From positions 1 through 64,000 of the forward strand of contig RSEH01000161.1 in assembly GCA_006503475.1 (NCBI GenBank): 64,000 nucleotides of DNA. The letters are read 5' to 3'. This stretch comes from Stentor roeselii. Lineage: Eukaryota > Ciliophora > Heterotrichea > Heterotrichida > Stentoridae. The position numbers and the translations under genes are program-made. Within the stretch, counting starts at the first letter, position 1, and every line of letters starts with the position of its first letter. Positions 1 to 64,000 of this stretch are shown here, in pieces. The notes beneath the pieces were generated by a model. That model saw nothing but the letters and a program-made list of their open reading frames with translations, made no database searches and was not told where the DNA came from.

Positions 1-1095
1 CAACGATACACTTACACCCTGATCGCCTGCAGCATCTGCTCAGTCACGATTTTTATTTTCAGCATCTTTCTAGTGGGCGATCGAGGAATAATCACTTTCA
101 TGTTCAAACCTGAACCACTTGGGGCAAGTCTCGGAGACGGGGCCATTTGGAAGCTGATTGTTTACTCTATCGGCAAGTTCTTCATGACGATCATGAGCAT
201 CACCTGCCCGATACCTTGCGGAGTCTTTACACCCATCTTCGCATTGGGCTCTGTGTTGGGAAGGCTTTACGGAGAACTCTGTCATTACCTGTTCTTTTCT
301 ACCCACCCTGGGGTCTACGCTCTTGTTGGAGCTGCGTGTTTGGCCTCTTCTGTCACTCACACCATCTCTGTCGCTGTTATCGTTTTTGAACTATCAGGGC
401 AAATCAACTATTTGCCTTTCATGCTTGTAGCTGTTCTCGCCAGTTATGCAGTAACTGTCTCGTTTTCTTCAAGCATTTATGACCTTCTCATCACTTTGAA
501 GAAAATTCCTTATATGCCTACTTTAAGGACTAATGAACTTTACATGAAAAAAGCGAAAGATGTTGCTGCGAATGTTGATATTTGTTTGCATAATGTCACT
601 TCGATAAGGAATGTCTGGAGAGCGATTGTTGATAATGCTACTAATTTGTACTGTATACCTGTTGTTGATGACTCAGGGTTTCTTATTGGAGAAGTGACTC
701 TTAAGAATTTGATAGAGTATGTCTTTGGAGAATATAAAAAAATCAGAGAAGGACTCGTCAATCGAGCGACTTATGATAATTATTTCAAGATGCTTCATGA
801 ACTCGTCAAGGATGAAAACGAGGTGCTTGACTGGTTAAAGTGCCAGAAAGAACTGATGAAATTCTGCTCTCATAGTTCAAGTATGGAGTCAGATCTAGAA
901 AAACTCTGGAGAACCAACGTGATTCTTAAATGTTCAGTTGACGTAGACTTGTCACCATTTAACATGAGTGACGATGCTTCAATGGTAAAACTTCACTACC
1001 TCTTCGTGGTGCTCAATCTAGGACATATCTACGTGGTCAGTCGAGGGCGTTTGACAGGAGTGATCACGAGAGAAATGTTCCTCACTTTACACTAA
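1..1095 (+). CDS. CLC-family chloride channel or Cl-/H+ antiporter, 3' part
   Basis: The reading frame is open from base 1, so the gene begins upstream, and 364 residues are visible. The sequence CGVFTPIFALG matches the GxFxP selectivity-filter motif of CLC proteins, and the following hydrophobic helices end in a typical last-helix segment (YDLLITLKKIPYMP). The remaining roughly 200 residues are cytosolic and fit a pair of CBS domains, with the final one around VVLNLGHIYVVSRGRLTGVIT. CLC proteins conduct chloride or exchange it for protons across plasma or vacuolar membranes. The gating glutamate lies upstream of the window, so channel and antiporter cannot be told apart. The frame stops with TAA, 25 bp before the next gene on the same strand. 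Confidence 0.9.
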   Translation, partial: QRYTYTLIACSICSVTIFIFSIFLVGDRGIITFMFKPEPLGASLGDGAIWKLIVYSIGKFFMTIMSITCPIPCGVFTPIFALGSVLGRLYGELCHYLFFSTHPGVYALVGAACLASSVTHTISVAVIVFELSGQINYLPFMLVAVLASYAVTVSFSSSIYDLLITLKKIPYMPTLRTNELYMKKAKDVAANVDICLHNVTSIRNVWRAIVDNATNLYCIPVVDDSGFLIGEVTLKNLIEYVFGEYKKIREGLVNRATYDNYFKMLHELVKDENEVLDWLKCQKELMKFCSHSSSMESDLEKLWRTNVILKCSVDVDLSPFNMSDDASMVKLHYLFVVLNLGHIYVVSRGRLTGVITREMFLTLH

Positions 1096-1120
1096 TAAGA
1101 TTCTTGTATCCAGGTAATAA

Positions 1121-3187
1121 ATGGATCGAAATTTCAATTTTCCAGTCCCGCCATACGAAGTCCAACAAGATTTCATGACAAATCTCTACGAATGTCTCTC
1201 GAATTGCAAGGTAGGCATCTTCGAAAGCCCGACAGGAACCGGAAAAAGCCTGAGTCTCATTTGCAGCAGCTTTCAATGGCTCAAGGACAACTCTGATAAA
1301 AAAGAAGAGGAATTCAAAGGTGACCTTGACTGGGTCAACCAGATCAAAGAACCGAAACTGGAGCCTTTAGGCGACATCACCAATTTAGAAGAAACAAAAG
1401 CACAGAGACATGCGACTGTCGAGCAGAAAATCGTTTACATCAGCAGGACTCACACACAACTTGACCAGTTTTTAAATGAAATAAAAAAAACCAAATGGAA
1501 AAATTCTATGAAAGTTGTTAGACTTGGCTCGAGAAATCAACTCTGCGTTAATCAGGACTTGATGAATTTGAAGTCCCGGTCAATGCTCGACCATCAATGC
1601 AAGGAACTGATTGACCCGACTAGTCCAGGGGATTGTCTTTATTATAAATCTGCCTCTAGGCTTCGATCACATGTTTTAGACACCTGCTGTGATATTGAAG
1701 ACCTTGTGAGTTATGGAAAGGCTCACTCGGCTTGTCCTTATTATGCCACTCGAAATGCTATTAACCCTGCAGAGGTTATTCTGGCACCTTACACGTTAAT
1801 TTTAAACAAAAGGAATAGGGACTCTATTGGACTGAATTTAGAAAATTGTATTTTGATTATTGATGAAGCGCATAATATTATTGAAGCTATGATTGATTGT
1901 TACTCTGCTTCTGTCACTAAAGCTCAGATTGAAGCTGCCTTGAATGCGATTATCTTGTATCATAAAAGATTTGCTAAAAAAGTAGGAGCTCACTCTGCTC
2001 TTTATTTTGAACATATTATTCAGATTCTTACCGCTTTTTTGAATTTTATGAAAAATAGAGGAAATAGTGCTGGGTCTATTAATATTGGAGAGTTTCTTAT
2101 TGATACCAAAACGGAAAAATTTGACTTTTACAAGATTTTAGCATTTTGTGAAGAATTTGAGTTTAGTAGGAAAGTTGTGGGGCAGAATGAGAAGTCAGGG
2201 AATCGTGGAAGTGTAATCGGCATAAACTCAGCATTCGAATTCCTGAGAGCTCTATCAGACGACATCAGTGCAGGAAAGATCTTCATAAACCAAAACGAAG
2301 AACAAAGCCTAAGATACTACCTAATGAACCCAAAACGTAAATTCGCTGAACTGACCGAACTAACAAAATGTTTAATCCTTGCAGGTGGAACAATGGAGCC
2401 TAGAGCTGAATACTTAGAACTCTTTTCTGAAATCCCCAACAACCGAATCAAGCTCTTTTCCTGCAGCCACATCATCAGTCCCGATAACCTTCTAATGGCA
2501 GTTGTGGGCAGAGGAGAAAGCGGACTCGAGCTGAAATTCACTTACGAAAACAGAGACAACAGTAAAATGACTGAAGATCTTCACAAACTACTACTCCAAG
2601 TCTGTCTAAACGTCCCAAACGGCATCGTGGTTTTCGTCCCATCTTACTTTTTTCTCACAAAACTCAAAAATTCCTTAGAAAAAAGTGGCACTGCTGAAAA
2701 AATCTCAAAAAAAAAGAAAGTTTTTTTTGATAATAAAGACGAAAATTTACTTGAAAATTTTTGTAGAGCTGCTGAAAACTTTGGAGGAATTCTTTTCGCC
2801 GTTGTTCGGGGGAAGTTGAGTGAAGGGATCAACTTCAGTGATCGACTTGGAAGGTGTGTGATCATGATTGGACTTCCGTATTTGAATAGAAATGATGTCG
2901 AAATCCAGGAGAGGATGAGATATTTGGACTCGAATAACAGGGAATTTAATGGCAGAATGTTTTATGAAAGTAGCTGTCATAAAGCTATTAATCAGTCTAT
3001 CGGCAGGGCTATTCGTCATCGACTTGATTATGCTGTTGTTTTACTGGTTGATCAAAGGTACAGCTCTTGCTTCGATAAACGACCTTCCTGGATGATGAGG
3101 AATATTGCAAAGCCAAACGAAGATCTCTTTGCTAAGGTCAGGGACTTCTTCAGATTCCATGAGAACCAAACAAGATCTCACAAATAA
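1121..3187 (+). CDS. DDX11/CHL1-like Fe-S DNA helicase
   Basis: This 688-residue protein is a superfamily 2 helicase of the XPD/RAD3 group, closest by eye to DDX11/CHL1. Walker A is SPTGTGKS (about residue 37), the DEAH box lies in LIIDEAHNI (about 245), and motif VI is QSIGRAIRH followed by a DQRY segment typical of CHL1/DDX11. Four cysteines between about residues 139 and 204 (in NQLCVNQ, HQCKEL, GDCLYY, SACPYY) fit the Fe-S cluster ligands of this family. Relatives unwind DNA 5' to 3' and support sister-chromatid cohesion and genome stability in the nucleus. At 688 aa it is shorter than vertebrate DDX11, mainly in insert regions. The start ATG follows TAATAA. FANCJ or RTEL1 are possible alternatives but less similar. 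Confidence 0.88.
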   Translation: MDRNFNFPVPPYEVQQDFMTNLYECLSNCKVGIFESPTGTGKSLSLICSSFQWLKDNSDKKEEEFKGDLDWVNQIKEPKLEPLGDITNLEETKAQRHATVEQKIVYISRTHTQLDQFLNEIKKTKWKNSMKVVRLGSRNQLCVNQDLMNLKSRSMLDHQCKELIDPTSPGDCLYYKSASRLRSHVLDTCCDIEDLVSYGKAHSACPYYATRNAINPAEVILAPYTLILNKRNRDSIGLNLENCILIIDEAHNIIEAMIDCYSASVTKAQIEAALNAIILYHKRFAKKVGAHSALYFEHIIQILTAFLNFMKNRGNSAGSINIGEFLIDTKTEKFDFYKILAFCEEFEFSRKVVGQNEKSGNRGSVIGINSAFEFLRALSDDISAGKIFINQNEEQSLRYYLMNPKRKFAELTELTKCLILAGGTMEPRAEYLELFSEIPNNRIKLFSCSHIISPDNLLMAVVGRGESGLELKFTYENRDNSKMTEDLHKLLLQVCLNVPNGIVVFVPSYFFLTKLKNSLEKSGTAEKISKKKKVFFDNKDENLLENFCRAAENFGGILFAVVRGKLSEGINFSDRLGRCVIMIGLPYLNRNDVEIQERMRYLDSNNREFNGRMFYESSCHKAINQSIGRAIRHRLDYAVVLLVDQRYSSCFDKRPSWMMRNIAKPNEDLFAKVRDFFRFHENQTRSHK

Positions 3188-3422
3188 ATAATCCTAAATT
3201 GCAGTAATATCAAATCTTCAACTTATCTCAGTAATTAAAATAACTAATAAACCTAAATTCTTCCTTTCCAAAAAACCTTAAAAATCTCTTCCTTCAACCC
3301 AACAACTAACATTCAACAAAGCCGAAAACATCATCAAACTTTCAATAATCCCAATAAATGATAACCCATCTCTTATTCTACCAGATCTAAAAGCACCTTG
3401 AAACCATTTAATATAATAATCA

Positions 3423-3674
3423 ATGTGCGTGTTCGATTTCAACCCGAGCCCCTGCGACGAGAAATGCGGCCATATCAAATTTCGGACGAATCTAGATGAA
3501 GTTCTAGGAACTCTGGAAAACATGCCACCTCTGCCATGCGACGACCCCAACGAGGCGACCATAGAGGAGCTGCTGACTATAAACGACCAACTGTCAAAAA
3601 AGATCATTCAGCAGAACAGAGTTATTGAAGAGACTCTTTCTAAAATCCAGGACGCGATAAAGAATCATAAGTGA
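3423..3674 (+). CDS. Small hypothetical protein, 83 aa
   Basis: I do not recognise this protein. It begins MCVFDFNPSPCDEKC and has an acidic, proline-containing first half, followed by a probable coiled coil over the last 35 residues (EELLTINDQLSKKIIQQN). The N-terminal cysteines could bind metal. It ends in TGA, followed one codon later by an in-frame TAA. Its coding sequence is richer in C and G than the spacer in front of it, which supports a real gene. The next gene starts 10 bp downstream on the same strand. Confidence 0.6.
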   Translation: MCVFDFNPSPCDEKCGHIKFRTNLDEVLGTLENMPPLPCDDPNEATIEELLTINDQLSKKIIQQNRVIEETLSKIQDAIKNHK

Positions 3675-3684
3675 GAGTAAATAA

Positions 3685-4209
3685 ATGGTTTTTCAAATAT
3701 TTTACTTAACGGAAGTCGTCTTTGCGTCGATGCTCAGTCCTCCAACGTGCCACCCAGAGTGCTCCTGGGTCTGCAGCGACCCATCCTGCCCTGCCATCTG
3801 TGAACCTATCTGTTCTCCTCCTTCTTGCAGGACAGTTTGTGAGGAGCCAGTGAGTGATCGATGCGAAATCAAATGTGAAAAGCCTGAATGCTCCATAAAA
3901 TGTCCAGGAGCGACTTGTCAAGACTCTGCCTGCAGTGAGTGTCAAGCCGTTTGCACTGCTCCTCATTGTATCAATATTTGCCAGCCCCCGCCTCCGAGCT
4001 GTGGAATTGTTTGTGACGAGCCCAGTTGTGACTGGAAGTGCAGCAAGCCGAGTGATTGTCCTGAACCTGTTTGTGAACTAGTCTGTGAAAATCCACATTG
4101 CAATGATGATATTGAATGTTGTCCTTGTAATGGACAGACACAGCTCATCATGAGCGAACCTTTCTTTAAAGAAGACGAACAAGACCCCAGGTGTTGCGAA
4201 TGTTTATAA
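3685..4209 (+). CDS. Cysteine-rich repeat protein, 174 aa
   Basis: About one residue in five is cysteine. The cysteines sit in irregular repeats of the form PxCxxxCxxPxC, separated by Pro, Ser and acidic residues. The N-terminus (MVFQIFYLTEVVFA) is hydrophobic and could be a short signal peptide, which would suit a disulphide-stabilised secreted or surface protein. If the second ATG at 3730 is used instead, the protein would be cytosolic and might be a metal-binding protein. The C-terminus is acidic and ends in a CCECL cluster. I cannot assign a family. The ATG lies in an ATAAATGG context. Confidence 0.7.
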   Translation: MVFQIFYLTEVVFASMLSPPTCHPECSWVCSDPSCPAICEPICSPPSCRTVCEEPVSDRCEIKCEKPECSIKCPGATCQDSACSECQAVCTAPHCINICQPPPPSCGIVCDEPSCDWKCSKPSDCPEPVCELVCENPHCNDDIECCPCNGQTQLIMSEPFFKEDEQDPRCCECL

Positions 4210-4354
4210 AGAGTAATAATTTAAACCTGAGTTAAAATTTTCTCTTTTAAAAAATCCAGATTTAAACCTTTATTCTCTTAAAACCTGTGAAATCCGCCGT
4301 TCAAAGGCCAAATAAAAGTTAAAACTTGAATGAAATTCTAAATATTATCGTTAA
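4210..4354. other. Short intergenic spacer
   Basis: This AT-rich spacer separates the Cys-rich gene from the RCC1-repeat gene and is A+C-rich on the plus strand. I see no gene or RNA in it, so it presumably carries the 3' end of one transcript and the promoter of the next. Confidence 0.5.
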
Positions 4355-6349
4355 ATGGATCCTTACACCGAAGTTTACACTTGGGGAAGCAACTCCTACG
4401 GCCAGATGGGTTTAGAGTCGAATTCCAGTCACTACCCAATCCCCCGAATCTGTTCATTCGGGGTGATAATCCAGCAAGTCTCATGTGGTCAGGAGCATTC
4501 AGCCTTTTTATCAAGTCAGCACTACGTCTACACAATGGGCAGCAACGCTGACGGTCGTTTAGGAATCAATGACAAGTTGATAGTAAACAGTTCCTACCCT
4601 TTACTCGTCGAGTCTCTTTCAGGAGTGAAAGTGACTCAACTGAGTTGCGGAGCCTTCCACACTGCAGCAGTCACTCACGAAGGAGACCTTTACACCTGGG
4701 GCAAGGGCGCCATGCTCGGACACGGCGACCTCGTCACTCGCTGGGCGCCTTGCAAACTCGACCTCGACTTGACTTTCGTCATTCAGGTCAGTTGCGGCCA
4801 AAGCCACTCCGCCATCGTCTGCATCAACAACAAGGAAAAGCTCTGCATGACCTGGGGCTCCGGCAGCGCAGGACAACTTGGAACCGGCTCTCGTGATACT
4901 CAAGAAAGACCTGCTCGCGCCTCCGTCTTCGACATCAAAGAAGTCGCCTGCGGAATCGACTTTACTCTTTTTCTTAACAACAGTGGCCAGGTCTTCTCTT
5001 GTGGAAATAACGGCAAAGGCCAGCTGGGACATGGCAATAGTCTCGACTTGTCAACTCCGAAAAGAATCAAGTCACTTGAAGGAATTTTCATTCAAAAAGT
5101 CGCAGCTTCAGGCCTCGCAGCATGTATCAGCGAAGACGGCACCTTGTTCGTATGGGGCGATTCGAACCTGTCACCGAAAAAAGTACGGGGTTGTCCGAAA
5201 GATATTAAAGAAGTGACTATTGGACTTAACTTCTTCGCAGCTTTGACCAGGACTTCAAGTCTTTGGACCATGGGCGAAAATAAACTGGGGCAACTTGGAG
5301 TAGGAGACTCTTGTGAAAGACAAGGCATTTTCTTGGTCGAGACCTTGAAAAATAAAAGAGTCAAACAGGTCGCGTGTGGACTTGACTTTGTCATCGCCCT
5401 TGGCGATGACTTGAAAAGTCCGCAGAAGTCAGAAAGAAAAGATTTGAGGGCTAGTGAGATGGACTCGAAAAGGAAAAAAGAAGGGAAAACTAATCGAGAG
5501 CAGTTCTGGAGTAGTGAAAGGAATGAAATTGATGAGAACTTGTATGAAAATGCACTTAAAAAAATGAACCTGCTGCTTTCTCAAACGGAAAAACAACTGC
5601 AGGTCGAGAAGGACTCACGGGTGAAAAACGAGGAATATAAAAAGCTTTATTATGAAATGGAGGAAAAATGTGGAAATATGATGAAAACCTTTGAAAGTGA
5701 AAGAACTAAACGAGAAGAACTAGAAATCATTCACACAAGAAATGAAGCTAAACTACTTCAAATCATCAGAGATAAAGAGGCAGAGGTTCTGAGACTAAAA
5801 AACGAAAACAAAGCACTTCGACTAAAAATCGAAAAAAAAGAACCTTGTTCATCTTGCATCAACATCCTCAGCGAGTTTCAAGGACTTAAAGCGAAAAACG
5901 AGTCAGTCCTTCAAGAAATCTCAAAAAAATCTCCAAATAAGCCAAATTTTTCCCCTGAAGGTTCAGGTCTTTACGTTCCTCAATCTCCAAGTTTCGACAA
6001 AAGTCTTGACAAGTCAATAGATCGTCACCAGCAGATCAACAACCAGTTAAAAGTCTCGAGATCTGAAAGCGAGTTATTAAAACTCATCGACGAAAAAAAG
6101 TCTTCAACAGAAAGAAACGACCCAAAATTAAGTTCCTTGAAGTTTGACCTGGAAGGCGAGGAAGAAGTCCCGATTCCGACTTTCCGAGGACAGGAAAACT
6201 CTTTTTCAATGCAGCGAAATCTGAAGACTTCCATCGCGGACATCAAGGCCAGGATTAACACCCTGAACTCGAATCGTTCAGAGCTTCAGAGCAAGATGGA
6301 AGAACTGGAAAATAAGCTGTTGAAAAGCACGCAGAGGTATTATGTATGA
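4355..6349 (+). CDS. RCC1-repeat protein with C-terminal coiled coil
   Basis: The first 350 or so residues are a chain of RCC1 repeats, each carrying a Gly-rich unit such as TWGSNSYGQMGLE, TMGSNADGRLG, TWGKGAMLGHG, SCGNNGKGQLGHG and TMGENKLGQLGVG, interleaved with VSCGxxHSA-type strands. This predicts a seven-bladed beta propeller. Residues from about 370 to 640 are charged and rich in Glu, Lys and Leu, predicting a long coiled coil, with a final short helix near the C-terminus. RCC1 domains serve as protein-interaction platforms or exchange factors; the coiled-coil fusion suggests a scaffold rather than the nuclear Ran exchange factor RCC1. The gene ends in TGA followed directly by TAA, and its stop overlaps the first possible ATG of the next frame. 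Confidence 0.9.
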   Translation: MDPYTEVYTWGSNSYGQMGLESNSSHYPIPRICSFGVIIQQVSCGQEHSAFLSSQHYVYTMGSNADGRLGINDKLIVNSSYPLLVESLSGVKVTQLSCGAFHTAAVTHEGDLYTWGKGAMLGHGDLVTRWAPCKLDLDLTFVIQVSCGQSHSAIVCINNKEKLCMTWGSGSAGQLGTGSRDTQERPARASVFDIKEVACGIDFTLFLNNSGQVFSCGNNGKGQLGHGNSLDLSTPKRIKSLEGIFIQKVAASGLAACISEDGTLFVWGDSNLSPKKVRGCPKDIKEVTIGLNFFAALTRTSSLWTMGENKLGQLGVGDSCERQGIFLVETLKNKRVKQVACGLDFVIALGDDLKSPQKSERKDLRASEMDSKRKKEGKTNREQFWSSERNEIDENLYENALKKMNLLLSQTEKQLQVEKDSRVKNEEYKKLYYEMEEKCGNMMKTFESERTKREELEIIHTRNEAKLLQIIRDKEAEVLRLKNENKALRLKIEKKEPCSSCINILSEFQGLKAKNESVLQEISKKSPNKPNFSPEGSGLYVPQSPSFDKSLDKSIDRHQQINNQLKVSRSESELLKLIDEKKSSTERNDPKLSSLKFDLEGEEEVPIPTFRGQENSFSMQRNLKTSIADIKARINTLNSNRSELQSKMEELENKLLKSTQRYYV

Positions 6350-6390
6350 TAATTAATAATAACTGTATGATCGCGATTATTATTAAAAGA

Positions 6391-6702
6391 ATGCAGGCCA
6401 CTTCGTGCATTCATCGAAGAGGAAATTTTATCGTCATTCCTGTACAGGCGAAACCTAATGCCAGGAACTCTCAAGTCACTGATGTCAACTCGGAGTTCAT
6501 TGGAATACAAATCGCTGCACCTCCCCATGATGGAGAAGCGAACAAAGAACTTTGCAGTTTTTTGGCAAGTCTCTTGCCTGGAGTCAAGAAACGCGATGTG
6601 AGTGTCAAGCCCGGAACGCAGAAGTCAAGATGCAAAATTGTGGAAGTTGAAACTCAGTTGACTGTGGAGCAAGTGATTCAAGCCATTCATAGTTCGAGAT
6701 AA
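6391..6702 (+). CDS. DUF167/YggU (UPF0235) family protein
   Basis: The frame is open from an ATG at 6346 that overlaps the preceding stop, but ATGs at 6367 and 6391 are more natural starts. I chose 6391 because the conserved domain begins just after it (FIVIPVQAKPNARNSQV). The later segments AAPPHDGEANKEL and KPGTQKSRCKIV match the conserved DUF167 pattern (P.dGkAN.el and sG..sR.K.v). The family is small, widespread from bacteria to humans (C15orf40) and has no established function. From 6391 the protein is about 103 residues, the usual size. Confidence 0.85.
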   Translation: MQATSCIHRRGNFIVIPVQAKPNARNSQVTDVNSEFIGIQIAAPPHDGEANKELCSFLASLLPGVKKRDVSVKPGTQKSRCKIVEVETQLTVEQVIQAIHSSR

Positions 6703-6794
6703 TGACAATCGTAAAGTTATAAGATAAGATTAGGATTTTGGGTTTTTATTATTTATTGATGAACGATTTTTACTAGTTTCTGCCAATTATATAA

Positions 6795-7289
6795 ATGGGA
6801 GCTTGCATTTCGAAAAAGAAAAGCCTTGTTACTAACTATTCCAACTCTTTAACTGATATTGATGACTCTTTACCGGTCAAGCCTAAGTTAATTTCACTCA
6901 TTTTGAGAGTAGGAACTTTGATTCATAGGTATCAGAGAAAAATCAGATTTGGGATCAATAATCGGAATGTCAGTCTTGCTGTAGAACTGAAAATGACTGA
7001 ACTTTTGCTTCATGAAAAGCTAAAAAATTTGCAAGAAGCTATCACAGGACTAAAAAAAATTTCAGGAAAATCGAAGAAAATTTCGTGTAAAGAAAAACTT
7101 GAAAGTATTGAAGTTAATATAAAAAACACTGAAAAATGGATAAATCATTTTGAGACTACTGAAAAGTTGACTTTAGAAGATAAAGAAGCAGTTGCCCTAC
7201 TTCAGAGTTATGAAAGTATCAGAAAGGAAATCGAAATTGCTCAAAGTGACTCGAAAATTTTGGATAAATTAAAGATATTGAAACATTAA
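6795..7289 (+). CDS. MG-start helical protein, probably N-myristoylated (tandem copy 1)
   Basis: This 164-residue protein begins MGACISKKK. That fits the N-myristoylation pattern (Gly2, Ser6, then basic residues), and Cys4 is suitable for palmitoylation. The rest is predicted to be helical and strongly basic, without other motifs I recognise. The gene 265 bp downstream (7555-8067) has the same size, an MG-Cys start and a similar helical layout (a KPKLISLILRV-like block matches SSRIVALILSL), so the two look like a diverged tandem duplicate. A membrane-peripheral location is inferred from the N-terminus only. Confidence 0.65.
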   Translation: MGACISKKKSLVTNYSNSLTDIDDSLPVKPKLISLILRVGTLIHRYQRKIRFGINNRNVSLAVELKMTELLLHEKLKNLQEAITGLKKISGKSKKISCKEKLESIEVNIKNTEKWINHFETTEKLTLEDKEAVALLQSYESIRKEIEIAQSDSKILDKLKILKH

Positions 7290-7554
7290 GCTGAAGAAAT
7301 ATGGTAAATGTAATAATAAATTTATCTGTTTTAAATAAATATTAAATATTTAAGTTAGTCTTACTCCACTTGAAAATTTCGAAACTTGAAAAGATTTTAA
7401 TATTCAACAATGTCTATTTTCCTGAAATATTAAATCGAATCTAACCTCAGAAAAATCCCATCTCTTAAACCTAATCACAAGCCTAAATTTGTTTAAAGTA
7501 AAACAACTATTCAGTTTTAATTGCATTATTGATTTATTGTCATTTTAAGCCAGT

Positions 7555-8067
7555 ATGGGGAAGTGTCTCTGCAAACAAGCCAAAGTTTCTTCATTTTCAA
7601 CAGAGGAAAACGTGAATTTAGACTCAGTAAGCGAGTTAAGTTCAAGAATAGTCGCCCTAATCTTAAGTTTGAACCTATTATTGAACAAGTCAAGACAAGA
7701 ATATGAAGCAAATATTTACTCCAGGAGCAGGCAAAAAGCCTTATCATCGAAAGTTCAGGAATATAAAATAAACAATCTTCTAGAAGAAGCTCGAGATTTA
7801 CTTTTCGTTCTTGACAATTATATCTTAAAGTCAAAGTCTTTTAATAACCTCGAGAAAATCATTGAAGAAATCGAAAAAATCGAATCGTTTGTCAATCATT
7901 CAGCTCCAAATAGTATCGTTGAATCCAGTCAGCGATTTTCGATTCCTTCTAATTTTCCATTTGAGTCAGCCATTTCCGAGATAGACTCCAGAATTGAAAT
8001 AATCAGCCCAAGTACGAAAAAGACTTTTATTCGAAGAAAGTACTTCAAATCCCTTAAAACTAACTAA
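7555..8067 (+). CDS. MG-start helical protein, probably N-myristoylated (tandem copy 2)
   Basis: This 170-residue protein begins MGKCLCKQAK, with Gly2 suited to myristoylation and Cys4 and Cys6 suited to palmitoylation. Predicted helices run through residues 25-120, and the last 50 residues are Ser-rich and probably disordered before a basic tail. It shares size, N-terminal design and helix order with the neighbouring upstream gene, and I infer a tandem duplication. I do not recognise a family. ESCRT-III CHMP6 also starts with a myristoylated MG, but the sequence beyond that does not convince me. Confidence 0.65.
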   Translation: MGKCLCKQAKVSSFSTEENVNLDSVSELSSRIVALILSLNLLLNKSRQEYEANIYSRSRQKALSSKVQEYKINNLLEEARDLLFVLDNYILKSKSFNNLEKIIEEIEKIESFVNHSAPNSIVESSQRFSIPSNFPFESAISEIDSRIEIISPSTKKTFIRRKYFKSLKTN

Positions 8068-8252
8068 AACCTGCCTAATAATAACTAATCCTACAAAATA
8101 AACATTCTTCATAATTAAAAAAGTACAAATTTTAAATAAACCCTAAAACCTTCACAGAAAATCTTAAAAAAATTCAAGAAACCCACATTTTCTTCCATTT
8201 CTTTACATCAGCAATTCAAAAACATTAAAATTCAGTCAACATCTTGATAATA

Positions 8253-8999
8253 ATGGGCCTCTACTACAACCCTACCAAAGAATCTCACTCACTCCGTCTA
8301 CCTCATCTGAAAAAGTTGAAATACGAGGAAAACATTCAAAAACTTCAACAGCATGACAACCGAGAATGGATGAAAAGAAGAGGTAAAGGGCAGTACATCG
8401 ACTTCGACAACGCCCAGCGCTCCAAACTAAAAAAAGTCTTCAAAGAACTCGACAAAGACCATTCCGGTGCTTTAGACGTTGACGAGCTTTACGAGCCTCT
8501 TCTTGCCCTGGGCCTTGTCGACTCAAGGGACCAGGTCCAAGTCCTGGTCAATAAAGTTGATAACGACAAGTCAGGAATCATTGAATTTGAAGAGTTTTTG
8601 AATGTGATCCGAAACGCAAGGGACAAGGAAGGCGAAAACACCTTGATTCAGTTCTTCAAAGACTTGACTGATGGCAAAATTTTTAATAATTTTGAAAACC
8701 TTCCTTTTCAGCTACTTTTGTCAGGCAGGAGAAGAGAGCTCATGCTGCAGAGCTACTTGGGGAAAAATCATGGAACTAAGGAAAAGGGAAATAAAGTTTT
8801 AAGCGCCTTTGCTAGTGAAATCGGCGACTCGAAGAATTCTGAGAAGTATAAAAAACTCAAGTATAAGAAACAGGAGGAGATTAATAAATTGCTGAAAAGA
8901 CAGAATTGCTTGAAAAGTGCTCAGATTAATGGAAGTGATGTTAGAGATATTTCAAGGGGTAGACGATTGACGAGAATGGAAGCTCTCAGTTTTCAGTAG
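8253..8999 (+). CDS. EF-hand calcium-binding protein, 248 aa
   Basis: Two canonical EF-hand loops are visible: DKDHSGALDVDE (about residues 68-79) and DNDKSGIIEFEE (about 106-117). Both have Asp at position 1 and Glu at position 12, so both should bind calcium. The region before them carries a basic helix (HDNREWMKRRGKGQ). The last 100 residues are basic and contain a Lys-rich helix (KYKKLKYKKQEEINKLLKRQ). The frame is open from a TTG at 8244, but the first ATG is at 8253 and gives MGLYYNPTK. I infer a calcium sensor; the partner is unknown. Confidence 0.85.
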   Translation: MGLYYNPTKESHSLRLPHLKKLKYEENIQKLQQHDNREWMKRRGKGQYIDFDNAQRSKLKKVFKELDKDHSGALDVDELYEPLLALGLVDSRDQVQVLVNKVDNDKSGIIEFEEFLNVIRNARDKEGENTLIQFFKDLTDGKIFNNFENLPFQLLLSGRRRELMLQSYLGKNHGTKEKGNKVLSAFASEIGDSKNSEKYKKLKYKKQEEINKLLKRQNCLKSAQINGSDVRDISRGRRLTRMEALSFQ

Positions 9000-9898
9000 G
9001 TGTAACTAGATGTTTAAATTTATATTATGGGAATGGTATTGTTTTGAGGGCTTTGATTGTTGATACTTTACAGTGATGGATTAAAAAGGTTTAAGAGGAA
9101 AAAGATTTGTTTTTTTGTCAATTTTTATGGTTTTTTAGAATTTCGATTAGCTATTCCAATATCGAATGAATGATGTTTTTGGAGTAAAAATTAATGAATA
9201 TTAGGTATTGTTTGTTGGCCTGTTTTTATAAAATAAAGATAGTAATTTTTAACTAGTTTTTAGGTATCGCTTGAGAGCAAGTTTTTTAAAATAAAGATAG
9301 TAATTTTTAACTAGTCTATTTAATATCCTGCTGCTGATTTAGGGTTTAGAAAAGAACTTGAAAAGACGATGATTAATTCTTAAATAATTCTATTATACGA
9401 GAATTCCTTGAACTTATCATGTAAGCTAACATGATTTAAAATATCATCTTACACTGATCTTTGATGAGTTTTACGTATTAAGGTACTCAAGAACTTAAAA
9501 TATTCGCCTGAAACCATATCCCTGCTCCTTAACCCCAATCCAAATCAAACTTTTACAATCAAAAACAAATCATCTAAATAACTCTAAATCCTAAAAAAAC
9601 CTAAAAAATTTCCCTACCTTGACAAGATCAATCTCCAATGAATCCATCCATTCTCCATATCGATTTATTTAAATTTTAAAGCACTAATCAAATGGTTAAT
9701 ATTATATAAATGGTCCTCTTTAAATTCAAACATCAATATAATCAAATTCTCTAAAAAAATCCTCTAAAATCCCCAAAAAAACCTGAAACCTTCAAGAAAT
9801 TCCTTCTTTACCCAAAAAAAAATCTTTTCTAAACCCAAATCAAATCGTATTCCAAACATCGCAAGTTAATTATCTCACTGACATTTTATACTAAATAA
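9000..9898. other. Gene-free spacer of about 900 bp
   Basis: No open frame of useful length is present. The left part is G+T-rich on the plus strand up to about 9350, and the right part (9480-9890) is strongly A+C-rich, so a skew switch lies near 9400-9480. The spacer contains a direct repeat at 9202-9318 and must hold the promoter of the glutamine synthetase gene. I found no tRNA cloverleaf. Confidence 0.6.
9202..9318. repeat. Two-copy direct repeat, unit about 59 bp
   Basis: Two head-to-tail units start at 9202 and 9261, each opening with TAGGTAT. The second half of the unit (AAAATAAAGATAGTAATTTT followed by TAACTAGT) is identical in both copies, while the middle of the first half differs. 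The repeat lies in the gene-free spacer downstream of the EF-hand gene. Confidence 0.85.
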
Positions 9899-11020
9899 AT
9901 GGACGAGCTTTCATCAGCAGTGATAGACTTCTCATCACGAAACACTTCAGGAAGAATAATCGTTGAATACATCTGGCTCGGCGGAAACCTTTTAGACATC
10001 AGGTCGAAATGCATGACACTTCCAGAAACCCAAGACTTAGACGACCTGCCCGAGTGGAACTTTGACGGATCCTCGACGAACCAAGCATCAGGTCACGACA
10101 GTGAAGTGATAATAAAGCCTCGACGAGTCTTTCCCGACCCATTCCGACTAGGAAAACACGTTTTGGTCTGGTGCGACACTTTTTACCCAGACGGCACCAG
10201 AACCGACTCAAACTTCCGAGTTTACGCAGATGAAGTATTCAAAAAATGCGCTGCTGAAAAGCCCTGGTTCGGCATTGAACAAGAATACATTTTATATAGG
10301 AAAAATGTCAATTGGCCACTCGGATTCCCTGAAGGCGGGTACCCTAAACCTCAAGGACCTTATTACTGTGGAGTTGGAAGTGATGTGATTGTTGGAAGGC
10401 AAATCATGGACGCTCATCTTAGGGCTTGTCTTCATTGTGGCATTAAAATTAGTGGAACTAATGCAGAAGTCATGCCAGGACAATGGGAGTTCCAGGTAGG
10501 CCCTTGTGAAGGGATCACTTCGGGTGATGAGATGTGGATGGCCAGGTACTTGCTGCTGAGATGTGCGGAGTTGTTCGGGGTCACCATTTGTTGGGACCCG
10601 AAACCTGTCATGTCAAATGATTGGAATGGCTCTGGGTGTCACACAAATTATAGTACTGAAGGAACTAGGAATGATGGAGGCATGCAGGTTATTTTAGATA
10701 TGATGAGTAAACTTGAAGATGCACATCTTCAGTATATTAAGATTACAGGAGTTGATAATGAAAAAAGACTTAGTGGAAAATGTGAAACTTCTGATCTTAG
10801 AGTGTTTTCTTTTGGAGTCGCCAATCGAGGGGCTTCTATTAGGATTCCGAGGACTACTGAGAAAAATCAAAAAGGGTATCTGGAGGATAGAAGACCTGCT
10901 AGTAATATGGACCCTTATGTGATCACTGCGGCTTTAGCTGATATTACGACTCTGAACTCAGAGACGTTTCCTATAATTGTGTCGAGTTATGAGAAGTACT
11001 TAGGAACACTTAAGAGGTAG
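9899..11020 (+). CDS. Glutamine synthetase, eukaryotic type II
   Basis: This protein joins ammonia and glutamate into glutamine using ATP. It has 373 residues, the length usual for eukaryotic GSII. Visible landmarks are the N-terminal signature LPEWNFDGSSTNQA (about residue 50), the DGTR-containing segment, the glutamate and metal site GIEQEYILY (about 125), AEVMPGQWEFQVGP (about 190), the ATP-site signature NGSGCHTNYST (about 243) and the late arginine-rich segment NRGASIRIPR (about 309). All expected catalytic blocks are present, so it should be active. The ATG has the ATAAATGG context and follows a long A+C-rich upstream region. Identification is secure. Confidence 0.97.
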   Translation: MDELSSAVIDFSSRNTSGRIIVEYIWLGGNLLDIRSKCMTLPETQDLDDLPEWNFDGSSTNQASGHDSEVIIKPRRVFPDPFRLGKHVLVWCDTFYPDGTRTDSNFRVYADEVFKKCAAEKPWFGIEQEYILYRKNVNWPLGFPEGGYPKPQGPYYCGVGSDVIVGRQIMDAHLRACLHCGIKISGTNAEVMPGQWEFQVGPCEGITSGDEMWMARYLLLRCAELFGVTICWDPKPVMSNDWNGSGCHTNYSTEGTRNDGGMQVILDMMSKLEDAHLQYIKITGVDNEKRLSGKCETSDLRVFSFGVANRGASIRIPRTTEKNQKGYLEDRRPASNMDPYVITAALADITTLNSETFPIIVSSYEKYLGTLKR

Positions 11021-11787
11021 ATAGGTAATAGAGTTGTTTGGTATTGAAATTTTTTTGAAAGTTATTTAAAAGAGTTTTTTAAGAGAATTATGTTGATATT
11101 CATTGATAAGAATGGATTCAAAGAGTTTTCCAGAGATTTGGAATATTTTAGAAGTCTGGATAACTGAAAATATTTTTATTTCTAGTAAAATCAGGATTAA
11201 TAGATATTCAGTTGGCGATTTAAATTAAGTAGAATAGTAAGAACAGTTTAAAATGATTGACCTGCTTTATTCAATTCACAGTGAGTTAGTCGTTCAAAAT
11301 TTAAATGAGTTATTTCCGTTCTTGTATATCTGGATAGCCCAGTTCAAGTTTTCAGTCACATCACAGGAGGCTTATTAGAATTTTTTCTCCAATTAACTGA
11401 GTTGATTTGGAAAACTCCAACATCATAAGAAAAGTAATCCTCATAAAATTCAAATCCATTATCATTTCCTGCACTTGTTTTAGTAACAATTCATTTACAT
11501 ATAGCCTTATCCCAAATGTATTTTTCACAAACTTCATCAACATCAATAAAATTATATTCCGCATTAACCAGTCAATTACCACCACCACTGCAATATCCAT
11601 TAAATATGATCCAAAAATCCCAAATAAAAAAGCTCCAAACACCATTAATACCCCTTAATCCTCAAACCAGTTCCAAACCTGAAAAAGTCTCAACCAAATC
11701 CCAGCCATATTTCCCAAAACTCCAAAAAAATCCTCATCAATCCAAAAAGATCCCAAAAGACCCGCCAGGTCAATCCCGCCAATAAAA
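11021..11787. other. Spacer between glutamine synthetase and SMC2 genes
   Basis: The first 200 bp are G+T-rich on the plus strand and the last 400 bp are A+C-rich, so a composition switch lies near 11240-11400. Short plus-strand frames here look like low-complexity translation of A+C-rich DNA. One minus-strand frame is listed separately as doubtful. Confidence 0.5.
11361..11645 (-). CDS. Doubtful small hydrophobic protein, 94 aa
   Basis: A minus-strand frame starts with ATG and ends in TGA. It encodes two hydrophobic stretches (start MVFGAFLFGIFGSYLMD) and a charged helical middle. It would be a small membrane protein if real. It is unusually rich in methionine, as expected for chance translation of G+T-rich DNA, and I recognise no family. 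It lies wholly in a spacer, so it is not a shadow of another gene, which is the only reason I list it. Confidence 0.22.
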   Translation of the reverse strand: MVFGAFLFGIFGSYLMDIAVVVVIDWLMRNIILLMLMKFVKNTFGIRLYVNELLLKQVQEMIMDLNFMRITFLMMLEFSKSTQLIGEKILISLL

Positions 11788-14700
11788 ATGAGAATACTCG
11801 AGATAGTATTAGAAGGGTTCAAATCCTACGCCTCAAGAACAGTGATCTCCGATTTCGACGAGCACTTCAACGCGATTACAGGTTTCAACGGTTCTGGCAA
11901 ATCCAACATTTTAGACGCGATTTGTTTCGTATTAGGAATATCATGCTTGTCACAAGTGCGAGTGACAACAAAGCAAGAATACATTTACAAGAACGGCCAG
12001 GCAGGAATCTCAAAGGCAAACGTGACGATTCTTTTCGACAACAGAGACAAAGCCCGCTGTCACGAGGCCTACAAAAAATTTGACCAGATCTCAGTGAGAA
12101 GAGAGTACGCAGTGGGTGGAAACACGAAATGCACAATCAACGGGTCTACAGTCAACAACGATAAAGTCCTACAGCTCTTTCAAATGTCAGGCCTTAATGT
12201 GAACAACGCGAATTTCCTCATCATGCAAGGAAGAATCACCCAAGTTATCAACATGAAGCCGAATGAAATCATGAGCCTTGTGCAAGAAACTGCAGGGACT
12301 AACGCTTATGAAGAGATAAGAAAAAAAACAACGAAACTTCTGGAAAAAAAGGAATCTAAATTGATTGATATTGATAATATTCTTACAAATGAAGTCATTC
12401 CTATCATGAAACAACTGGAAAAGGAAAACGCTGAATATATCGCGTATCGGGAAAAGTGTGAACAATGTGAAGCACTTGAAAAAAAAGTGAAAGCTGCACA
12501 GTACTATGAACTTCGAGAAATGATTCAAAATGCTGAACAACTTCAAGTCAAGTATAAAGAAAGACTGAAAGAATTTGAGGAAAAGCTTAGAAGTTGTGAA
12601 GCTGAGATTAGAACTTTAGACAGGGAAAAACAGGAAATCGTTGCAAAGGCTCAGAATCTTCTACCTGAAGAGGATAAAAAAAGACTGGAATCACTTAAAA
12701 ATGAAATATTTAAAGTAGAACAGCAAGTCACCTCTGTTGCAAATGAAAACATTGAATGCGATAATGAAATTCAAAAACTTGTCAATGATACTGAAGAGCT
12801 TCGCATCACTAACGACAGAGGACAAGCTGAAATTCACAGACTCAATGAAAACCTCCTCAAACTTAAAGACCAACAAGCTGAAAACAAGCAAAATCTCGAA
12901 GTTCTTAAAGGAAAACTCGCTGAATTTGAACGAGGAGGTGACAACAGCGAAGACTTTTTAAAAACTCGACGTTTAGACCTCGCTCGAAAATTAGAAAATC
13001 TCAAAGAAGACGAGAAAATGCTTCAAAAAAAAATAGAAACTGACCAAAAGCGCATCCAAACCCGTAAAAAAGAACTAGAAGATGCGAAATCTCGAGAAAA
13101 CTTCGATTTTTCCTCAATCGATCAAGAAATCTCCATCCTCGAAAACAAACTCAAAGGATTCAAACCCCTTTCCCCAGTAGAAGAAGCCCAATTAAAATCA
13201 GAATTGAACGAAATTTCTCAAAGCATTCAAGAAAAAAGGTCAGAAATGACGAGATTCGACCAAAACAAGTTCGCCTGCAACTATCAGAACCCAGAGCCGA
13301 ACTTCGACCGTTCACGTGTCAAGGGCCGAATGATCAGTCTGATAAGACTAAATGACCCGAAATACGCGAAAGCCCTTGAAGCTGGCGCCGGGGCAAGACT
13401 TTTCAGTGTCGTTGTTGATACTGATATCACTGGAGGCCTTTTGCTCACCAAGAAAAGCTTTGGAAATGTCTCGATTTTACCCATAAACAAAACAAATGCG
13501 AATATTTGCCCTGAAGTTAAAAAACAAGCGATTTATAAAGCTTTTGGAAGAAAAGCAGTTCTTGCCCTTGACGTCATTGAATGTTCGAATGAGGTGAAAA
13601 ATACTGTCGCTTTTGTCTTTGGGAATTTTTTTATTTGTGAAACGAAAGAAATCGCTGAAAAGATCGCGTATGACCCGAATTACAAGCGACGGGCCATTAC
13701 ACTTGAAGGAGACTCTTATAACCCTGATGGAATCATGAGTGGAGGAGAAGCTGCTGCTAGTAAGTTCTTCTCTGAAGCGAAGGACTTTAAAAAATGTGAA
13801 GATTTCGTGAATGTCAACATGCAGAAGCTGGAAAGTCTCAAGAAACAACTCAGGGAAGCTGAATATTTAAATGAATCTTTTCTTAACTTGAAAAATGAAC
13901 TGGAAATTAAAAAAAATATCAAAAACTCGAGGTTAAAAGCGAAACAGGACTCGTCTAGCTCGAAACTTCAAAAGGAAATTGAAGATATTGAACATAATCT
14001 CGCTATTTCACAAGGTGAAATAAAACAACTCATAAAATCAGCAAAGGATATTGAAAAAGAACTTAAAGAACGTCAAAGCTCTGCTAATCCTAAAGATGCT
14101 TTCAGAAAAACTATTGAAAAAGCTGAAAATGACTTGAAAAAATCAACTGATGCTGTTAAAAAAGCTCAGCAAGATATTAATGCCATTGAATGTAGAACTG
14201 AATCTGCTATTAAAGAGATACAGGAGAATGATAATAAACGTTCTGAGCTTTTGAATAGGTTGGAGTCGCAGAAAAGTAAAATTATGAATTTTAATGAAAA
14301 TCTTGTTAAACTTAATGATGAAATGCGCAGGGCTGAAGTTAAATATGAGTCTAAGGCTCGTGATCAGTCTAGGTTCCAGGTTGAACTTGCAGAGATTGAG
14401 CGTAACCTAAAATCCTCTCTCTCCGAAAAAGAAGAAGTCCTAAAATCAAAAACCACAGTAGCCCAGCAACAAAGAGAAATGATGCAAGATTCCGACAAGC
14501 ACCTAAAACTTCTAGAAGACCTCGAATCAAACCACCCTTACATCGCCCAAATGGAACCCGAAATCCTAAACTTCGACAAAGCGCGAGAACATGAAAGACT
14601 CGAAATTCTTTCAACAGAGCGTGACAGGCTGAGCAAGAGAGTAAATAAAAAAGTTTCAAGTACCTTAGAAGACCACCACAAGCGTTACGAGTCATTAAAA

Positions 14701-15228
14701 GCCAAACGTGACATTGTCTCACAAGACAAACAAAAGTTATACGAGATAATCGTTGACCTTGACAGTAAAAAACTCGGCTGTATTAAAGACACTTGGATGA
14801 AAGTCGATGCGAACTTAGGAGAAATTTATTCAATGTTGTTACCTGGAGCCACTGCAAGGCTTGAAGACGTCGACGAGTTGACTGGACTTGAGCTGAAAGT
14901 CGCATTTAACGGGGACTGGAAAAGTAACTTAGGGGAACTCAGTGGAGGGCAAAGGTCACTTTTAGCTCTTAGCTTTATTTTGGCTTTACTTAAAGTCAAC
15001 CCGGCCCCTATTTATATTTTAGATGAAATTGATGCGGCTCTTGACATGTCACATACTCAGAATATTGGCATGATCTTTAAAACTCATTTTGCACAAAGTC
15101 AGTTTATTGTAGTGAGTTTAAAAGAAGGAATGTTTACAAATGCGAATGTTTTGTTTAAAACTCAGTTTTTAGAAGGAAGAAGTGTTGTTGAAAGGTATGG
15201 AATTGGAGGGTCTTCCAGGAGAAATTAA
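11788..15228 (+). CDS. SMC2: SMC2, condensin ATPase subunit
   Basis: This 1,146-residue protein is a structural maintenance of chromosomes ATPase. It has Walker A in GFNGSGKSN (about residue 32), a nearby YKNGQAGISKA segment characteristic of SMC2, two long coiled coils flanking a hinge (about residues 500-680, with the GAGARLFSVVVD segment), the ABC signature LSGGQRSLLALS (about 1050) and Walker B ILDEIDAALD (about 1077). SMC2 pairs with SMC4 in condensin, which compacts chromosomes in mitosis. This is relevant to a polygenomic macronucleus and dividing micronuclei. Synonymous codon use changes abruptly inside the gene near 14400. The gene is complete and uninterrupted. Confidence 0.95.
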   Translation: MRILEIVLEGFKSYASRTVISDFDEHFNAITGFNGSGKSNILDAICFVLGISCLSQVRVTTKQEYIYKNGQAGISKANVTILFDNRDKARCHEAYKKFDQISVRREYAVGGNTKCTINGSTVNNDKVLQLFQMSGLNVNNANFLIMQGRITQVINMKPNEIMSLVQETAGTNAYEEIRKKTTKLLEKKESKLIDIDNILTNEVIPIMKQLEKENAEYIAYREKCEQCEALEKKVKAAQYYELREMIQNAEQLQVKYKERLKEFEEKLRSCEAEIRTLDREKQEIVAKAQNLLPEEDKKRLESLKNEIFKVEQQVTSVANENIECDNEIQKLVNDTEELRITNDRGQAEIHRLNENLLKLKDQQAENKQNLEVLKGKLAEFERGGDNSEDFLKTRRLDLARKLENLKEDEKMLQKKIETDQKRIQTRKKELEDAKSRENFDFSSIDQEISILENKLKGFKPLSPVEEAQLKSELNEISQSIQEKRSEMTRFDQNKFACNYQNPEPNFDRSRVKGRMISLIRLNDPKYAKALEAGAGARLFSVVVDTDITGGLLLTKKSFGNVSILPINKTNANICPEVKKQAIYKAFGRKAVLALDVIECSNEVKNTVAFVFGNFFICETKEIAEKIAYDPNYKRRAITLEGDSYNPDGIMSGGEAAASKFFSEAKDFKKCEDFVNVNMQKLESLKKQLREAEYLNESFLNLKNELEIKKNIKNSRLKAKQDSSSSKLQKEIEDIEHNLAISQGEIKQLIKSAKDIEKELKERQSSANPKDAFRKTIEKAENDLKKSTDAVKKAQQDINAIECRTESAIKEIQENDNKRSELLNRLESQKSKIMNFNENLVKLNDEMRRAEVKYESKARDQSRFQVELAEIERNLKSSLSEKEEVLKSKTTVAQQQREMMQDSDKHLKLLEDLESNHPYIAQMEPEILNFDKAREHERLEILSTERDRLSKRVNKKVSSTLEDHHKRYESLKAKRDIVSQDKQKLYEIIVDLDSKKLGCIKDTWMKVDANLGEIYSMLLPGATARLEDVDELTGLELKVAFNGDWKSNLGELSGGQRSLLALSFILALLKVNPAPIYILDEIDAALDMSHTQNIGMIFKTHFAQSQFIVVSLKEGMFTNANVLFKTQFLEGRSVVERYGIGGSSRRN

Positions 15229-15285
15229 TAGATTTGGTAATTTAGTTTCATAAAAAAACATAAAATTTAACAGAACCTTAAAAAT

Positions 15286-16314
15286 CTAAACATTGTAAAG
15301 GTCATAAACAGTAGTTCTCGACTTGGAATTATTCAAGTTCCTTGAAATACTTCTAGGAATTTCAGGACTTTCTCCAATTTGAAACTTTCTGTAAGAAACA
15401 GCGAAAGCTCTGCAAGGTTCAGTTCTTTTATTACTATGTTTTGCAGGTGACAACAGTGGCAAGGCTCCAACACTCGTGACGACATCAGCATGAGTGACAT
15501 CATTAGGCCGTTTATACCGAGCCTTGACGCTATTAGGTATAAACTTAATAACATCTTTAATCTTCGGCCTGATATTTTGGTCTTTTTCCAGCAACAAATT
15601 AACAAAATTCTGCAAACTCGGCGAATATCTTGGCGGCAGTGCCTTAGGTGTAGAATTAGCGATGTTATGTCCAAGAGTGATTAAATTATCACCAGCGAAA
15701 GGGGCTTCAAAGGTGCAGACATTGTAAATAACGCACCCCAGAGCCCAGATATCAACTTTAAGTCCATAAGGCTGTCGTCTTATCTGCTCAGGACTCATAA
15801 AAAGCGGGGTGCCTATTGACCTACTTTCAGTCGTTTGCTCTTGAATGATTTCACTCAGTCCTAAGTCTCCAAGTTTAATTCTGTTGTTCTTGTCGAGGAA
15901 AATGTTTAAACATTTGATATCGCGATGCATGATTTTATGACTGTGCAGGTAGTTTATAGCAAGGCAAAGCTCGTAAGCCCAGGCCCAGACCTGGTTTTCG
16001 CTGATGTTCTGATGTTTTTGCTTGTGTGAACTGATCACTGACTGCAGGTCGCCTCCTGAAGCGAAGTCCATCAGGATGTATAAGATGCTGTTTTCTGAAA
16101 TGCTGTTGAAGTACTTGATTATGTGGGCATGGTCCACTTTTTTCAAGATCTGAACTTCTTTTTCCGCTTGCAGCTGCTTTGATATTGATAGATTTGAAAG
16201 CTCAATTGCTTTCACTACTCGGAATGAACCGTCGATGTGTGATTGAACCTTGTAGACTACTCCCGAGGTTCCACGTCCGAGTTCTTTTATTAACGAAACT
16301 TTAAAAGAATGCAT
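15286..16314 (-). CDS. NEK (NIMA-related) Ser/Thr protein kinase
   Basis: Residues 5-260 form a full protein kinase domain. The glycine loop is GRGTSGVVY, the beta-3 lysine lies in VVKAIEL, the catalytic loop is HRDIKCLNIF, the metal-binding motif is DLG in GDLGLSEI, and the activation segment ends in GTPLFMSPEQ. The pattern (HRDIK, DLG, CDIWALGC-like VDIWALGC) fits the NEK group. NEKs are expanded in ciliates and control cilium length and division. The C-terminal 80 residues are basic and unstructured, without the coiled coil of longer NEKs. The upstream promoter shared with the next divergent gene contains four 31-bp tandem repeats. Confidence 0.92.
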   Translation of the reverse strand: MHSFKVSLIKELGRGTSGVVYKVQSHIDGSFRVVKAIELSNLSISKQLQAEKEVQILKKVDHAHIIKYFNSISENSILYILMDFASGGDLQSVISSHKQKHQNISENQVWAWAYELCLAINYLHSHKIMHRDIKCLNIFLDKNNRIKLGDLGLSEIIQEQTTESRSIGTPLFMSPEQIRRQPYGLKVDIWALGCVIYNVCTFEAPFAGDNLITLGHNIANSTPKALPPRYSPSLQNFVNLLLEKDQNIRPKIKDVIKFIPNSVKARYKRPNDVTHADVVTSVGALPLLSPAKHSNKRTEPCRAFAVSYRKFQIGESPEIPRSISRNLNNSKSRTTVYDLYNV

Positions 16315-16340
16315 TTTTGAGAGGGTCTTTATTAGAATAG

Positions 16341-16463
16341 TTGGAATTAAAGGAAAAGATTTAATAGTTAATTGGATTTAAAGGAAAAGACTTATTAGTT
16401 AATTGGAATTAAAGGAAAAGATTTAATACTTAATTGGATTAAAGGAAAAGATTTATTAATTAA
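16341..16463. repeat. Four tandem 31-bp repeats in a divergent promoter
   Basis: Units start at 16341, 16372, 16403 and 16434; the last is 30 bp. Each has the core TTGGAWTTAAAGGAAAAGA followed by TTWWTASTTAA. Odd and even units differ in a regular way (GGAATT versus GGATTT or GGATTA, and TTTAATA versus TTATTA), so the array may have grown by duplication of a 62-bp dimer. It lies 27 bp upstream of the NEK start and about 120 bp upstream of the opposite gene, so it could bind a regulator. Confidence 0.92.
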
Positions 16464-16582
16464 TGTTTATAACTTGGTAAAACTTTACTTGTGTAAATAT
16501 TCAAATTGTAAAAAAATCCTTATTTCAAATTCTTGTCTTTATCATTAAATCCACCTTTTCCTCAACTTCGATAATCCTGAAT

Positions 16583-18040
16583 ATGGAAGGAACCTACCTG
16601 CCCAGTTACCATCGAGCCAGAATAGTAAAAGAAGTCCGCAACACCCACTTTCACTTCGGAAAAGACCCCAACGATTACAAAACTACCAACTTCGCCGACT
16701 TCAAAGGAAGAAAAGGTTCAGTCAAGCAGGCAAAGGCAACATCGAATCTATCCCACATAAAACTGTCAAACGATAAAAAAGAAAGATTCACCAGCGAGTT
16801 CAACTCGAAGTTTCGCTCCATATCTGAAGAGCCTCGACTCAGTCCTTTCAAACCTGCTCCTGCAATTTCATTGCAAAGTGCTGCAGGAGTTTACGTCACG
16901 ACTAGTTCAAATGCTTTTAGAAAAGTTGATAAAGCTGAATTGCCGATACTTTCAAGACAAACTCAGAATTTTATGATGAAGAAAATGAGGAAACATAACT
17001 TTGATATTGGAAATCAACGGTCTGGTGAATTTAAAATTGAGGGGGTTAGAGAAGGGTTTAATGAGGTTCAGGAAATTCAGGAAATTCAGGTACCTACTGC
17101 TCGGGAAATTAAAATGAAGTATGTTAAAGCTTTGGATAATTGTTCTAGTCCAGGACCTTATGTTTCGACTTCTTTTCATGATTATAAGAGTTTTCAAACT
17201 GAGACTCCGAGTAAACCGATTCGAATCAATGAAATTTCAAGTATCAAATATCCTGAAAAGTCAATCGACTTCCTCACAACAAACAACCTAAAATTCCAGC
17301 CAAAACCCTCAGAAGCCAATTCTCTCTCTCCAAATCGTTTATCCGATTTAAAATCCTCACACCTAGCGCTAGGTTCAACTCCTCTAAACTACTCCCAGTC
17401 CTCATTCCAACATTCCCCAGTTCATTCAAAGCTAAGCATAATAAAAAAGCAAGTATCCGATTCAATATCAATGGGAGATCACTTAAACATTTACTCATCG
17501 AACTATTCATCAAACTACAATAACCGTGCTCAATCCCCTTCAGAATCATTAGATTTAAAGCAAAAATCCCAAAACATCTCACACGTGAACCTGGGAGTTT
17601 CAAAGCCGTTTTACCTGACAGAGTCCCGAGCAGTTCACAAGTCAATAACCGAGTCGCCAACTCGTTTATCCCCTGAATGTGAAAAGATGCTGAAAACCGA
17701 CCACTTCACTTTAGGCCAGGACCGAAAAGTCTACTCAACGATTTCCAGCAGCTACGGCAAAGGTCCTGCAAATCCATCAAAACCTGCTCATTCTTCACGT
17801 ACTATGAATGAAAGTCACTTTAAACTTGGAAATCATTCAAGTCCTTCCAAATCTGAAGTCCAAAAAGAATTTCCTTGGAAAGCCAGTCCTGAGCGAGAAA
17901 AAACTGAGAAAGGAAAAGTGAATAAATGTCACTTTCAAGTAGGTGATGAGAAAAGTACCTGGAAATCGGATTATCACTCGAATTTCGCATGGATTCAACC
18001 TGTTCCTGACACTAATTATAAGATCAGTCTAATGAACTAG
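16583..18040 (+). CDS. HFxLG-repeat protein, probably ciliary or cytoskeletal
   Basis: This 485-residue, Ser-rich protein contains at least eight copies of a short motif with the pattern xHFxLGxD followed by Y/F-containing residues. Examples are THFHFGKDPNDY, SHIKLSNDK, HNFDIGNQRSG, SHVNLGVSK, DHFTLGQDRKVY, SHFKLGNHS and CHFQVGDEKSTW. It is otherwise low in predicted secondary structure. Short Tyr/Phe/Gly motifs of this spacing resemble those of microtubule-lining proteins of cilia, but I cannot name a family, so the ciliary role is inference. The next same-strand gene starts 9 bp after its TAG stop. Composition switches sharply inside the gene near 17210. Confidence 0.8.
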   Translation: MEGTYLPSYHRARIVKEVRNTHFHFGKDPNDYKTTNFADFKGRKGSVKQAKATSNLSHIKLSNDKKERFTSEFNSKFRSISEEPRLSPFKPAPAISLQSAAGVYVTTSSNAFRKVDKAELPILSRQTQNFMMKKMRKHNFDIGNQRSGEFKIEGVREGFNEVQEIQEIQVPTAREIKMKYVKALDNCSSPGPYVSTSFHDYKSFQTETPSKPIRINEISSIKYPEKSIDFLTTNNLKFQPKPSEANSLSPNRLSDLKSSHLALGSTPLNYSQSSFQHSPVHSKLSIIKKQVSDSISMGDHLNIYSSNYSSNYNNRAQSPSESLDLKQKSQNISHVNLGVSKPFYLTESRAVHKSITESPTRLSPECEKMLKTDHFTLGQDRKVYSTISSSYGKGPANPSKPAHSSRTMNESHFKLGNHSSPSKSEVQKEFPWKASPEREKTEKGKVNKCHFQVGDEKSTWKSDYHSNFAWIQPVPDTNYKISLMN

Positions 18041-18049
18041 TTATTATTA

Positions 18050-19369
18050 ATGGAATTTGCTCTTGATGTTAACGATTCTAAAGTCCAAGAAGCCATGGAC
18101 CACCTGGAAATTCATGCAGAGGACTTAATGCTTAGGTAAAAAATATTCAGAGATGTCAGTTTTTTCTCTGGAACTGACAAAGCTCAGAGGTTGAGATATG
18201 AACATCACATGAAACGTGTTCAAAAACTTTCCAAACAGATAAAAAACTGGATAAAAAAAGAAAAACTTTTAAATAATCATCAAAAGTTAAAAAGTTTAGA
18301 CTCTTTTCGAAGTATCAGTCAAGAAAGCTCGGTTTCTAAAGCAAGAGAAAAATTTAGACTGAACTTGTCGGCTCAGATTAAAATTGAGAATAGGAAAAGA
18401 AAAATTCTGAATTCTAGCATGCAAAAACTGGAAAGAAAAGAAAAAATTGAAGAAAAAAGGAAAAATGAGATTGAAAGGAAGAAGGAAATTGAAAATAAGA
18501 AAAGAGATGATATGCAAAAAAGAATCAATGATCTTGTACATAGTCAGAGACAAAAAGCGAAGAATTGGAATGAAAAATTTTCGAGGGTCAGTTCGAGGCT
18601 GAGTAATTTGACTCCGAAAAATACTTCAGGAAGACTGAATCGAACACTTAGCAGGAACTTAGAAGACAGTTTTTCACAAGAAAAACTTAAAAATATTCAT
18701 GAAAAACTCGACAGGTCCCAAGACCTCTACAAACAAACAATAAAAAACATAACTCAAAGATTAGCTGGTCACAACGAAAAAGTCCATCAAAGACTTCAAA
18801 GTCAAATTTCTTTCCATGAGCTGAAAACACAAAATAAGCTTTTAAGTGTCATGCAAAAAAACCAAGGTCTTCAGAAATACAGAAGTAAAAAAGAACAACT
18901 CCTTCATGACTTCAAAATGAAAAAAATTGCGAAAAAGACTCAAATTCACTCAAAAGTGCAAAATAATATTGAAGAAGAATTTGATAAAATGAGGAAAAGA
19001 GTTGGAAGACTTGAGTCAAAAAGTGTTAATGAAAGAAAAGTTCTTATGAGTCAACTCGCTGAAATGACAAAAGAAAAAGAATTCAAAACATTGAAGAAGA
19101 TCTTGAAAGATGAAGATGCCAAAGAAAACCAGAAGAGGATCAAAAAGGAAAACGATAAGAAAAGAGATGAATTTCTAGAGAAATACCTGGAAAATCATCG
19201 AAGGTTCATGATCATGAAAGAAACAAAAGAAAAAATGAACCAAAAAGTTAGAGTTGAAGCGTCTTTAGCTAAGCAAGAACACATGAAAGCAAAAATGATT
19301 CATCTGATGATCAACAGGTCAGACGACCCTGACCATATAAGTAAAATCATAGATCAAAAGTTTTCATAA
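18050..19369 (+). CDS. Lys/Glu-rich coiled-coil protein, one 15-nt intron
   Basis: The coding sequence joins 18050-18135 to 18151-19369 across a 15-nt GT-AG intron and yields 434 residues. Without splicing the frame meets a TAA inside the intron. The spliced junction reads MLRDVSFFSG. Most of the protein is charged helix with many Lys, Glu, Arg and Gln residues, predicting a long coiled coil. I recognise no enzyme domain. Similar basic coiled-coil proteins are common in ciliate cortical and axonemal structures, but that role is only inferred. It starts 9 bp after the previous gene. Confidence 0.8.
18136..18150 (+). other. 15-nt intron
   Basis: The sequence GTAAAAAATATTCAG interrupts a codon in phase 2. 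If retained it gives an in-frame TAA. Removing it joins two open frames, and A at position 10 fits the expected branch site. Confidence 0.85.
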
Positions 19370-19399
19370 ATTAATTTAACTAGCTATAAGTCCTTAAAT

Positions 19400-19618
19400 C
19401 TAAACCTTATGCAACTTATCATTATGAATTCCAAGACTCACCAGATCTTTAAACACAAGACAACAAGTTTCACAGATCTCCAACTGTATAAAAGAAACAC
19501 TTTCTACAACATCAGAAGCCTCACCACAACTCTTACCCCAAGAATTTTTCTTAAATCCTTCAAAGTGATTAGCAGGCCTCACAATTTTCTTCACATTTTT
19601 ATTAAACCCGAACTCCAT
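19400..19618 (-). CDS. Small single C2H2 zinc-finger protein, 72 aa
   Basis: The protein ends in a segment with CETC, then VFKDL, then LGIHNDKLH, which fits one C2H2 zinc finger (CxxC, 12 residues, HxxxxH). The N-terminal part is basic and Phe/Asn-containing. It starts at an ATG and fills the space between a convergent coiled-coil gene and the glutathione transferase gene. A single finger suggests a protein-binding or splicing-type finger rather than a sequence-specific transcription factor. The overlapping plus-strand frame is A+C-rich and lacks such a pattern, so I prefer the minus strand. Confidence 0.62.
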   Translation of the reverse strand: MEFGFNKNVKKIVRPANHFEGFKKNSWGKSCGEASDVVESVSFIQLEICETCCLVFKDLVSLGIHNDKLHKV

Positions 19619-19712
19619 AATTTATACCAAATTCTTCTAAAATCTTCAAAATTCAATCCACCCTATTCTTCAACCCTCCATCCAAAAATCCCAACTTAAA
19701 AAATCTACTTAA

Positions 19713-20411
19713 CTATCTCCTTCCCATTCCATTCGCCATATTCCTCAAAGTTTCATGAACATGAGCGACAGGCTTATTTGCTCCGATTTTGTCAAACCAG
19801 ACTTTGACTTCGGGGTACTGAGCCATGTCGAATCCAATGAACCACAAGCTGGCGATTTCACTATAAGCGAAGACATCAGCGATAGTAGGCTGACGAGTCC
19901 TTGCAACATATCCAGTCTCCCTGATGAGCCAGATGAGGTCTTCAAAGAAGCCGTCAAGTTTCTTCTTTAAAGGAATTTCATCATGGGCTGATAGTTCAGG
20001 GGCTCCTTGGAACTTGGGACCGAAAAACTTGGGACCAAGATAACCGACGATTGTAGCTCGGGTGTTCGTGTGATGCCAGTGAAGATAAGAGTTTATTCTT
20101 GCACGGATACGAATGTCTTTTGGGTACCAGGGACTGTTCACGTTAAAGGAATCTGCTATGTAAGTCACCATCGCACCACTCTCCCATGCGTTGAAGTTTC
20201 CGTGCGTTAAAGCTGGAACTTCTTGGAATGGGTTGATTTTTGCGTAGGCTTCTGTTAGGTGAGCTTTTGTGTTTAAGTCGATCACGTGAAATTCGTGAGG
20301 GACTCCGACTAGCTCTACAAAAGCGAGAAGGGATCGGCTTGGAGGTGAAAGAAGATGACCGTGGATGTGAACCGGGTCCGGCTCAGAGCCGAAACAACAA
20401 AACTTAACCAT
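19713..20411 (-). CDS. Glutathione S-transferase, theta-like
   Basis: This 232-residue protein has an N-terminal thioredoxin-like domain with HLLSPPSRS (about residues 18-26; a Ser there is the usual theta-class catalytic residue), the glutathione-contacting INPFQEVPAL segment (about 57) and WESGAMVTYIAD (about 74). An all-helical C-terminal domain follows. Such enzymes conjugate glutathione to electrophiles in the cytosol. The N-terminus (MVKFCCFGSEPDPVHIHG) is about 15 residues longer than usual and contains a Cys pair. Its start lies 58 bp from the divergent transporter start, so the two probably share a promoter region. Confidence 0.9.
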   Translation of the reverse strand: MVKFCCFGSEPDPVHIHGHLLSPPSRSLLAFVELVGVPHEFHVIDLNTKAHLTEAYAKINPFQEVPALTHGNFNAWESGAMVTYIADSFNVNSPWYPKDIRIRARINSYLHWHHTNTRATIVGYLGPKFFGPKFQGAPELSAHDEIPLKKKLDGFFEDLIWLIRETGYVARTRQPTIADVFAYSEIASLWFIGFDMAQYPEVKVWFDKIGANKPVAHVHETLRNMANGMGRR

Positions 20412-20469
20412 TGATTTATTTTGACATTTTTAGCTAACTGAAATCAAATTTCTTATCGTTTTGGTATAA

Positions 20470-21933
20470 ATGGAACCCCAAAAGACTCAGCCTTTTTGGG
20501 TCGCCTTTATTTTTACAATGAACAGCGTAGTAGGATCATCAGTTTTAAACATGCCATTTGTCTTCAGCCGTGGAGGAATTTTATTTGGAACAATAGTCCA
20601 AGTATTAGCTTTTGTTGTTTCTTTGATAATTTCATTCCAAGTGCTTCAAGCCTGGAGTCGAGTAGAGAAGATTTATGAGTTGATGTCGATAGGAGCGAGA
20701 ATAAAGCCAGTGCCTTTGACGAACATTATTAAAAACAAGAAAAAACAGTACATAAAGCATAATGAAGAGTCAAAAAACTACGAATCTGACAATTTGGTAG
20801 ATTCAAAGCCTTTGATTGTGCAAGTAATGAAATACGAGTTCTGTGATATGGTCAAAGTCACGATGGGAATAACAGCAAGTCGAGTTTTATGCATTATTTT
20901 CTTATTTCATCTCTTTTTTGGGTTGGTCTCTTATTCTTCCATTTTTGCGACTTGTTTGACCTCTAATGTTCCTCTTTTTTCAAGAGAAACTTGTAATATC
21001 TATGAACATGAAGGGTTTTTTAATGATTGCAAAGTAAATTATTGGATTTATCTAACATTTTTTGTTAGTTTGATGACAGTTCTTTGCTTTTTTCATATAA
21101 TTGAAACGATGGTTTGGCAGTGTATTGCTTTTACTGCTAGAATTCTGGTTTTTTCTATTATCATTGTTTCTGCAATAGTCGCAATTAGCACTGATACGAA
21201 ACTTGACGACGATGGAGATTTGGAGACTTCTCCTGAGATTTTTAATATTTCATATTATGGAAAAGTTACTTCTATCATCTTTTTAGCGACTCTTAACCAG
21301 AACACCCTGCCTCTTACTTCAAGTTTTGTGGAAAAAAAGGAAAAAAACTTGTCAAGACTTGTTTTTACTGTCTCGATTGTTAGTTTTTGCTTGTTTTTAA
21401 TTACGAGTATCATTGTTAACTATGCTGCTGATGATGTGGAAAAACTTGTGATTCTTAACTGGAGGAAGTATTCTGCTGGTCATTCAGATGATGAAAGGCC
21501 TTGGTGGTGCTATTTGATTATTTATGTTGTTATCTTGCTACCTGCTATCGATGTTAGCTCCTCTTTTCCTATTACTTGTGCTAGTCTTGCTGGGAATATT
21601 ACAGGAGTTTTTGATTTTAATCAGGAAGAAACGGTATTGTTTAGGTAGAATTGGGAGTTAAGGATTAAAGTAGGTCTTGCTATTTGTGCTGGTTTAACAG
21701 GGTTTGTGTTTTATGATGTTAGTTTGATTTTGGAATTTGCTGGAGTTATGAATATTTTAGACTGCTTGTTGTTTGTTCCTCTGTTTTGTGTAGCGGCCAA
21801 ACTGATCATTCCGAGTAGTACTCAGTATGATTTTTCTTATATGTATGAAATTTCGATTGGAATGGTTATTTTTAGTTTCTTTCTGGTTTTTGTAGTTCTA
21901 GTATACCTGATATTCATCTTTATTCCAAATTAA
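20470..21933 (+). CDS. AAAP-family amino-acid transporter (copy 1), one 15-nt intron
   Basis: Exons 20470-21633 and 21649-21933 encode 482 residues with about eleven predicted membrane helices. The start (FWVAFIFTMNSVVGSSVLNMPFVFSRGG) is typical of the amino acid/auxin permease family (SLC32/36/38, AVT), where the first helix carries the unwound GxxVLxxP substrate site. A loop after helix 3 contains conserved cysteines (ATCLTSN and RETCNIYEHEGFFNDC). The substrate cannot be read from the sequence. The neighbour at 22549 is a paralogue with exactly the same coding length and the same intron position, so this is a recent-to-middle-aged tandem duplication. Confidence 0.9.
21634..21648 (+). other. 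15-nt intron
   Basis: The sequence GTATTGTTTAGGTAG contains an in-frame TAG. Removing it joins EET to NWELRIKVG, restoring the last two membrane helices and matching the paralogue at 23713. Confidence 0.93.
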
Positions 21934-22548
21934 TCATAAAAGAATGAAATTGACTCTTAATTTTAATTTACATGTAATAATAGAAATTCTATTTATAAGT
22001 GCATTATGGAAACAATAGTTTTATTCTTTTTTTTTTAAATGAGATTTTTGTTTGTTGATGATATTTTACTTAAATGTTGGGAATCTTTATTTCATTATAT
22101 TTTAAGCATTAAAAACTCTAAAATTATTTATATATCCTTTATTGGAGTGGGATTTAAAAAATAGATAAGGAATTTATTTAAAAGATTAAACTATGACTCT
22201 TTTCTTAAATTCTGAGGTATCAGCATCGATAGTTCAATTAATTTTTAAGTTTGACCATAAATTTTTGTTATTTTTAGAACTCGATTCGAGACTAATTGAT
22301 TAAAAGTTGACAAGGTGACTTTTTAGTTTGTTTTGACAAATTGGAATCACTATTAATCAAAAGTTTTTTATTGAGATTTTAGTTGTTTTTGAAATATCGA
22401 AATCAAGAGTCTCATTAATTTACAAGTTGAAACAATGATTTTTTTGGTTAATTTTTACATATCTAAGTTGAAAATTTAAATTTCTAACCTAAGTTATATC
22501 CCCAAAATTATTTAGATCCTAAACTAGAAAACGGATATATAGAACATA
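21934..22548. other. AT-rich spacer between the two transporter genes
   Basis: This 615-bp region is very AT-rich and G+T-biased on the plus strand until shortly before the next gene. I see no reading frame, tRNA or strong repeat. It should contain the 3' end of copy 1 and the promoter of copy 2. Confidence 0.55.
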
Positions 22549-24012
22549 ATGAGAAGGAATGATAATCAGCCTTTTTGGATATCATTTGCATTCACTCTAA
22601 ACTCAGCCCTAGGAGTTTCAGTCCTAAGTGTGCCCTATGCCTTCAGCCGTGCTGGAATCTTCTTCGGATCCTTAATCCAAATAACCTCTTTTCTTGTCTC
22701 CTTAATTCTCTCATTTCAAGTCCTTCAAGCATGGAGCCGAGTTGGATACATCAATGAGTTAAAAGCGAGAGGGGCTAAAGTAAGGCCAGTCCCCTTTATC
22801 AACATTCTAAAAAATAAATCAGAACATTACATAGAACAAATTGAAGATTCAAGCAATGATGAATTAGACAATCTTCTTGAATCGAAATCTTCTGAATCTG
22901 ATCTCAAAAAGTATGAGTTTAGTGAAATTGTAAGAGACACTATGGGCTCTTCAGCAAGTCATGTTCTTTGCGTTATTTACATAATTCACATGTTTTTCGG
23001 GTTGATTTCCAGTTGTTCTATTTTAGCGACATGCATGGCTTCAAACATTCCTTTATTCACAAGAGAGACTTGCAATCTTTATGATCATGAAGGGTTTTTC
23101 AATGAATGTAAAATTAGTTATTGGATTTATCTTGGAGCTTTTATAGCTTTGAATCTTATACTTTGCTTCTTTCATGTCATTCATACTAAAACCTGGCAGT
23201 CGTTTGCTTGTGCGGCGAGGTTTCTCGTTTTTCTTATTATGATTGTTACTTCTATTGTTGCTATTTGCATCAGTAAAGAATTTGATGATGATGCAGATTT
23301 GAAGGCGTCTCCTGAAACTTTTGATATTTCTCAGTATGGAAGATTGTTTTCAATTATTTTCAATGCTACTCTGTATCATAACACCATTCCGATTACAGCT
23401 AGTTTTATGGAAAATAAAGAAAAAAACTTGGGAAAACTTGTTACTTCTGTTGGGATTATTAGCCATGTTTTGATTTTAAGTATTAGTGTCCTTGCTAATT
23501 ATGCTGCGGATGATGTGGAAAAGTTGATTTTGCTTAACTGGAGAGAATATACTGCTGGACACTCTGATAATGATCGCCCATGGTGGTGCTATATTATAAT
23601 ATATTGTGTAGTTCTACTACCTGCTGCAAATGTTACCTCCTCATATCCAATTATTTGTAGCAGTCTCGCTGCTAACACTGTCGCAGTAATAGATCATGAT
23701 GATGAAGAATATGTAATTGCAACATAGGGAATGGAGTTTAAGCTCAAGATAGTAATCGTAGTATCTACAGGAATATGCGCTTTTTTCTTTTATGATATAA
23801 GTCTTGTTACCCAGTTTGCAGGAATGATGAATATATTAGACTGCCTTACATTTATCCCTTTGTTTTGCATAGCTGCCAGACTAATTATCCCAAATTCTAC
23901 ACGTTATGATTTTTCTTATATGTACCAAGTATCAATAGTGATGGTTTTTTTGAGTTTGATATTTTTTGTTTCATCACTAGTTTCAGTAATATTAGAGTTG
24001 AATAATCCTTAA
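22549..24012 (+). CDS. AAAP-family amino-acid transporter (copy 2), one 15-nt intron
   Basis: Exons 22549-23712 and 23728-24012 encode 482 residues, the same length as the paralogue upstream. The N-terminal helix reads FWISFAFTLNSALGVSVLSVPYAFSRAG. The Cys-containing loop (ATCMASN, RETCNLYDHEGFFNEC) and the motif NYAADDVEKL before the last helices are conserved in both copies. The acidic cytosolic loop (about residues 105-125) differs most, which may alter regulation or trafficking. Family members move neutral or other amino acids with protons or sodium at the plasma membrane or vacuole. Confidence 0.9.
23713..23727 (+). other. 15-nt intron
   Basis: The sequence GTAATTGCAACATAG carries an in-frame TAG and lies after codon 388, the same place as in the upstream paralogue. 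A at position 10 fits the branch site. Confidence 0.93.
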
Positions 24013-24389
24013 GTATTTCATAAACTAATTAAACTTTGCAATCATTTTTATTGTTAATCATTATTTTTTTAGATATAATTCCTAATCCTATCAAAATTAT
24101 CCGAATGAAGGGTTAAATAAAAAATCACTCAATCTTCGATTTTATAATCTTAAAGTGACTATCATTTACTATAATTAAAATGAATATATAAAAGTTACAC
24201 AACTTACTCCCTACTTCAATAAACCAAAGACATTTAATATCACTCCAATTAACTGCAATAAATCTTGATTCCCTCAAAAAACATCCAAAACCTCAACTTC
24301 TCAACTAAACCTTCATAAATCCCTAACCAGTTTCAATGAAAACCTAAACTTAGTATCCAAATAACTTAAAAATCCTTAACCCTTATTCC
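24013..24389. other. Convergent intergenic spacer
   Basis: This region lies between the 3' ends of a plus-strand and a minus-strand gene. It becomes strongly A+C-rich on the plus strand toward 24400. No gene is visible. Confidence 0.5.
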
Positions 24390-24974
24390 CTAATAAGGCC
24401 TTCTGCACCTATCAAACTCAGAATTCAAAGTATACGACCCAGGCCCAGGACTTTCCCTTTTATCAATCGGAGGAAAATTCCGGATTCCATATCCGAACCC
24501 GATCGAGTTATAAGCAGAAAACTCCGTCAAAGTCCTTTTCGGATTATAAGCATCTGGAGCAGGAAATTCAATTCTCTTCGGAAGGTCATTTTTCCTTCTA
24601 AATGAAAATTTTGGTGAGTTTCTTCCAATCTCTGCCCCTGAATTATAAGTCCCTGGGCCTGGAGTTAAGTGTCTTAATGAACCTAAAGGCTGGATTGAGG
24701 TTTTTACCAGCTTTGGACCTATTGAGGATGTGAATGAACTTGGAATTTCGTATGAACCTGGACATGGCTTTCCCTGGGATGAACGGATTTCCGGGTTCCA
24801 ACGCTTTCCAAAGCCTAAGGATGTTGATCGGGGACTTAATGTTGAGTTTGGGTTCATGAAATCTACGTCGGAGCTACGGCGAGTTGATCTGAAACGTGGC
24901 TCTTTTGAGAAACTCCAGCCGTTGGCTGTACCTCTTCGGGTTACTAAAGGAGAGTTCATTAAAAATTCATCCAT
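24390..24974 (-). CDS. SHIPPO/STPG (ODF3-like) repeat protein
   Basis: This 194-residue protein carries repeats of the PGPGxY type: PCPGSYEIPS (about residue 73), TPGPGTYNSG (about 105), APDAYNPK (a diverged copy, about 139) and SPGPGSYTLN (about 175). The spacing of about 35 residues is typical of SHIPPO/STPG proteins, which bind ciliary or sperm-tail microtubules, often inside the doublets. The N-terminus contains Arg/Ser-rich sequence. The role in ciliary microtubules is inferred from the family. Confidence 0.9.
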   Translation of the reverse strand: MDEFLMNSPLVTRRGTANGWSFSKEPRFRSTRRSSDVDFMNPNSTLSPRSTSLGFGKRWNPEIRSSQGKPCPGSYEIPSSFTSSIGPKLVKTSIQPLGSLRHLTPGPGTYNSGAEIGRNSPKFSFRRKNDLPKRIEFPAPDAYNPKRTLTEFSAYNSIGFGYGIRNFPPIDKRESPGPGSYTLNSEFDRCRRPY

Positions 24975-25089
24975 TTATAATTAGTTATAATAAAACTTTA
25001 ACACAAATGCGACGGAGGCTGGCACCTGTCAGTCTCCTACTAATCTTGTGTAAATTAACAGGAAAGGAAATCCTAATTTCCAAACATTA

Positions 25090-25428
25090 TTAACTACTCA
25101 CCGCTCCTTTCCTAACCAAATAATCCCTAAGCCTATCATATCGATACTGCCTAGCATAGTCCAAAGCATTCTTTCCAAGATTATTCTTCCAATTCACATC
25201 AGCCCTGAACTGCAAGCAAAGCCTTGCCAAGTCTTTATGATTATTCTGACAAGCAATGATAAGTACCGTATTTCCATTCTTGTCCATCGAGTCCGGGTCG
25301 ATTCCACCACGAAACAAGTCCTGAATCTCAAAAACTCTTCCATTCCGAGCAAGTCTAAAGATATTCTCATTAACAATCCTTGCACCAGCGATTTCCCATT
25401 CAGTTAAAGCTATGTTCCTATTATTCAT
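25090..25428 (-). CDS. Ankyrin-repeat protein, 112 aa
   Basis: Three ankyrin-type units are visible over residues 25-108: an incomplete one (NGRVFEIQDLFRGGIDPDSMD), a canonical one (KNGNTVLIIACQNNHKDLARL) and a third (NLGKNALDYARQYRYDRLRDY). The protein would be a small protein-interaction module. The ATG directly follows the TGA of another frame on the same strand, with no base between, and that upstream frame is in the same reading frame. It could therefore be the C-terminal part of a longer product if the TGA were read through, though TGA acts as a stop elsewhere. Confidence 0.85.
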   Translation of the reverse strand: MNNRNIALTEWEIAGARIVNENIFRLARNGRVFEIQDLFRGGIDPDSMDKNGNTVLIIACQNNHKDLARLCLQFRADVNWKNNLGKNALDYARQYRYDRLRDYLVRKGAVSS

Positions 25429-25653
25429 TCAATTATTAACCAGCTTCAAAAGACCTTCATCTCCAAGTCTAACCAAAATTTCTTGAAGATGATTTTTATC
25501 AGTTTTTGACAGAAATTTCAAGACTTTATGGTCAGATAATGAGAAGGAAAAGAAAGAAGACACCCAAGGCTCGAATGAGGACTGGATGAAGAGTAGTTCG
25601 CTTATCAGTGAAGGAAAAATTTCAAATAATTGAGGGGTGAGGGCAGAGTACAT
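25429..25653 (-). CDS. Small hypothetical protein, 74 aa
   Basis: This frame begins MYSALTPQLFEIFPS, is Phe/Ser/Leu-rich and predicted helical, and ends LLKLVNN before TGA. It starts 15 bp after the neighbouring TPR gene ends and abuts the ankyrin frame without a gap. It may be an independent small protein or the N-terminal part of the ankyrin gene. I found no 15- or 16-nt intron that would remove the TGA. Confidence 0.5.
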   Translation of the reverse strand: MYSALTPQLFEIFPSLISELLFIQSSFEPWVSSFFSFSLSDHKVLKFLSKTDKNHLQEILVRLGDEGLLKLVNN

Positions 25654-25668
25654 TGAAGATGGAATTTC

Positions 25669-27828
25669 CTATTTTTTTTTTACTTTTAAGTGGAAAGATA
25701 GGGCTTTTTTTTGGATTATTGAACTGAGGTTTGAGAGGAGGTATTTTATGTTTTCTTTTGGGAAGTGAGACTCGTATTCTTCTGTTGCTAGTTTTTTTGC
25801 TAGTGAGAGGTCTAGGGGCTTTAGAGATGCTTGAGATGATGGGACTGATGATGAAGATTTTGAGGGAGAGGATAGAAGAGTTGATATTTCTTGAGGTTGA
25901 TTTTTTGGATCTTCGGGTTTTGAAGGAATTTCAGAAGATTCGTTGGGTTGATGGAATTTTTCGGGATTGGTAGGTTTAGGTTCTGGTTCTTTATCTTTGA
26001 TTTCTTGTGAATTTAACTCTTTTAAATTAGTTTGATTGGAAAAGGGTTCTTTATTTTCGTTTGAAATCTTAGAAATATCTTCATTGTGGTTCTTTTTTTC
26101 TTCAGATTCGATTTCATTTTCAATTATTTTTTCTTTTTCAATATTAAATTTATCCTCATTAAAAATTTCCTCCTTTTGATTAACTTTATCTTCATTAAAT
26201 ACTTCCTCTTTTTTATCAAATTTGTTATCATCTTCAATGATTTCTTTTACTTCAACTTTATTTTCATGAATTATTTTCCCTTCCTTTTCATCAGATTTGT
26301 CATGAAACTGAAATATTTCCTTCTTTTTTTCTTCATATTCTTTAAAATTATCTTCAAGTTGATTTTCCTCTATTTTTTCTTCATTTCCAACAACATGATT
26401 TTTTTGTATCATATCAATCTCTGAACCATCATCATTTTTTTCTTGCTCACTCCTTAATTCACAACTCTCAATAGCCAATCCTCCATGTTCTATAAATGAT
26501 TTTTCAATATCATCAATTTCATCCTGCACAACCTTTGAAGGACTTACGCTCAGACTAAACAAAAGCCACTTTTTCGCAGAATCAAAAAACTTAAGACTTT
26601 TCAAATTTTTTCCCAGACAATAAGCAGCTTTCGGGTTCTTGGCCTCCACCAAAAAAACCTTGAGACATTCTTTTGAAGACCTATGAAAATCATTGATTTT
26701 CGAGTAAGCAATAGCTTTATTATTGAGTACCTTAACAATAAACTCCCTAAGTCGATTATCAGTTAACACCTGGTATTCAGAGTACTTCTGATGAACAATT
26801 TTAATGATTTTCTCGAATTCTTCAATTGCTTCTTGAAACTTCTGAGATTTGAAGAGTTTATTTACATTTTCTTTCTGAGAATTCCATTTTTCCAAAGTAC
26901 TTTCCAACATATTAGGCTGAAACAAAGGAACAAAGCGAGGCGTGTTAGGATTGATTAAAAAGTTGAGTCTTTGCTGGGTGGAAGGAATATGTTTATGAAA
27001 AGAAGTAATTTTTTTAAGCACTTGAAGAGACTGCTCATAATTTCCTTGAAGTTCTAAAACTCGAGCTTCAAGTGTCAAGATTTCATCTTTCACGTCTTCC
27101 ATTTCAAACTTCTGAAAATTCGATATAAACTGAAGAGCTTCTTCAAAGTTCATAAGAATCACATGACTTTTAATCACTTTTTTCACAAGTAAAAATTTAA
27201 CTCTCTGAATTTTGCTGTGTTTTTGTGTGAAAAGTTCAGATAAAACATGTATTCCCTTGAGACTTTTTTCAATAACCTCTAAATAACCCCCTTGTTTCAT
27301 GAACATACTGACAGTTTCACAGACTTTTTCAACAATTCTGATTTTTTTGTCTACATAATTCGGAGCATCAAACAAAATCAAATTTTCATCAATAAAATCT
27401 TGATCCTCACTTTCAGAATCACATTCAAAAGTACTTTTCATAACTTTTCTCTGTGCCTTGAGGCAATTTTGAGACTTATCCAAAATCTCCCTGATCTCTT
27501 TTTTATTAGGTTCAATTTGCAAGACTTTAATAGCGTCTTCACTTGCTTTGGAGAACTCTTGAATAGAAAAAAATGCCAAAGCTCTTCTTTCATAGCATTT
27601 GAAGTAATCTTTGTTGAGTTCAAGGGCCTTGTTGCAGTCATTCACGGCGAGTGAAAAGTCGCCAGTCTTTATAAAGCCCAGGGCACGGTTGAAGTAAAGA
27701 GTCGAGTCCATCGCGTTGAAGCGAATAGCGGCTGTGTAGTGATGAATGGCTTGGCGGTAGTTCTGCTGCTTGATTGCGTTGTTTCCCTTTTCTTTTTCAG
27801 CCTCGGACAGGGCAGGGTTGAACGACAT
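25669..27828 (-). CDS. TPR-repeat protein with acidic low-complexity region
   Basis: This 719-residue protein begins with three clear tetratricopeptide repeats (residues about 9-112, for example NAIKQQNYRQAIHHYTAAI and YFNRALGFIKTGDFSLAVND). Further helical repeats lie at about 190-440. Residues about 470-650 are a Glu/Lys/Asn low-complexity tract, followed by a short conserved-looking helical C-terminus (SLAKKLATEEYESHFP). The layout recalls co-chaperones such as RPAP3 or SPAG1, which use TPRs to bind Hsp90/Hsp70 tails and, in ciliates, can act in dynein assembly. That assignment is tentative because the C-terminal RPAP3 domain is not certain. Confidence 0.85.
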   Translation of the reverse strand: MSFNPALSEAEKEKGNNAIKQQNYRQAIHHYTAAIRFNAMDSTLYFNRALGFIKTGDFSLAVNDCNKALELNKDYFKCYERRALAFFSIQEFSKASEDAIKVLQIEPNKKEIREILDKSQNCLKAQRKVMKSTFECDSESEDQDFIDENLILFDAPNYVDKKIRIVEKVCETVSMFMKQGGYLEVIEKSLKGIHVLSELFTQKHSKIQRVKFLLVKKVIKSHVILMNFEEALQFISNFQKFEMEDVKDEILTLEARVLELQGNYEQSLQVLKKITSFHKHIPSTQQRLNFLINPNTPRFVPLFQPNMLESTLEKWNSQKENVNKLFKSQKFQEAIEEFEKIIKIVHQKYSEYQVLTDNRLREFIVKVLNNKAIAYSKINDFHRSSKECLKVFLVEAKNPKAAYCLGKNLKSLKFFDSAKKWLLFSLSVSPSKVVQDEIDDIEKSFIEHGGLAIESCELRSEQEKNDDGSEIDMIQKNHVVGNEEKIEENQLEDNFKEYEEKKKEIFQFHDKSDEKEGKIIHENKVEVKEIIEDDNKFDKKEEVFNEDKVNQKEEIFNEDKFNIEKEKIIENEIESEEKKNHNEDISKISNENKEPFSNQTNLKELNSQEIKDKEPEPKPTNPEKFHQPNESSEIPSKPEDPKNQPQEISTLLSSPSKSSSSVPSSQASLKPLDLSLAKKLATEEYESHFPKENIKYLLSNLSSIIQKKALSFHLKVKKK

Positions 27829-27848
27829 TTATAGAGATTATTATTAAA

Positions 27849-28871
27849 TTAGTCAGTTTTTCTGAAGGTGTCGAATGTTTGTTGGAATTCAGTCACTTGA
27901 GGCTTTTTCATTGGACTCATTAGACGCTTCATTGAACTTGCTTTTAGTTGAAGTTCACTTGTAAGACTTTCGATTATCTCTTTGTTTATCATTTGTTGTT
28001 CTTTTAGCTTTTGCTCTAAAAGTTGACGAGTTGTGTTCAGGTTTTCAAGGGTTAGACTTGATACTTGAAGGTCTTTCTTTAAAGAATCGATTTTTATGTC
28101 TTTTTCTCTGATTGTTTTAGTTAAGGTTTCGATTTCTTTACGAAGGAAGTTGAGACTTTCGTTGTAGTTTTCTTCTTTGATTAGTAAATCGTTTTGAAGT
28201 GACATGATTTTTTTGCTGAGGTTTAAATTTTCTTGTTGGATTTCGTTGTTTTTTGACTTTTCTTGAAAAAGCTGTTCAGCTTTTTTAGTTAGTTCAAAGA
28301 TTTCTTTGTTTTTTTCGATGAGCTGTTCTTGTAACTTTTCACCTTTTTGCAAAATTTTCGTGTTTTCTCCTAAAGTTTTGATTATTTTTTTATTTTGCTC
28401 AGCTTTTTCTTGCTCTAAAGATTCGATTTTAAGGTCTTGGTCTTTCAGTTGTTTGATGAAACTTTCGATTTTTTTATTTTCTTCAAGTAAATTCTTTGCT
28501 TTTTCTTCGAGTTCTGAATGTTTTTGCTTTAAAGTTGTTGAAAAATTTTCGCTTTTTCTTAGCAAGTTTTCAAGTTCTTTGTTTTTCACTGTTTCTGAAG
28601 AAAGAAGTGTTTTTAAAGTTTCCAGTTGATTTTTTAGGTCTTCTTTGGCAAGCGTTGCTTCTTTGAATGAGGATTCGATTAATTTACGCTGATTTTGCTC
28701 TTCCATGTACATCGAATGAAGATATTTTTGCTTGATTTTTGATTGCTCGAGTTTGCATTGCAGGTCTTCCAAGCCTCCTGTTCCTTTTTGAAGTCGAGTT
28801 ATTTCTTTTTTCATTTCAGAAAGACAGGTGACCAACTCATGAGTATTTGTTTTTAGCGAAAAATCACCCAT
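27849..28871 (-). CDS. Coiled-coil protein, 340 aa
   Basis: Nearly the whole protein from about residue 15 to 320 is a Lys/Glu/Leu-rich coiled coil (for example NKELENLLRKSENFSTTLKQ). The C-terminus is basic and Pro-containing (SPMKKPQVTEF), which could be a cyclin-dependent kinase site because it contains SPMKK. The start MGDFSLKT does not fit a strong myristoylation site. No family can be assigned. It starts 242 bp from the divergent first guanylate cyclase gene. Confidence 0.8.
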   Translation of the reverse strand: MGDFSLKTNTHELVTCLSEMKKEITRLQKGTGGLEDLQCKLEQSKIKQKYLHSMYMEEQNQRKLIESSFKEATLAKEDLKNQLETLKTLLSSETVKNKELENLLRKSENFSTTLKQKHSELEEKAKNLLEENKKIESFIKQLKDQDLKIESLEQEKAEQNKKIIKTLGENTKILQKGEKLQEQLIEKNKEIFELTKKAEQLFQEKSKNNEIQQENLNLSKKIMSLQNDLLIKEENYNESLNFLRKEIETLTKTIREKDIKIDSLKKDLQVSSLTLENLNTTRQLLEQKLKEQQMINKEIIESLTSELQLKASSMKRLMSPMKKPQVTEFQQTFDTFRKTD

Positions 28872-29113
28872 TATTTATTTAAGATTTCTAATTAATTAGA
28901 CTTCACTGCAAAAAGAGCTTTTTTGGGTTAAGGAAATTTGAGGATAATTAAAACGATTATTTAAAAGTTAAATTAAGTGATTTTTTGTATTATTAACTGA
29001 ATTTGAATACTACAATTATGAAGAATGAAGTTAATCCAATCGATATTAACATTCATATTCAACTAAAAATTATAAATTTTCATATCTTTTCTCATGTCTT
29101 ACAATAATCAGTT

Positions 29114-32100
29114 ATGTCAGTAAATCCAACGAGCGGGTCAAGTAACAAAGTGAAGCTAAAAAGTGTCTCAAACGAGCAGAACTTTTCAAACTACCGAGAA
29201 ATCGACCCTCGGCGTTTTTTTTCCAAGATACCTTCGCCCTACCCAAACAATTCGATATCCTCGTCGAATTATTCTTTTCTGACACTAGTTCCGAAAACGA
29301 TATCAGAGCAATTTTTGAATATTTCGTATTTCTGGTTTGTCCTGGTGATTATTTTCGACTTTTACCTGGATATTCAAGAAGTAAGTCTCAAGTGGTATAG
29401 TCTTATCTCGTTGACGGCACTTTTGATGGCTTCTCTTGTGCAGAACTTGATTCATACTATCGGCAGGAAAAGGTCTGACTTAAAAATCAACTCAAGACCT
29501 GTGAACCTTTGGAAAGTGGATCAACTTGAAACAGTCAGATCTGCTGATTTGCAAGTCGGTGACGTCATCTTAGTTCATGAAAAAGAAGAGGTCCCTGTTG
29601 ACATGCTTTTAATTGCGGTGAAGGAGGAAAATTCTGTTTTTATTACTTCAGGCAACTTAGGAATCGCTTGTAAGACTGTAAAAAAGACTTTTGATGGATT
29701 TATTGCTGGATCAAGTACAGATCAACTAGAAATCTTGAATCATTTAACCAGATTTGAAAGTGTTTCAGTATCAGCGCCAAGAAAATCTTTTCAGAAATTC
29801 AAAGCAAAAATTAAATTTCGAGGTGATCCAAAGCCTCACTTTGCCGATCTAAGCAATTTAATTCTAAGAGGATCACGAGTAGAAGGTGCCGAGTGGGTGT
29901 TAGGAATATCAGTCTTCTGCGGAATGGACACAAAAGTATGGATCAATTCTAAAGCAGATCATAAAAAAAGACTTCAAAAATTATCAGTTTTGGTGAATGT
30001 TGTGCATTCAATTCACTTTTTCATAACAATAGGCTTCGTTGTTGTTGGGGTGAGTTTGAACTTAGTCTATCGAAATCAATTCGAAGACTTTTCAATCACT
30101 GAGAGTATTATGTGGCATGTTGTTATTTATGGAAATCTTATCTCGATTTCTCTTTTCATTGCAATAAAACTTGCAAGAATTATTTCAGCTCTTATCATCA
30201 GAGTTAAAACAAAAAATATCATCATTGATCCTAAAGTCATTGAAGAACTTGGAAAAGTTGAATTTGTCGTCGCTGAAAAAGATGAAGTTTTAGCTGGGGA
30301 AAGGAAAAAAGTCTCAATTTTTGCTATTCAGAAACAGATTTTTTATAAACAGTTCAAGTTTCAAGGACAAGGAACACGTGCAGAGGTCTATAAAATAGTA
30401 AAACCGAGCTTTTGTCAAGAAACTCTTCCTCCCGAATTTAGCTTGTTTGAAGAATTGGAAAAAAAAATGAATTTTTTTGATGTTGAACCTGAATTTTTCA
30501 ACTTTTTTCTAGCTGCTCAAGTAACAAGTATCAGTTTTCAGCAGAAATTTGAGGAAGTTTTAGAAGAAGATCAAGAAATTATTAAAAATCTTGAAAAACT
30601 TGGAGTTTTTATAGAAATGAATGGGAAAAAAATGAGGTTTTGTATTAAAGAATTTGAGTATTTTTTTAAAGTTATTTTTGAAGTTCATGATGATAATAAA
30701 AAAAGGGTTTTGATTAAAAATGAAAGTTTAAATTGTTACTTTTTCATTGAAAAAAGCAACTTTTCTGCTATGTATGAGAGTCAAGAAGGAAGATCTTACA
30801 TAAACTCTTTTAATTCAGGGTTTTTTGGAGGGTTTAAACCATTTTTCTTTAAAATTCAAGAATTTAGTCAAGAGGAAGGAGCGAAACTCGCATTTCAATT
30901 AAAACTCGCGAAAAAGTCTCGTGTCATGAAAGTGAATAAAATTCAGCAAGTTATTGAGCAATTTGTGAAAAATCTTGAAATTTTAGGTTTTCTTGGATTC
31001 GAGTATAAAAAGTTGAAAAAAACAAGGAAAACTATCAAAAAGCTTAATAATGCAGGGATAAAGACATGGATGGTTACAGGAGACAGCTATGAAAACGCAA
31101 CCTTAGCAGCCTATTCAGCAGGTTTTTTCGAAAAAGACTCAAAACTAATATCAATCAGCAACCAAACTGACAAATCCCTCTGCATCGAAGTCCTTCAAAA
31201 AACTTTAAAAAACCTTTTCAATTCTCCCGAAGCCAACACATTCCTAGACCTAAATTCAAATTTCCTTCAAATCCGTTCAAAAACCAAAAGAATTTCAAGT
31301 ATTTCTCGAATCCAAAAGCAAAAATCAACTCTAAAAAAGCTTCCCTCAGCCCAAATCTCTAAAAAATCTCATCCTCTAAACGAAGAAAGCACTTCTGTTA
31401 ACCTAACCAGTTTAAAACCAGAAGAAATTTCATCTTTCTCAATAATAATCGACGGTGATTCATTTTCAACGATTCATTCCTCTAAAGAATGTTTAAAGTT
31501 ATTCATTTCAATTCTTTTTCTTTCAAAATCTGCCTGTTTTTACAAAATGACCCCTGACCAGAAAAAGCTCGTGATTCAAACCCTTCAAGGAAACTTTTCA
31601 TTTAAACCAACAGTCCTGGCAGTGGGCGACAGTTATTCAGACTCAGGGATGTTAGACGAGGCGTCAATATCAGTCATCGTGAACAACGATCATAAAGAAG
31701 AAATTTACTTTGACCCAAATGTTTTTATTCCAAGTTTTCACAAGTTAACTGAATTGATTCTCATTCATGGGCACTACTCTTATGTAAGGATTTCTAAGAT
31801 TTTCCATTATTCAATTTACAAAGAAATAATGATTTGCATGGTTTTGTTTTTGTATCAGTTTACTTCTGGATTTTCAGGAGCTTCTTTAATGGACTTTGAA
31901 CTTTTCGTTATTTTTGAGTTGTTTGTAAGTCTTTTACCTATGATCGTTATCGGAGTTTTTGAAAAAGATGTTCCTGAAAAAATAGCAAAAAATTCTGCTT
32001 TTGTTTATTCTGCTGGGGTTTTAAATGAGTTGGCTTCGAATAAAAGACTGGCTTTTTATAGTTTTATTGGATTTTTTCAAGGAATTGTTATTTTTGTTTT

Positions 32101-35100
32101 TGTTCAGTTTGGATTTGGAGACTTGGTCAATGCTGATGGACTTACTGAAGACTCTGAGGTCAGAGGGACTTTATGTTTTATTGTCATGTCTTTAAGTATA
32201 CTGCAAAAAGTCTTTGTTACAACGAAAAACTTTAGTATTCCTAATTTGGTTTCGCCTTTTTTCACTCTTGCTGTTATTGTGATTTGTGTTGTTTTAACGT
32301 ATTATGAAAAACTTTCGTTTTATAATAATTCTTCAGAGATACTCACAAAACAAGCTTGTTTTTGGATACTTGTCACTACTTTGCCATCGTTTTTTACTTC
32401 TGGATATGTTTTTTTTAGTTCTTTTTACTTTAAAATTATTCAGATTAAACATCGAACTCGGTTTGAAATGTTTGGAAATTGTTTGGATAAAGTTTTTGTG
32501 GAAGAAAAAATTATTAAAAAAGGAGGAAATTCTGCTGGACTTGAAATTGATAAGAGGATGATGAAGTTTAAAGCGGATTATCAGGAAATGAAGTATCAGG
32601 AGCATTTGAGATGGACTTATCAAGGGAGGGTGAGGGTTATGACTTGGTTTGTTAGTGTTTTCATGTTTATATATCTGGGGTTTTTATATAGCGGTGTTCT
32701 TTCACTAGAATACAAAAATTTCGCAATTTTCCCTGCCTTAGTTTCTTTGATTTTCGCTTTATTGACATTAAAAAAAAGGTTCATCGGAGTATGGTTGAAC
32801 TTTTCATTCTTTTTGTTTATTCTATCAATATTGATAGTAAATACCTTTTTGAATGAAGCTTTCACTATAACTCGATATCCTGTGGTGCAGGTATTATTCA
32901 GCTTGAGTTTGAGTTTTAAATGGAGAACGACTTTATTTCAAATCATTCTATGTTTCTTAGCAAGTCTTTTAGTGACTTTATATGAATTTTTAAAAATGTC
33001 TGAAAAGGTGACATTGACTACTTTTTTCTATTGTTTTGTTTTAGATTTAGGAATTTCTGTTTTATGTGGACTACTTGCTTATGTGATTGACTTTGCAAGA
33101 AGAAACGAGTACTCTTTTGTGCAGAAGACTCGTAAGCAGTTCGAAAAATCAAATGAAATCTTAGGACTTCTTCTGCCTCAGTTCGTGAAAAAAAGAGTAA
33201 ATGATGGAGTCCGTTACATAGCAGAGGACAAAGGAGTTGTTTCAGTCATTTTCTGTGATATCTGCGAATTCGATCAAATTATTCAAGACTACTCACAAAC
33301 TGAACTCGTTTCTTTACTCGATGACTTATTCAGTCGATTTGATAAAATCTGTCAAGACGTCGGTGTGTCTAAAATCGAAACAGTTGGAAAAACTTACTTG
33401 GCTTGTTCAGGACTTAAAGACTTTGACTCAGACCTCAGCTCTTCCATTAATGAAGTCAGTCATGCGAGAAGAGCTATTGAAATGGCTTTCGCTGTTTTAC
33501 ATGAAAGTAAAAAAACTATTCTAAAATCAGGAAATCACTTAAAAATGAAAATTGGAATACACTCAGGACCTGTCGTCGCAGGAGTCGTCGGGTACCACAA
33601 ACCTCAGTTTTCATTAGTAGGAGACACAGTCAACACTGCAAGTCGAATGGCTTCAACTCTTGAAACTTACAACAATATTCAAATTTCTCAAAACACTTTC
33701 AAACTCCTTCAAGACAACACTGAAGGTCTTCATTTCGAACCTAAAAGTCCTGAAGTAAAAGGCAAAGGCAAAATGAAGACTTTTTTAGTAGAACCTGCTC
33801 AGACGAGTTCTGATGACTTGCAAGTTTTCACTGATTTTTCAGAGACACACCCGACGAACCCAACTTTAAAAACGATGTCATTGTCAACGATGTTAAAGAG
33901 AAATGAAGAAAGTTCTTCAAATCAAGACCTGATCAAGTCATTCAACGCGAATTTAACATGGAGACAAAAGTTATTCCAAGTGCTTTGTGTTGAGACCGAG
34001 GCAGAAAAGCAGTTTCAGTCATTAATATACCAAAACAGCTACTTAATGCAAAAATACGGTTTAATGGTCTCAGCAAGTGTGACAGGATTTTTGATAGTCC
34101 TGAGTTCAGTTCAATACAAGTGTTCAATAGAATATCACAGTCTACCCCGTTTGATTTATTTCGTATTTGAAGAGTCCTTGACCTTGATTTTCTTATTTTT
34201 CATTCAAAAGTTCTACAAATCAAGAATTTTCGCATATATGCTGAATTCTTTATACTGGACTGAAATGGTTTTATTCCTTATCCTTCAATTCATATACCCT
34301 AACGACAAGTCAGTGGACCTTCTCTTGTTTTCCTTTCGATATCTTCTTCTAAACTTCTGCACTGGTCTCTTTTTCCTAAGAAGTACAATTTCAAACCTAT
34401 CCTTAATCGCTGTTCTAATCCTAAAGCTATTTTTTTTCAGTCCTTCAATGGAAACCTGGTTTTTTTCCTCCTTTTTCGTCCTTTGCATCCTTCACACGAC
34501 CTTTACAAGAGAAACAAACCTGCGCAAAGACTACATCGTTCGTTATCTTCTTGAAAGAGAAAATGAAAAGACAGAACAACTTTTAACCCAAATGTTGCCA
34601 TTTAAAGCATTACGGAATTTAAAAGACGAAATCACTTCAGTTGATCGACTTTCATCAGTGACTATCATGTACGCTGACATTGTCGGCTTTACTCTCTGGT
34701 CAGCTCAAAGAAGCCCTGCTGACGTCATCGGGATGCTTTCTGAGATGTTCACCAAATTCGACAAGATGTGCGTCGAACACGGGCTTTATAAGGTTTATAC
34801 TATTGGAGATTGCTATGTCGCCATGGGGCACTTCACTGATCAGGTCAAACGAAACCCGGCTAAAGAAGCTGCACAAATTGCAAGATTCGCTTTTTCACTT
34901 GTGAAGTTAATTCAAGAAGTCAATGTCAAAATTTCGGCTTGTCTTAATATGAGAATTGGAATTCATACTGGAAATGCTGTTGGAGGAATCAATGGAACGA
35001 ATGTTGTCAGGTATGATGTTTATGGAAAGGATGTTATGATTGCCAATAAAATGGAAAGTCATGGAGTTCCTGGAAAAGTTACTGTTAGTGAAAAAACCAA

Positions 35101-35209
35101 GGAGTTGATTGAAGGGATTGATGAACAGGAGTTTTCATTTGAAGAGTTTAAAGATGTTAAGGCTTGGGATGAGACTGTTAAAATGTTTATTATGAATAGG
35201 GTTAAATAG
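29114..35209 (+). CDS. P4-ATPase-like/guanylate cyclase fusion, tandem copy 1
   Basis: This 2,031-residue protein joins a P4-type ATPase-like region (about 1-1130) to two class III cyclase domains (about 1355-1570 and 1840-2025), each preceded by a six-helix membrane cluster. ATPase traces include PNNSISSSNYSFLTLVPKTI near the N-terminus and GMDTKVWINS. The phosphorylation motif DKTGT is EKDEV here (about 385), while TGDS (about 655) and VGDSYSD (about 837) survive. Cyclase 1 has IETVGKTY and QFSLVGDTVNTASRM; the Glu and Ser fit GTP choice. Cyclase 2 has both metal aspartates (YADIVGF, IGDCYVAM). Together they should make cGMP at a membrane. This fusion is known from ciliates and apicomplexans. 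Confidence 0.95.
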   Translation: MSVNPTSGSSNKVKLKSVSNEQNFSNYREIDPRRFFSKIPSPYPNNSISSSNYSFLTLVPKTISEQFLNISYFWFVLVIIFDFYLDIQEVSLKWYSLISLTALLMASLVQNLIHTIGRKRSDLKINSRPVNLWKVDQLETVRSADLQVGDVILVHEKEEVPVDMLLIAVKEENSVFITSGNLGIACKTVKKTFDGFIAGSSTDQLEILNHLTRFESVSVSAPRKSFQKFKAKIKFRGDPKPHFADLSNLILRGSRVEGAEWVLGISVFCGMDTKVWINSKADHKKRLQKLSVLVNVVHSIHFFITIGFVVVGVSLNLVYRNQFEDFSITESIMWHVVIYGNLISISLFIAIKLARIISALIIRVKTKNIIIDPKVIEELGKVEFVVAEKDEVLAGERKKVSIFAIQKQIFYKQFKFQGQGTRAEVYKIVKPSFCQETLPPEFSLFEELEKKMNFFDVEPEFFNFFLAAQVTSISFQQKFEEVLEEDQEIIKNLEKLGVFIEMNGKKMRFCIKEFEYFFKVIFEVHDDNKKRVLIKNESLNCYFFIEKSNFSAMYESQEGRSYINSFNSGFFGGFKPFFFKIQEFSQEEGAKLAFQLKLAKKSRVMKVNKIQQVIEQFVKNLEILGFLGFEYKKLKKTRKTIKKLNNAGIKTWMVTGDSYENATLAAYSAGFFEKDSKLISISNQTDKSLCIEVLQKTLKNLFNSPEANTFLDLNSNFLQIRSKTKRISSISRIQKQKSTLKKLPSAQISKKSHPLNEESTSVNLTSLKPEEISSFSIIIDGDSFSTIHSSKECLKLFISILFLSKSACFYKMTPDQKKLVIQTLQGNFSFKPTVLAVGDSYSDSGMLDEASISVIVNNDHKEEIYFDPNVFIPSFHKLTELILIHGHYSYVRISKIFHYSIYKEIMICMVLFLYQFTSGFSGASLMDFELFVIFELFVSLLPMIVIGVFEKDVPEKIAKNSAFVYSAGVLNELASNKRLAFYSFIGFFQGIVIFVFVQFGFGDLVNADGLTEDSEVRGTLCFIVMSLSILQKVFVTTKNFSIPNLVSPFFTLAVIVICVVLTYYEKLSFYNNSSEILTKQACFWILVTTLPSFFTSGYVFFSSFYFKIIQIKHRTRFEMFGNCLDKVFVEEKIIKKGGNSAGLEIDKRMMKFKADYQEMKYQEHLRWTYQGRVRVMTWFVSVFMFIYLGFLYSGVLSLEYKNFAIFPALVSLIFALLTLKKRFIGVWLNFSFFLFILSILIVNTFLNEAFTITRYPVVQVLFSLSLSFKWRTTLFQIILCFLASLLVTLYEFLKMSEKVTLTTFFYCFVLDLGISVLCGLLAYVIDFARRNEYSFVQKTRKQFEKSNEILGLLLPQFVKKRVNDGVRYIAEDKGVVSVIFCDICEFDQIIQDYSQTELVSLLDDLFSRFDKICQDVGVSKIETVGKTYLACSGLKDFDSDLSSSINEVSHARRAIEMAFAVLHESKKTILKSGNHLKMKIGIHSGPVVAGVVGYHKPQFSLVGDTVNTASRMASTLETYNNIQISQNTFKLLQDNTEGLHFEPKSPEVKGKGKMKTFLVEPAQTSSDDLQVFTDFSETHPTNPTLKTMSLSTMLKRNEESSSNQDLIKSFNANLTWRQKLFQVLCVETEAEKQFQSLIYQNSYLMQKYGLMVSASVTGFLIVLSSVQYKCSIEYHSLPRLIYFVFEESLTLIFLFFIQKFYKSRIFAYMLNSLYWTEMVLFLILQFIYPNDKSVDLLLFSFRYLLLNFCTGLFFLRSTISNLSLIAVLILKLFFFSPSMETWFFSSFFVLCILHTTFTRETNLRKDYIVRYLLERENEKTEQLLTQMLPFKALRNLKDEITSVDRLSSVTIMYADIVGFTLWSAQRSPADVIGMLSEMFTKFDKMCVEHGLYKVYTIGDCYVAMGHFTDQVKRNPAKEAAQIARFAFSLVKLIQEVNVKISACLNMRIGIHTGNAVGGINGTNVVRYDVYGKDVMIANKMESHGVPGKVTVSEKTKELIEGIDEQEFSFEEFKDVKAWDETVKMFIMNRVK
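33179..33663 (+). repeat. Near-identical segment shared with copy 2, donor or recipient 1
   Basis: This roughly 485-bp segment, coding for the first cyclase domain, matches 39894-40378 with about nine mismatches by hand count (about 98% identity). Only one of those changes the protein (Glu/Asp). Flanking DNA is far more diverged, which suggests recent gene conversion. Confidence 0.88.
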
Positions 35210-35843
35210 AGATTAATAGATTGAATAGATCGGGTTTTTAGGATTTTATTAGGTTTGAGGAAGTGGATGAGTTTTTTAGAAAATTTTGGATTTTTTAGGA
35301 GATATTTTTTTAAAGTTTTTATTGTTTTGAGGAAGGAATAGATTATTTGGTATTTTTTATCGATTTTAATTTAGGTTTACTTTAGAGATTAGCGGATCTT
35401 TCAATAAATTTTATAAAAATAATAAGAAAATTTTCTCTGATGGTTGAAAAATTTTAAATTATTAGTTTATTACTTTAATGAATGTTTGAAGAATTAAAAA
35501 AAATCACATATTTCTGAGTTTTTAGTCATTAGAGTTCAAATCAGACTATTCATATAAATAATCATATGTTATAATCCCATTCACTGAAAATTTATTATTA
35601 GAGGTAATTTGAATTACTTATAGTTAATTATATCTTTTTTTTTCTGAAAAGGCTTAATATGTTCAAATAATTTTCAGTAAGGCCAAATTTAGTTTTGAAA
35701 ATGTAACCATCTTAGTCGAGTAACATAATAAATATGAGACTATAATTAGTATTTTGACTATTGTAATTTGTTCAAGACCTCAAACCTTAAATTAAACATA
35801 CTTCTATTCATTCTTCACTCATCATCATTATAAGTACTAATAA
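35210..35843. other. Spacer between cyclase copies 1 and 2
   Basis: This region is AT-rich, G+T-biased on its left side and A+C-biased over its last 80 bp. I see no gene, RNA or repeat longer than chance. It should hold the promoter of copy 2, whose ATG follows TAATAA. Confidence 0.55.
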
Positions 35844-38800
35844 ATGTCATTCAACTTTCTTCCAGAAGTGACAATAAGAAAAAGCCTAAAAAGTCTTCCA
35901 GAACTTGAAAAACGTCAAAAATATCAAGAAATTGACCCAATTCACCTAACATCAAGTATCCCTTCTCCATACCTAAACAACTCAATATCATCATCAAGAT
36001 ACTCCTGGAAAAGTCTAATTCCAAAGACCATCTTCGAAGAGTTTCACAACCTTTCTTGCTTCTGGCTAGTTCTTTTAATTATCTTAAACTTTTCTTCAAG
36101 ATTTAAAGAAACCAGTCTTGGAAGTTATCATTTTATTTGTCTTTTAGGATTTTTACTAACTTCCCTTGTTCAGAACTTTTCTGAAACCATTTCACAAACT
36201 CGAATCGATAAAAAGAAAAACAATGAAAAAGTGATGATATTTAAAGGAAGTCAATTTGAAGAAGTCGAAAATTGTAATTTAAGAGTGGGCAACGTGGTTT
36301 TAATTAGAAATAATGAAAATGTACCTGCTGATATCTTGTTAATCGCCGCTAAAGACGAGAACAGTCTCTCTCTTTTCGATGAAAATCTCAGAGAAACTTG
36401 CATTAAAAAGACTTTCAGAAAATTCGAGATTGAAAGTTTCACAGATTATAAGAAAATCTTAGATTTTTTGAATAGCGTTGAAAGCTTCAGAGTCTCTGCA
36501 CCTTCTGCAAGTTTTGATTATTTTAGAGCAAAAGTTCGATTTAGAGGCGACCCTAAAACTTATATAGGTGATTCCAGTAGTTTGATTTTAAGGGATTCTA
36601 AAGTGGAAGGGACAGATTGGATTATTGGAATAGCAGTTTATTGTGGAATGGATACGAAAATAATGATAAATTCAAAAGTAGGTGAAAGGACTCGAATTTC
36701 GAAAGTAGAGATTTGTATAAACTTCTTGAATTTGATTTATTTGGTTATTGTGATTATTATGGTGATAGTTGGGGTTAGCCTCAATCAATTAAATAAAAAC
36801 TCATTAGAAGACTTTTCATTACTTGATAGCATTTTTCTTCATATAGTGATTTATGGGAACCTCATTTCAGGATCTTTATCCTTAACTATTAAACTTTCCA
36901 AAGTCCTTTTTGCTGTTTACTTAATGAAAACAAAGAAAATCCGTATTGACCCTCAAATAATTGATGAACTTGGCAAAGTCGAATATATTTTGACTGATAA
37001 ATGTGAAGTTTTAAAAGGTTCAAAGGTAAAAATTTCTGTTTTCGCAGTAAAAAATCAAGTTTTTTTTCAAGAAGTCAAATCAGGAAAAATTGTCTCAAAG
37101 AATTTGTATAAAATATCGAAAACTAATCACACTTCTAAATATTTACCTTCTAGATACAGGTCTTTTGATGAACTTTCTTCTCAAATAAATACTCTTGATA
37201 TCTTAGATGATTTTTTCATTTATTTGTTAATTTCTTCTGTAGCCAGTTCTTGTTTCGGACACAAAAAATCTCCAGAAGAAAGAGAAATTATTAAAAAAAT
37301 GAAGAAATTCGGAGTATTTTTAGAGGAAATTGATGAGAAGTTAAAAATTCTAATTATAAACAACAAGAAATACCAGTTTGAAATTGTTTGGAAATTCGAA
37401 GAACAATATAAAAAAAACGCTTTTATTAAAATAAATCGAATAAACAATTCCAGTACTTATTTTTTTATTTCAACTTCCAATTTATCCTCTTTAAAAAAAA
37501 CTGAAGAAGGACAAAAATACTTAAAATCATTTAATCCTAATTTTTTTGAATGTTTCAAACCAATTTTCTTTAAATTTCAAGAATTTTCTGAAAATCAAGA
37601 AAAAGATCTTCAACTTCAAATGAGTTTAACCAAGTCTCACTATAACAAAAACTCAAAAATTTTGAAAACTTTCGAATTTTTGTCTCAAAACATGAAAATT
37701 CTAGGATTTATTGGTTTTGAGTACCAAAAATTGAATGAGACTAAAAAGGTGATTAAAAGTTTAAACAAAGCAGGGATAAAGACTTGGATGATAACAAAGG
37801 ACGATGAGGATAGTTCAATTCTTACAGCTAAATCAGCTGGTTTCTTTGAAAAAGATTCAAAAGTTGTTGTTTTGAATGAACAAACAAATGAAGACTCTTG
37901 TATTAACATCCTCCAAGATTTTTTAAATATTTTTATCAGCGAAAAAGAAGACTTTAAAGATTTAATCGACCATAGAAAAAGTCAGGGCATTTACCATTCA
38001 TTAACAAAAAAAATAACATCAATCAAGAAAATCTACAAAAATCAAAAAAAATCTTCATTTTCCGAAAAACCTTCATTTCAATCAATCTCTCTGAAAAATC
38101 TAAAAAAAATCAAAAGTTTTACTTCTTCAAAAAACATGAAAATATCTAAAAATTCTAATTCTTACTTGGTGATTGATAAGACATCTTTTTCGACAATCAA
38201 CTCTTCTCCAAAAGCTTTAAAATTTTTTGTTTACAGTCTTTTTTTAGCGAAATCAGTTTGTTTTTCTGGATTTTCTCCTGAATTAAACCGAAGAGTAGTC
38301 CAGATCATGAGGGAAAACTTTTCATTTAACCCAAGTGTCCTTGTGCTAGGAAGTCTTGCCGGTCATTCAGCGATGCTTGGAAAGGCATCAGTTTCAGTTG
38401 CGGTGATATCAGAAAAATCCAGAAATTTTTATTTTCGTGCAGATGTTTTGATTCCAAGTTTTAATCATTTGGAGGAGTTGATATTAAACCAAGGACAGAG
38501 CTTTTATCTAAAAATTTCTAAAATTTTTCATCTTTTTTTATTGAAAGAAGTTATTTTTATAGTGATTTTATTTTTGTATCAGTTCAGTTCAGCCTTTTCA
38601 GCAACTTTTTTTACTGATTTCGAACTTTTTGTGACTTTTGAACTTTTAGTCACTTTTTTCCCTGTAATGATTTTTGCAGTTTTAAATAAAAATGAAGGAT
38701 GTATTAAAGAAAAATCGCTTTTTTATGCAAAAAACCTTGAAAACTGTTTTTCCAGAAAAAATCTTGTATTTTATGGAGTTTTTGGGATATTTGAAGGGGT

Positions 38801-41800
38801 GTTGATTTTTGGAATTATTCAATTTGGACTTGGAAACCTTGCCGATTCTGATGGAATGACTGAGGACCTGGAGGTTAGAGGGACATTATTCTTCATTGTT
38901 ATGAGTTTGAGTTTTTTGTTTAAAATTTTAGTGATGATGCAAAAACTTAATACTTTCACACTTTTTTCTCATTTTTTTACTTTATTATTGATAGGGTTTT
39001 GTGTTTTCTTGACTTTCTTTGGAAAACTTTCATCTTATAGTAACTCTTTATGCATATTTTCTAATCAGTCAGTATTTTGGATACTTGCTACTACTTTGCC
39101 ATTATGTTTAATTGCTTTTTACATGTTTTTTAGTGCGTTTTACTTCACAATAATCGAAATGAAATTCAAAAGTAAAATCGAAATGTTTAAAAATTGTTTG
39201 GAAAAAGTCTTTCATACACATAAAAAACTTAAAAAGAATAAAAACGTTGATGGACTTGAAATTTGCAGAAAAACTTTGAGTTTTAATTCAGAGTATCAAG
39301 AAATGAAATATAAAAACCATCTTTCCAAGATTCACCATCACAAGTTAAAAGTCATGATATGGCTTGTCAGTATTTTCATCTTGGTTTTTTTGTGCTTTTT
39401 ATATGCTGGGGTCGTGGAGTTGAAATTTAAACTATTCGCTGTTTTGCCTGCTTTCATGTCCTGCTCCTTTGCATTTATTACTCTAAAAAAAAAAATTAAT
39501 GGAGAAAAAGTGAACTTTTTGTTCTTTTTGTTTATTTTAGCAATTTTGATTATTTTTACTATTGTGAATGGATCTTATTTTACTATTCGTTTTACGGTTG
39601 TTCAAGTTTTGTTTAGTATTAGTCTGAGTTTCAGGTGGAAAACAGCAATTTTTCAAATATTTTCTTGCTTTATTCTTTCTTTCCTTGTTTCTTTGTATGT
39701 GTTGTTGAAGAAGTCCCAGAATGTAACTTTGATAGAATTTTTGAATGTAACAGCCTTAAATACAGGTATTTCTTTTTTATGTATATTTATAACCTATTCA
39801 ATTGATTTAACCAAAAGAAGCGAATACAGTTCTGTGCAAAAAACTAAAAAACAGTTCAAGAAGTCAGATCAGATCTTGGCACTACTCCTGCCACAGTTCG
39901 TGAAAAAAAGAGTAAATGATGGAGTCCGTTACATAGCAGATGACAAAGGAGTCGTTTCAGTCATTTTCTGTGATATCTGTGAATTCGATCAAATTATTCA
40001 AGACTACTCACAAACTGAACTCGTTTCTTTACTTGACGACTTGTTCAGTCGATTTGATAAAATCTGTCAAGACGTCGGTGTGTCTAAAATCGAAACTGTT
40101 GGAAAAACTTACTTGGCTTGTTCAGGACTTAAAGACTTTGACTCAGACCTCAGCTCTTCCATTAATGAAGTCAGTCATGCGAGAAGAGCTATTGAAATGG
40201 CTTTCGCTGTTTTACATGAAAGTAAAAAAACTATTTTAAAATCAGGAAATCACTTAAAAATGAAAATTGGAATACACTCAGGACCTGTCGTCGCAGGAGT
40301 CGTCGGGTACCACAAACCTCAGTTTTCATTAGTAGGAGACACAGTCAACACTGCAAGTCGGATGGCTTCAACTCTTGAGACTTATGATAATATTCAAATT
40401 TCTCAGAACACTTTAAAATTACTTCAAAATGATACTGAAGGTCTTCAATTCGAACCTAGAAACCCTGAAGTTAAAGGCAAAGGCAATATGAAGACTTTTT
40501 TAGTAAGAGCAACTCATAAGAGTTCAGGAAACCTGCAAGTAATTGCTGAATTATCTCAAACAATCAATAATACAAGCCCTAATATTATAAAACAAACATA
40601 TATTCCATATCAAAATATCCAAGATGACACATCATATCATGATTTCATTAAATCTTCATCATGGAGACAGAAAATATCAAGAATCTTCTGCATTGAGTCC
40701 ACAGCTGAAAAAGATTTTCAATCAAATAACCATAAAAATGACTTAAAATTACGAAAATTCGGTTTAATAACCTCAATGATGATTACTGCACATCTTATAA
40801 TATCCAGCTCAATTGAATACAAGATCTATTTTGATGATCAGGCCTTGTACCAGATGACTTATTTCATAATAGATGAATGCTTTTCTTTACTGTTTTTTAT
40901 CATCATTCATAAAATTCATAATATACGAATCATCAATTATATTTTAAATATGTTTTACTGGGCAGAAATGGTTCTATTTATAGGCTTCCAGTTTGCTTTT
41001 CCGAGGTATAACCAGACGGGCCTGTTGCTCTTTTATTTTAGGTTTTTATTGTTTAATTTTTGTAGTGGACTGCTTTTTATACAGTGCGTTATTTTAAACT
41101 TCTTCTTGATTTCAGTGCTAATAATCCAGCTATTCTTCTTCAGTCCTTCCATCGAAAACTATTTATATTCGTTATTCTTTGTCGTGTGCACTTTATATTC
41201 CAATTTTGTTAGAGAAAGAAATTTGCGTAAAGATTTTATTATCAGGTTCTTTCTTGAACTAGAAAATAAAAAAACAGATAAATTACTCACTTACATGCTA
41301 CCTTACAAAATTCTTAATAACTTAAAGGACGAAAAAACTCTCTTTGATCAACTTGAATCAGTAACTTTTATTTATGCTGATATTGTTGGATTTACTCAAT
41401 GGTCTTCCCAAAGAACCCCTGATCAAGTGATTGGAATGCTATCTGAGATGTTCACAAAATTTGACAAGATGTGCGTAGAGTTCGGACTTTATAAAGTTTA
41501 TACAATCGGAGACTGCTACGTTGCGATGAGTTACTCTAATGATCATCAATCACGTTTTCCAGAACAAGAGGCAGTTCAAGTTGCAAGATTCGCTTTTTCC
41601 CTTCTGGATTTGATTCAAGAAGTCAATTTGAAAATTGGCGCCAGTCTTAATATGAGGATTGGAATTCATACTGGAAATGCTGTTGGAGTCATCAATGGAA
41701 CTAATGTTGTCAGGTATGATGTTTATGGAAAAGATGTTATGATCGCTAATAAGATGGAAAGTCATGGAGTTCCTGGAAAGATTACTGTCAGTGAAAGAAC

Positions 41801-41909
41801 TAAAGAGTTAGTTGAGGGGATAAGTATGCAGGAGTTTTCTTTTGAGGAATTTAAAAATGTCAAGGCTTGGGATAGGACTATAAAAATGTTTAATATGAAT
41901 AGAAAATAG
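35844..41909 (+). CDS. P4-ATPase-like/guanylate cyclase fusion, tandem copy 2
   Basis: This 2,021-residue protein has the same layout as the copy upstream. The ATPase-like part is more decayed: the phosphorylation site reads DKCEV (about residue 382), the TGD motif reads TKD (about 652), and the hinge GDGxND reads GSLAGH (about 835). The flippase PISL proline in helix 4 is absent (NLISGSL). Cyclase 1 (about 1355-1560) keeps IETVGKTY and QFSLVGDTVN, and cyclase 2 (about 1830-2015) keeps ADIVGF and IGDCYVAM, so cyclase activity is expected. The first cyclase domain is almost identical in DNA to that of copy 1. Confidence 0.95.
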   Translation: MSFNFLPEVTIRKSLKSLPELEKRQKYQEIDPIHLTSSIPSPYLNNSISSSRYSWKSLIPKTIFEEFHNLSCFWLVLLIILNFSSRFKETSLGSYHFICLLGFLLTSLVQNFSETISQTRIDKKKNNEKVMIFKGSQFEEVENCNLRVGNVVLIRNNENVPADILLIAAKDENSLSLFDENLRETCIKKTFRKFEIESFTDYKKILDFLNSVESFRVSAPSASFDYFRAKVRFRGDPKTYIGDSSSLILRDSKVEGTDWIIGIAVYCGMDTKIMINSKVGERTRISKVEICINFLNLIYLVIVIIMVIVGVSLNQLNKNSLEDFSLLDSIFLHIVIYGNLISGSLSLTIKLSKVLFAVYLMKTKKIRIDPQIIDELGKVEYILTDKCEVLKGSKVKISVFAVKNQVFFQEVKSGKIVSKNLYKISKTNHTSKYLPSRYRSFDELSSQINTLDILDDFFIYLLISSVASSCFGHKKSPEEREIIKKMKKFGVFLEEIDEKLKILIINNKKYQFEIVWKFEEQYKKNAFIKINRINNSSTYFFISTSNLSSLKKTEEGQKYLKSFNPNFFECFKPIFFKFQEFSENQEKDLQLQMSLTKSHYNKNSKILKTFEFLSQNMKILGFIGFEYQKLNETKKVIKSLNKAGIKTWMITKDDEDSSILTAKSAGFFEKDSKVVVLNEQTNEDSCINILQDFLNIFISEKEDFKDLIDHRKSQGIYHSLTKKITSIKKIYKNQKKSSFSEKPSFQSISLKNLKKIKSFTSSKNMKISKNSNSYLVIDKTSFSTINSSPKALKFFVYSLFLAKSVCFSGFSPELNRRVVQIMRENFSFNPSVLVLGSLAGHSAMLGKASVSVAVISEKSRNFYFRADVLIPSFNHLEELILNQGQSFYLKISKIFHLFLLKEVIFIVILFLYQFSSAFSATFFTDFELFVTFELLVTFFPVMIFAVLNKNEGCIKEKSLFYAKNLENCFSRKNLVFYGVFGIFEGVLIFGIIQFGLGNLADSDGMTEDLEVRGTLFFIVMSLSFLFKILVMMQKLNTFTLFSHFFTLLLIGFCVFLTFFGKLSSYSNSLCIFSNQSVFWILATTLPLCLIAFYMFFSAFYFTIIEMKFKSKIEMFKNCLEKVFHTHKKLKKNKNVDGLEICRKTLSFNSEYQEMKYKNHLSKIHHHKLKVMIWLVSIFILVFLCFLYAGVVELKFKLFAVLPAFMSCSFAFITLKKKINGEKVNFLFFLFILAILIIFTIVNGSYFTIRFTVVQVLFSISLSFRWKTAIFQIFSCFILSFLVSLYVLLKKSQNVTLIEFLNVTALNTGISFLCIFITYSIDLTKRSEYSSVQKTKKQFKKSDQILALLLPQFVKKRVNDGVRYIADDKGVVSVIFCDICEFDQIIQDYSQTELVSLLDDLFSRFDKICQDVGVSKIETVGKTYLACSGLKDFDSDLSSSINEVSHARRAIEMAFAVLHESKKTILKSGNHLKMKIGIHSGPVVAGVVGYHKPQFSLVGDTVNTASRMASTLETYDNIQISQNTLKLLQNDTEGLQFEPRNPEVKGKGNMKTFLVRATHKSSGNLQVIAELSQTINNTSPNIIKQTYIPYQNIQDDTSYHDFIKSSSWRQKISRIFCIESTAEKDFQSNNHKNDLKLRKFGLITSMMITAHLIISSSIEYKIYFDDQALYQMTYFIIDECFSLLFFIIIHKIHNIRIINYILNMFYWAEMVLFIGFQFAFPRYNQTGLLLFYFRFLLFNFCSGLLFIQCVILNFFLISVLIIQLFFFSPSIENYLYSLFFVVCTLYSNFVRERNLRKDFIIRFFLELENKKTDKLLTYMLPYKILNNLKDEKTLFDQLESVTFIYADIVGFTQWSSQRTPDQVIGMLSEMFTKFDKMCVEFGLYKVYTIGDCYVAMSYSNDHQSRFPEQEAVQVARFAFSLLDLIQEVNLKIGASLNMRIGIHTGNAVGVINGTNVVRYDVYGKDVMIANKMESHGVPGKITVSERTKELVEGISMQEFSFEEFKNVKAWDRTIKMFNMNRK
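39894..40378 (+). repeat. Near-identical segment shared with copy 1, donor or recipient 2
   Basis: This is the partner of 33179-33663, at a spacing of 6,715 bp. Identity drops sharply on both sides, where the proteins differ at many positions. Shorter runs, such as the 26-bp stretch around CGTCGCAGGAGTCGTCGGGT, are also identical in copy 3 (about 46614). Confidence 0.88.
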
Positions 41910-42196
41910 TTTGATAGGATTTTATTCTCGAGATATTTCGATGACCTTTAAGAACTAAACTCAATAAGAGCTACCTTAGGTTTCTATATGAAACTTCAAT
42001 ATATTCTAAGTATTTTCGCATAATATAATTAATATAGGCGAACTGATAATCTCACATTTGCTTAGATATGCCAAATTATAAGGGTTTTCAAGATTACTTT
42101 AATTTATTTAATAAATATTCACTATTTTACTTATTTATAGTCAACAGAAACCATTTTGACTTACAGTAATCCCAGTAACTCAAATACTAATAAAGC
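41910..42196. other. Spacer between cyclase copies 2 and 3
   Basis: This 287-bp AT-rich spacer contains no visible gene or repeat. It should hold the promoter of copy 3. Confidence 0.5.
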
Positions 42197-45100
42197 ATGG
42201 CTGTTTCTAGAAGATTTGAACAAGAAAAAGCATCAATCAAATCTGAAAAATACCAAGAAATAGACACTCAAAGGTCATTTTTTACCCCATATCCATCAAA
42301 ACCTAACTACTCTTGCATTCCAAGCCTAACCATCTTTCTATTCCACACCCTTTACTCCGAATTCCAAAACATTTGGTACTTCTGGTTTATCCTCATTCTA
42401 ATCCTTTCATTTTACGACGAGTCAATCGATTTGAGTTTAAAACTTTCAAATTTGATAAGCTTTCTATTCATTATTTTCTATTCAATATTCCAGAAACTTC
42501 GAAAATTTTCTAAAAATGTAAAAAAAGAATCACTCAAAAATTCAGAAATAGTAAAAATTTGGAGTCCTTCTGGTTTTACCGAAGTTCCAGTTTCGACTCT
42601 AAAGCCTGGAGACCTGGTGACTTTAACCAAAGGAGAAGAAATTCCAGCTGATCTTCTTCTCATTTGGTGTGGAAATGAAAAAAATGCATTTTTTGACATG
42701 AAAAAATACTTCGGGCTTAGAGAATCCTTAGAAAAAAGACCGATGCAGGCTCTATATAAGCTTGAATCACTTGAAAATGATGAAATTTCTTTATTTTTAA
42801 GTCAAATTGAAAGCTTGGAAACCACTTTCCCATCACCTGATATGAAAAATTTCAAAGCGAAAATTCGGTTCAAAGGTGACCCGAAAGTAAATATTTCAGG
42901 AACAAATCAGTTGATTCTTGCAGGTTCCAAGTTGGTTTCATCAGACCCCATCGCAGGAATAGTAATTTTTTCAGGTTTTCAAACAAGTCTAAAACTGTCC
43001 CATAAAAGATCTGAAAAAAAATTATTTTCCCCATCAATTCAATTTTTAAACACTTTTCAGTTCTTTCATTTCCTAGTGACTTCCATATTGATAGTCATCA
43101 GTTGCATTGCAGGTGGTCAGTCAAATGATCCTCCAATTGAAATAGAAGAACTTTTCATTTGGAATGTCTTGATTTATTGCAATTTGGTTTCTTTGTCAAT
43201 GCTTGTTACTTTAAAACTATCAGGACTTCTGATGTCTTTTCAAATAAAGGGCAAGTTGCAGGGAATTCAAGTTGACCCTGAAGTGACAAGTGACCTTGGA
43301 CAAGTGGAATACCTTTTGGTTGATAAAGAAGAATTAGTTCAAAGAAAAGACATGAAAATAAGGACAATTAACATAGAAAATGAATGTTATATTAAAGAGT
43401 ATTCCCAAGAAAGGATAAGAAACCAGGCACCTAGTCCGACATCTTATTCAACAGAAGATGGAATCTTCACTTTCGACCATCTTGTCAGCATCTTCCAATC
43501 TGAAAAACTTCCTCATTACTACTTCGAGTTTATCTTCGCAGCTGCTCTTGACCAGCATGCTTTTTACAAAGAAAACGAAAAAACCAGCAACCAAAGCAAT
43601 AAAATAAAAAAAATTTTAACACGTTTAGGACTTACTTCATTAAACCCTGATAAAAAACAGTTAGTTCTTCAGCTGAAAACAAAAACTGCAAGTTTTAAAA
43701 TAATTGATGCGCATAAATCAAATAAGAATAATTTTTTACTGGTCTTATCTTCAGAGTCTTCTGAAATTTGGGCTCTTTCTAGGACCAACTCGAAATCATT
43801 TCTGTTTGTTGATGATTCGAAAAATCTTGCAGAGTCAACGAATTTAGATGGGCAGTGTTTAAAGACTTTTTATTATTTATCGAAATTTTCAATGAAAGAC
43901 CTGCCGAAGCTTTCAAGTGAATTGAAACTTGCGAGGAAGTCTTTGATAACTCCGGAAAAAAAAGTGAAGAAAGTTTATAAATCGTTTTTTTCTAATTCGG
44001 TTTTATTAGGCTTTCTTTCTTTTGACTACTCGAAAAATAAGCAGATGGCGAAGTCTTTAAAAAATATCAGGAATGAAGGGGTTAAGACTTGGGTAGTTTC
44101 AAGTGATAACTCTTTGAATACTTTTTTGGCTTGCAAGTCTTGCAAAACTATTGATTTGGAGTCGAGATTGATACATTTTACAAGGGTTTTCAATAAGTCT
44201 ATGGCAAGAAATACAATGTTGAAAGTTTTTAAAGATGAAAATTTGTTGGTTGATTGCCAGTTTTCTGTCAAAGACGATGAAAAAGAAAATGAAGACTTTT
44301 TAAGTGACCATGAAAAAAGTTTAGAGTTTTCAAGGATTTTGAAGGGAAAAAAACAAGACCTTTCATTTCGGAAGATGAAAAGAAACAGAACGATAAAATC
44401 TTTTATTGAACCTTCAAAAATCCCTGAAAAAACATTGAAAGCTTTTCAATTAAAACATGACTTTTTATGTAACTTTTCATTATTAATTGATTCCGAGTTT
44501 TTAGACAAGGTGCTTTTAGATGAAGAAAATCGAAAATTACTTGTGATTCTTCTTTTCCTAGCGAAATCAGTTTGTTTCGCAGGCCTCAGTTCAAACCAAA
44601 AGAAAGAAATCGTCAGGTTGGCCAAGGAAGACTTTTCTTTCAATCCAATAGTTTCAGCTTTAGGAGACTTTTGTGCAGACCCAGCTTTCTTATCCGAGGC
44701 TCACTTTTCAATATCATCTTCCCAATGCCCTGATTGTGAATCTTCAGTAAAACTCTCAAAATCCTCAGATATTGACGATTTGTTGATTTTTCATGGTGAG
44801 AGGTTTTCAGTAGTTTATTTCAAGATAGTTGTTTTGAGTATAGTTAAAAGTTTTACTATTTGCTTTGTTCTGTTCTTTTATCAAGGATTTAATAGCTTCA
44901 GTCCATGCATTTTGATAAGATTTGATGCTTTGGTTGTCTTTGAATTCGGAATTTCAGTAGTCTTGATGATTGCATTGATTTTTTCTCATCAAGGAAAAAT
45001 GGCTGAAAAGGAAGAGTTTAGGGAAAATTATGAACTGCCTGATTGGAAATTTTCAGATAAGAAGGGAATTCGGCCTTTTGGATTTAGTCAAAAAATGGAA

Positions 45101-48100
45101 ATTTTTGCAAGGTTTGCTGGATTCGCGATTGTGAAAGCATTGGTTTTAACAAGTTTTCTTGTTTTGGCCCCTGGATATGTTAGGAATAGGAAAGGGATGA
45201 CTGAGCAGTTTGAGATTGATGAAGTTTCAACCTTTTTAATTGTTGTTCTTGGATTTTTTATTGAAGTATTTTTGTTTTGTGAAAAGGCTTCTTGTGGGTT
45301 TATCACTGTTTTTGTCGGGTGTTTTGCGGCTCTTGTGATTTTTTGTTATTTTCAGTACTTTTTGGTTGATGGAATGCTTGTTGAGGTATTAAGTGAACCA
45401 CTTTTTTGGATTCAAGTTGTATTTATTGAGGTACTGGCCACAGTATACTTCTATTTCATTCTCAAAACATTTAAAAATCCATCCTCATCAAACACCTCAA
45501 GAATCCATTCATATACTTCAAATATAGAAAAAGTCGTAAAAAAATCAAGAAACATTTCAAAAAAAATTCTAAACTCAAATTCCCTAATTTTAGGTCTAAA
45601 GTCTTTGAAATTCGATTCAGATTTACAAGAGTTGAAATACCAAGAATTCCAAAGTGTTTTCATAAAAAACCAGTTGAAATTTGTGATAAGTCTAGTATCA
45701 TTAATCTGCCTGGTGTTCCTAGTACTTCAATTTTCTGATTCAATTGATTCAATAAAATATAAAATTTATTCAATTCTTCCTTCACTTTTTTCACTAGTCT
45801 TCGTGATCTGGATATTCCAAAAGAAAGTTGATTTATCGAAGCTCGTGTTTAGCTTTGGTATGTTTATTTTGTGTTTACTTATAATATATTCAGTTATAAA
45901 TGAATTGAAATCTGTTCTGAACTTTGTTTCTATTGAGGTGCTTTTTTGTATTATTTTTCATTTAAAATTCAAAATGACGGCGATTTTAGTTGTTTTGTTT
46001 TACTTTGGTTCCTCATTTGTGATCATCTATCTTTCAATTCAATTTGAATCAGATCTTTTGATTGATTTTCAGTTGTTGTTTATTACTTTTTTCATTAGCT
46101 GCTTGTTGTTATTTATTTCTTATCTTATTGACTTAAGTAAGAGACAAGAATATATATTTATTCAGCAAAGTGAAAGAATGTTCAAGAAATCTAGTCAGAT
46201 TCTCAGTTACCTCCTTCCTGAGTTTGTAAAAAAAAGAGTTAATGATGGAGTTAGATATATTGCTGAGGAAAAAGGAGTGGTTTCAGTAATTTTCTGCGAT
46301 ATTTGCGAATTCGACAAAATAATAGAAGACTACTCACAATCAGAACTAGTCGCATTACTCGACGATCTTTTCAGTCGATTCGATAAAATCTGCCAAGAAG
46401 TAGGTGTGTCTAAAATCGAAACAGTAGGAAAAACATATCTAGCATGTTCAGGACTGAAAGATTTCGACTCAGACTTAAGTCCATCAATAAAAGAAGTGAC
46501 TCACGCAAGAAGAGCACTGGAGATGGCATTCTCTGTTTTACATGAAAGTAAAAAAACAATATTAAAATCAGGAAATCGCTTAAAAATGAAGATCGGAATC
46601 CACTCAGGCCCTGTCGTCGCAGGAGTCGTCGGGTACCACAAGCCTCAGTTCTCCTTAGTGGGAGACACAGTCAACACCGCCAGTCGAATGGCTTCAACAC
46701 TTGAAACTTATGACCAGGTCCAGATTTCACTTGAAACTTTTACACTTTTAGAAAATGACACTGAAGGTTTTTTATTTACTAATAATTATCCGGAAGTTAA
46801 AGGAAAAGGAAAAATGAAGACTTTTATTGTACAGGCTGAAGTTGGGGAAAATGTGATGCAGGCGAAAGGGTCGAGTTTTAGTTTAGCTTCTACGAGTTTT
46901 GAAAAATCTGTGAAACATAAAAAAATTATTAAGGAAGATGAGGTGGAAGTGTCATGGTTTTCTTATTTTCGAAATAATTCTTTGACTTTAAGAGAAAAAC
47001 TTGTTCAGATATTTTATTTAGAGTCTCAAACAGATAAAGAATTTCAGCAATTTTTTGATACACATACCAGAAGTTTGCAATTGGTTGGTCTTTTGATCTC
47101 ATTTTTCCATAACTTATTTTCAATAATAGCCTCATCGATCCAGTATTCCTCATCCAGAAGTAACTCATCATTATCAACTCTTCTTCTTTACACCTGCGAA
47201 GAATTTCTAACAATTCTTCTTATATTTTACCTGAAATTCCAAAAAAGTTCAAAAATCCTTTTTTTCACTCTTCAATTTATTTTGATCTCAGAAATCCTGA
47301 TATTTTTCATAAAAGACTTAAAAAAAGAAATAAACTTTCAAATATCCCTTCTTCTATTTTTCCTTCGTTTTCTTCAACTGAACTTTTGCACAAGTTTCCT
47401 CTTTTTCCGAAACCTTTTAACAAACCTGATATCAATTTCTCTACTAATATCAAAACTCTCTCTTCTCAACGACTCAGCTGATAACTATTTATTCTCATTT
47501 TTCTTTATAATCTGCACTTTATTCTCAACTTACTTCCGAGAAGCGAAGCTTCGAAAAGACTTCAGACTTCGAGAAAAGTTTCAAAAAGAACATAAAAAAA
47601 CCGAGGGTCTTTTAAACCAGATGCTTCCTTCTCAAGTCGTGTTTAAACTGCAGAGAGAAGTGAATGTAGTGGAAAATATCTCAACAGTGACAGTGATCTA
47701 CGCAGACATCGTGGGCTTTACCCAATGGTCTTCAACTCGAAGTCCACCTGAAGTGATTTCAATGCTTTCAGAGCTTTTCACTCGTTTCGACCGTCTTTGT
47801 CTCGAGTTTTCAGTTTACAAGGTCTACACAATTGGCGACTGTTACGTCGCCATGGGTTATGAAGGGAAAGACAGAAGAAACCCTGTGAAAGAAGCAGTTA
47901 TGACCATGAACTTCGCTTTTGAGTTATTGAAAGTAATTCAAGAAGTTAATGAGAAGATTGATGCAGGGCTTAATATGAGAATTGGTCTTCATACTGGAGA
48001 CATCATCGGGGCGATCACAGGGACGAACATCGTCAGATATGACATCTACGGCAAAGACGTCTTAATTGCGAATAAAATGGAAAGTAACGGCCTGGCTGGA

Positions 48101-48241
48101 ATGATTCACGTCAGTGAAAAAACGAAAGAATTGATAGAATCAACAACTGAAGACCTTTTCAACTTCTCTCAGTTCAAACAAGTGAAAACCTGGGACTCTT
48201 TCATTACGACTTACATGGTGAGTAAAACTATTCATTCTTAA
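42197..48241 (+). CDS. P4-ATPase-like/guanylate cyclase fusion, tandem copy 3
   Basis: This 2,014-residue protein is the most diverged of the three. The ATPase-like region has DKEEL in place of DKTGT (about residue 374), SSD in place of TGD (about 635) and GDFCAD in place of GDGxND (about 822). Its N-terminus lacks part of the Ser/Asn block seen in the other copies. Cyclase 1 (about 1340-1545) has FCDICEF, IETVGKTY and QFSLVGDTVN, and cyclase 2 (about 1825-2010) has YADIVGF, IGDCYVAM and RYDIYGKD, so a GTP-using active site should form. The stop overlaps the stop of the convergent neighbour by 4 bp. Confidence 0.95.
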   Translation: MAVSRRFEQEKASIKSEKYQEIDTQRSFFTPYPSKPNYSCIPSLTIFLFHTLYSEFQNIWYFWFILILILSFYDESIDLSLKLSNLISFLFIIFYSIFQKLRKFSKNVKKESLKNSEIVKIWSPSGFTEVPVSTLKPGDLVTLTKGEEIPADLLLIWCGNEKNAFFDMKKYFGLRESLEKRPMQALYKLESLENDEISLFLSQIESLETTFPSPDMKNFKAKIRFKGDPKVNISGTNQLILAGSKLVSSDPIAGIVIFSGFQTSLKLSHKRSEKKLFSPSIQFLNTFQFFHFLVTSILIVISCIAGGQSNDPPIEIEELFIWNVLIYCNLVSLSMLVTLKLSGLLMSFQIKGKLQGIQVDPEVTSDLGQVEYLLVDKEELVQRKDMKIRTINIENECYIKEYSQERIRNQAPSPTSYSTEDGIFTFDHLVSIFQSEKLPHYYFEFIFAAALDQHAFYKENEKTSNQSNKIKKILTRLGLTSLNPDKKQLVLQLKTKTASFKIIDAHKSNKNNFLLVLSSESSEIWALSRTNSKSFLFVDDSKNLAESTNLDGQCLKTFYYLSKFSMKDLPKLSSELKLARKSLITPEKKVKKVYKSFFSNSVLLGFLSFDYSKNKQMAKSLKNIRNEGVKTWVVSSDNSLNTFLACKSCKTIDLESRLIHFTRVFNKSMARNTMLKVFKDENLLVDCQFSVKDDEKENEDFLSDHEKSLEFSRILKGKKQDLSFRKMKRNRTIKSFIEPSKIPEKTLKAFQLKHDFLCNFSLLIDSEFLDKVLLDEENRKLLVILLFLAKSVCFAGLSSNQKKEIVRLAKEDFSFNPIVSALGDFCADPAFLSEAHFSISSSQCPDCESSVKLSKSSDIDDLLIFHGERFSVVYFKIVVLSIVKSFTICFVLFFYQGFNSFSPCILIRFDALVVFEFGISVVLMIALIFSHQGKMAEKEEFRENYELPDWKFSDKKGIRPFGFSQKMEIFARFAGFAIVKALVLTSFLVLAPGYVRNRKGMTEQFEIDEVSTFLIVVLGFFIEVFLFCEKASCGFITVFVGCFAALVIFCYFQYFLVDGMLVEVLSEPLFWIQVVFIEVLATVYFYFILKTFKNPSSSNTSRIHSYTSNIEKVVKKSRNISKKILNSNSLILGLKSLKFDSDLQELKYQEFQSVFIKNQLKFVISLVSLICLVFLVLQFSDSIDSIKYKIYSILPSLFSLVFVIWIFQKKVDLSKLVFSFGMFILCLLIIYSVINELKSVLNFVSIEVLFCIIFHLKFKMTAILVVLFYFGSSFVIIYLSIQFESDLLIDFQLLFITFFISCLLLFISYLIDLSKRQEYIFIQQSERMFKKSSQILSYLLPEFVKKRVNDGVRYIAEEKGVVSVIFCDICEFDKIIEDYSQSELVALLDDLFSRFDKICQEVGVSKIETVGKTYLACSGLKDFDSDLSPSIKEVTHARRALEMAFSVLHESKKTILKSGNRLKMKIGIHSGPVVAGVVGYHKPQFSLVGDTVNTASRMASTLETYDQVQISLETFTLLENDTEGFLFTNNYPEVKGKGKMKTFIVQAEVGENVMQAKGSSFSLASTSFEKSVKHKKIIKEDEVEVSWFSYFRNNSLTLREKLVQIFYLESQTDKEFQQFFDTHTRSLQLVGLLISFFHNLFSIIASSIQYSSSRSNSSLSTLLLYTCEEFLTILLIFYLKFQKSSKILFFTLQFILISEILIFFIKDLKKEINFQISLLLFFLRFLQLNFCTSFLFFRNLLTNLISISLLISKLSLLNDSADNYLFSFFFIICTLFSTYFREAKLRKDFRLREKFQKEHKKTEGLLNQMLPSQVVFKLQREVNVVENISTVTVIYADIVGFTQWSSTRSPPEVISMLSELFTRFDRLCLEFSVYKVYTIGDCYVAMGYEGKDRRNPVKEAVMTMNFAFELLKVIQEVNEKIDAGLNMRIGLHTGDIIGAITGTNIVRYDIYGKDVLIANKMESNGLAGMIHVSEKTKELIESTTEDLFNFSQFKQVKTWDSFITTYMVSKTIHS

Positions 48242-49041
48242 TTATTACTCTTTAATACAAAGACGTCTTTAGGAAAACCCGCGTTTCTTATTCTTATCTT
48301 CGGATGGTCTCGACTTGACAAAGAAAATACTTTGTCGTTGCTGATTAAAGACTTCTTTAAGAAATGATCGTTTCTTGGGGACTGAAGAGGATTTTCAGTC
48401 GAAAAAGATGAGTCAAAAGCTGTGAACTTTGAAGCTGATGACGGTTCACTCATCTTGAAACTGCCGATACTTTCGTTTTTAGACCCAAGACCACTTCCAC
48501 AATTTTTCACTTTTTGATGTTTTTTCAATTCTCGACTTAAATCACTTAAATATCGAAGTTTTTCATCTTCACCGCTGAAAGTCGGAGTTTTTACTGAAAG
48601 TCCTTCAAAAACCCTTTCATTATCTTGACTCTCGAAAAAAAGGTCGTTTTTATCACAAATAGCTAAAGTACTTGAATTCATTGCTTCTAAAACTTCAGCT
48701 TTTTTCGATCTGGTCGGTTTTGAGTCACTTTTTAGTCCAAGTCTTCCTGTTCTTTGAGAAATTATTTGAATTCCGTTGTTGCTGAGTGAACTGTGGCCTG
48801 GCAATGGAGGAAGAAGACGATTTTGGTTCATTTTTTTGTTTGGATGAAGATTTTTTGAGTGGTTCGAAAAATTTCGTTCGTTTTTTACGTCGGAATGATT
48901 CACTTTTCGAAAAGGTGTCTGGTAGGACTGAGCTGACTTCGGCTGAAATGTTATCATCGGGTCGAATGATGGGTCTTTGAAAGGCGCTTTGAATTGGTCA
49001 CGCTTTGTGAACTTCAGTTCCCACTTTTTTAGATCGTTCAT
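48238..49041 (-). CDS. Basic, probably disordered protein, 267 aa
   Basis: I do not recognise this protein. It is rich in Ser, Lys, Asn and Pro and has little predicted structure. It has short segments such as TFQPKSAQSYQTPFRK and a possible helix near residue 180 (KLRYLSDLSRELKKHQK). The 3' end overlaps the stop of the third guanylate cyclase by 4 bp, so the two transcripts must overlap in their tails. A cytoskeletal or scaffold role is possible but not supported by any motif. Confidence 0.72.
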   Translation of the reverse strand: MNDLKKWELKFTKRDQFKAPFKDPSFDPMITFQPKSAQSYQTPFRKVNHSDVKNERNFSNHSKNLHPNKKMNQNRLLPPLPGHSSLSNNGIQIISQRTGRLGLKSDSKPTRSKKAEVLEAMNSSTLAICDKNDLFFESQDNERVFEGLSVKTPTFSGEDEKLRYLSDLSRELKKHQKVKNCGSGLGSKNESIGSFKMSEPSSASKFTAFDSSFSTENPLQSPRNDHFLKKSLISNDKVFSLSSRDHPKIRIRNAGFPKDVFVLKSNN

Positions 49042-49075
49042 TGATTATGATTATTGGCTATCTGGATATTTATTA

Positions 49076-49306
49076 TTAGGCATTGTGTCTTGGTTGACGA
49101 CGGGAACCTGCCTTGGATTTTATTGCGTAACGGATGTGGGTGTATTCAACAGCTTTTTTCCTATCAATATATCCTCTAAGAACATTTTGCAATAAAACTA
49201 CCTGTTCAGCATCATACTTTTTAGTCTTAAGCAAGTTTGCTTCAGACTTACAAGAAATACTATCATTAGACATGCAACAACTCAAGCATCCAATAGAATT
49301 TCCCAT
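49076..49306 (-). CDS. Small IQ-motif protein, probably N-myristoylated
   Basis: This 76-residue protein begins MGNSIGCLSCCMS, a good N-myristoylation signal followed by three cysteines suited to palmitoylation. Residues about 39-50 (LQNVLRGYIDRKK) fit the IQ motif that binds calmodulin or related EF-hand proteins without calcium. The C-terminus is basic. I infer a membrane-anchored calmodulin-binding peptide. It sits between the basic protein gene and the Cache-domain gene, all on the same strand. Confidence 0.7.
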   Translation of the reverse strand: MGNSIGCLSCCMSNDSISCKSEANLLKTKKYDAEQVVLLQNVLRGYIDRKKAVEYTHIRYAIKSKAGSRRQPRHNA

Positions 49307-49317
49307 GTTTACCTTTA

Positions 49318-50850
49318 TTATTCAGTTATTTGTTGACTCCTTAAAAAATCTTTTTTTTTCAGTCCTTTTGGAATTTTTTCTAAAGATTCTTTCCACTCAA
49401 TCCTTTTGTTATCAAATGAGTTCAAAGGATAGCTCTTGCATTTCCAGTTATAATAAATCATCTTGTCACTAGGACGAGTCGATCCCCATTCAAAATGGCT
49501 GAACTCTTTTTCTTTATTGCTCAGAAACTCAAAGCGCTGATTGATAGTCTCTGAAATCCACTCAAAAAGTCCTGAACCAGAAAATTCTCTTTGATGATAA
49601 CTTAAAAATATTGTCGGGAATGCCGCTCGACTTGAAATAATCTTGAAACTTGATAAAAGGTACATGAAAATTTTTATAGTTGAATTTAAAAACCATCTGG
49701 TTAAGAAGAAGGTTAGGATAAATGTCAGGAAAAGGAGAGAAATTATCAGGTACAAGATTAGGGAGAAGATTTTGTCAAAGTTTTCTGTGAAAATATGGAA
49801 TGGCTCGTATATTTCGCTTTTTTGTATAAAGACGAGCATCATATGACTGATTGTGGAGTCGTTGAAGGGTTTTATTGAATATTTCATTATTAGATAGTCG
49901 GTGTTTGATCGGGTGAATTCTATGATTTTTTCATCTTCGCTGTTTGAGATTTTTAGCCAGAGTTCTTTGGATATTCCTGTTTTATCTTGCTGGTATAAGC
50001 GGAGTGGTGAGTCAAGAATGATTCCCCATGAATCAGGAGCATTTAAGATCATACCGCCAGATGTGACTAATAGAATGTATCCTTTATCCAAAATCTTGAT
50101 GTTAGAGAGCAGCTCAGTAAGTGTCTGAATAGTGACATCACAAGCAGAAACTCCAAAAAACTCTCCTTTTTCATCTAATATTGAAACAGAAATGGTAATT
50201 ACAACAACTCCAGTAGAAAAATCAAAATAAGGTTCAGTAATATAAGGATGGTAAATCAAATCCTTCGCCTTATAATACCATTCCCTAACCTTGGGGGTGT
50301 AATCAAGGTCAGAAGTGTATTCTGCAGGATAATAATGAATCAATTCATCAATTTCAAAAGCTGAATAAATATACAAATAGTTTTCACTTCTAATGATAGG
50401 AAGAATTTGATCCATTTCAGCCTGTTTTCGCATCAGAGCTTCTCCTTCATCAGAAATTGTTTTAGGACTCATAAAACAACCAGTTGAGTAATCACTTGGT
50501 TTGTCTTTAAATAATGAATGGGGTTTCGGTTTTGGAGCTATTGTCGGAGGAACATTCGTCTCGAACCCTAAAATCAAACGATTTATGTCACGATAGTGTT
50601 CAATGAAACTAACCTTGTTTTTTAAATATTCTGTTATGAAATCTTTGTGGTTCGAGGCTAAAATCTTTGCATGCGTTAGCTCTTTGTCGTAAAGTATTTT
50701 TGAGTAGCTTTCTTTGAACTCTGATTGGAGATATATCAATAGGTAGTTTACTTGGATTGTAAAAACTGTACACAATAGGATTGTTAGAGGCAAAAGACAA
50801 ATTTTTACTTGTGAATTAAGTGACCAGTCATTGAATTTACATTTGACCAT
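49318..50850 (-). CDS. Cache-domain membrane protein
   Basis: This 510-residue protein has a first membrane helix at about 17-38, a large extracellular part, a second helix at about 367-390 and a 115-residue cytosolic tail. The extracellular part contains a double-Cache pattern: VREWYYKAKDL, then YITEPYFDFSTGVVVITIS, ILDEKGEFFGVSACDVTI and KGYILLVTSGG. Cache domains sense small ligands such as amino acids in bacterial chemoreceptors and in eukaryotic calcium-channel subunits. The tail has no kinase, cyclase or HAMP domain that I can see, so signal output is unknown. Its closeness to the cyclase cluster is suggestive only. Confidence 0.82.
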   Translation of the reverse strand: MVKCKFNDWSLNSQVKICLLPLTILLCTVFTIQVNYLLIYLQSEFKESYSKILYDKELTHAKILASNHKDFITEYLKNKVSFIEHYRDINRLILGFETNVPPTIAPKPKPHSLFKDKPSDYSTGCFMSPKTISDEGEALMRKQAEMDQILPIIRSENYLYIYSAFEIDELIHYYPAEYTSDLDYTPKVREWYYKAKDLIYHPYITEPYFDFSTGVVVITISVSILDEKGEFFGVSACDVTIQTLTELLSNIKILDKGYILLVTSGGMILNAPDSWGIILDSPLRLYQQDKTGISKELWLKISNSEDEKIIEFTRSNTDYLIMKYSIKPFNDSTISHMMLVFIQKSEIYEPFHIFTENFDKIFSLILYLIISLLFLTFILTFFLTRWFLNSTIKIFMYLLSSFKIISSRAAFPTIFLSYHQREFSGSGLFEWISETINQRFEFLSNKEKEFSHFEWGSTRPSDKMIYYNWKCKSYPLNSFDNKRIEWKESLEKIPKGLKKKDFLRSQQITE

Positions 50851-51431
50851 TAGTTGAATAATAATACCTAAGATTCATTCGAAATATGATGCCTACAAGG
50901 TGTAAATTTTATATTTAAGTGTTTTGGAAAAGTCTAGATTTAGTTTGTAAAGTTCTAAATAAAAAATCGTCAGTTCTAATTTAATTATCACTTAAGTCTT
51001 TTCAAGAAATACTATTTCTCATAATGGAAAATCAAGTATTTTAAATCAATATTTAACAAATTTAGATAATCCTTAATAATATTTGGAATTCATGCAAATC
51101 TAAAAGAATATGAAATAAACTGATGTCAAAGATGTGCAAACCTTTATAAGATCTTCTTCAGTTTAAATCACCAAGATTTGTAAACTCACATAATAGTTTT
51201 CCTGCCTTAAAACACAAATCACTCAACAACCTTATGAAAAAATATTAAAAAACTATAAACTCTAATGAAATTCCTTCTTTTATTATTAATCTTATCACAA
51301 TTATTATATTTGTAAACTCACATAATAGTTTTCCTGCCTTAAACAAAAATTACTCAACAACCTTATGAAAATATATTAAAAAACCATAAACTCTAATGAA
51401 AATCATTCTTTTATCATTAATCTTATCACAG
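50851..51431. other. Spacer with tandem duplication
   Basis: This spacer lies upstream of the Cache gene and downstream of a coiled-coil gene (both minus strand). Its left part is AT-rich without notable features, and its right part consists of a 133-bp tandem duplication described separately. Confidence 0.55.
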
Positions 51432-51437
51432 CTATTT
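51177..51437. repeat. Two-copy 133-bp tandem duplication
   Basis: Units begin at 51177 and 51310 with TTTGTAAACTCACATAATAG. They remain clearly alignable for about 128 bp, through ACTCAACAACCTTATGAAAA, AAACTCTAATGAAA and TTAATCTTATCACA, with scattered substitutions and small length changes. The second unit runs into the stop codon of the coiled-coil gene at 51432, so the duplication took in the region just downstream of that gene. Confidence 0.9.
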
Positions 51438-52073
51438 TTTAAAAATAAGACTTTTAAGTTTTCCCATCCCTTCTCTATTCTTTATCTTCGGACTCGGAAT
51501 TCCAGAACTATTCTTGTAATCTTTATAAGTATGTCTTTTCGCAAGTTTTCTCTCTGTAAAGTAAGGCCTTAATATCTCCTGTTCTTTAATATCAGATAAT
51601 TTTTTATACTCAATTTCCCTGAAAATCCCCTCAAACCTCATAATTTTTTCCTGATGATTTTCAAGAAGATTCTCAATTTTTTCAATTTTTTTTGAGTTTC
51701 TTTCAGAAACTTTTTCCAAAATTTTGATTTTTTCAGATTTTTTTTCAGATTCTTTTTCCTTTTTCAGAACCTTTTTTTGGAGTTTTAGAAAAGACTGCTT
51801 CAAATCTCTTATTTCTTTAAAAAAATCGAAAATACAATCAGGAGAATTTCTTGAGTCTGTGTTGATTGTTTCGTCGTTGAAGATGTTTATGTTTGAAACC
51901 GAATCTCGAGACTCTTGTTTGATGCTTGAAGGGTTGTAGTTTATTTTGATTGATGATCTGTTCTTGTGAAGGAGTTCATATTGACTGAAGTTTAGGTCGA
52001 TTGTGCTGATATTTTTGTAAAACCCGTTTTTGCGCCCTGAGAAGTCTTCGAATTTAAGTGATTCGTCATCCAT
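51432..52073 (-). CDS. Coiled-coil protein, 213 aa
   Basis: The N-terminal 85 residues are Ser/Asn-rich and probably disordered. Residues about 85-160 form a Lys/Glu coiled coil (KKVLKKEKESEKKSEKIK), and the basic C-terminus contains IPSPKIKNREGMGKL. I recognise no family. The 3' end lies inside the second copy of a 133-bp tandem duplication. Confidence 0.7.
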   Translation of the reverse strand: MDDESLKFEDFSGRKNGFYKNISTIDLNFSQYELLHKNRSSIKINYNPSSIKQESRDSVSNINIFNDETINTDSRNSPDCIFDFFKEIRDLKQSFLKLQKKVLKKEKESEKKSEKIKILEKVSERNSKKIEKIENLLENHQEKIMRFEGIFREIEYKKLSDIKEQEILRPYFTERKLAKRHTYKDYKNSSGIPSPKIKNREGMGKLKSLIFKK

Positions 52074-52576
52074 ATTATAAGGGCAGGGAATTATCTGAAA
52101 TTTCTTAGTTGAAATGATGTGAAGTGTCTGGAATATTTTTTTTTATAAAATGAATCTTGGGTTAGGTTCAAACTTTTAATTTTTTTGTGTTGAGCTAATA
52201 TTTGTAATGGTTTATGAAGTTTTCTTAAGGACTTTCAATAAATTCTAAAGTTGCATTCCATTTGCAACTTTAATGAAACTTTTCTATATTTTTTCCTAGC
52301 AATTATTTTAAGCTTGATTAATCCCTAGTTAATAGTCTCTATATACAATCAGATAAAGATTCTTTCCCTAATATTTATATTATTTACTTAAAATCCTCAT
52401 GCATCATAAAATTTTTTCCTTATTCCTTAACCTAATCCCTAAATTTAACAATCCTAAGCTATACCCACAAAAATCCCCATTAAAATATCCCAGCATAATT
52501 CCAAACCCAATACCCCTAGAAACCCTCAAAAATTAATTAAAGTCCTTCAATAAACCTCAATCCTAAATATTACATC
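52074..52576. other. Spacer between two minus-strand genes
   Basis: This 503-bp AT-rich region is G+T-biased on the plus strand at its left and extremely G-poor (about 1-4 G per 60 bp) at its right, with a switch near 52300. No gene or RNA is visible. It holds the promoter of the coiled-coil gene and the tail of the next gene. Confidence 0.55.
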
Positions 52577-54283
52577 CTACCCTCTAGCCTTCAAGCTAAG
52601 TACTTCCTGATACAAATTATTCTTTTCCTCTAAAAGTTTATCAACCTGTGCCTTAAGCCGATGATTTTCCATTTTAAAATCCGATTCAAAAGGTGCGATC
52701 TGAGGTTTTCCAGCGCGATTAATTCCAAGTTTTTCCTTAAGTTCTCTATTTTCATTAGAAAGGCTGACATTATCCTGATAGCTTTTCTGTTGAAGGTTTT
52801 TGAGATGTAATTTCAATGTTCTAATTTCATCATCTCTTTGTTTTATCTCCCTTTGAAGCGAGTTGATTTTTTCCTCACTATTGACGAGCATGGTTTCAAT
52901 GTCAATCATGATATCCTGGTCTTCCTGAGGTAAAAAGTGTTTACTAGTCTGCAAGTTCTGATAATAAGCGGCTTTTGTGAGTTTAGTGCCTCCATAAAGA
53001 CCGTATCTTGTGTTTCCAGGGTCGTTCAGTTCTTTAATAGCGAGAAACCCTTGCTCAAGCATTTTGACTGTCTTGTCCGAGTACTTCTTCTGTTGAACTA
53101 GTTCAAGTTTACTTTTGTTCAACAGTTGAAGATAGGAAAAAAGGTCCTCGATTGCTTGTTTGAACTTAGAATGGATTTCTGCAACTACTTTTACTTGCTC
53201 ACTTGCTTCTCTTTTGAAGATTATCTCGATTTCTTTTATCATTCCACTGAATAGTTCTAGTTTTGGTCGAAGAATACTCTCGACTGCGTCTGTTTGGAAC
53301 TTTTTTACTGCGTCGGTTAAAGCGTCTTCTTCGGTTTCGTATTCTTCATTCGCTTTTTCATCTAAGGCTATTAACAGGTTTTTCACTCTTTCAACGCATT
53401 GGTCCATTGTCTCGGTTGAACTCACTTTTGGGTTGATACCTGAAAAAGTGTCTTTGTAGGACATTGGCTTTTTGGATTTTTTGGAATTGTAGAGGTTTTC
53501 GAGGTTCTCGAATAGGTTACGCATTATTATTGGAGTGCAGTCTTGCTTTTCTTCTTTTTCTGGAGAGTTTAGATGACGAAGTTTATATATCTCTGAAAGT
53601 TTAAAGCTCGATATATCCTTATTTCCTGCCCTCACAGTACTAATTGCTGATGAAATCTGATTAGTATTATAAAATTGCTGCCTAGTCTTCGAGTACAACG
53701 GAGTACTAGTTGACTTATTCATAATCTGTGCAGATTTAAAATTACTTAACTTCGGCTTGCTAGAACTGAAACTTTTCCCTTCAGTTGTCTCTGGAGAAGT
53801 AATCATTTCATTTGTACTCATATAACTAAGCCATTCAAGTTCAAAACTCGTAAAAATTTTATGGTTTTTATGCCAATTCGGAAAAAGATTACTGATTAAA
53901 TCAACGAATTTCTTCATAGAAACAAACTTGTGCTCTGTTCCAAGTGTTTTCCATTCTTTAAACATCCGTTTTTTTTCCACATTTGAAAATTTCTGAATTT
54001 CTGGAAACAAAACGTCTTCTTTGCAAGATCCGTAAACGGCTTGCATGTTTAGAGCCATGAGAGAACTCTTTTGTGCGTCACTTATAAAGAGAGGTTTTTC
54101 ATTCTCAAGGAAAAATTTAGCGGCCATGTACTGTTTTTCTATTGGCCAGTTCTTGATGTCTGACGAAAATTCACTCATTTGATTATTACCATATAAATGG
54201 TTATAAAAACCAAATGATGAAAAGGGAGTCTTGATCCATGAATCACTTAACTCTCTTCTTGCCCTCCTCTGATTTATATTCAT
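52577..54283 (-). CDS. Hypothetical coiled-coil protein, 568 aa
   Basis: The N-terminal 180 residues look globular, with segments such as NWPIEKQYMAAKFFLENEKP and FPNWHKNHKIFTSFELEWLS. A Ser/Lys-rich linker follows. Residues about 290-420 are predicted helical (KKFQTDAVESILRPKLELFSG), and the last 90 residues form a coiled coil. I do not recognise the family. The start lies 40 bp from the divergent gene at 54324, so they share a very short promoter. Confidence 0.78.
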   Translation of the reverse strand: MNINQRRARRELSDSWIKTPFSSFGFYNHLYGNNQMSEFSSDIKNWPIEKQYMAAKFFLENEKPLFISDAQKSSLMALNMQAVYGSCKEDVLFPEIQKFSNVEKKRMFKEWKTLGTEHKFVSMKKFVDLISNLFPNWHKNHKIFTSFELEWLSYMSTNEMITSPETTEGKSFSSSKPKLSNFKSAQIMNKSTSTPLYSKTRQQFYNTNQISSAISTVRAGNKDISSFKLSEIYKLRHLNSPEKEEKQDCTPIIMRNLFENLENLYNSKKSKKPMSYKDTFSGINPKVSSTETMDQCVERVKNLLIALDEKANEEYETEEDALTDAVKKFQTDAVESILRPKLELFSGMIKEIEIIFKREASEQVKVVAEIHSKFKQAIEDLFSYLQLLNKSKLELVQQKKYSDKTVKMLEQGFLAIKELNDPGNTRYGLYGGTKLTKAAYYQNLQTSKHFLPQEDQDIMIDIETMLVNSEEKINSLQREIKQRDDEIRTLKLHLKNLQQKSYQDNVSLSNENRELKEKLGINRAGKPQIAPFESDFKMENHRLKAQVDKLLEEKNNLYQEVLSLKARG

Positions 54284-54323
54284 ACCAGATTCACTTATCT
54301 ATCCCTCTCCACATATAAACCTA

Positions 54324-56639
54324 ATGAGTACCTCAAAGCTAAGGTCCATCAGTACAAATTCCCGTCTAAAAATTAACTCAAAACTGGACACGTCTGCTGT
54401 CCTGTCCAACGTCCACTCATCACTCGTGGGCTCATCCGTGAATTCTTTATCAAGATCTCGTGAAAAGCTGCCAATCAAACTTCCAAGACTGGCGCCTTCA
54501 AGCCGAGGAAGTAGTGTCGACACTTCCATAACCCAAGACTTAAGCGAAGACTCAATATCTTCTCTAAAGCAGAAGCTTTCAGACGAATGGGAAAAAAAAT
54601 CCGTGCCTGTTTCTTTACAAAAAATAGTCGCTGATAAGATCTGGACTCTTCCAAGACATAAAGCAGTTGCTGTCGCTTCTCGAGAACTTGAAGACTTGAA
54701 AAAGAACCGCTCTGCAATGATGACCGCAATCAGGGCAGTCACGGCGAGGGAAGAAAGCTTGAAAAGCATTTTTGAAATGGAAAATTTTTTGAAGCAGGTC
54801 CCGAATTGGGAGAAACTTAAAGATGTGCAGTTGGAATGTGCTGAACTTTTACATGCTCATCGCATTTTAAGTATCAATGCTGTGGAAAGTATTGAAAAGT
54901 GGAGAGAAGTTATTAGTTTCAGTGCACTTGTTAATAATGAAACTGGAAGTATTCATATTCCTTTTGTTTGGGAGGAGAGTAATTATTTGGTCAAGATGAG
55001 AAATGATTTGGATTTTTTGGTTAATTCGGAATTTAGAAAAGTTTTTCATTTTGATAAAAATGACCCTTTGCTTATTAAACCTTCTGTTCCTTCTATTAAG
55101 ATTAAGGAGAAGAAAATTGATAGCAATTATTTTATTCAGCATGGGCAGGTAGTAGTATCTCTCCCTTCATCACTCCGTCTAAAAGTAGACCTATCCGAAG
55201 AACTAATCGCCCGTGAACTAAAATTCGAAAACTCTCTAGAGCCAAAGCACCTGGAGGAGCTTTCCAACGTAATCTACGAAGAGCTCTGCGAAGAAGAAGT
55301 GACAAACGACGCAATTCTTTATTTCGGAAACAACAAAAGTGAAGTATTGAACCCTTTATCAGAAGCCCTTGCAGACGATCTTCTAAAAACTCTCCTTCAA
55401 GACGTGGTCAAAGATTCAAAAAACGAGCTAAACTCCATTCAAAATGAAAGTCTCGCCAAAGACCTGACAGAAAAACTAATCGAAAAAGAAATCGATTCAG
55501 TTTTAAAAGAAATCGCGATTTCCGAGCTAAAATCTCAAGAAAAGTCAAAAAAAGACCAGGCCCTCAAAGCCCAACGTCTTAAAGAAGAAAATGAAAACAT
55601 AGCCCGAAGCATTTACAATGATTTATTCAGTTCTCTTCTGGAAAACATGACAAGTGAAATTTTCTCTCAGATTTCCTTGGAAAAGAAAGAAGGAGAAGAT
55701 AAGGCAAAAGCAGCGAAAACTCAAAAAGACAATCAAATAATCGCTGAACGAATCATGACATCTTACATTGAAGAAGAAGTAAAAAAAGCTGTTGATGAAA
55801 TAGGTCAGGGTGTAAAAGACCAGCAAGTTGCTAAAAAATCATCAGAGCAACTTTATGAATCTTTGATTCTTCAACTTTTAACAGAAACCGCTTCCGAGGT
55901 TTTAAACGATCAAAAATCCCAAAAAGCTGCATTAAAATCAAAAGCGTTAAATGACCTCTCTGAGCAGATTTTCGCTTCTTTAGTCCTGGAGCTAGACCCA
56001 GACATTCAAGAGGTCTGTCAAAGTGCCTTTGACTACGAACTCCAGCTTTACTCAGACCGTTCAGAACTCATTGAAAACGTAGGTCTGGGTTTTTTAAAAG
56101 ATGACTGGGAAGACTCTTCCTTTTCCTTTAAAAAAATCAACACTCCTGAACTAGTCACTGACAAGTTAGTCCAAGAGTACTTCCCGAAGATCCCAGATGA
56201 GGAAAAATGCGTCACGGCCGATGAAGAAGTCCTTGATTCCGAGACCAGAGAACTGGAAGCTCAGTGGTTTTGGGGACTGAAAGGAAATGTCATTGTTGGA
56301 TTGTTGGTCTTTTCAGTGGACTTCGATAGAAATGACGTAAGGGTGATTAATGTGCATCATATCACTTGTCTTAACTGGAAGTTTTACCAGGTCTTCATTG
56401 AGCAGGCCGCGCAGTTCATTTGGGACTCGGACCATTGCCAGGAGCTGAGAGTTAATCTTTATGTTTCTGGAAGTCCTGAGATACCGACTCATATTAAAAA
56501 AGTTTTTAACACCCTACAGTTCAGGTGGAAGACTAACTTGGAAAAGGAGGAAGAAGAACTTTCTGTTGTAGTGATGGGAAAAATGAGACCTCAGATAAAA
56601 TTACAGAGTCCTAAGAAAAAACAACTGAGGAGAAAATAG
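54324..56639 (+). CDS. Large helical protein with possible GNAT-like C-terminal domain
   Basis: This 771-residue protein has a Ser-rich N-terminus, a helical region (about 90-250), and a long Glu/Lys/Gln helical stretch (about 280-560) with repeated patterns of the form EExARxIYxDLFSSLL and ESLILQLLTETASEVL. Residues about 625-760 look globular and mix strands and helices (GNVIVGLLVFSVDFD, VRVINVHHITCLNW, HIKKVFNTLQFRWKTN), in an order that recalls an N-acetyltransferase fold, but the acetyl-CoA loop is not clear. I cannot assign a family. Similar layouts occur in large ciliary proteins. Confidence 0.8.
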   Translation: MSTSKLRSISTNSRLKINSKLDTSAVLSNVHSSLVGSSVNSLSRSREKLPIKLPRLAPSSRGSSVDTSITQDLSEDSISSLKQKLSDEWEKKSVPVSLQKIVADKIWTLPRHKAVAVASRELEDLKKNRSAMMTAIRAVTAREESLKSIFEMENFLKQVPNWEKLKDVQLECAELLHAHRILSINAVESIEKWREVISFSALVNNETGSIHIPFVWEESNYLVKMRNDLDFLVNSEFRKVFHFDKNDPLLIKPSVPSIKIKEKKIDSNYFIQHGQVVVSLPSSLRLKVDLSEELIARELKFENSLEPKHLEELSNVIYEELCEEEVTNDAILYFGNNKSEVLNPLSEALADDLLKTLLQDVVKDSKNELNSIQNESLAKDLTEKLIEKEIDSVLKEIAISELKSQEKSKKDQALKAQRLKEENENIARSIYNDLFSSLLENMTSEIFSQISLEKKEGEDKAKAAKTQKDNQIIAERIMTSYIEEEVKKAVDEIGQGVKDQQVAKKSSEQLYESLILQLLTETASEVLNDQKSQKAALKSKALNDLSEQIFASLVLELDPDIQEVCQSAFDYELQLYSDRSELIENVGLGFLKDDWEDSSFSFKKINTPELVTDKLVQEYFPKIPDEEKCVTADEEVLDSETRELEAQWFWGLKGNVIVGLLVFSVDFDRNDVRVINVHHITCLNWKFYQVFIEQAAQFIWDSDHCQELRVNLYVSGSPEIPTHIKKVFNTLQFRWKTNLEKEEEELSVVVMGKMRPQIKLQSPKKKQLRRK

Positions 56640-56654
56640 TGTATTTAGAATTAA

Positions 56655-58127
56655 TTAAGTCGTGAATTTCACCATTAATAATATTAACTCGTCTTTTGAT
56701 AATGTTGACTTTCCCATCGCTTCTTCGAAAAGACTGGAAAATGATTCTAAGTCTGGATCCCCTGCTTCTTTACAGATATTCACAGCGTCAATCAAACCAT
56801 CAGAGTTATCGTCTAAGGACTCGAACACCGTCATCAATAAATTTTTATCTGAAATACGAGTCAAGGTTGTGAGAAAGTCCAAGTAAGCCATCGTATTATT
56901 CTTCAAAGAATCATACTGCTTAAAAACATCAAAAAGCACTTCAGAAAGCTCTTGGTACTCATCCGATAAACCCGCAAAAAACGTTTCAATCGCCTGAAGA
57001 GTCACAACTTTCAAATGTTGTTTATCTATTCTCTTCCAGATTTCCTCTAAAAAGTTAAGATTTGGAATCACTTTCCTCAACTCCATGATTTTTACCAACA
57101 TTTTCTTTAATTTATTCGCGAACTGAACTTTAATAAGATATTCTTGACTTGAATCAGCAGGTTTCAAGGCTTTTAAAAGCTTTAAAAGGACGAACTCTGC
57201 CATGCGATTTGAAAATTTCATCACGAACTTAGAGTCTAGAAGGTCTTCAGCGAAAGGTCTTGCAGATTCTTTTTGCAAGATGCTTTTAATGAAATTTTTC
57301 ATTGATTTCGGGAGTTTTTTCCAGTTATTTGACTTGGGAAGTTTGAAAGAAGAGATTCTTTTGATGATTTCTGCAAGGTTTTTCCCTTGGAACGGTTGAT
57401 GTCCGACGACCATGGAATAAAAAGTGACTCCGAGAGACCAGACATCACATCGAAGGTCGTAGTTTTCATTGAAGACTTCAGGAGCCATATAAAGAGCGCA
57501 TCCGAATTTTTCATTAAATCTTTCCCCAACAGCAGATGATGCAAAAGAGATGATTTTTACTGTAGTTTTTTCCTTATCGTAAAACATGATGTTTTCAATG
57601 CTCAGAGATCGATGCACCACTGACTGGCTCCTCATATAATCAACCGCATCCAACAGTTGGATGATAATCGGAAAGGCTTCTGAAAGACTCATCTGTTTAT
57701 AAGTAGCAAGATGGTCGTAAAGTTCTCCTCCTCTGCAATAGTCAAGAACCAGGTGAATGTATTTTGTTTCTAAAAACACTTCGTGAAGCTTGCAGATGTT
57801 CGGATGGTCAAGCATTAACAGTCCTTGAATCTCATTTAAAATCATTGAAAACTTCAGACCTTTTCGCTTCGCGAAGATTATGTCTGAGGATGACTCGCGA
57901 CCGTCGCCCAGGTAATAAGACTTTACTGCGAATCTTCTTGAATTTAAACGATTTGTGCAAACTCGGACTTCGGAAATTTGAGATTTTTTTCCTTCGTCTA
58001 GACGATGACCGATGTGGAACTTTTTTTTGATTTTAAGTCCGGCTTCTTGAAGCACTCGGGACTCTGGGTGTTGGGATTTTAGGTTGTTGTAAGAAACTTC
58101 TATTGCGGAGATCACTTCTTCATTCAT
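56655..58127 (-). CDS. CDPK-like pseudokinase with degenerate EF-hands
   Basis: Residues about 45-310 follow the layout of calcium-dependent protein kinases, with VAVK-like FAVKSYY (about 69), ALYMAPEVF and DVWSLGVTFYSM. But the catalytic loop reads HRSLSIENI instead of HRDLKPENI and the metal motif reads SFA instead of DFG, so both catalytic aspartates are lost. The glycine loop is also unrecognisable. The C-terminal 150 residues keep EF-hand spacing, yet the best loop (DDNSDGLIDAVN) ends in Asn rather than Glu. This should be a non-catalytic regulator or scaffold. The frame is otherwise intact, so it is not a decaying pseudogene. Confidence 0.87.
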   Translation of the reverse strand: MNEEVISAIEVSYNNLKSQHPESRVLQEAGLKIKKKFHIGHRLDEGKKSQISEVRVCTNRLNSRRFAVKSYYLGDGRESSSDIIFAKRKGLKFSMILNEIQGLLMLDHPNICKLHEVFLETKYIHLVLDYCRGGELYDHLATYKQMSLSEAFPIIIQLLDAVDYMRSQSVVHRSLSIENIMFYDKEKTTVKIISFASSAVGERFNEKFGCALYMAPEVFNENYDLRCDVWSLGVTFYSMVVGHQPFQGKNLAEIIKRISSFKLPKSNNWKKLPKSMKNFIKSILQKESARPFAEDLLDSKFVMKFSNRMAEFVLLKLLKALKPADSSQEYLIKVQFANKLKKMLVKIMELRKVIPNLNFLEEIWKRIDKQHLKVVTLQAIETFFAGLSDEYQELSEVLFDVFKQYDSLKNNTMAYLDFLTTLTRISDKNLLMTVFESLDDNSDGLIDAVNICKEAGDPDLESFSSLFEEAMGKSTLSKDELILLMVKFTT

Positions 58128-58159
58128 TTTATTAGGGGTTGATTATGGCTTTGGTTATA

Positions 58160-59179
58160 ATGAATCGGCTTATTGGATTTATTTGGATTTTTAGAAGGGT
58201 TTATGGGTTTCAATGCTTGATGTGTAGATTAGGAGGGTCTTTATGGATACAGTAAAGGAAAAATAGTGATTTTTATAGTTTTCAATCTTGTCCTTTAGGA
58301 TTTGATTGTAAATTTAATTGCTCTTGCTTAGAGAATTCTTTTGATTTGCAGAATTGTTTTTCAGATGACCTGGTTCAGTGTCCGAACCAAGCTGTAAGAA
58401 AAAATCAGTCATATTGTGGAAAAACTTATAGAACAACTGAAAAAGGAAGTTTTTCTAATTTTTTTCCAGGTTCTACTCTTTTTTACTGGGAATTCGATCT
58501 TAGAAGCTCGAAAAAGATTTCATCTTCAGTGAAATTCAAGCTTCATTATTCTTCGGATGTATAGACTATAAAGCTAAGTCCGACAGTATTGTTCCTGGTT
58601 TACTTCTTAGGCGATTCAGAACCTCGACCTAGTTTACTCTATTCAAAAGGCGAACTTCATAACGCGAATCTAAAACAAGCCGACTTGACAGGAAGTTATT
58701 TCGTGCTGATCTTTTGGCATCCTCAAGAAATGCAGGCAAAATTCGGATTTTCTTGGAATACTGAAGAAAAAAGTTCGGAAAATATTGATTTTAAGTTGTT
58801 AGCTTCGGTCTTGGTTCCTTGTTTTGTTTTCAGTTTAGCGATTTTATGCGGTTATAGCTGTTTTAGAAGGAGAAAATCTAGAAGAAGACAAAGGGTCAGT
58901 TATCAGGTTATTAGCAGGAGTGACTTGATGAATGACAGCTTTGTTGATAATTACTTTCCAGTCAAGTATTATTTAAGTGGGTTGGATGAGATCTGCCCTA
59001 TTTGCTTTGATGTGTAAGATTTTCTTAGGTTTAAAATTGGAGATGAAATCAGGAATACGAAATGTAATCATCTTTTTCATGCAAGGTGTTTTGAGGAATG
59101 GATTGAGTCACGACCTGCTCATTATTCATGTCCGATGTGCAAAACTGTGTTGTTCGAGTTTAACTATAGGGTTGATTAG
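58160..59179 (+). CDS. RING-H2 membrane E3 ubiquitin ligase, three 15-nt introns
   Basis: Exons 58160-58251, 58267-58558, 58574-59013 and 59029-59179 join to a 324-residue protein. The N-terminal half is Cys-rich and probably extracellular or lumenal (SCPLGFDCKFNCSC). A membrane helix follows at about 222-242 (LLASVLVPCFVFSLAILCGY), then an RRRKSRRR stop-transfer tail and a C-terminal RING-H2 finger: CPIC, CNHLFH, CFEEW, CPMC. Such proteins pass ubiquitin from an E2 to membrane or endosomal targets. The third intron splits the RING finger, and the finger is complete only after splicing. The start could instead be the in-frame ATG at 58220. It is divergent from the pseudokinase gene, 32 bp apart. 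Confidence 0.85.
58252..58266 (+). other. 15-nt intron
   Basis: The sequence GTAAAGGAAAAATAG splits a codon (CA|T). Retained, it gives TAA in frame. Removing it joins the upstream ATG frame to the Cys-rich region. Confidence 0.72.
58559..58573 (+). other. 15-nt intron
   Basis: The sequence GTATAGACTATAAAG contains an in-frame TAG at its second codon. Splicing joins SSD to LSPTVLFLV. Confidence 0.87.
59014..59028 (+). other. 15-nt intron inside RING finger
   Basis: The sequence GTAAGATTTTCTTAG interrupts a valine codon. Splicing joins CPICFDV to FKIGDE and completes the zinc-binding pattern. This intron has T rather than A at position 10. Confidence 0.93.
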
Positions 59180-59373
59180 AAATTTTATGAAAGTCTGGGT
59201 GAATTTTTATGATAAATTGATTTATCGAGGTAATATTAAATTTTTATAGTTTATATCAGGATGATTTATTAAAGTACTTCAAACATGATTAAACCAAAAA
59301 TTTTTAAACACTTTCCAGAAACCCAAAACAATAAAATTAAAAAAATGTTAACAAAATACCCTCTCCTGAAAAT

Positions 59374-60975
59374 CTACAAGTCCACACTAATCATATCAAG
59401 TAGCCTCTCAAGTCCATTTAAATGACTAGCAAAAACATCAGCCAATTTCTCAACAACAGTAACAACCTGCACAACTTGTACCTTTTCAGCACAATTTCCA
59501 CACAAGCTAACACAAACGCGAGCACAATCCTCACAAGCGACATGTCCACAAGGTACACAAACAAATCCCTTAATAAGATGCCTGAAACAAACAGAGCAAG
59601 CAAGAGTTTCCCTTGCATTTCTAATCATTTCTCCAGCAGCCTTAATAAAAAACTCACTTCCCTGAGTTGAACGACTTTTCGAGTCTTTTCCATTAAAAGG
59701 TCCTTTATTTTCAAGGTTTTCCACAATGACTTCAAGTTTTTCAATGAAACTATTTTTTTGAGCAAGTTGATTTTTATGATAAGTGTCGTTTTTTATTGAT
59801 TTTTCAAGTTGCTGCTTTACAGAAGATAACTCTTCCTCTAAGGCGAAATACCTCGCGTGCCATCTTGCTGCTTCTTCTCGTGAAATCTCATCAAAGAACT
59901 TCTGGTCAAGCCAAGTCTCTGACCTTCGGACGGACTGTGCAGGAGGCGTTCTTTTTCTTTCAAGTTGTAAGGATTGGGCGATGGTTTGAAGTCTTGAGTT
60001 CTCAGAAAGAAGATTTTCTTGAATGACTTTAAGTTCTTCGATTTGACTTTTAAGGGATTCTTTAGATTGCATGTGATTTAAAGTTTCGGTCAGATATCGA
60101 TTTTTTTCACTTTCGAGAAGTTCTTCTAGAGTTGAGAGTTGTTTGATTAATTTTAGGTTCTGGGAGTCTTTTGATTCGAGTTCGTTTTTTAGGAATTTTA
60201 TTTCATTTTCTTGTAGAGAGTTCTGAGAAGTGAGTTTTGAGACTTGTCTTTGTAAAATTACTAGTTTTGACTCGACATCATTCATTTGTTCATTTGCAGC
60301 TTTTCTTTTATTTTCACTTTTTTGCAGCATTTCTTGAAGTTCAGCTAATTCTCCAAGTTTATACTGAGCGTCTGACTGAGTTTCTTTGAGTTTCATTTCA
60401 AGTGACTTGATGACGCCATGATAAGATTTAAGAGAAGATTCAGCAGTTTGCCAGTTGATGACCAGTTTCGAATTAGTACTTTCAAGTCCTTTATTTTTTA
60501 CTTTAAGACTGTTGTTTTCACCTAAAAGTAAATCAATATAATCTTGCTGCTCATGAACCTTTTGCGACATTGACAAGAAATCCAAGTCATTAAAGCGAGT
60601 TTTAGTTTTCGACTCTCTTTTGTACTCAATTTCACTTTTTTTATTGTTAGAACTCACTGTTCCTTGCATGTAGTCCACCTGGCTCGGCTTGGCTTCTTCA
60701 ATTGAAGCATTTTTGCTGTGGTCTTCATTTTCCAGGTCTAGTTTTACAGAAGGCATCAGTCCTGGACTTGATTGAAAATTGAAAACATTTGGCTTTTTCG
60801 CTTCTTCAATCCTTTTAATGAACAACTCCTCAGGGGACTTGAAACTTGAAGTCAATTGGCCTGGACTTATCAAATTTTTCGGAGAGTTGTGACTACTGCG
60901 GCTTTGTTTTTTTATCAACGGCAGACCTTTGGTTTCTTTATGTTCGACTTCAATCAATTTTTTCTTTTTATTCAT
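59374..60975 (-). CDS. Coiled-coil protein with C-terminal RING-type finger
   Basis: This 533-residue protein has a basic, Ser-rich N-terminus (about 1-120), a long coiled coil (about 130-435, for example EIKFLKNELESKDSQNLKLI) and a C-terminal RING-type zinc finger: CSVC, then CVPCGHVACEDC, then CGNC. The GHxxCxxC core and spacing support an E3 ubiquitin ligase of the type found in coiled-coil RING proteins. The last 40 residues are hydrophobic and helical. The target is unknown. Start ATG lies in an AAATAAATG context, just after the sorting-nexin stop. Confidence 0.87.
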   Translation of the reverse strand: MNKKKKLIEVEHKETKGLPLIKKQSRSSHNSPKNLISPGQLTSSFKSPEELFIKRIEEAKKPNVFNFQSSPGLMPSVKLDLENEDHSKNASIEEAKPSQVDYMQGTVSSNNKKSEIEYKRESKTKTRFNDLDFLSMSQKVHEQQDYIDLLLGENNSLKVKNKGLESTNSKLVINWQTAESSLKSYHGVIKSLEMKLKETQSDAQYKLGELAELQEMLQKSENKRKAANEQMNDVESKLVILQRQVSKLTSQNSLQENEIKFLKNELESKDSQNLKLIKQLSTLEELLESEKNRYLTETLNHMQSKESLKSQIEELKVIQENLLSENSRLQTIAQSLQLERKRTPPAQSVRRSETWLDQKFFDEISREEAARWHARYFALEEELSSVKQQLEKSIKNDTYHKNQLAQKNSFIEKLEVIVENLENKGPFNGKDSKSRSTQGSEFFIKAAGEMIRNARETLACSVCFRHLIKGFVCVPCGHVACEDCARVCVSLCGNCAEKVQVVQVVTVVEKLADVFASHLNGLERLLDMISVDL

Positions 60976-60979
60976 TTAT

Positions 60980-62104
60980 TTAACTATCTTTTAAGATCTG
61001 CTCGTCAAACATCGTCTTCAATGGCATGAATTGAATGAAAATTTCGTCGATTTCACCTGAAATGCTTTCAGCGAACTTTTCGATTATGTGTCTGAAACTT
61101 TCATTTAAAGATTTTCTCAGTTGGGACACTTCAACGTTTAAAAACTTCTCAGTGACGATTTTGCAGATTTTTTCATAAGACTTAAGCTCGATTTCTAATT
61201 CTTGAATTTTTTTTTCTTGTTTGGCGACTCGTTGTTCTTTCGTTGTTTTTGAAAAAATCTGACTGATTTTTTTTTTTCCGGTTTTTTTTTCTTCTAGTTT
61301 TTTTCCTTCGATTTCAAGTTTTTCCTTTGTTTTTGTTTTTGATTTGATGAGTTTCGAGCGAGAAGAGATCAATTCAATGACTGCTTTGATATCTAGAATC
61401 ACTACTCGTGACCAGTCAAGTGGCAAGGAATAAGGATTTGAATAAGCAGGTCTTCTTGGAATTTCACTTGAAGAGAACTCATAAGTCTGTGAATAAAAAC
61501 TGGTGATTTCATTAATTCCTGAAATCATTTCATTCACCGAGTTCTCAAAACATGAAAAATTTTCAAAGACTGTTTTGCAAGACTGGCTGAAATTCTCTAA
61601 ATTATTCAAAAACACTGAAAAGACTTCAAACCACTTCTGAACTTTTGCATCTTCTTCAGGAAGAGAATGGAAAAATATAGACTCTTGGAAAAGTTCAGAG
61701 TAGTTCTCAGCTATTTCAACAGTAGTTTTTTCTTTAAAGTCTTCTGAAGTTTTACAGAAATCAGCAGAGCCTCGAAGAAAAGTCTGGACTTCTTCACAGT
61801 TGAAAAGGTAAGAAACTTGTGAAACTTTCACTAAGAAATCATTCAACAACTGCATTCGGGTCAACACGAAGTCCTGTCCTAAGTTGCCCTAAGTGACTTT
61901 TACAATCATTTGTTTTCCTGGAATGCTTGGAATGAGAAGGCCTGGCCATCTTCGAAGAAGAGATCTGCGAAGAGAGTTGAATTCTTTATAACGTCTTCTG
62001 CAGTGAAATTGACCTTGTGAGTCATGTCCTGAGATTAAATAATTCACGTGTTTTCGAAGTTTTGCATCTTTGAAAACGGGTTCTGTCACTTGAATGAAGA
62101 TCAT
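60980..62104 (-). CDS. PX-domain sorting nexin with C-terminal BAR-like helices, one intron
   Basis: Exons 62104-61904 and 61888-60980 encode 369 residues. The first 110 residues are a PX domain: RRYKEFNSLRRSL (the phosphoinositide-binding Arg region), the proline loop LIPSIPGKQM and then, across the splice junction, GQDFVLTRMQLLNDFL. The rest is a long helical region with a Lys-rich segment (KKTGKKKISQIF), as in sorting nexins with BAR domains (SNX1/2/5). These bind PI3P-rich endosomal membranes and act in retromer-type recycling. The two halves look like separate genes until the intron is removed. Confidence 0.9.
61889..61903 (-). other. 15-nt intron within PX domain
   Basis: On the minus strand the sequence is GTAAAAGTCACTTAG, with an in-frame TAG. 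Splicing joins GKQMI to GNLGQDF and restores a continuous PX domain. Confidence 0.95.
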
Positions 62105-62209
62105 AATTTTTCCAGATAAATGGAAATTGGAGGATTAAGTGAATGCTGAAAACTGAAGGTTTCTTATTTTTTCCATTTTCTCAGTTTGAGTTGGATTCTT
62201 CTTAAATAA

Positions 62210-63571
62210 ATGATTTCAAATTTTAATAGAACGAACTCGATTTCGCCTTTGAAAGGGTCGAAGGACTTGGAAGGTCATATTGATCGACTTAATCGCGCAC
62301 TTAGCATCGCCATGCAGGAGATTGAGTCTCATCCGAGTACTTCTAGGGTTTCTTCACGATTTTCTATACTTCCGGTTGAGTTTGAAAATCAAATTGAATC
62401 ACCTTCTTATAGGTCGGAAGATCTGCAACTCCCTTACGAATTCGAGCAAAAGATAGAAGAACTGCTCCTGACCGTAGACCGCAGCCAAATGATGATAGAA
62501 GATTTTATATCAGAACACTCCCGAGGTCTCTTAAAGCCAATGAAACCCGCTGAACCCACCGAGAAATGTTCACATGACCTATTCCTGATTCGCCACGAAA
62601 TCGAGTTAAACCTGAAACTTCAAAGAAACAAAGAACTCGAAAAAGAACATCAAGAATTCCAAGAAAAACTCGATTCTCTAGACCGTCTAAACGACCAGTA
62701 CTCTAAAAAAAAGGCAGAAGTGACGATTTTATTCGAAAAACTTGCTGAAAAAGAAAAGCTTTTAAATGAAAAAGAAAAAGAACTCAGGGCAAGTCGAATG
62801 GCCTTTGATCGACGAAAAACGATCTGGGAACAAGAAAAAGAAAACGAAGAAAACGAGATGCCTCATATAAAACCACCGAAATTTTCCTCTACAAATACAA
62901 ACCCACTTAGAAGTTCAATGCCCTGCTCATGGCCTTCTTTAAAACCAGATTCAAGTTCTGTGTTCAAAAATGGAGCTCCTGGCTTCCAAGCAACTATCGA
63001 GTCTTGTCAATACGAATTAAGTGAAAAGGTGGAAGAACTGGAAAAACTTAAAAATACAAAAATTGACTCCTCGAAATTGGAAATGCAAATTGACTCATTG
63101 AAAAATAAAATCGCTACTCTTAGAGGAGAGCAGGTCATGAAGATGTCTTGTCAGTCTTCGAAAATTTTAAGTAGTTTGGTTCAAACTATGCAGAAACAAA
63201 ATATTCGAGATGAAATTGCGAGGGATAGAAAAGAAATTGTTGAAAAAATAAACTCCAGTTTTAAATGTGATAATAGGGAAGTTTTTAAAATCAAACAACT
63301 TGAAGTTAAAATGCCTGAAAAAACTGAGACTAAAAGAAGGTTTTTGTTTTCTGATGCTCCTACTCCTAAAAGTATTCTTACGCCTAGGACTTGTGAGAAG
63401 GAAGATCCTTATAAGGTTTATTTTGAGAATAAGAAAAAGATGATACAGGAAAAAGAAATGGAGTTGGCGGAGAAGGAGAAACTTTTAAAGGATGTTTTTA
63501 GGGAAATTATTGTTAAGTATCCGGATGCTAAGGATATTATTGGACATTTGAAGAGGAGGAATAGGGGGTAG
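62210..63571 (+). CDS. Coiled-coil protein, 453 aa
   Basis: Predicted coiled coils lie at about residues 125-215 (for example EKLLNEKEKELRASRMAFDR) and about 255-310. They are separated by a Pro/Ser-rich linker and followed by a basic C-terminal region that contains TPKSILTPRT, a possible proline-directed kinase site. The C-terminus has a second charged helix (KEMELAEKEKLLKDVF). I recognise no family. The ATG has an AAATAAATG context, 105 bp from the divergent sorting-nexin start. Confidence 0.8.
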   Translation: MISNFNRTNSISPLKGSKDLEGHIDRLNRALSIAMQEIESHPSTSRVSSRFSILPVEFENQIESPSYRSEDLQLPYEFEQKIEELLLTVDRSQMMIEDFISEHSRGLLKPMKPAEPTEKCSHDLFLIRHEIELNLKLQRNKELEKEHQEFQEKLDSLDRLNDQYSKKKAEVTILFEKLAEKEKLLNEKEKELRASRMAFDRRKTIWEQEKENEENEMPHIKPPKFSSTNTNPLRSSMPCSWPSLKPDSSSVFKNGAPGFQATIESCQYELSEKVEELEKLKNTKIDSSKLEMQIDSLKNKIATLRGEQVMKMSCQSSKILSSLVQTMQKQNIRDEIARDRKEIVEKINSSFKCDNREVFKIKQLEVKMPEKTETKRRFLFSDAPTPKSILTPRTCEKEDPYKVYFENKKKMIQEKEMELAEKEKLLKDVFREIIVKYPDAKDIIGHLKRRNRG

Positions 63572-63695
63572 GTAGTGTTTAGGTAAGTTTTGATGATTCT
63601 TGATATTTTTTTGGATTATTTAAGTAGATTGATAGGCAGTTCGATATTGCCAAGATTAATATTTTCACCCAATTCCAAATCCCTACATCTCTAAA

Positions 63696-64000
63696 TTATT
63701 TACTCATCAAAGCTTGAGCAAGTTCTTGAAAACTAATATAACCATTATCATCAGAGTCAAACTCATTGAAAACCTTTTCGATTTCATCCTCGTCAAAAGG
63801 TTCTCCTCCAGAACAAAGAAACTCTCTCAGTTCCTCTCGGCTGATTTTCCCATCTCCGTTGATATCAAGACTATCGAACAGTTCCTGAAGTTCCTCTTGC
63901 TTTCTAGTTGTTTTCCCAGTAAATTCAAAGTAAGCTCCAATAAATTCATTGAAGCTTAAAGCTCCGTCTCCTGAAACATCGTAAGTATCAATCAAATCCT
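63696..64000 (-). CDS. EF-hand protein, 3' part (CDPK or calmodulin-like)
   Basis: The minus-strand frame is open to the window edge, so the start lies outside. Three EF-hand loops are visible: DVSGDGALSFNE, DINGDGKISREE and DSDDNGYISFQE. All have Asp at position 1, Gly at 6 and Glu at 12, so all should bind calcium. The third is followed by ALMSK and the stop TAA. The spacing and sequence fit the calmodulin-like domain of a calcium-dependent protein kinase or a free calmodulin-like protein; the missing 5' part would decide. Confidence 0.9.
   Translation of the reverse strand, partial: DLIDTYDVSGDGALSFNEFIGAYFEFTGKTTRKQEELQELFDSLDINGDGKISREELREFLCSGGEPFDEDEIEKVFNEFDSDDNGYISFQELAQALMSK

What the first reader, a model, noticed from the sequence alone, without database searches (positions are those of the whole stretch)
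1..64000. Sawtooth strand-composition domains of about 1-2 kb across the whole window
The plus strand repeatedly ramps from A+C-rich to G+T-rich and then switches back within tens of bases. Hand counts of G+T per 60 bp: 14341-14400 has 34, 14401-14460 has 17; 17101-17160 has 33, 17281-17340 has 18; 24841-24900 has 37, 25081-25140 has 19. The pattern spans coding and non-coding DNA and includes several switches inside single open frames. Because a ramp of this kind equals its own reverse complement, each strand is A+C-rich at the 5' side and G+T-rich at the 3' side of every unit. I know of no described genome feature of this size and shape in ciliates.
Basis: partly seen in the sequence, partly recalled or inferred. 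Interest (0 to 1): 0.87.

Follow-up and report, generated by a model that had tools for sequence, protein, structure and literature searches.

The report
Two-sided strand-bias footprints, possible break sites
Along this ciliate-like DNA, base choice flips abruptly at dozens of points, many of them inside genes, in the way expected if DNA had been cut repeatedly at the same places and its exposed ends had mutated, so the sequence may record where the germline breaks.

Summary
All six hand counts are exact. Synonymous sites carry strand-composition domains far beyond a codon-preserving shuffle: variance of 300-bp z-scores 6.08 against 1.50. Sharp drops outnumber sharp rises: 27 against 11 at z>=4 (shuffle means 0.3 and 0.5); in gene interiors at z>=5, 8 against 1. 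T4 and E. coli controls lack it.

The shape needs correcting. These are not ramps filling 1-2 kb but point-centred footprints: G+T excess for about 400-500 bp left of a point, A+C excess for the same distance right, then nothing, whatever the distance to the next point. I list 36 points, 22 in coding sequence. C and A are depleted on the left, G and T on the right.

That polarity is the published mutation signature of resected DNA flanking human meiotic breaks (PMC7615360). Best explanation, about 50%: position-stable germline break sites. Rivals: gene-end skew as in fungi (26 of 31 genes have the sign), DNA-elimination sites, replication. No whole genome, germline sequence or relatives were available; the mechanism is inferred, not shown.

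The parts
2189..2251 (.). step-down point (G+T left, A+C right), in CDS
   Evidence: z 6.5
3038..3157 (.). step-down point, in CDS
   Evidence: z 5.1
5646..5704 (.). step-down point, in CDS
   Evidence: z 4.3
9338..9424 (.). step-down point, intergenic
   Evidence: z 5.1
11486..11571 (.). step-down point, intergenic
   Evidence: z 5.3
14371..14434 (.). step-down point in SMC2 gene
   Evidence: z 7.3; placed at 14397-14408 by the +/-200 bp fit
15222..15274 (.). step-down point, intergenic
   Evidence: z 3.9
16536..16580 (.). step-down point, intergenic
   Evidence: z 4.8
17204..17272 (.). step-down point, in CDS
   Evidence: z 6.7
18603..18656 (.). step-down point, in CDS
   Evidence: z 4.1
20318..20431 (.). 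step-down point, in CDS start of GST-like gene
   Evidence: z 3.8
22459..22521 (.). step-down point, intergenic
   Evidence: z 4.4
24105..24204 (.). step-down point, intergenic
   Evidence: z 5.3
24936..25049 (.). step-down point at the start of a SHIPPO-repeat gene
   Evidence: z 5.3
25907..26028 (.). step-down point, in CDS
   Evidence: z 4.1
31009..31088 (.). step-down point in cyclase paralogue 1
   Evidence: z 4.7
32624..32722 (.). step-down point in cyclase paralogue 1
   Evidence: z 4.1
35327..35407 (.). step-down point, intergenic
   Evidence: z 4.4
35760..35863 (.). step-down point, intergenic
   Evidence: z 3.9
39723..39807 (.). step-down point in cyclase paralogue 2
   Evidence: z 4.2
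42117..42183 (.). step-down point, intergenic
   Evidence: z 4.0
45374..45439 (.). step-down point in cyclase paralogue 3
   Evidence: z 5.7
46238..46312 (.). step-down point in cyclase paralogue 3, at the edge of a conserved tract
   Evidence: z 5.2; tract
47058..47119 (.). step-down point in cyclase paralogue 3
   Evidence: z 4.7
49117..49233 (.). step-down point, intergenic
   Evidence: z 3.6
49998..50107 (.). step-down point in dCache-domain gene
   Evidence: z 6.5
52285..52423 (.). step-down point, intergenic
   Evidence: z 5.9
53526..53618 (.). step-down point, in CDS
   Evidence: z 5.5
55123..55187 (.). step-down point, in CDS
   Evidence: z 6.6; placed at 55142-55162
56748..56795 (.). 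step-down point, in CDS of a kinase gene
   Evidence: z 4.8
58265..58399 (.). step-down point, intergenic by my ORF set
   Evidence: z 3.6
59243..59323 (.). step-down point, intergenic by my ORF set
   Evidence: z 6.4
60302..60412 (.). step-down point, in CDS
   Evidence: z 3.7
61395..61472 (.). step-down point, in CDS
   Evidence: z 3.6
62402..62470 (.). step-down point, in CDS
   Evidence: z 5.7
63572..63647 (.). step-down point, intergenic
   Evidence: z 7.8

Best explanation
Each step-down marks a place where the germline DNA has been broken again and again over evolutionary time. After a double-strand break the 5' strands are resected. This leaves the + strand single-stranded for about 400-500 nt to the left of the break and the - strand single-stranded to the right. 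Mutations in the exposed strand remove C and A (for example C>T and A>G), so the exposed strand drifts to G+T. On the + strand this reads as G+T left, A+C right, with an abrupt change at the break and fading outer edges because tract lengths vary. SHOWN: the two-sided footprints, their polarity, sharp centres at about half of them, fixed reach, presence at synonymous and noncoding sites and inside ORFs, and little correspondence between paralogues. INFERRED: that the cause is breakage and resection, that the breaks are germline (most simply meiotic, Spo11-type), and that the sites stayed put long enough to shift composition.
For: Polarity and spectrum: left of steps fourfold sites are A .218 C .100 G .184 T .498, right A .427 C .213 G .082 T .278, far A .330 C .163 G .156 T .352; noncoding DNA has the same signs. 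[quoted passage not shown]). Fixed reach: half-profile 0.15-0.39 over the first 400 bp in all three interval classes, -0.04 to 0.06 from 600 to 1600 bp in the 13 intervals over 1.7 kb. The detection-free autocorrelation of synonymous sites is negative from 350 to 750 bp (-0.029 at 450-550; shuffle sd 0.002), near zero beyond. Sharp centres, softer outer edges; randomly placed dipoles with soft outer edges reproduce the form of the autocorrelation. The T/C shift is positive in all eight one-sided neighbour contexts, so it is not one narrow deaminase motif. Step neighbourhoods are enriched in AT words (ATATA in CDS z 4.1, null 95% limit 3.6), as open chromatin might be.
Against: No break, germline or mutation data exist for this genome here. 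Human hotspots lack asymmetry in the central +/-100 bp, whereas here the change falls within about 30 bp. GC is not raised near steps (fourfold GC .284 left.295 right.319 far), so there is no sign of GC-biased conversion. The one clear conversion tract, between paralogues 1 and 2, begins near weak steps only: one case, not a test. Codon positions 1+2 shift the expected way but not significantly (13 of 19 steps, P=0.077). The G/A shift is absent before C (0.08, se 0.11). Part of the signal follows gene ends. The random dipole model predicts more skewness and fewer drops than seen. One site per about 1.6 kb, many in ORFs, is dense for meiotic hotspots (general knowledge).
Confidence: 0.5

Rival explanations
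1. Transcription-linked strand bias at nucleosome-poor gene ends, as proposed for unicellular fungi: different mutation or repair regimes at initiation and termination make the coding strand A+C-rich at its 5' end and G+T-rich at its 3' end; interior steps would be cryptic starts or ends inside genes.
For: 26 of 31 genes are more G+T-rich in their 3' than in their 5' 450 bp; 13 of 37 steps lie within 250 bp of a stop codon against 8.1 expected (P 0.015); noncoding positions have a higher mean step score than CDS interiors (1.44 against -0.28). Same sign as in fungi (PMC3315797).
Against: Sharp drops in gene interiors, at least 500 bp from either end: 13 down and 4 up at z>=4. No excess at start codons (8 of 37, null 7.9). 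AT composition swings too, unlike the flat AT skew in fungi. The signal does not scale with the interval.
Confidence: 0.2
2. The steps are sites of programmed DNA elimination or chromosome breakage (IES junctions or alternative telomere sites): a germline-only segment sits at each point, and processing there, or the segment itself in the germline, imposes the bias on both flanks.
For: Density and placement resemble a relative: Blepharisma has about forty thousand IESs, about 70% intragenic where genes are 77% of the assembly (PMC9942856), in a 41-Mb genome (PMC9942806), so about one per kb by my division; here 36 points in 64 kb, 22 in CDS. Three 15-nt GTA...TAG introns suggest a heterotrich relative of Blepharisma. 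Step positions differ between paralogues. TA and AT dinucleotides correlate with step score.
Against: Elimination happens in the developing somatic nucleus, so its mutations should not be inherited (general knowledge). TA is not significantly enriched at the exact steps (P 0.135; resolution 25-75 bp). No germline sequence was available.
Confidence: 0.17
3. Replication: forks meet at fixed barriers at the steps, or fire from origins there with an A+C-rich leading strand.
For: Replication can cause strand-symmetric skew with polarity changes at points (general knowledge).
Against: Reach is fixed at about 450 bp and does not fill the intervals; point spacing of about 1.6 kb is far below known replicon sizes (general knowledge).
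Confidence: 0.05
4. Chance, protein or codon-usage effects, or a detector artefact.
For: Free-sign smooth bumps fit held-out sites better than step-downs, and 64 kb is one sample.
Against: Codon-preserving shuffles, held-out sites, detection-free autocorrelation and two control genomes.
Confidence: 0.03

Closest known systems
Strand-asymmetric mutagenesis around human meiotic double-strand breaks (PMC7615360)
   Same: Two-sided; polarity switches at the break; C and A lost on the forward strand left of it, G and T right of it; reach related to resected ssDNA.
   Different: There an excess of rare variants over about 2 kb, without asymmetry in the central 100 bp; here an established composition difference, about 450 bp each side, asymmetric to within about 30 bp of the centre, one per about 1.6 kb and often inside ORFs. 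No breaks were measured here.
Opposite GC skews at gene 5' and 3' ends in unicellular fungi (PMC3315797)
   Same: Coding strand C-biased at 5' and G-biased at 3' ends, also at fourfold sites and in flanking noncoding DNA; the gene-end part of the present signal has the same sign.
   Different: Tied to gene ends, gradual, GC only (AT skew flat). Here sharp steps occur in gene interiors and T-A swings too. The words recombination, double-strand and meiotic do not occur in the text held.
Subtelomeric skew of ciliate nanochromosomes (PMC7858049, PMC2633312; passages)
   Same: GC skew at the 3' subtelomere of coding strands, with forward and reverse strands similar according to the Halteria paper.
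   Different: Confined to chromosome ends; in Nyctotherus mainly a purine skew over about 130 nt. Here the points are internal to a continuous 64-kb sequence.
Replication skew domains (bacterial replichores, mammalian N-domains; recalled)
   Same: Strand-symmetric polarity changes at points.
   Different: Much larger, fill the replicon, and sharp jumps are upward at origins.

Membership tests
Meiotic DSB hotspot mutation footprint | Loss of C and A on + left, of G and T on + right | tested here: met
   against PMC7615360
Meiotic DSB hotspot mutation footprint | Finite two-sided reach, independent of neighbouring sites | tested here: met
Meiotic DSB hotspot mutation footprint | No asymmetry in the central +/-100 bp (human) | tested here: not met
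   G+T share 0.59 in the 30 bp left and 0.45 in the 30 bp right of 22 chosen steps
Meiotic DSB hotspot mutation footprint | Raised GC from GC-biased conversion (recalled as usual at hotspots) | tested here: not met
   local GC flat, fourfold GC slightly lower near steps
Meiotic DSB hotspot mutation footprint | Gene conversion at the sites | tested here: inconclusive
   one paralogue tract near weak steps
Meiotic DSB hotspot mutation footprint | Physical breaks in germline nuclei | not testable with these tools
   needs break or ssDNA mapping
Fungal gene-end GC skew | Coding strand C-biased 5', G-biased 3' | tested here: met
   26 of 31 genes by the combined G+T measure; G-C alone was not scored per gene
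Fungal gene-end GC skew | Pattern tied to gene ends | tested here: not met
   interior steps 13 down, 4 up at z>=4; gene ends do contribute
Fungal gene-end GC skew | AT skew flat along genes | tested here: not met
   T and A both shift around steps
Ciliate IES junctions | TA at the junction | tested here: inconclusive
   no significant TA excess at 27 chosen steps, resolution 25-75 bp; TA and AT both correlate with step score regionally
Ciliate IES junctions | Germline-only segment at each site | not testable with these tools
   no genome held for the window
Replication skew domains | Skew fills the interval between points | tested here: not met

The most novel reading that the evidence does not exclude
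The step points are position-fixed, programmed germline break sites about every 1.6 kb, many inside open reading frames and possibly where germline-limited DNA sits, whose resection has written strand-asymmetric mutations into the inherited genome; the assembled sequence alone would then map break sites to within a few tens of bases and show resection length.
Probability: 0.35. Interest if true: 0.9.

Novelty: new variant of a known kind. Interest (0 to 1): 0.78.

Why it matters
If right, an unannotated assembly alone would give break positions, break density and resection lengths of a germline without a germline experiment. The stability of break sites, their targeting inside genes and the mutational cost of breakage would become testable in a protist. 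It also suggests a possible common cause for gene-end skews in fungi, which PMC3315797 explains by transcription, and shows that synonymous codon choice here depends strongly on position relative to points invisible in the annotation. If the cause proves to be transcription or DNA elimination, the footprints are still a strong positional record of that process.

Tried and rejected
Whole-genome test: no genome is held for this window, so everything rests on 64 kb. Relatives: two scans of viral contigs gave none; I did not scan the prokaryotic genome collection, and metagenome scans are capped at 0. Motif: words of 4-7 bases around 22 hand-chosen sharp steps gave GATATA/TATATC at 6 of 22 (expected 0.32; z 6.3 against a null 95% limit of 4.6), but of its 20 sites in the window several show no step. 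Kept as an AT-rich association, not a motif. TA at exact steps: not significant. Regular spacing: interval CV 0.59; random placements give means 0.65-0.86 with sd 0.08-0.18, so regularity is not shown. Square-edged arms: simulations give as many or more rises than drops, unlike the data. Soft-edged dipoles fit the form of the autocorrelation but give skewness 0.79-1.61 against 0.53, and 17-27 drops against 36. The 11 rises found by a narrow detector also reach about 400-500 bp before reversing, as expected where arms of neighbours meet; so the reach alone does not separate drops from rises.

Choices that affect counts: 31 ORFs used. Of 31 ORFs of >=150 aa I dropped 54299-54769 (-), which overlaps 54324-56639 (+), moved one start (8244 to 8259) and added 25090-25428 (-). 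Introns were not modelled; three short 3' exons behind 15-nt introns (found after the analyses) were treated as noncoding. Searches used hand-merged step lists (37 or 38 points drawn); searches used subsets of 22, 27 and 20 (19 usable). The list in 'parts' is the automatic one (36 points, z>=3.5). One search left out sites within 30 bp of, or 450-800 bp from, the nearest step, and isoleucine codons. The paralogue correlation left out the converted tract and the conserved 3' end.
Full report
WHAT THE WINDOW IS. The 64 kb are 35% GC and gene-dense; 31 ORFs in the standard code cover 83%. Contents include an SMC2, RCC1 repeats, a chloride-channel domain, DEAD_2/Helicase_C_2 helicase domains, kinases, TPR, GST, dCache and a SHIPPO repeat, and three tandem genes of about 2,020 aa, the first of which has P4-ATPase and guanylate cyclase domains. 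Three 15-nt introns of the form GTA...TAG can be read directly at 21634-21648, 23713-23727 and 25669-25683 (minus strand). Blepharisma, a heterotrich ciliate, has mostly 15- and 16-bp introns but reads UGA as tryptophan (PMC9942806). I infer a ciliate, probably a heterotrich with the standard code; the species was not identified and no genome is held.

IS IT A SAWTOOTH. The contrast between drops and rises is real but moderate in a 64-kb sample. Skewness of differences has P=0.009 at 180 bp and is weaker or absent at other scales. Step-down templates predict held-out sites far better than step-up templates (377 against 130 at a 500-bp decay with 60 atoms, mean of 4 splits; best up setting 183), although free-sign bumps do better still (458). 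Reversing random 4-kb blocks reaches the observed contrast in 2 of 200 trials. Drops as a set fit abrupt transitions and rises broad ones, but 12 of 30 drops individually fit broad transitions best. Gene interiors show it most clearly (skew 0.86 against 0.35 elsewhere).

SHAPE. The average around steps, measured on sites not used to find them, is a plateau of about +/-0.25 to 400 bp, near zero by 500-600 bp. In 13 intervals longer than 1.7 kb the middle is flat; reach is similar in short and long intervals. The autocorrelation of synonymous sites, which needs no detection, is positive to about 250 bp, negative from 350 to 750 bp (-0.029 at 450-550, shuffle sd 0.002) and within +/-0.009 beyond. 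So the units are point-centred dipoles with arms of roughly 400-500 bp, not ramps. Two of the sharpest centres are placed at 14397-14408 and 55142-55162 by the +/-200 bp fit; the smoother detector gives wider ranges, and effective widths over 27 steps are 23-78 bp.

CHEMISTRY. Relative to distant DNA the left side loses C and A and gains T and G; the right side is the mirror image, at fourfold, twofold and noncoding sites. Log-odds shifts toward the G+T side are 0.66 for T/C and 0.50 for G/A. GC content hardly changes. Codon positions 1+2 lean the same way without reaching significance (P 0.077).

WHERE. Of 36 steps 22 are in CDS and 14 between genes. Compared with 83% coding this is an excess between genes, though the detector has more power there. 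Genes tend to be A+C-rich at the 5' and G+T-rich at the 3' end (26 of 31). Among the cyclase paralogues, the strong steps near 31,060 (paralogue 1) and 45,420 (paralogue 3) have no counterpart at the aligned place in the copy compared, and synonymous signals outside the converted tract and conserved 3' end correlate weakly (r 0.12 and 0.11, P 0.26 each; 0.29, P 0.02). So positions do not follow the protein and have largely turned over since these copies diverged, or arose since.

MECHANISM. A process that starts at a point, acts on opposite strands on the two sides, has finite reach with soft outer ends and depletes C and A on the + strand left of the point is what 5' resection of a double-strand break predicts. 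That mutation signature has been measured at human meiotic hotspots (PMC7615360: section 4 and passages read, not the whole paper). The inference here runs from signature to cause; no break has been seen. The main rival, transcription-linked skew as in fungi (PMC3315797: parts 1 and 2 of 4 read, plus a word search), explains the gene-end share but not the sharp interior steps. Elimination or breakage sites of ciliate development match in density and in lying inside genes (PMC9942856 and PMC9942806, passages; PMC11441545, passages, adds nothing on this point) but lack an obvious route into the germline and show no significant TA excess at the steps. Replication fails on fixed reach.

LITERATURE. 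Eight searches of the held library listed at most 25 papers each, and I saw titles and abstract starts only; none of those reports such footprints in a ciliate or reads break sites from established composition. Subscription papers are mostly not held, nor is the bioRxiv library. The nearest ciliate reports concern chromosome ends (PMC7858049, PMC2633312; passages). PMC3411245 (passages) reports that T-DNA insertions in a fungus favour promoters and high CG skew.

VERDICT. Mechanism about 50% break-and-resection. The full-assembly run and break or polymorphism data would settle it.

Noticed in passing
33188-33655 and 39903-40370 (also 46238-46705): Cyclase paralogues 1 and 2, elsewhere mostly 28-68% identical in protein (85-93% in parts near the 3' end), share a roughly 470-bp tract at 92-100% DNA identity, which looks like recent gene conversion; paralogue 3 shares the tract with paralogue 1 at 72-94%.
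   Followed up: partly
21634-21648, 23713-23727 (+), 25669-25683 (-): 15-nt introns of the form GTA...TAG that hold the in-frame stop; in the two tandem amino-acid transporter genes they lie at matching places and the frame behind them is alike in both. Typical of heterotrich ciliates.
   Followed up: partly
29114-48241: Three tandem genes of about 2,020 aa; the first was scanned and has P4-ATPase and guanylate cyclase domains, the others align to it.
   Followed up: partly
9242-9256 and 9300-9314: Two identical 15-bp strings of tiny-intron form (GTA...TAG) in a stretch without a long ORF.
   Followed up: no
16320-16460: Short degenerate tandem repeat in an intergenic gap, seen in the sequence; not run through a repeat finder.
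   Followed up: no
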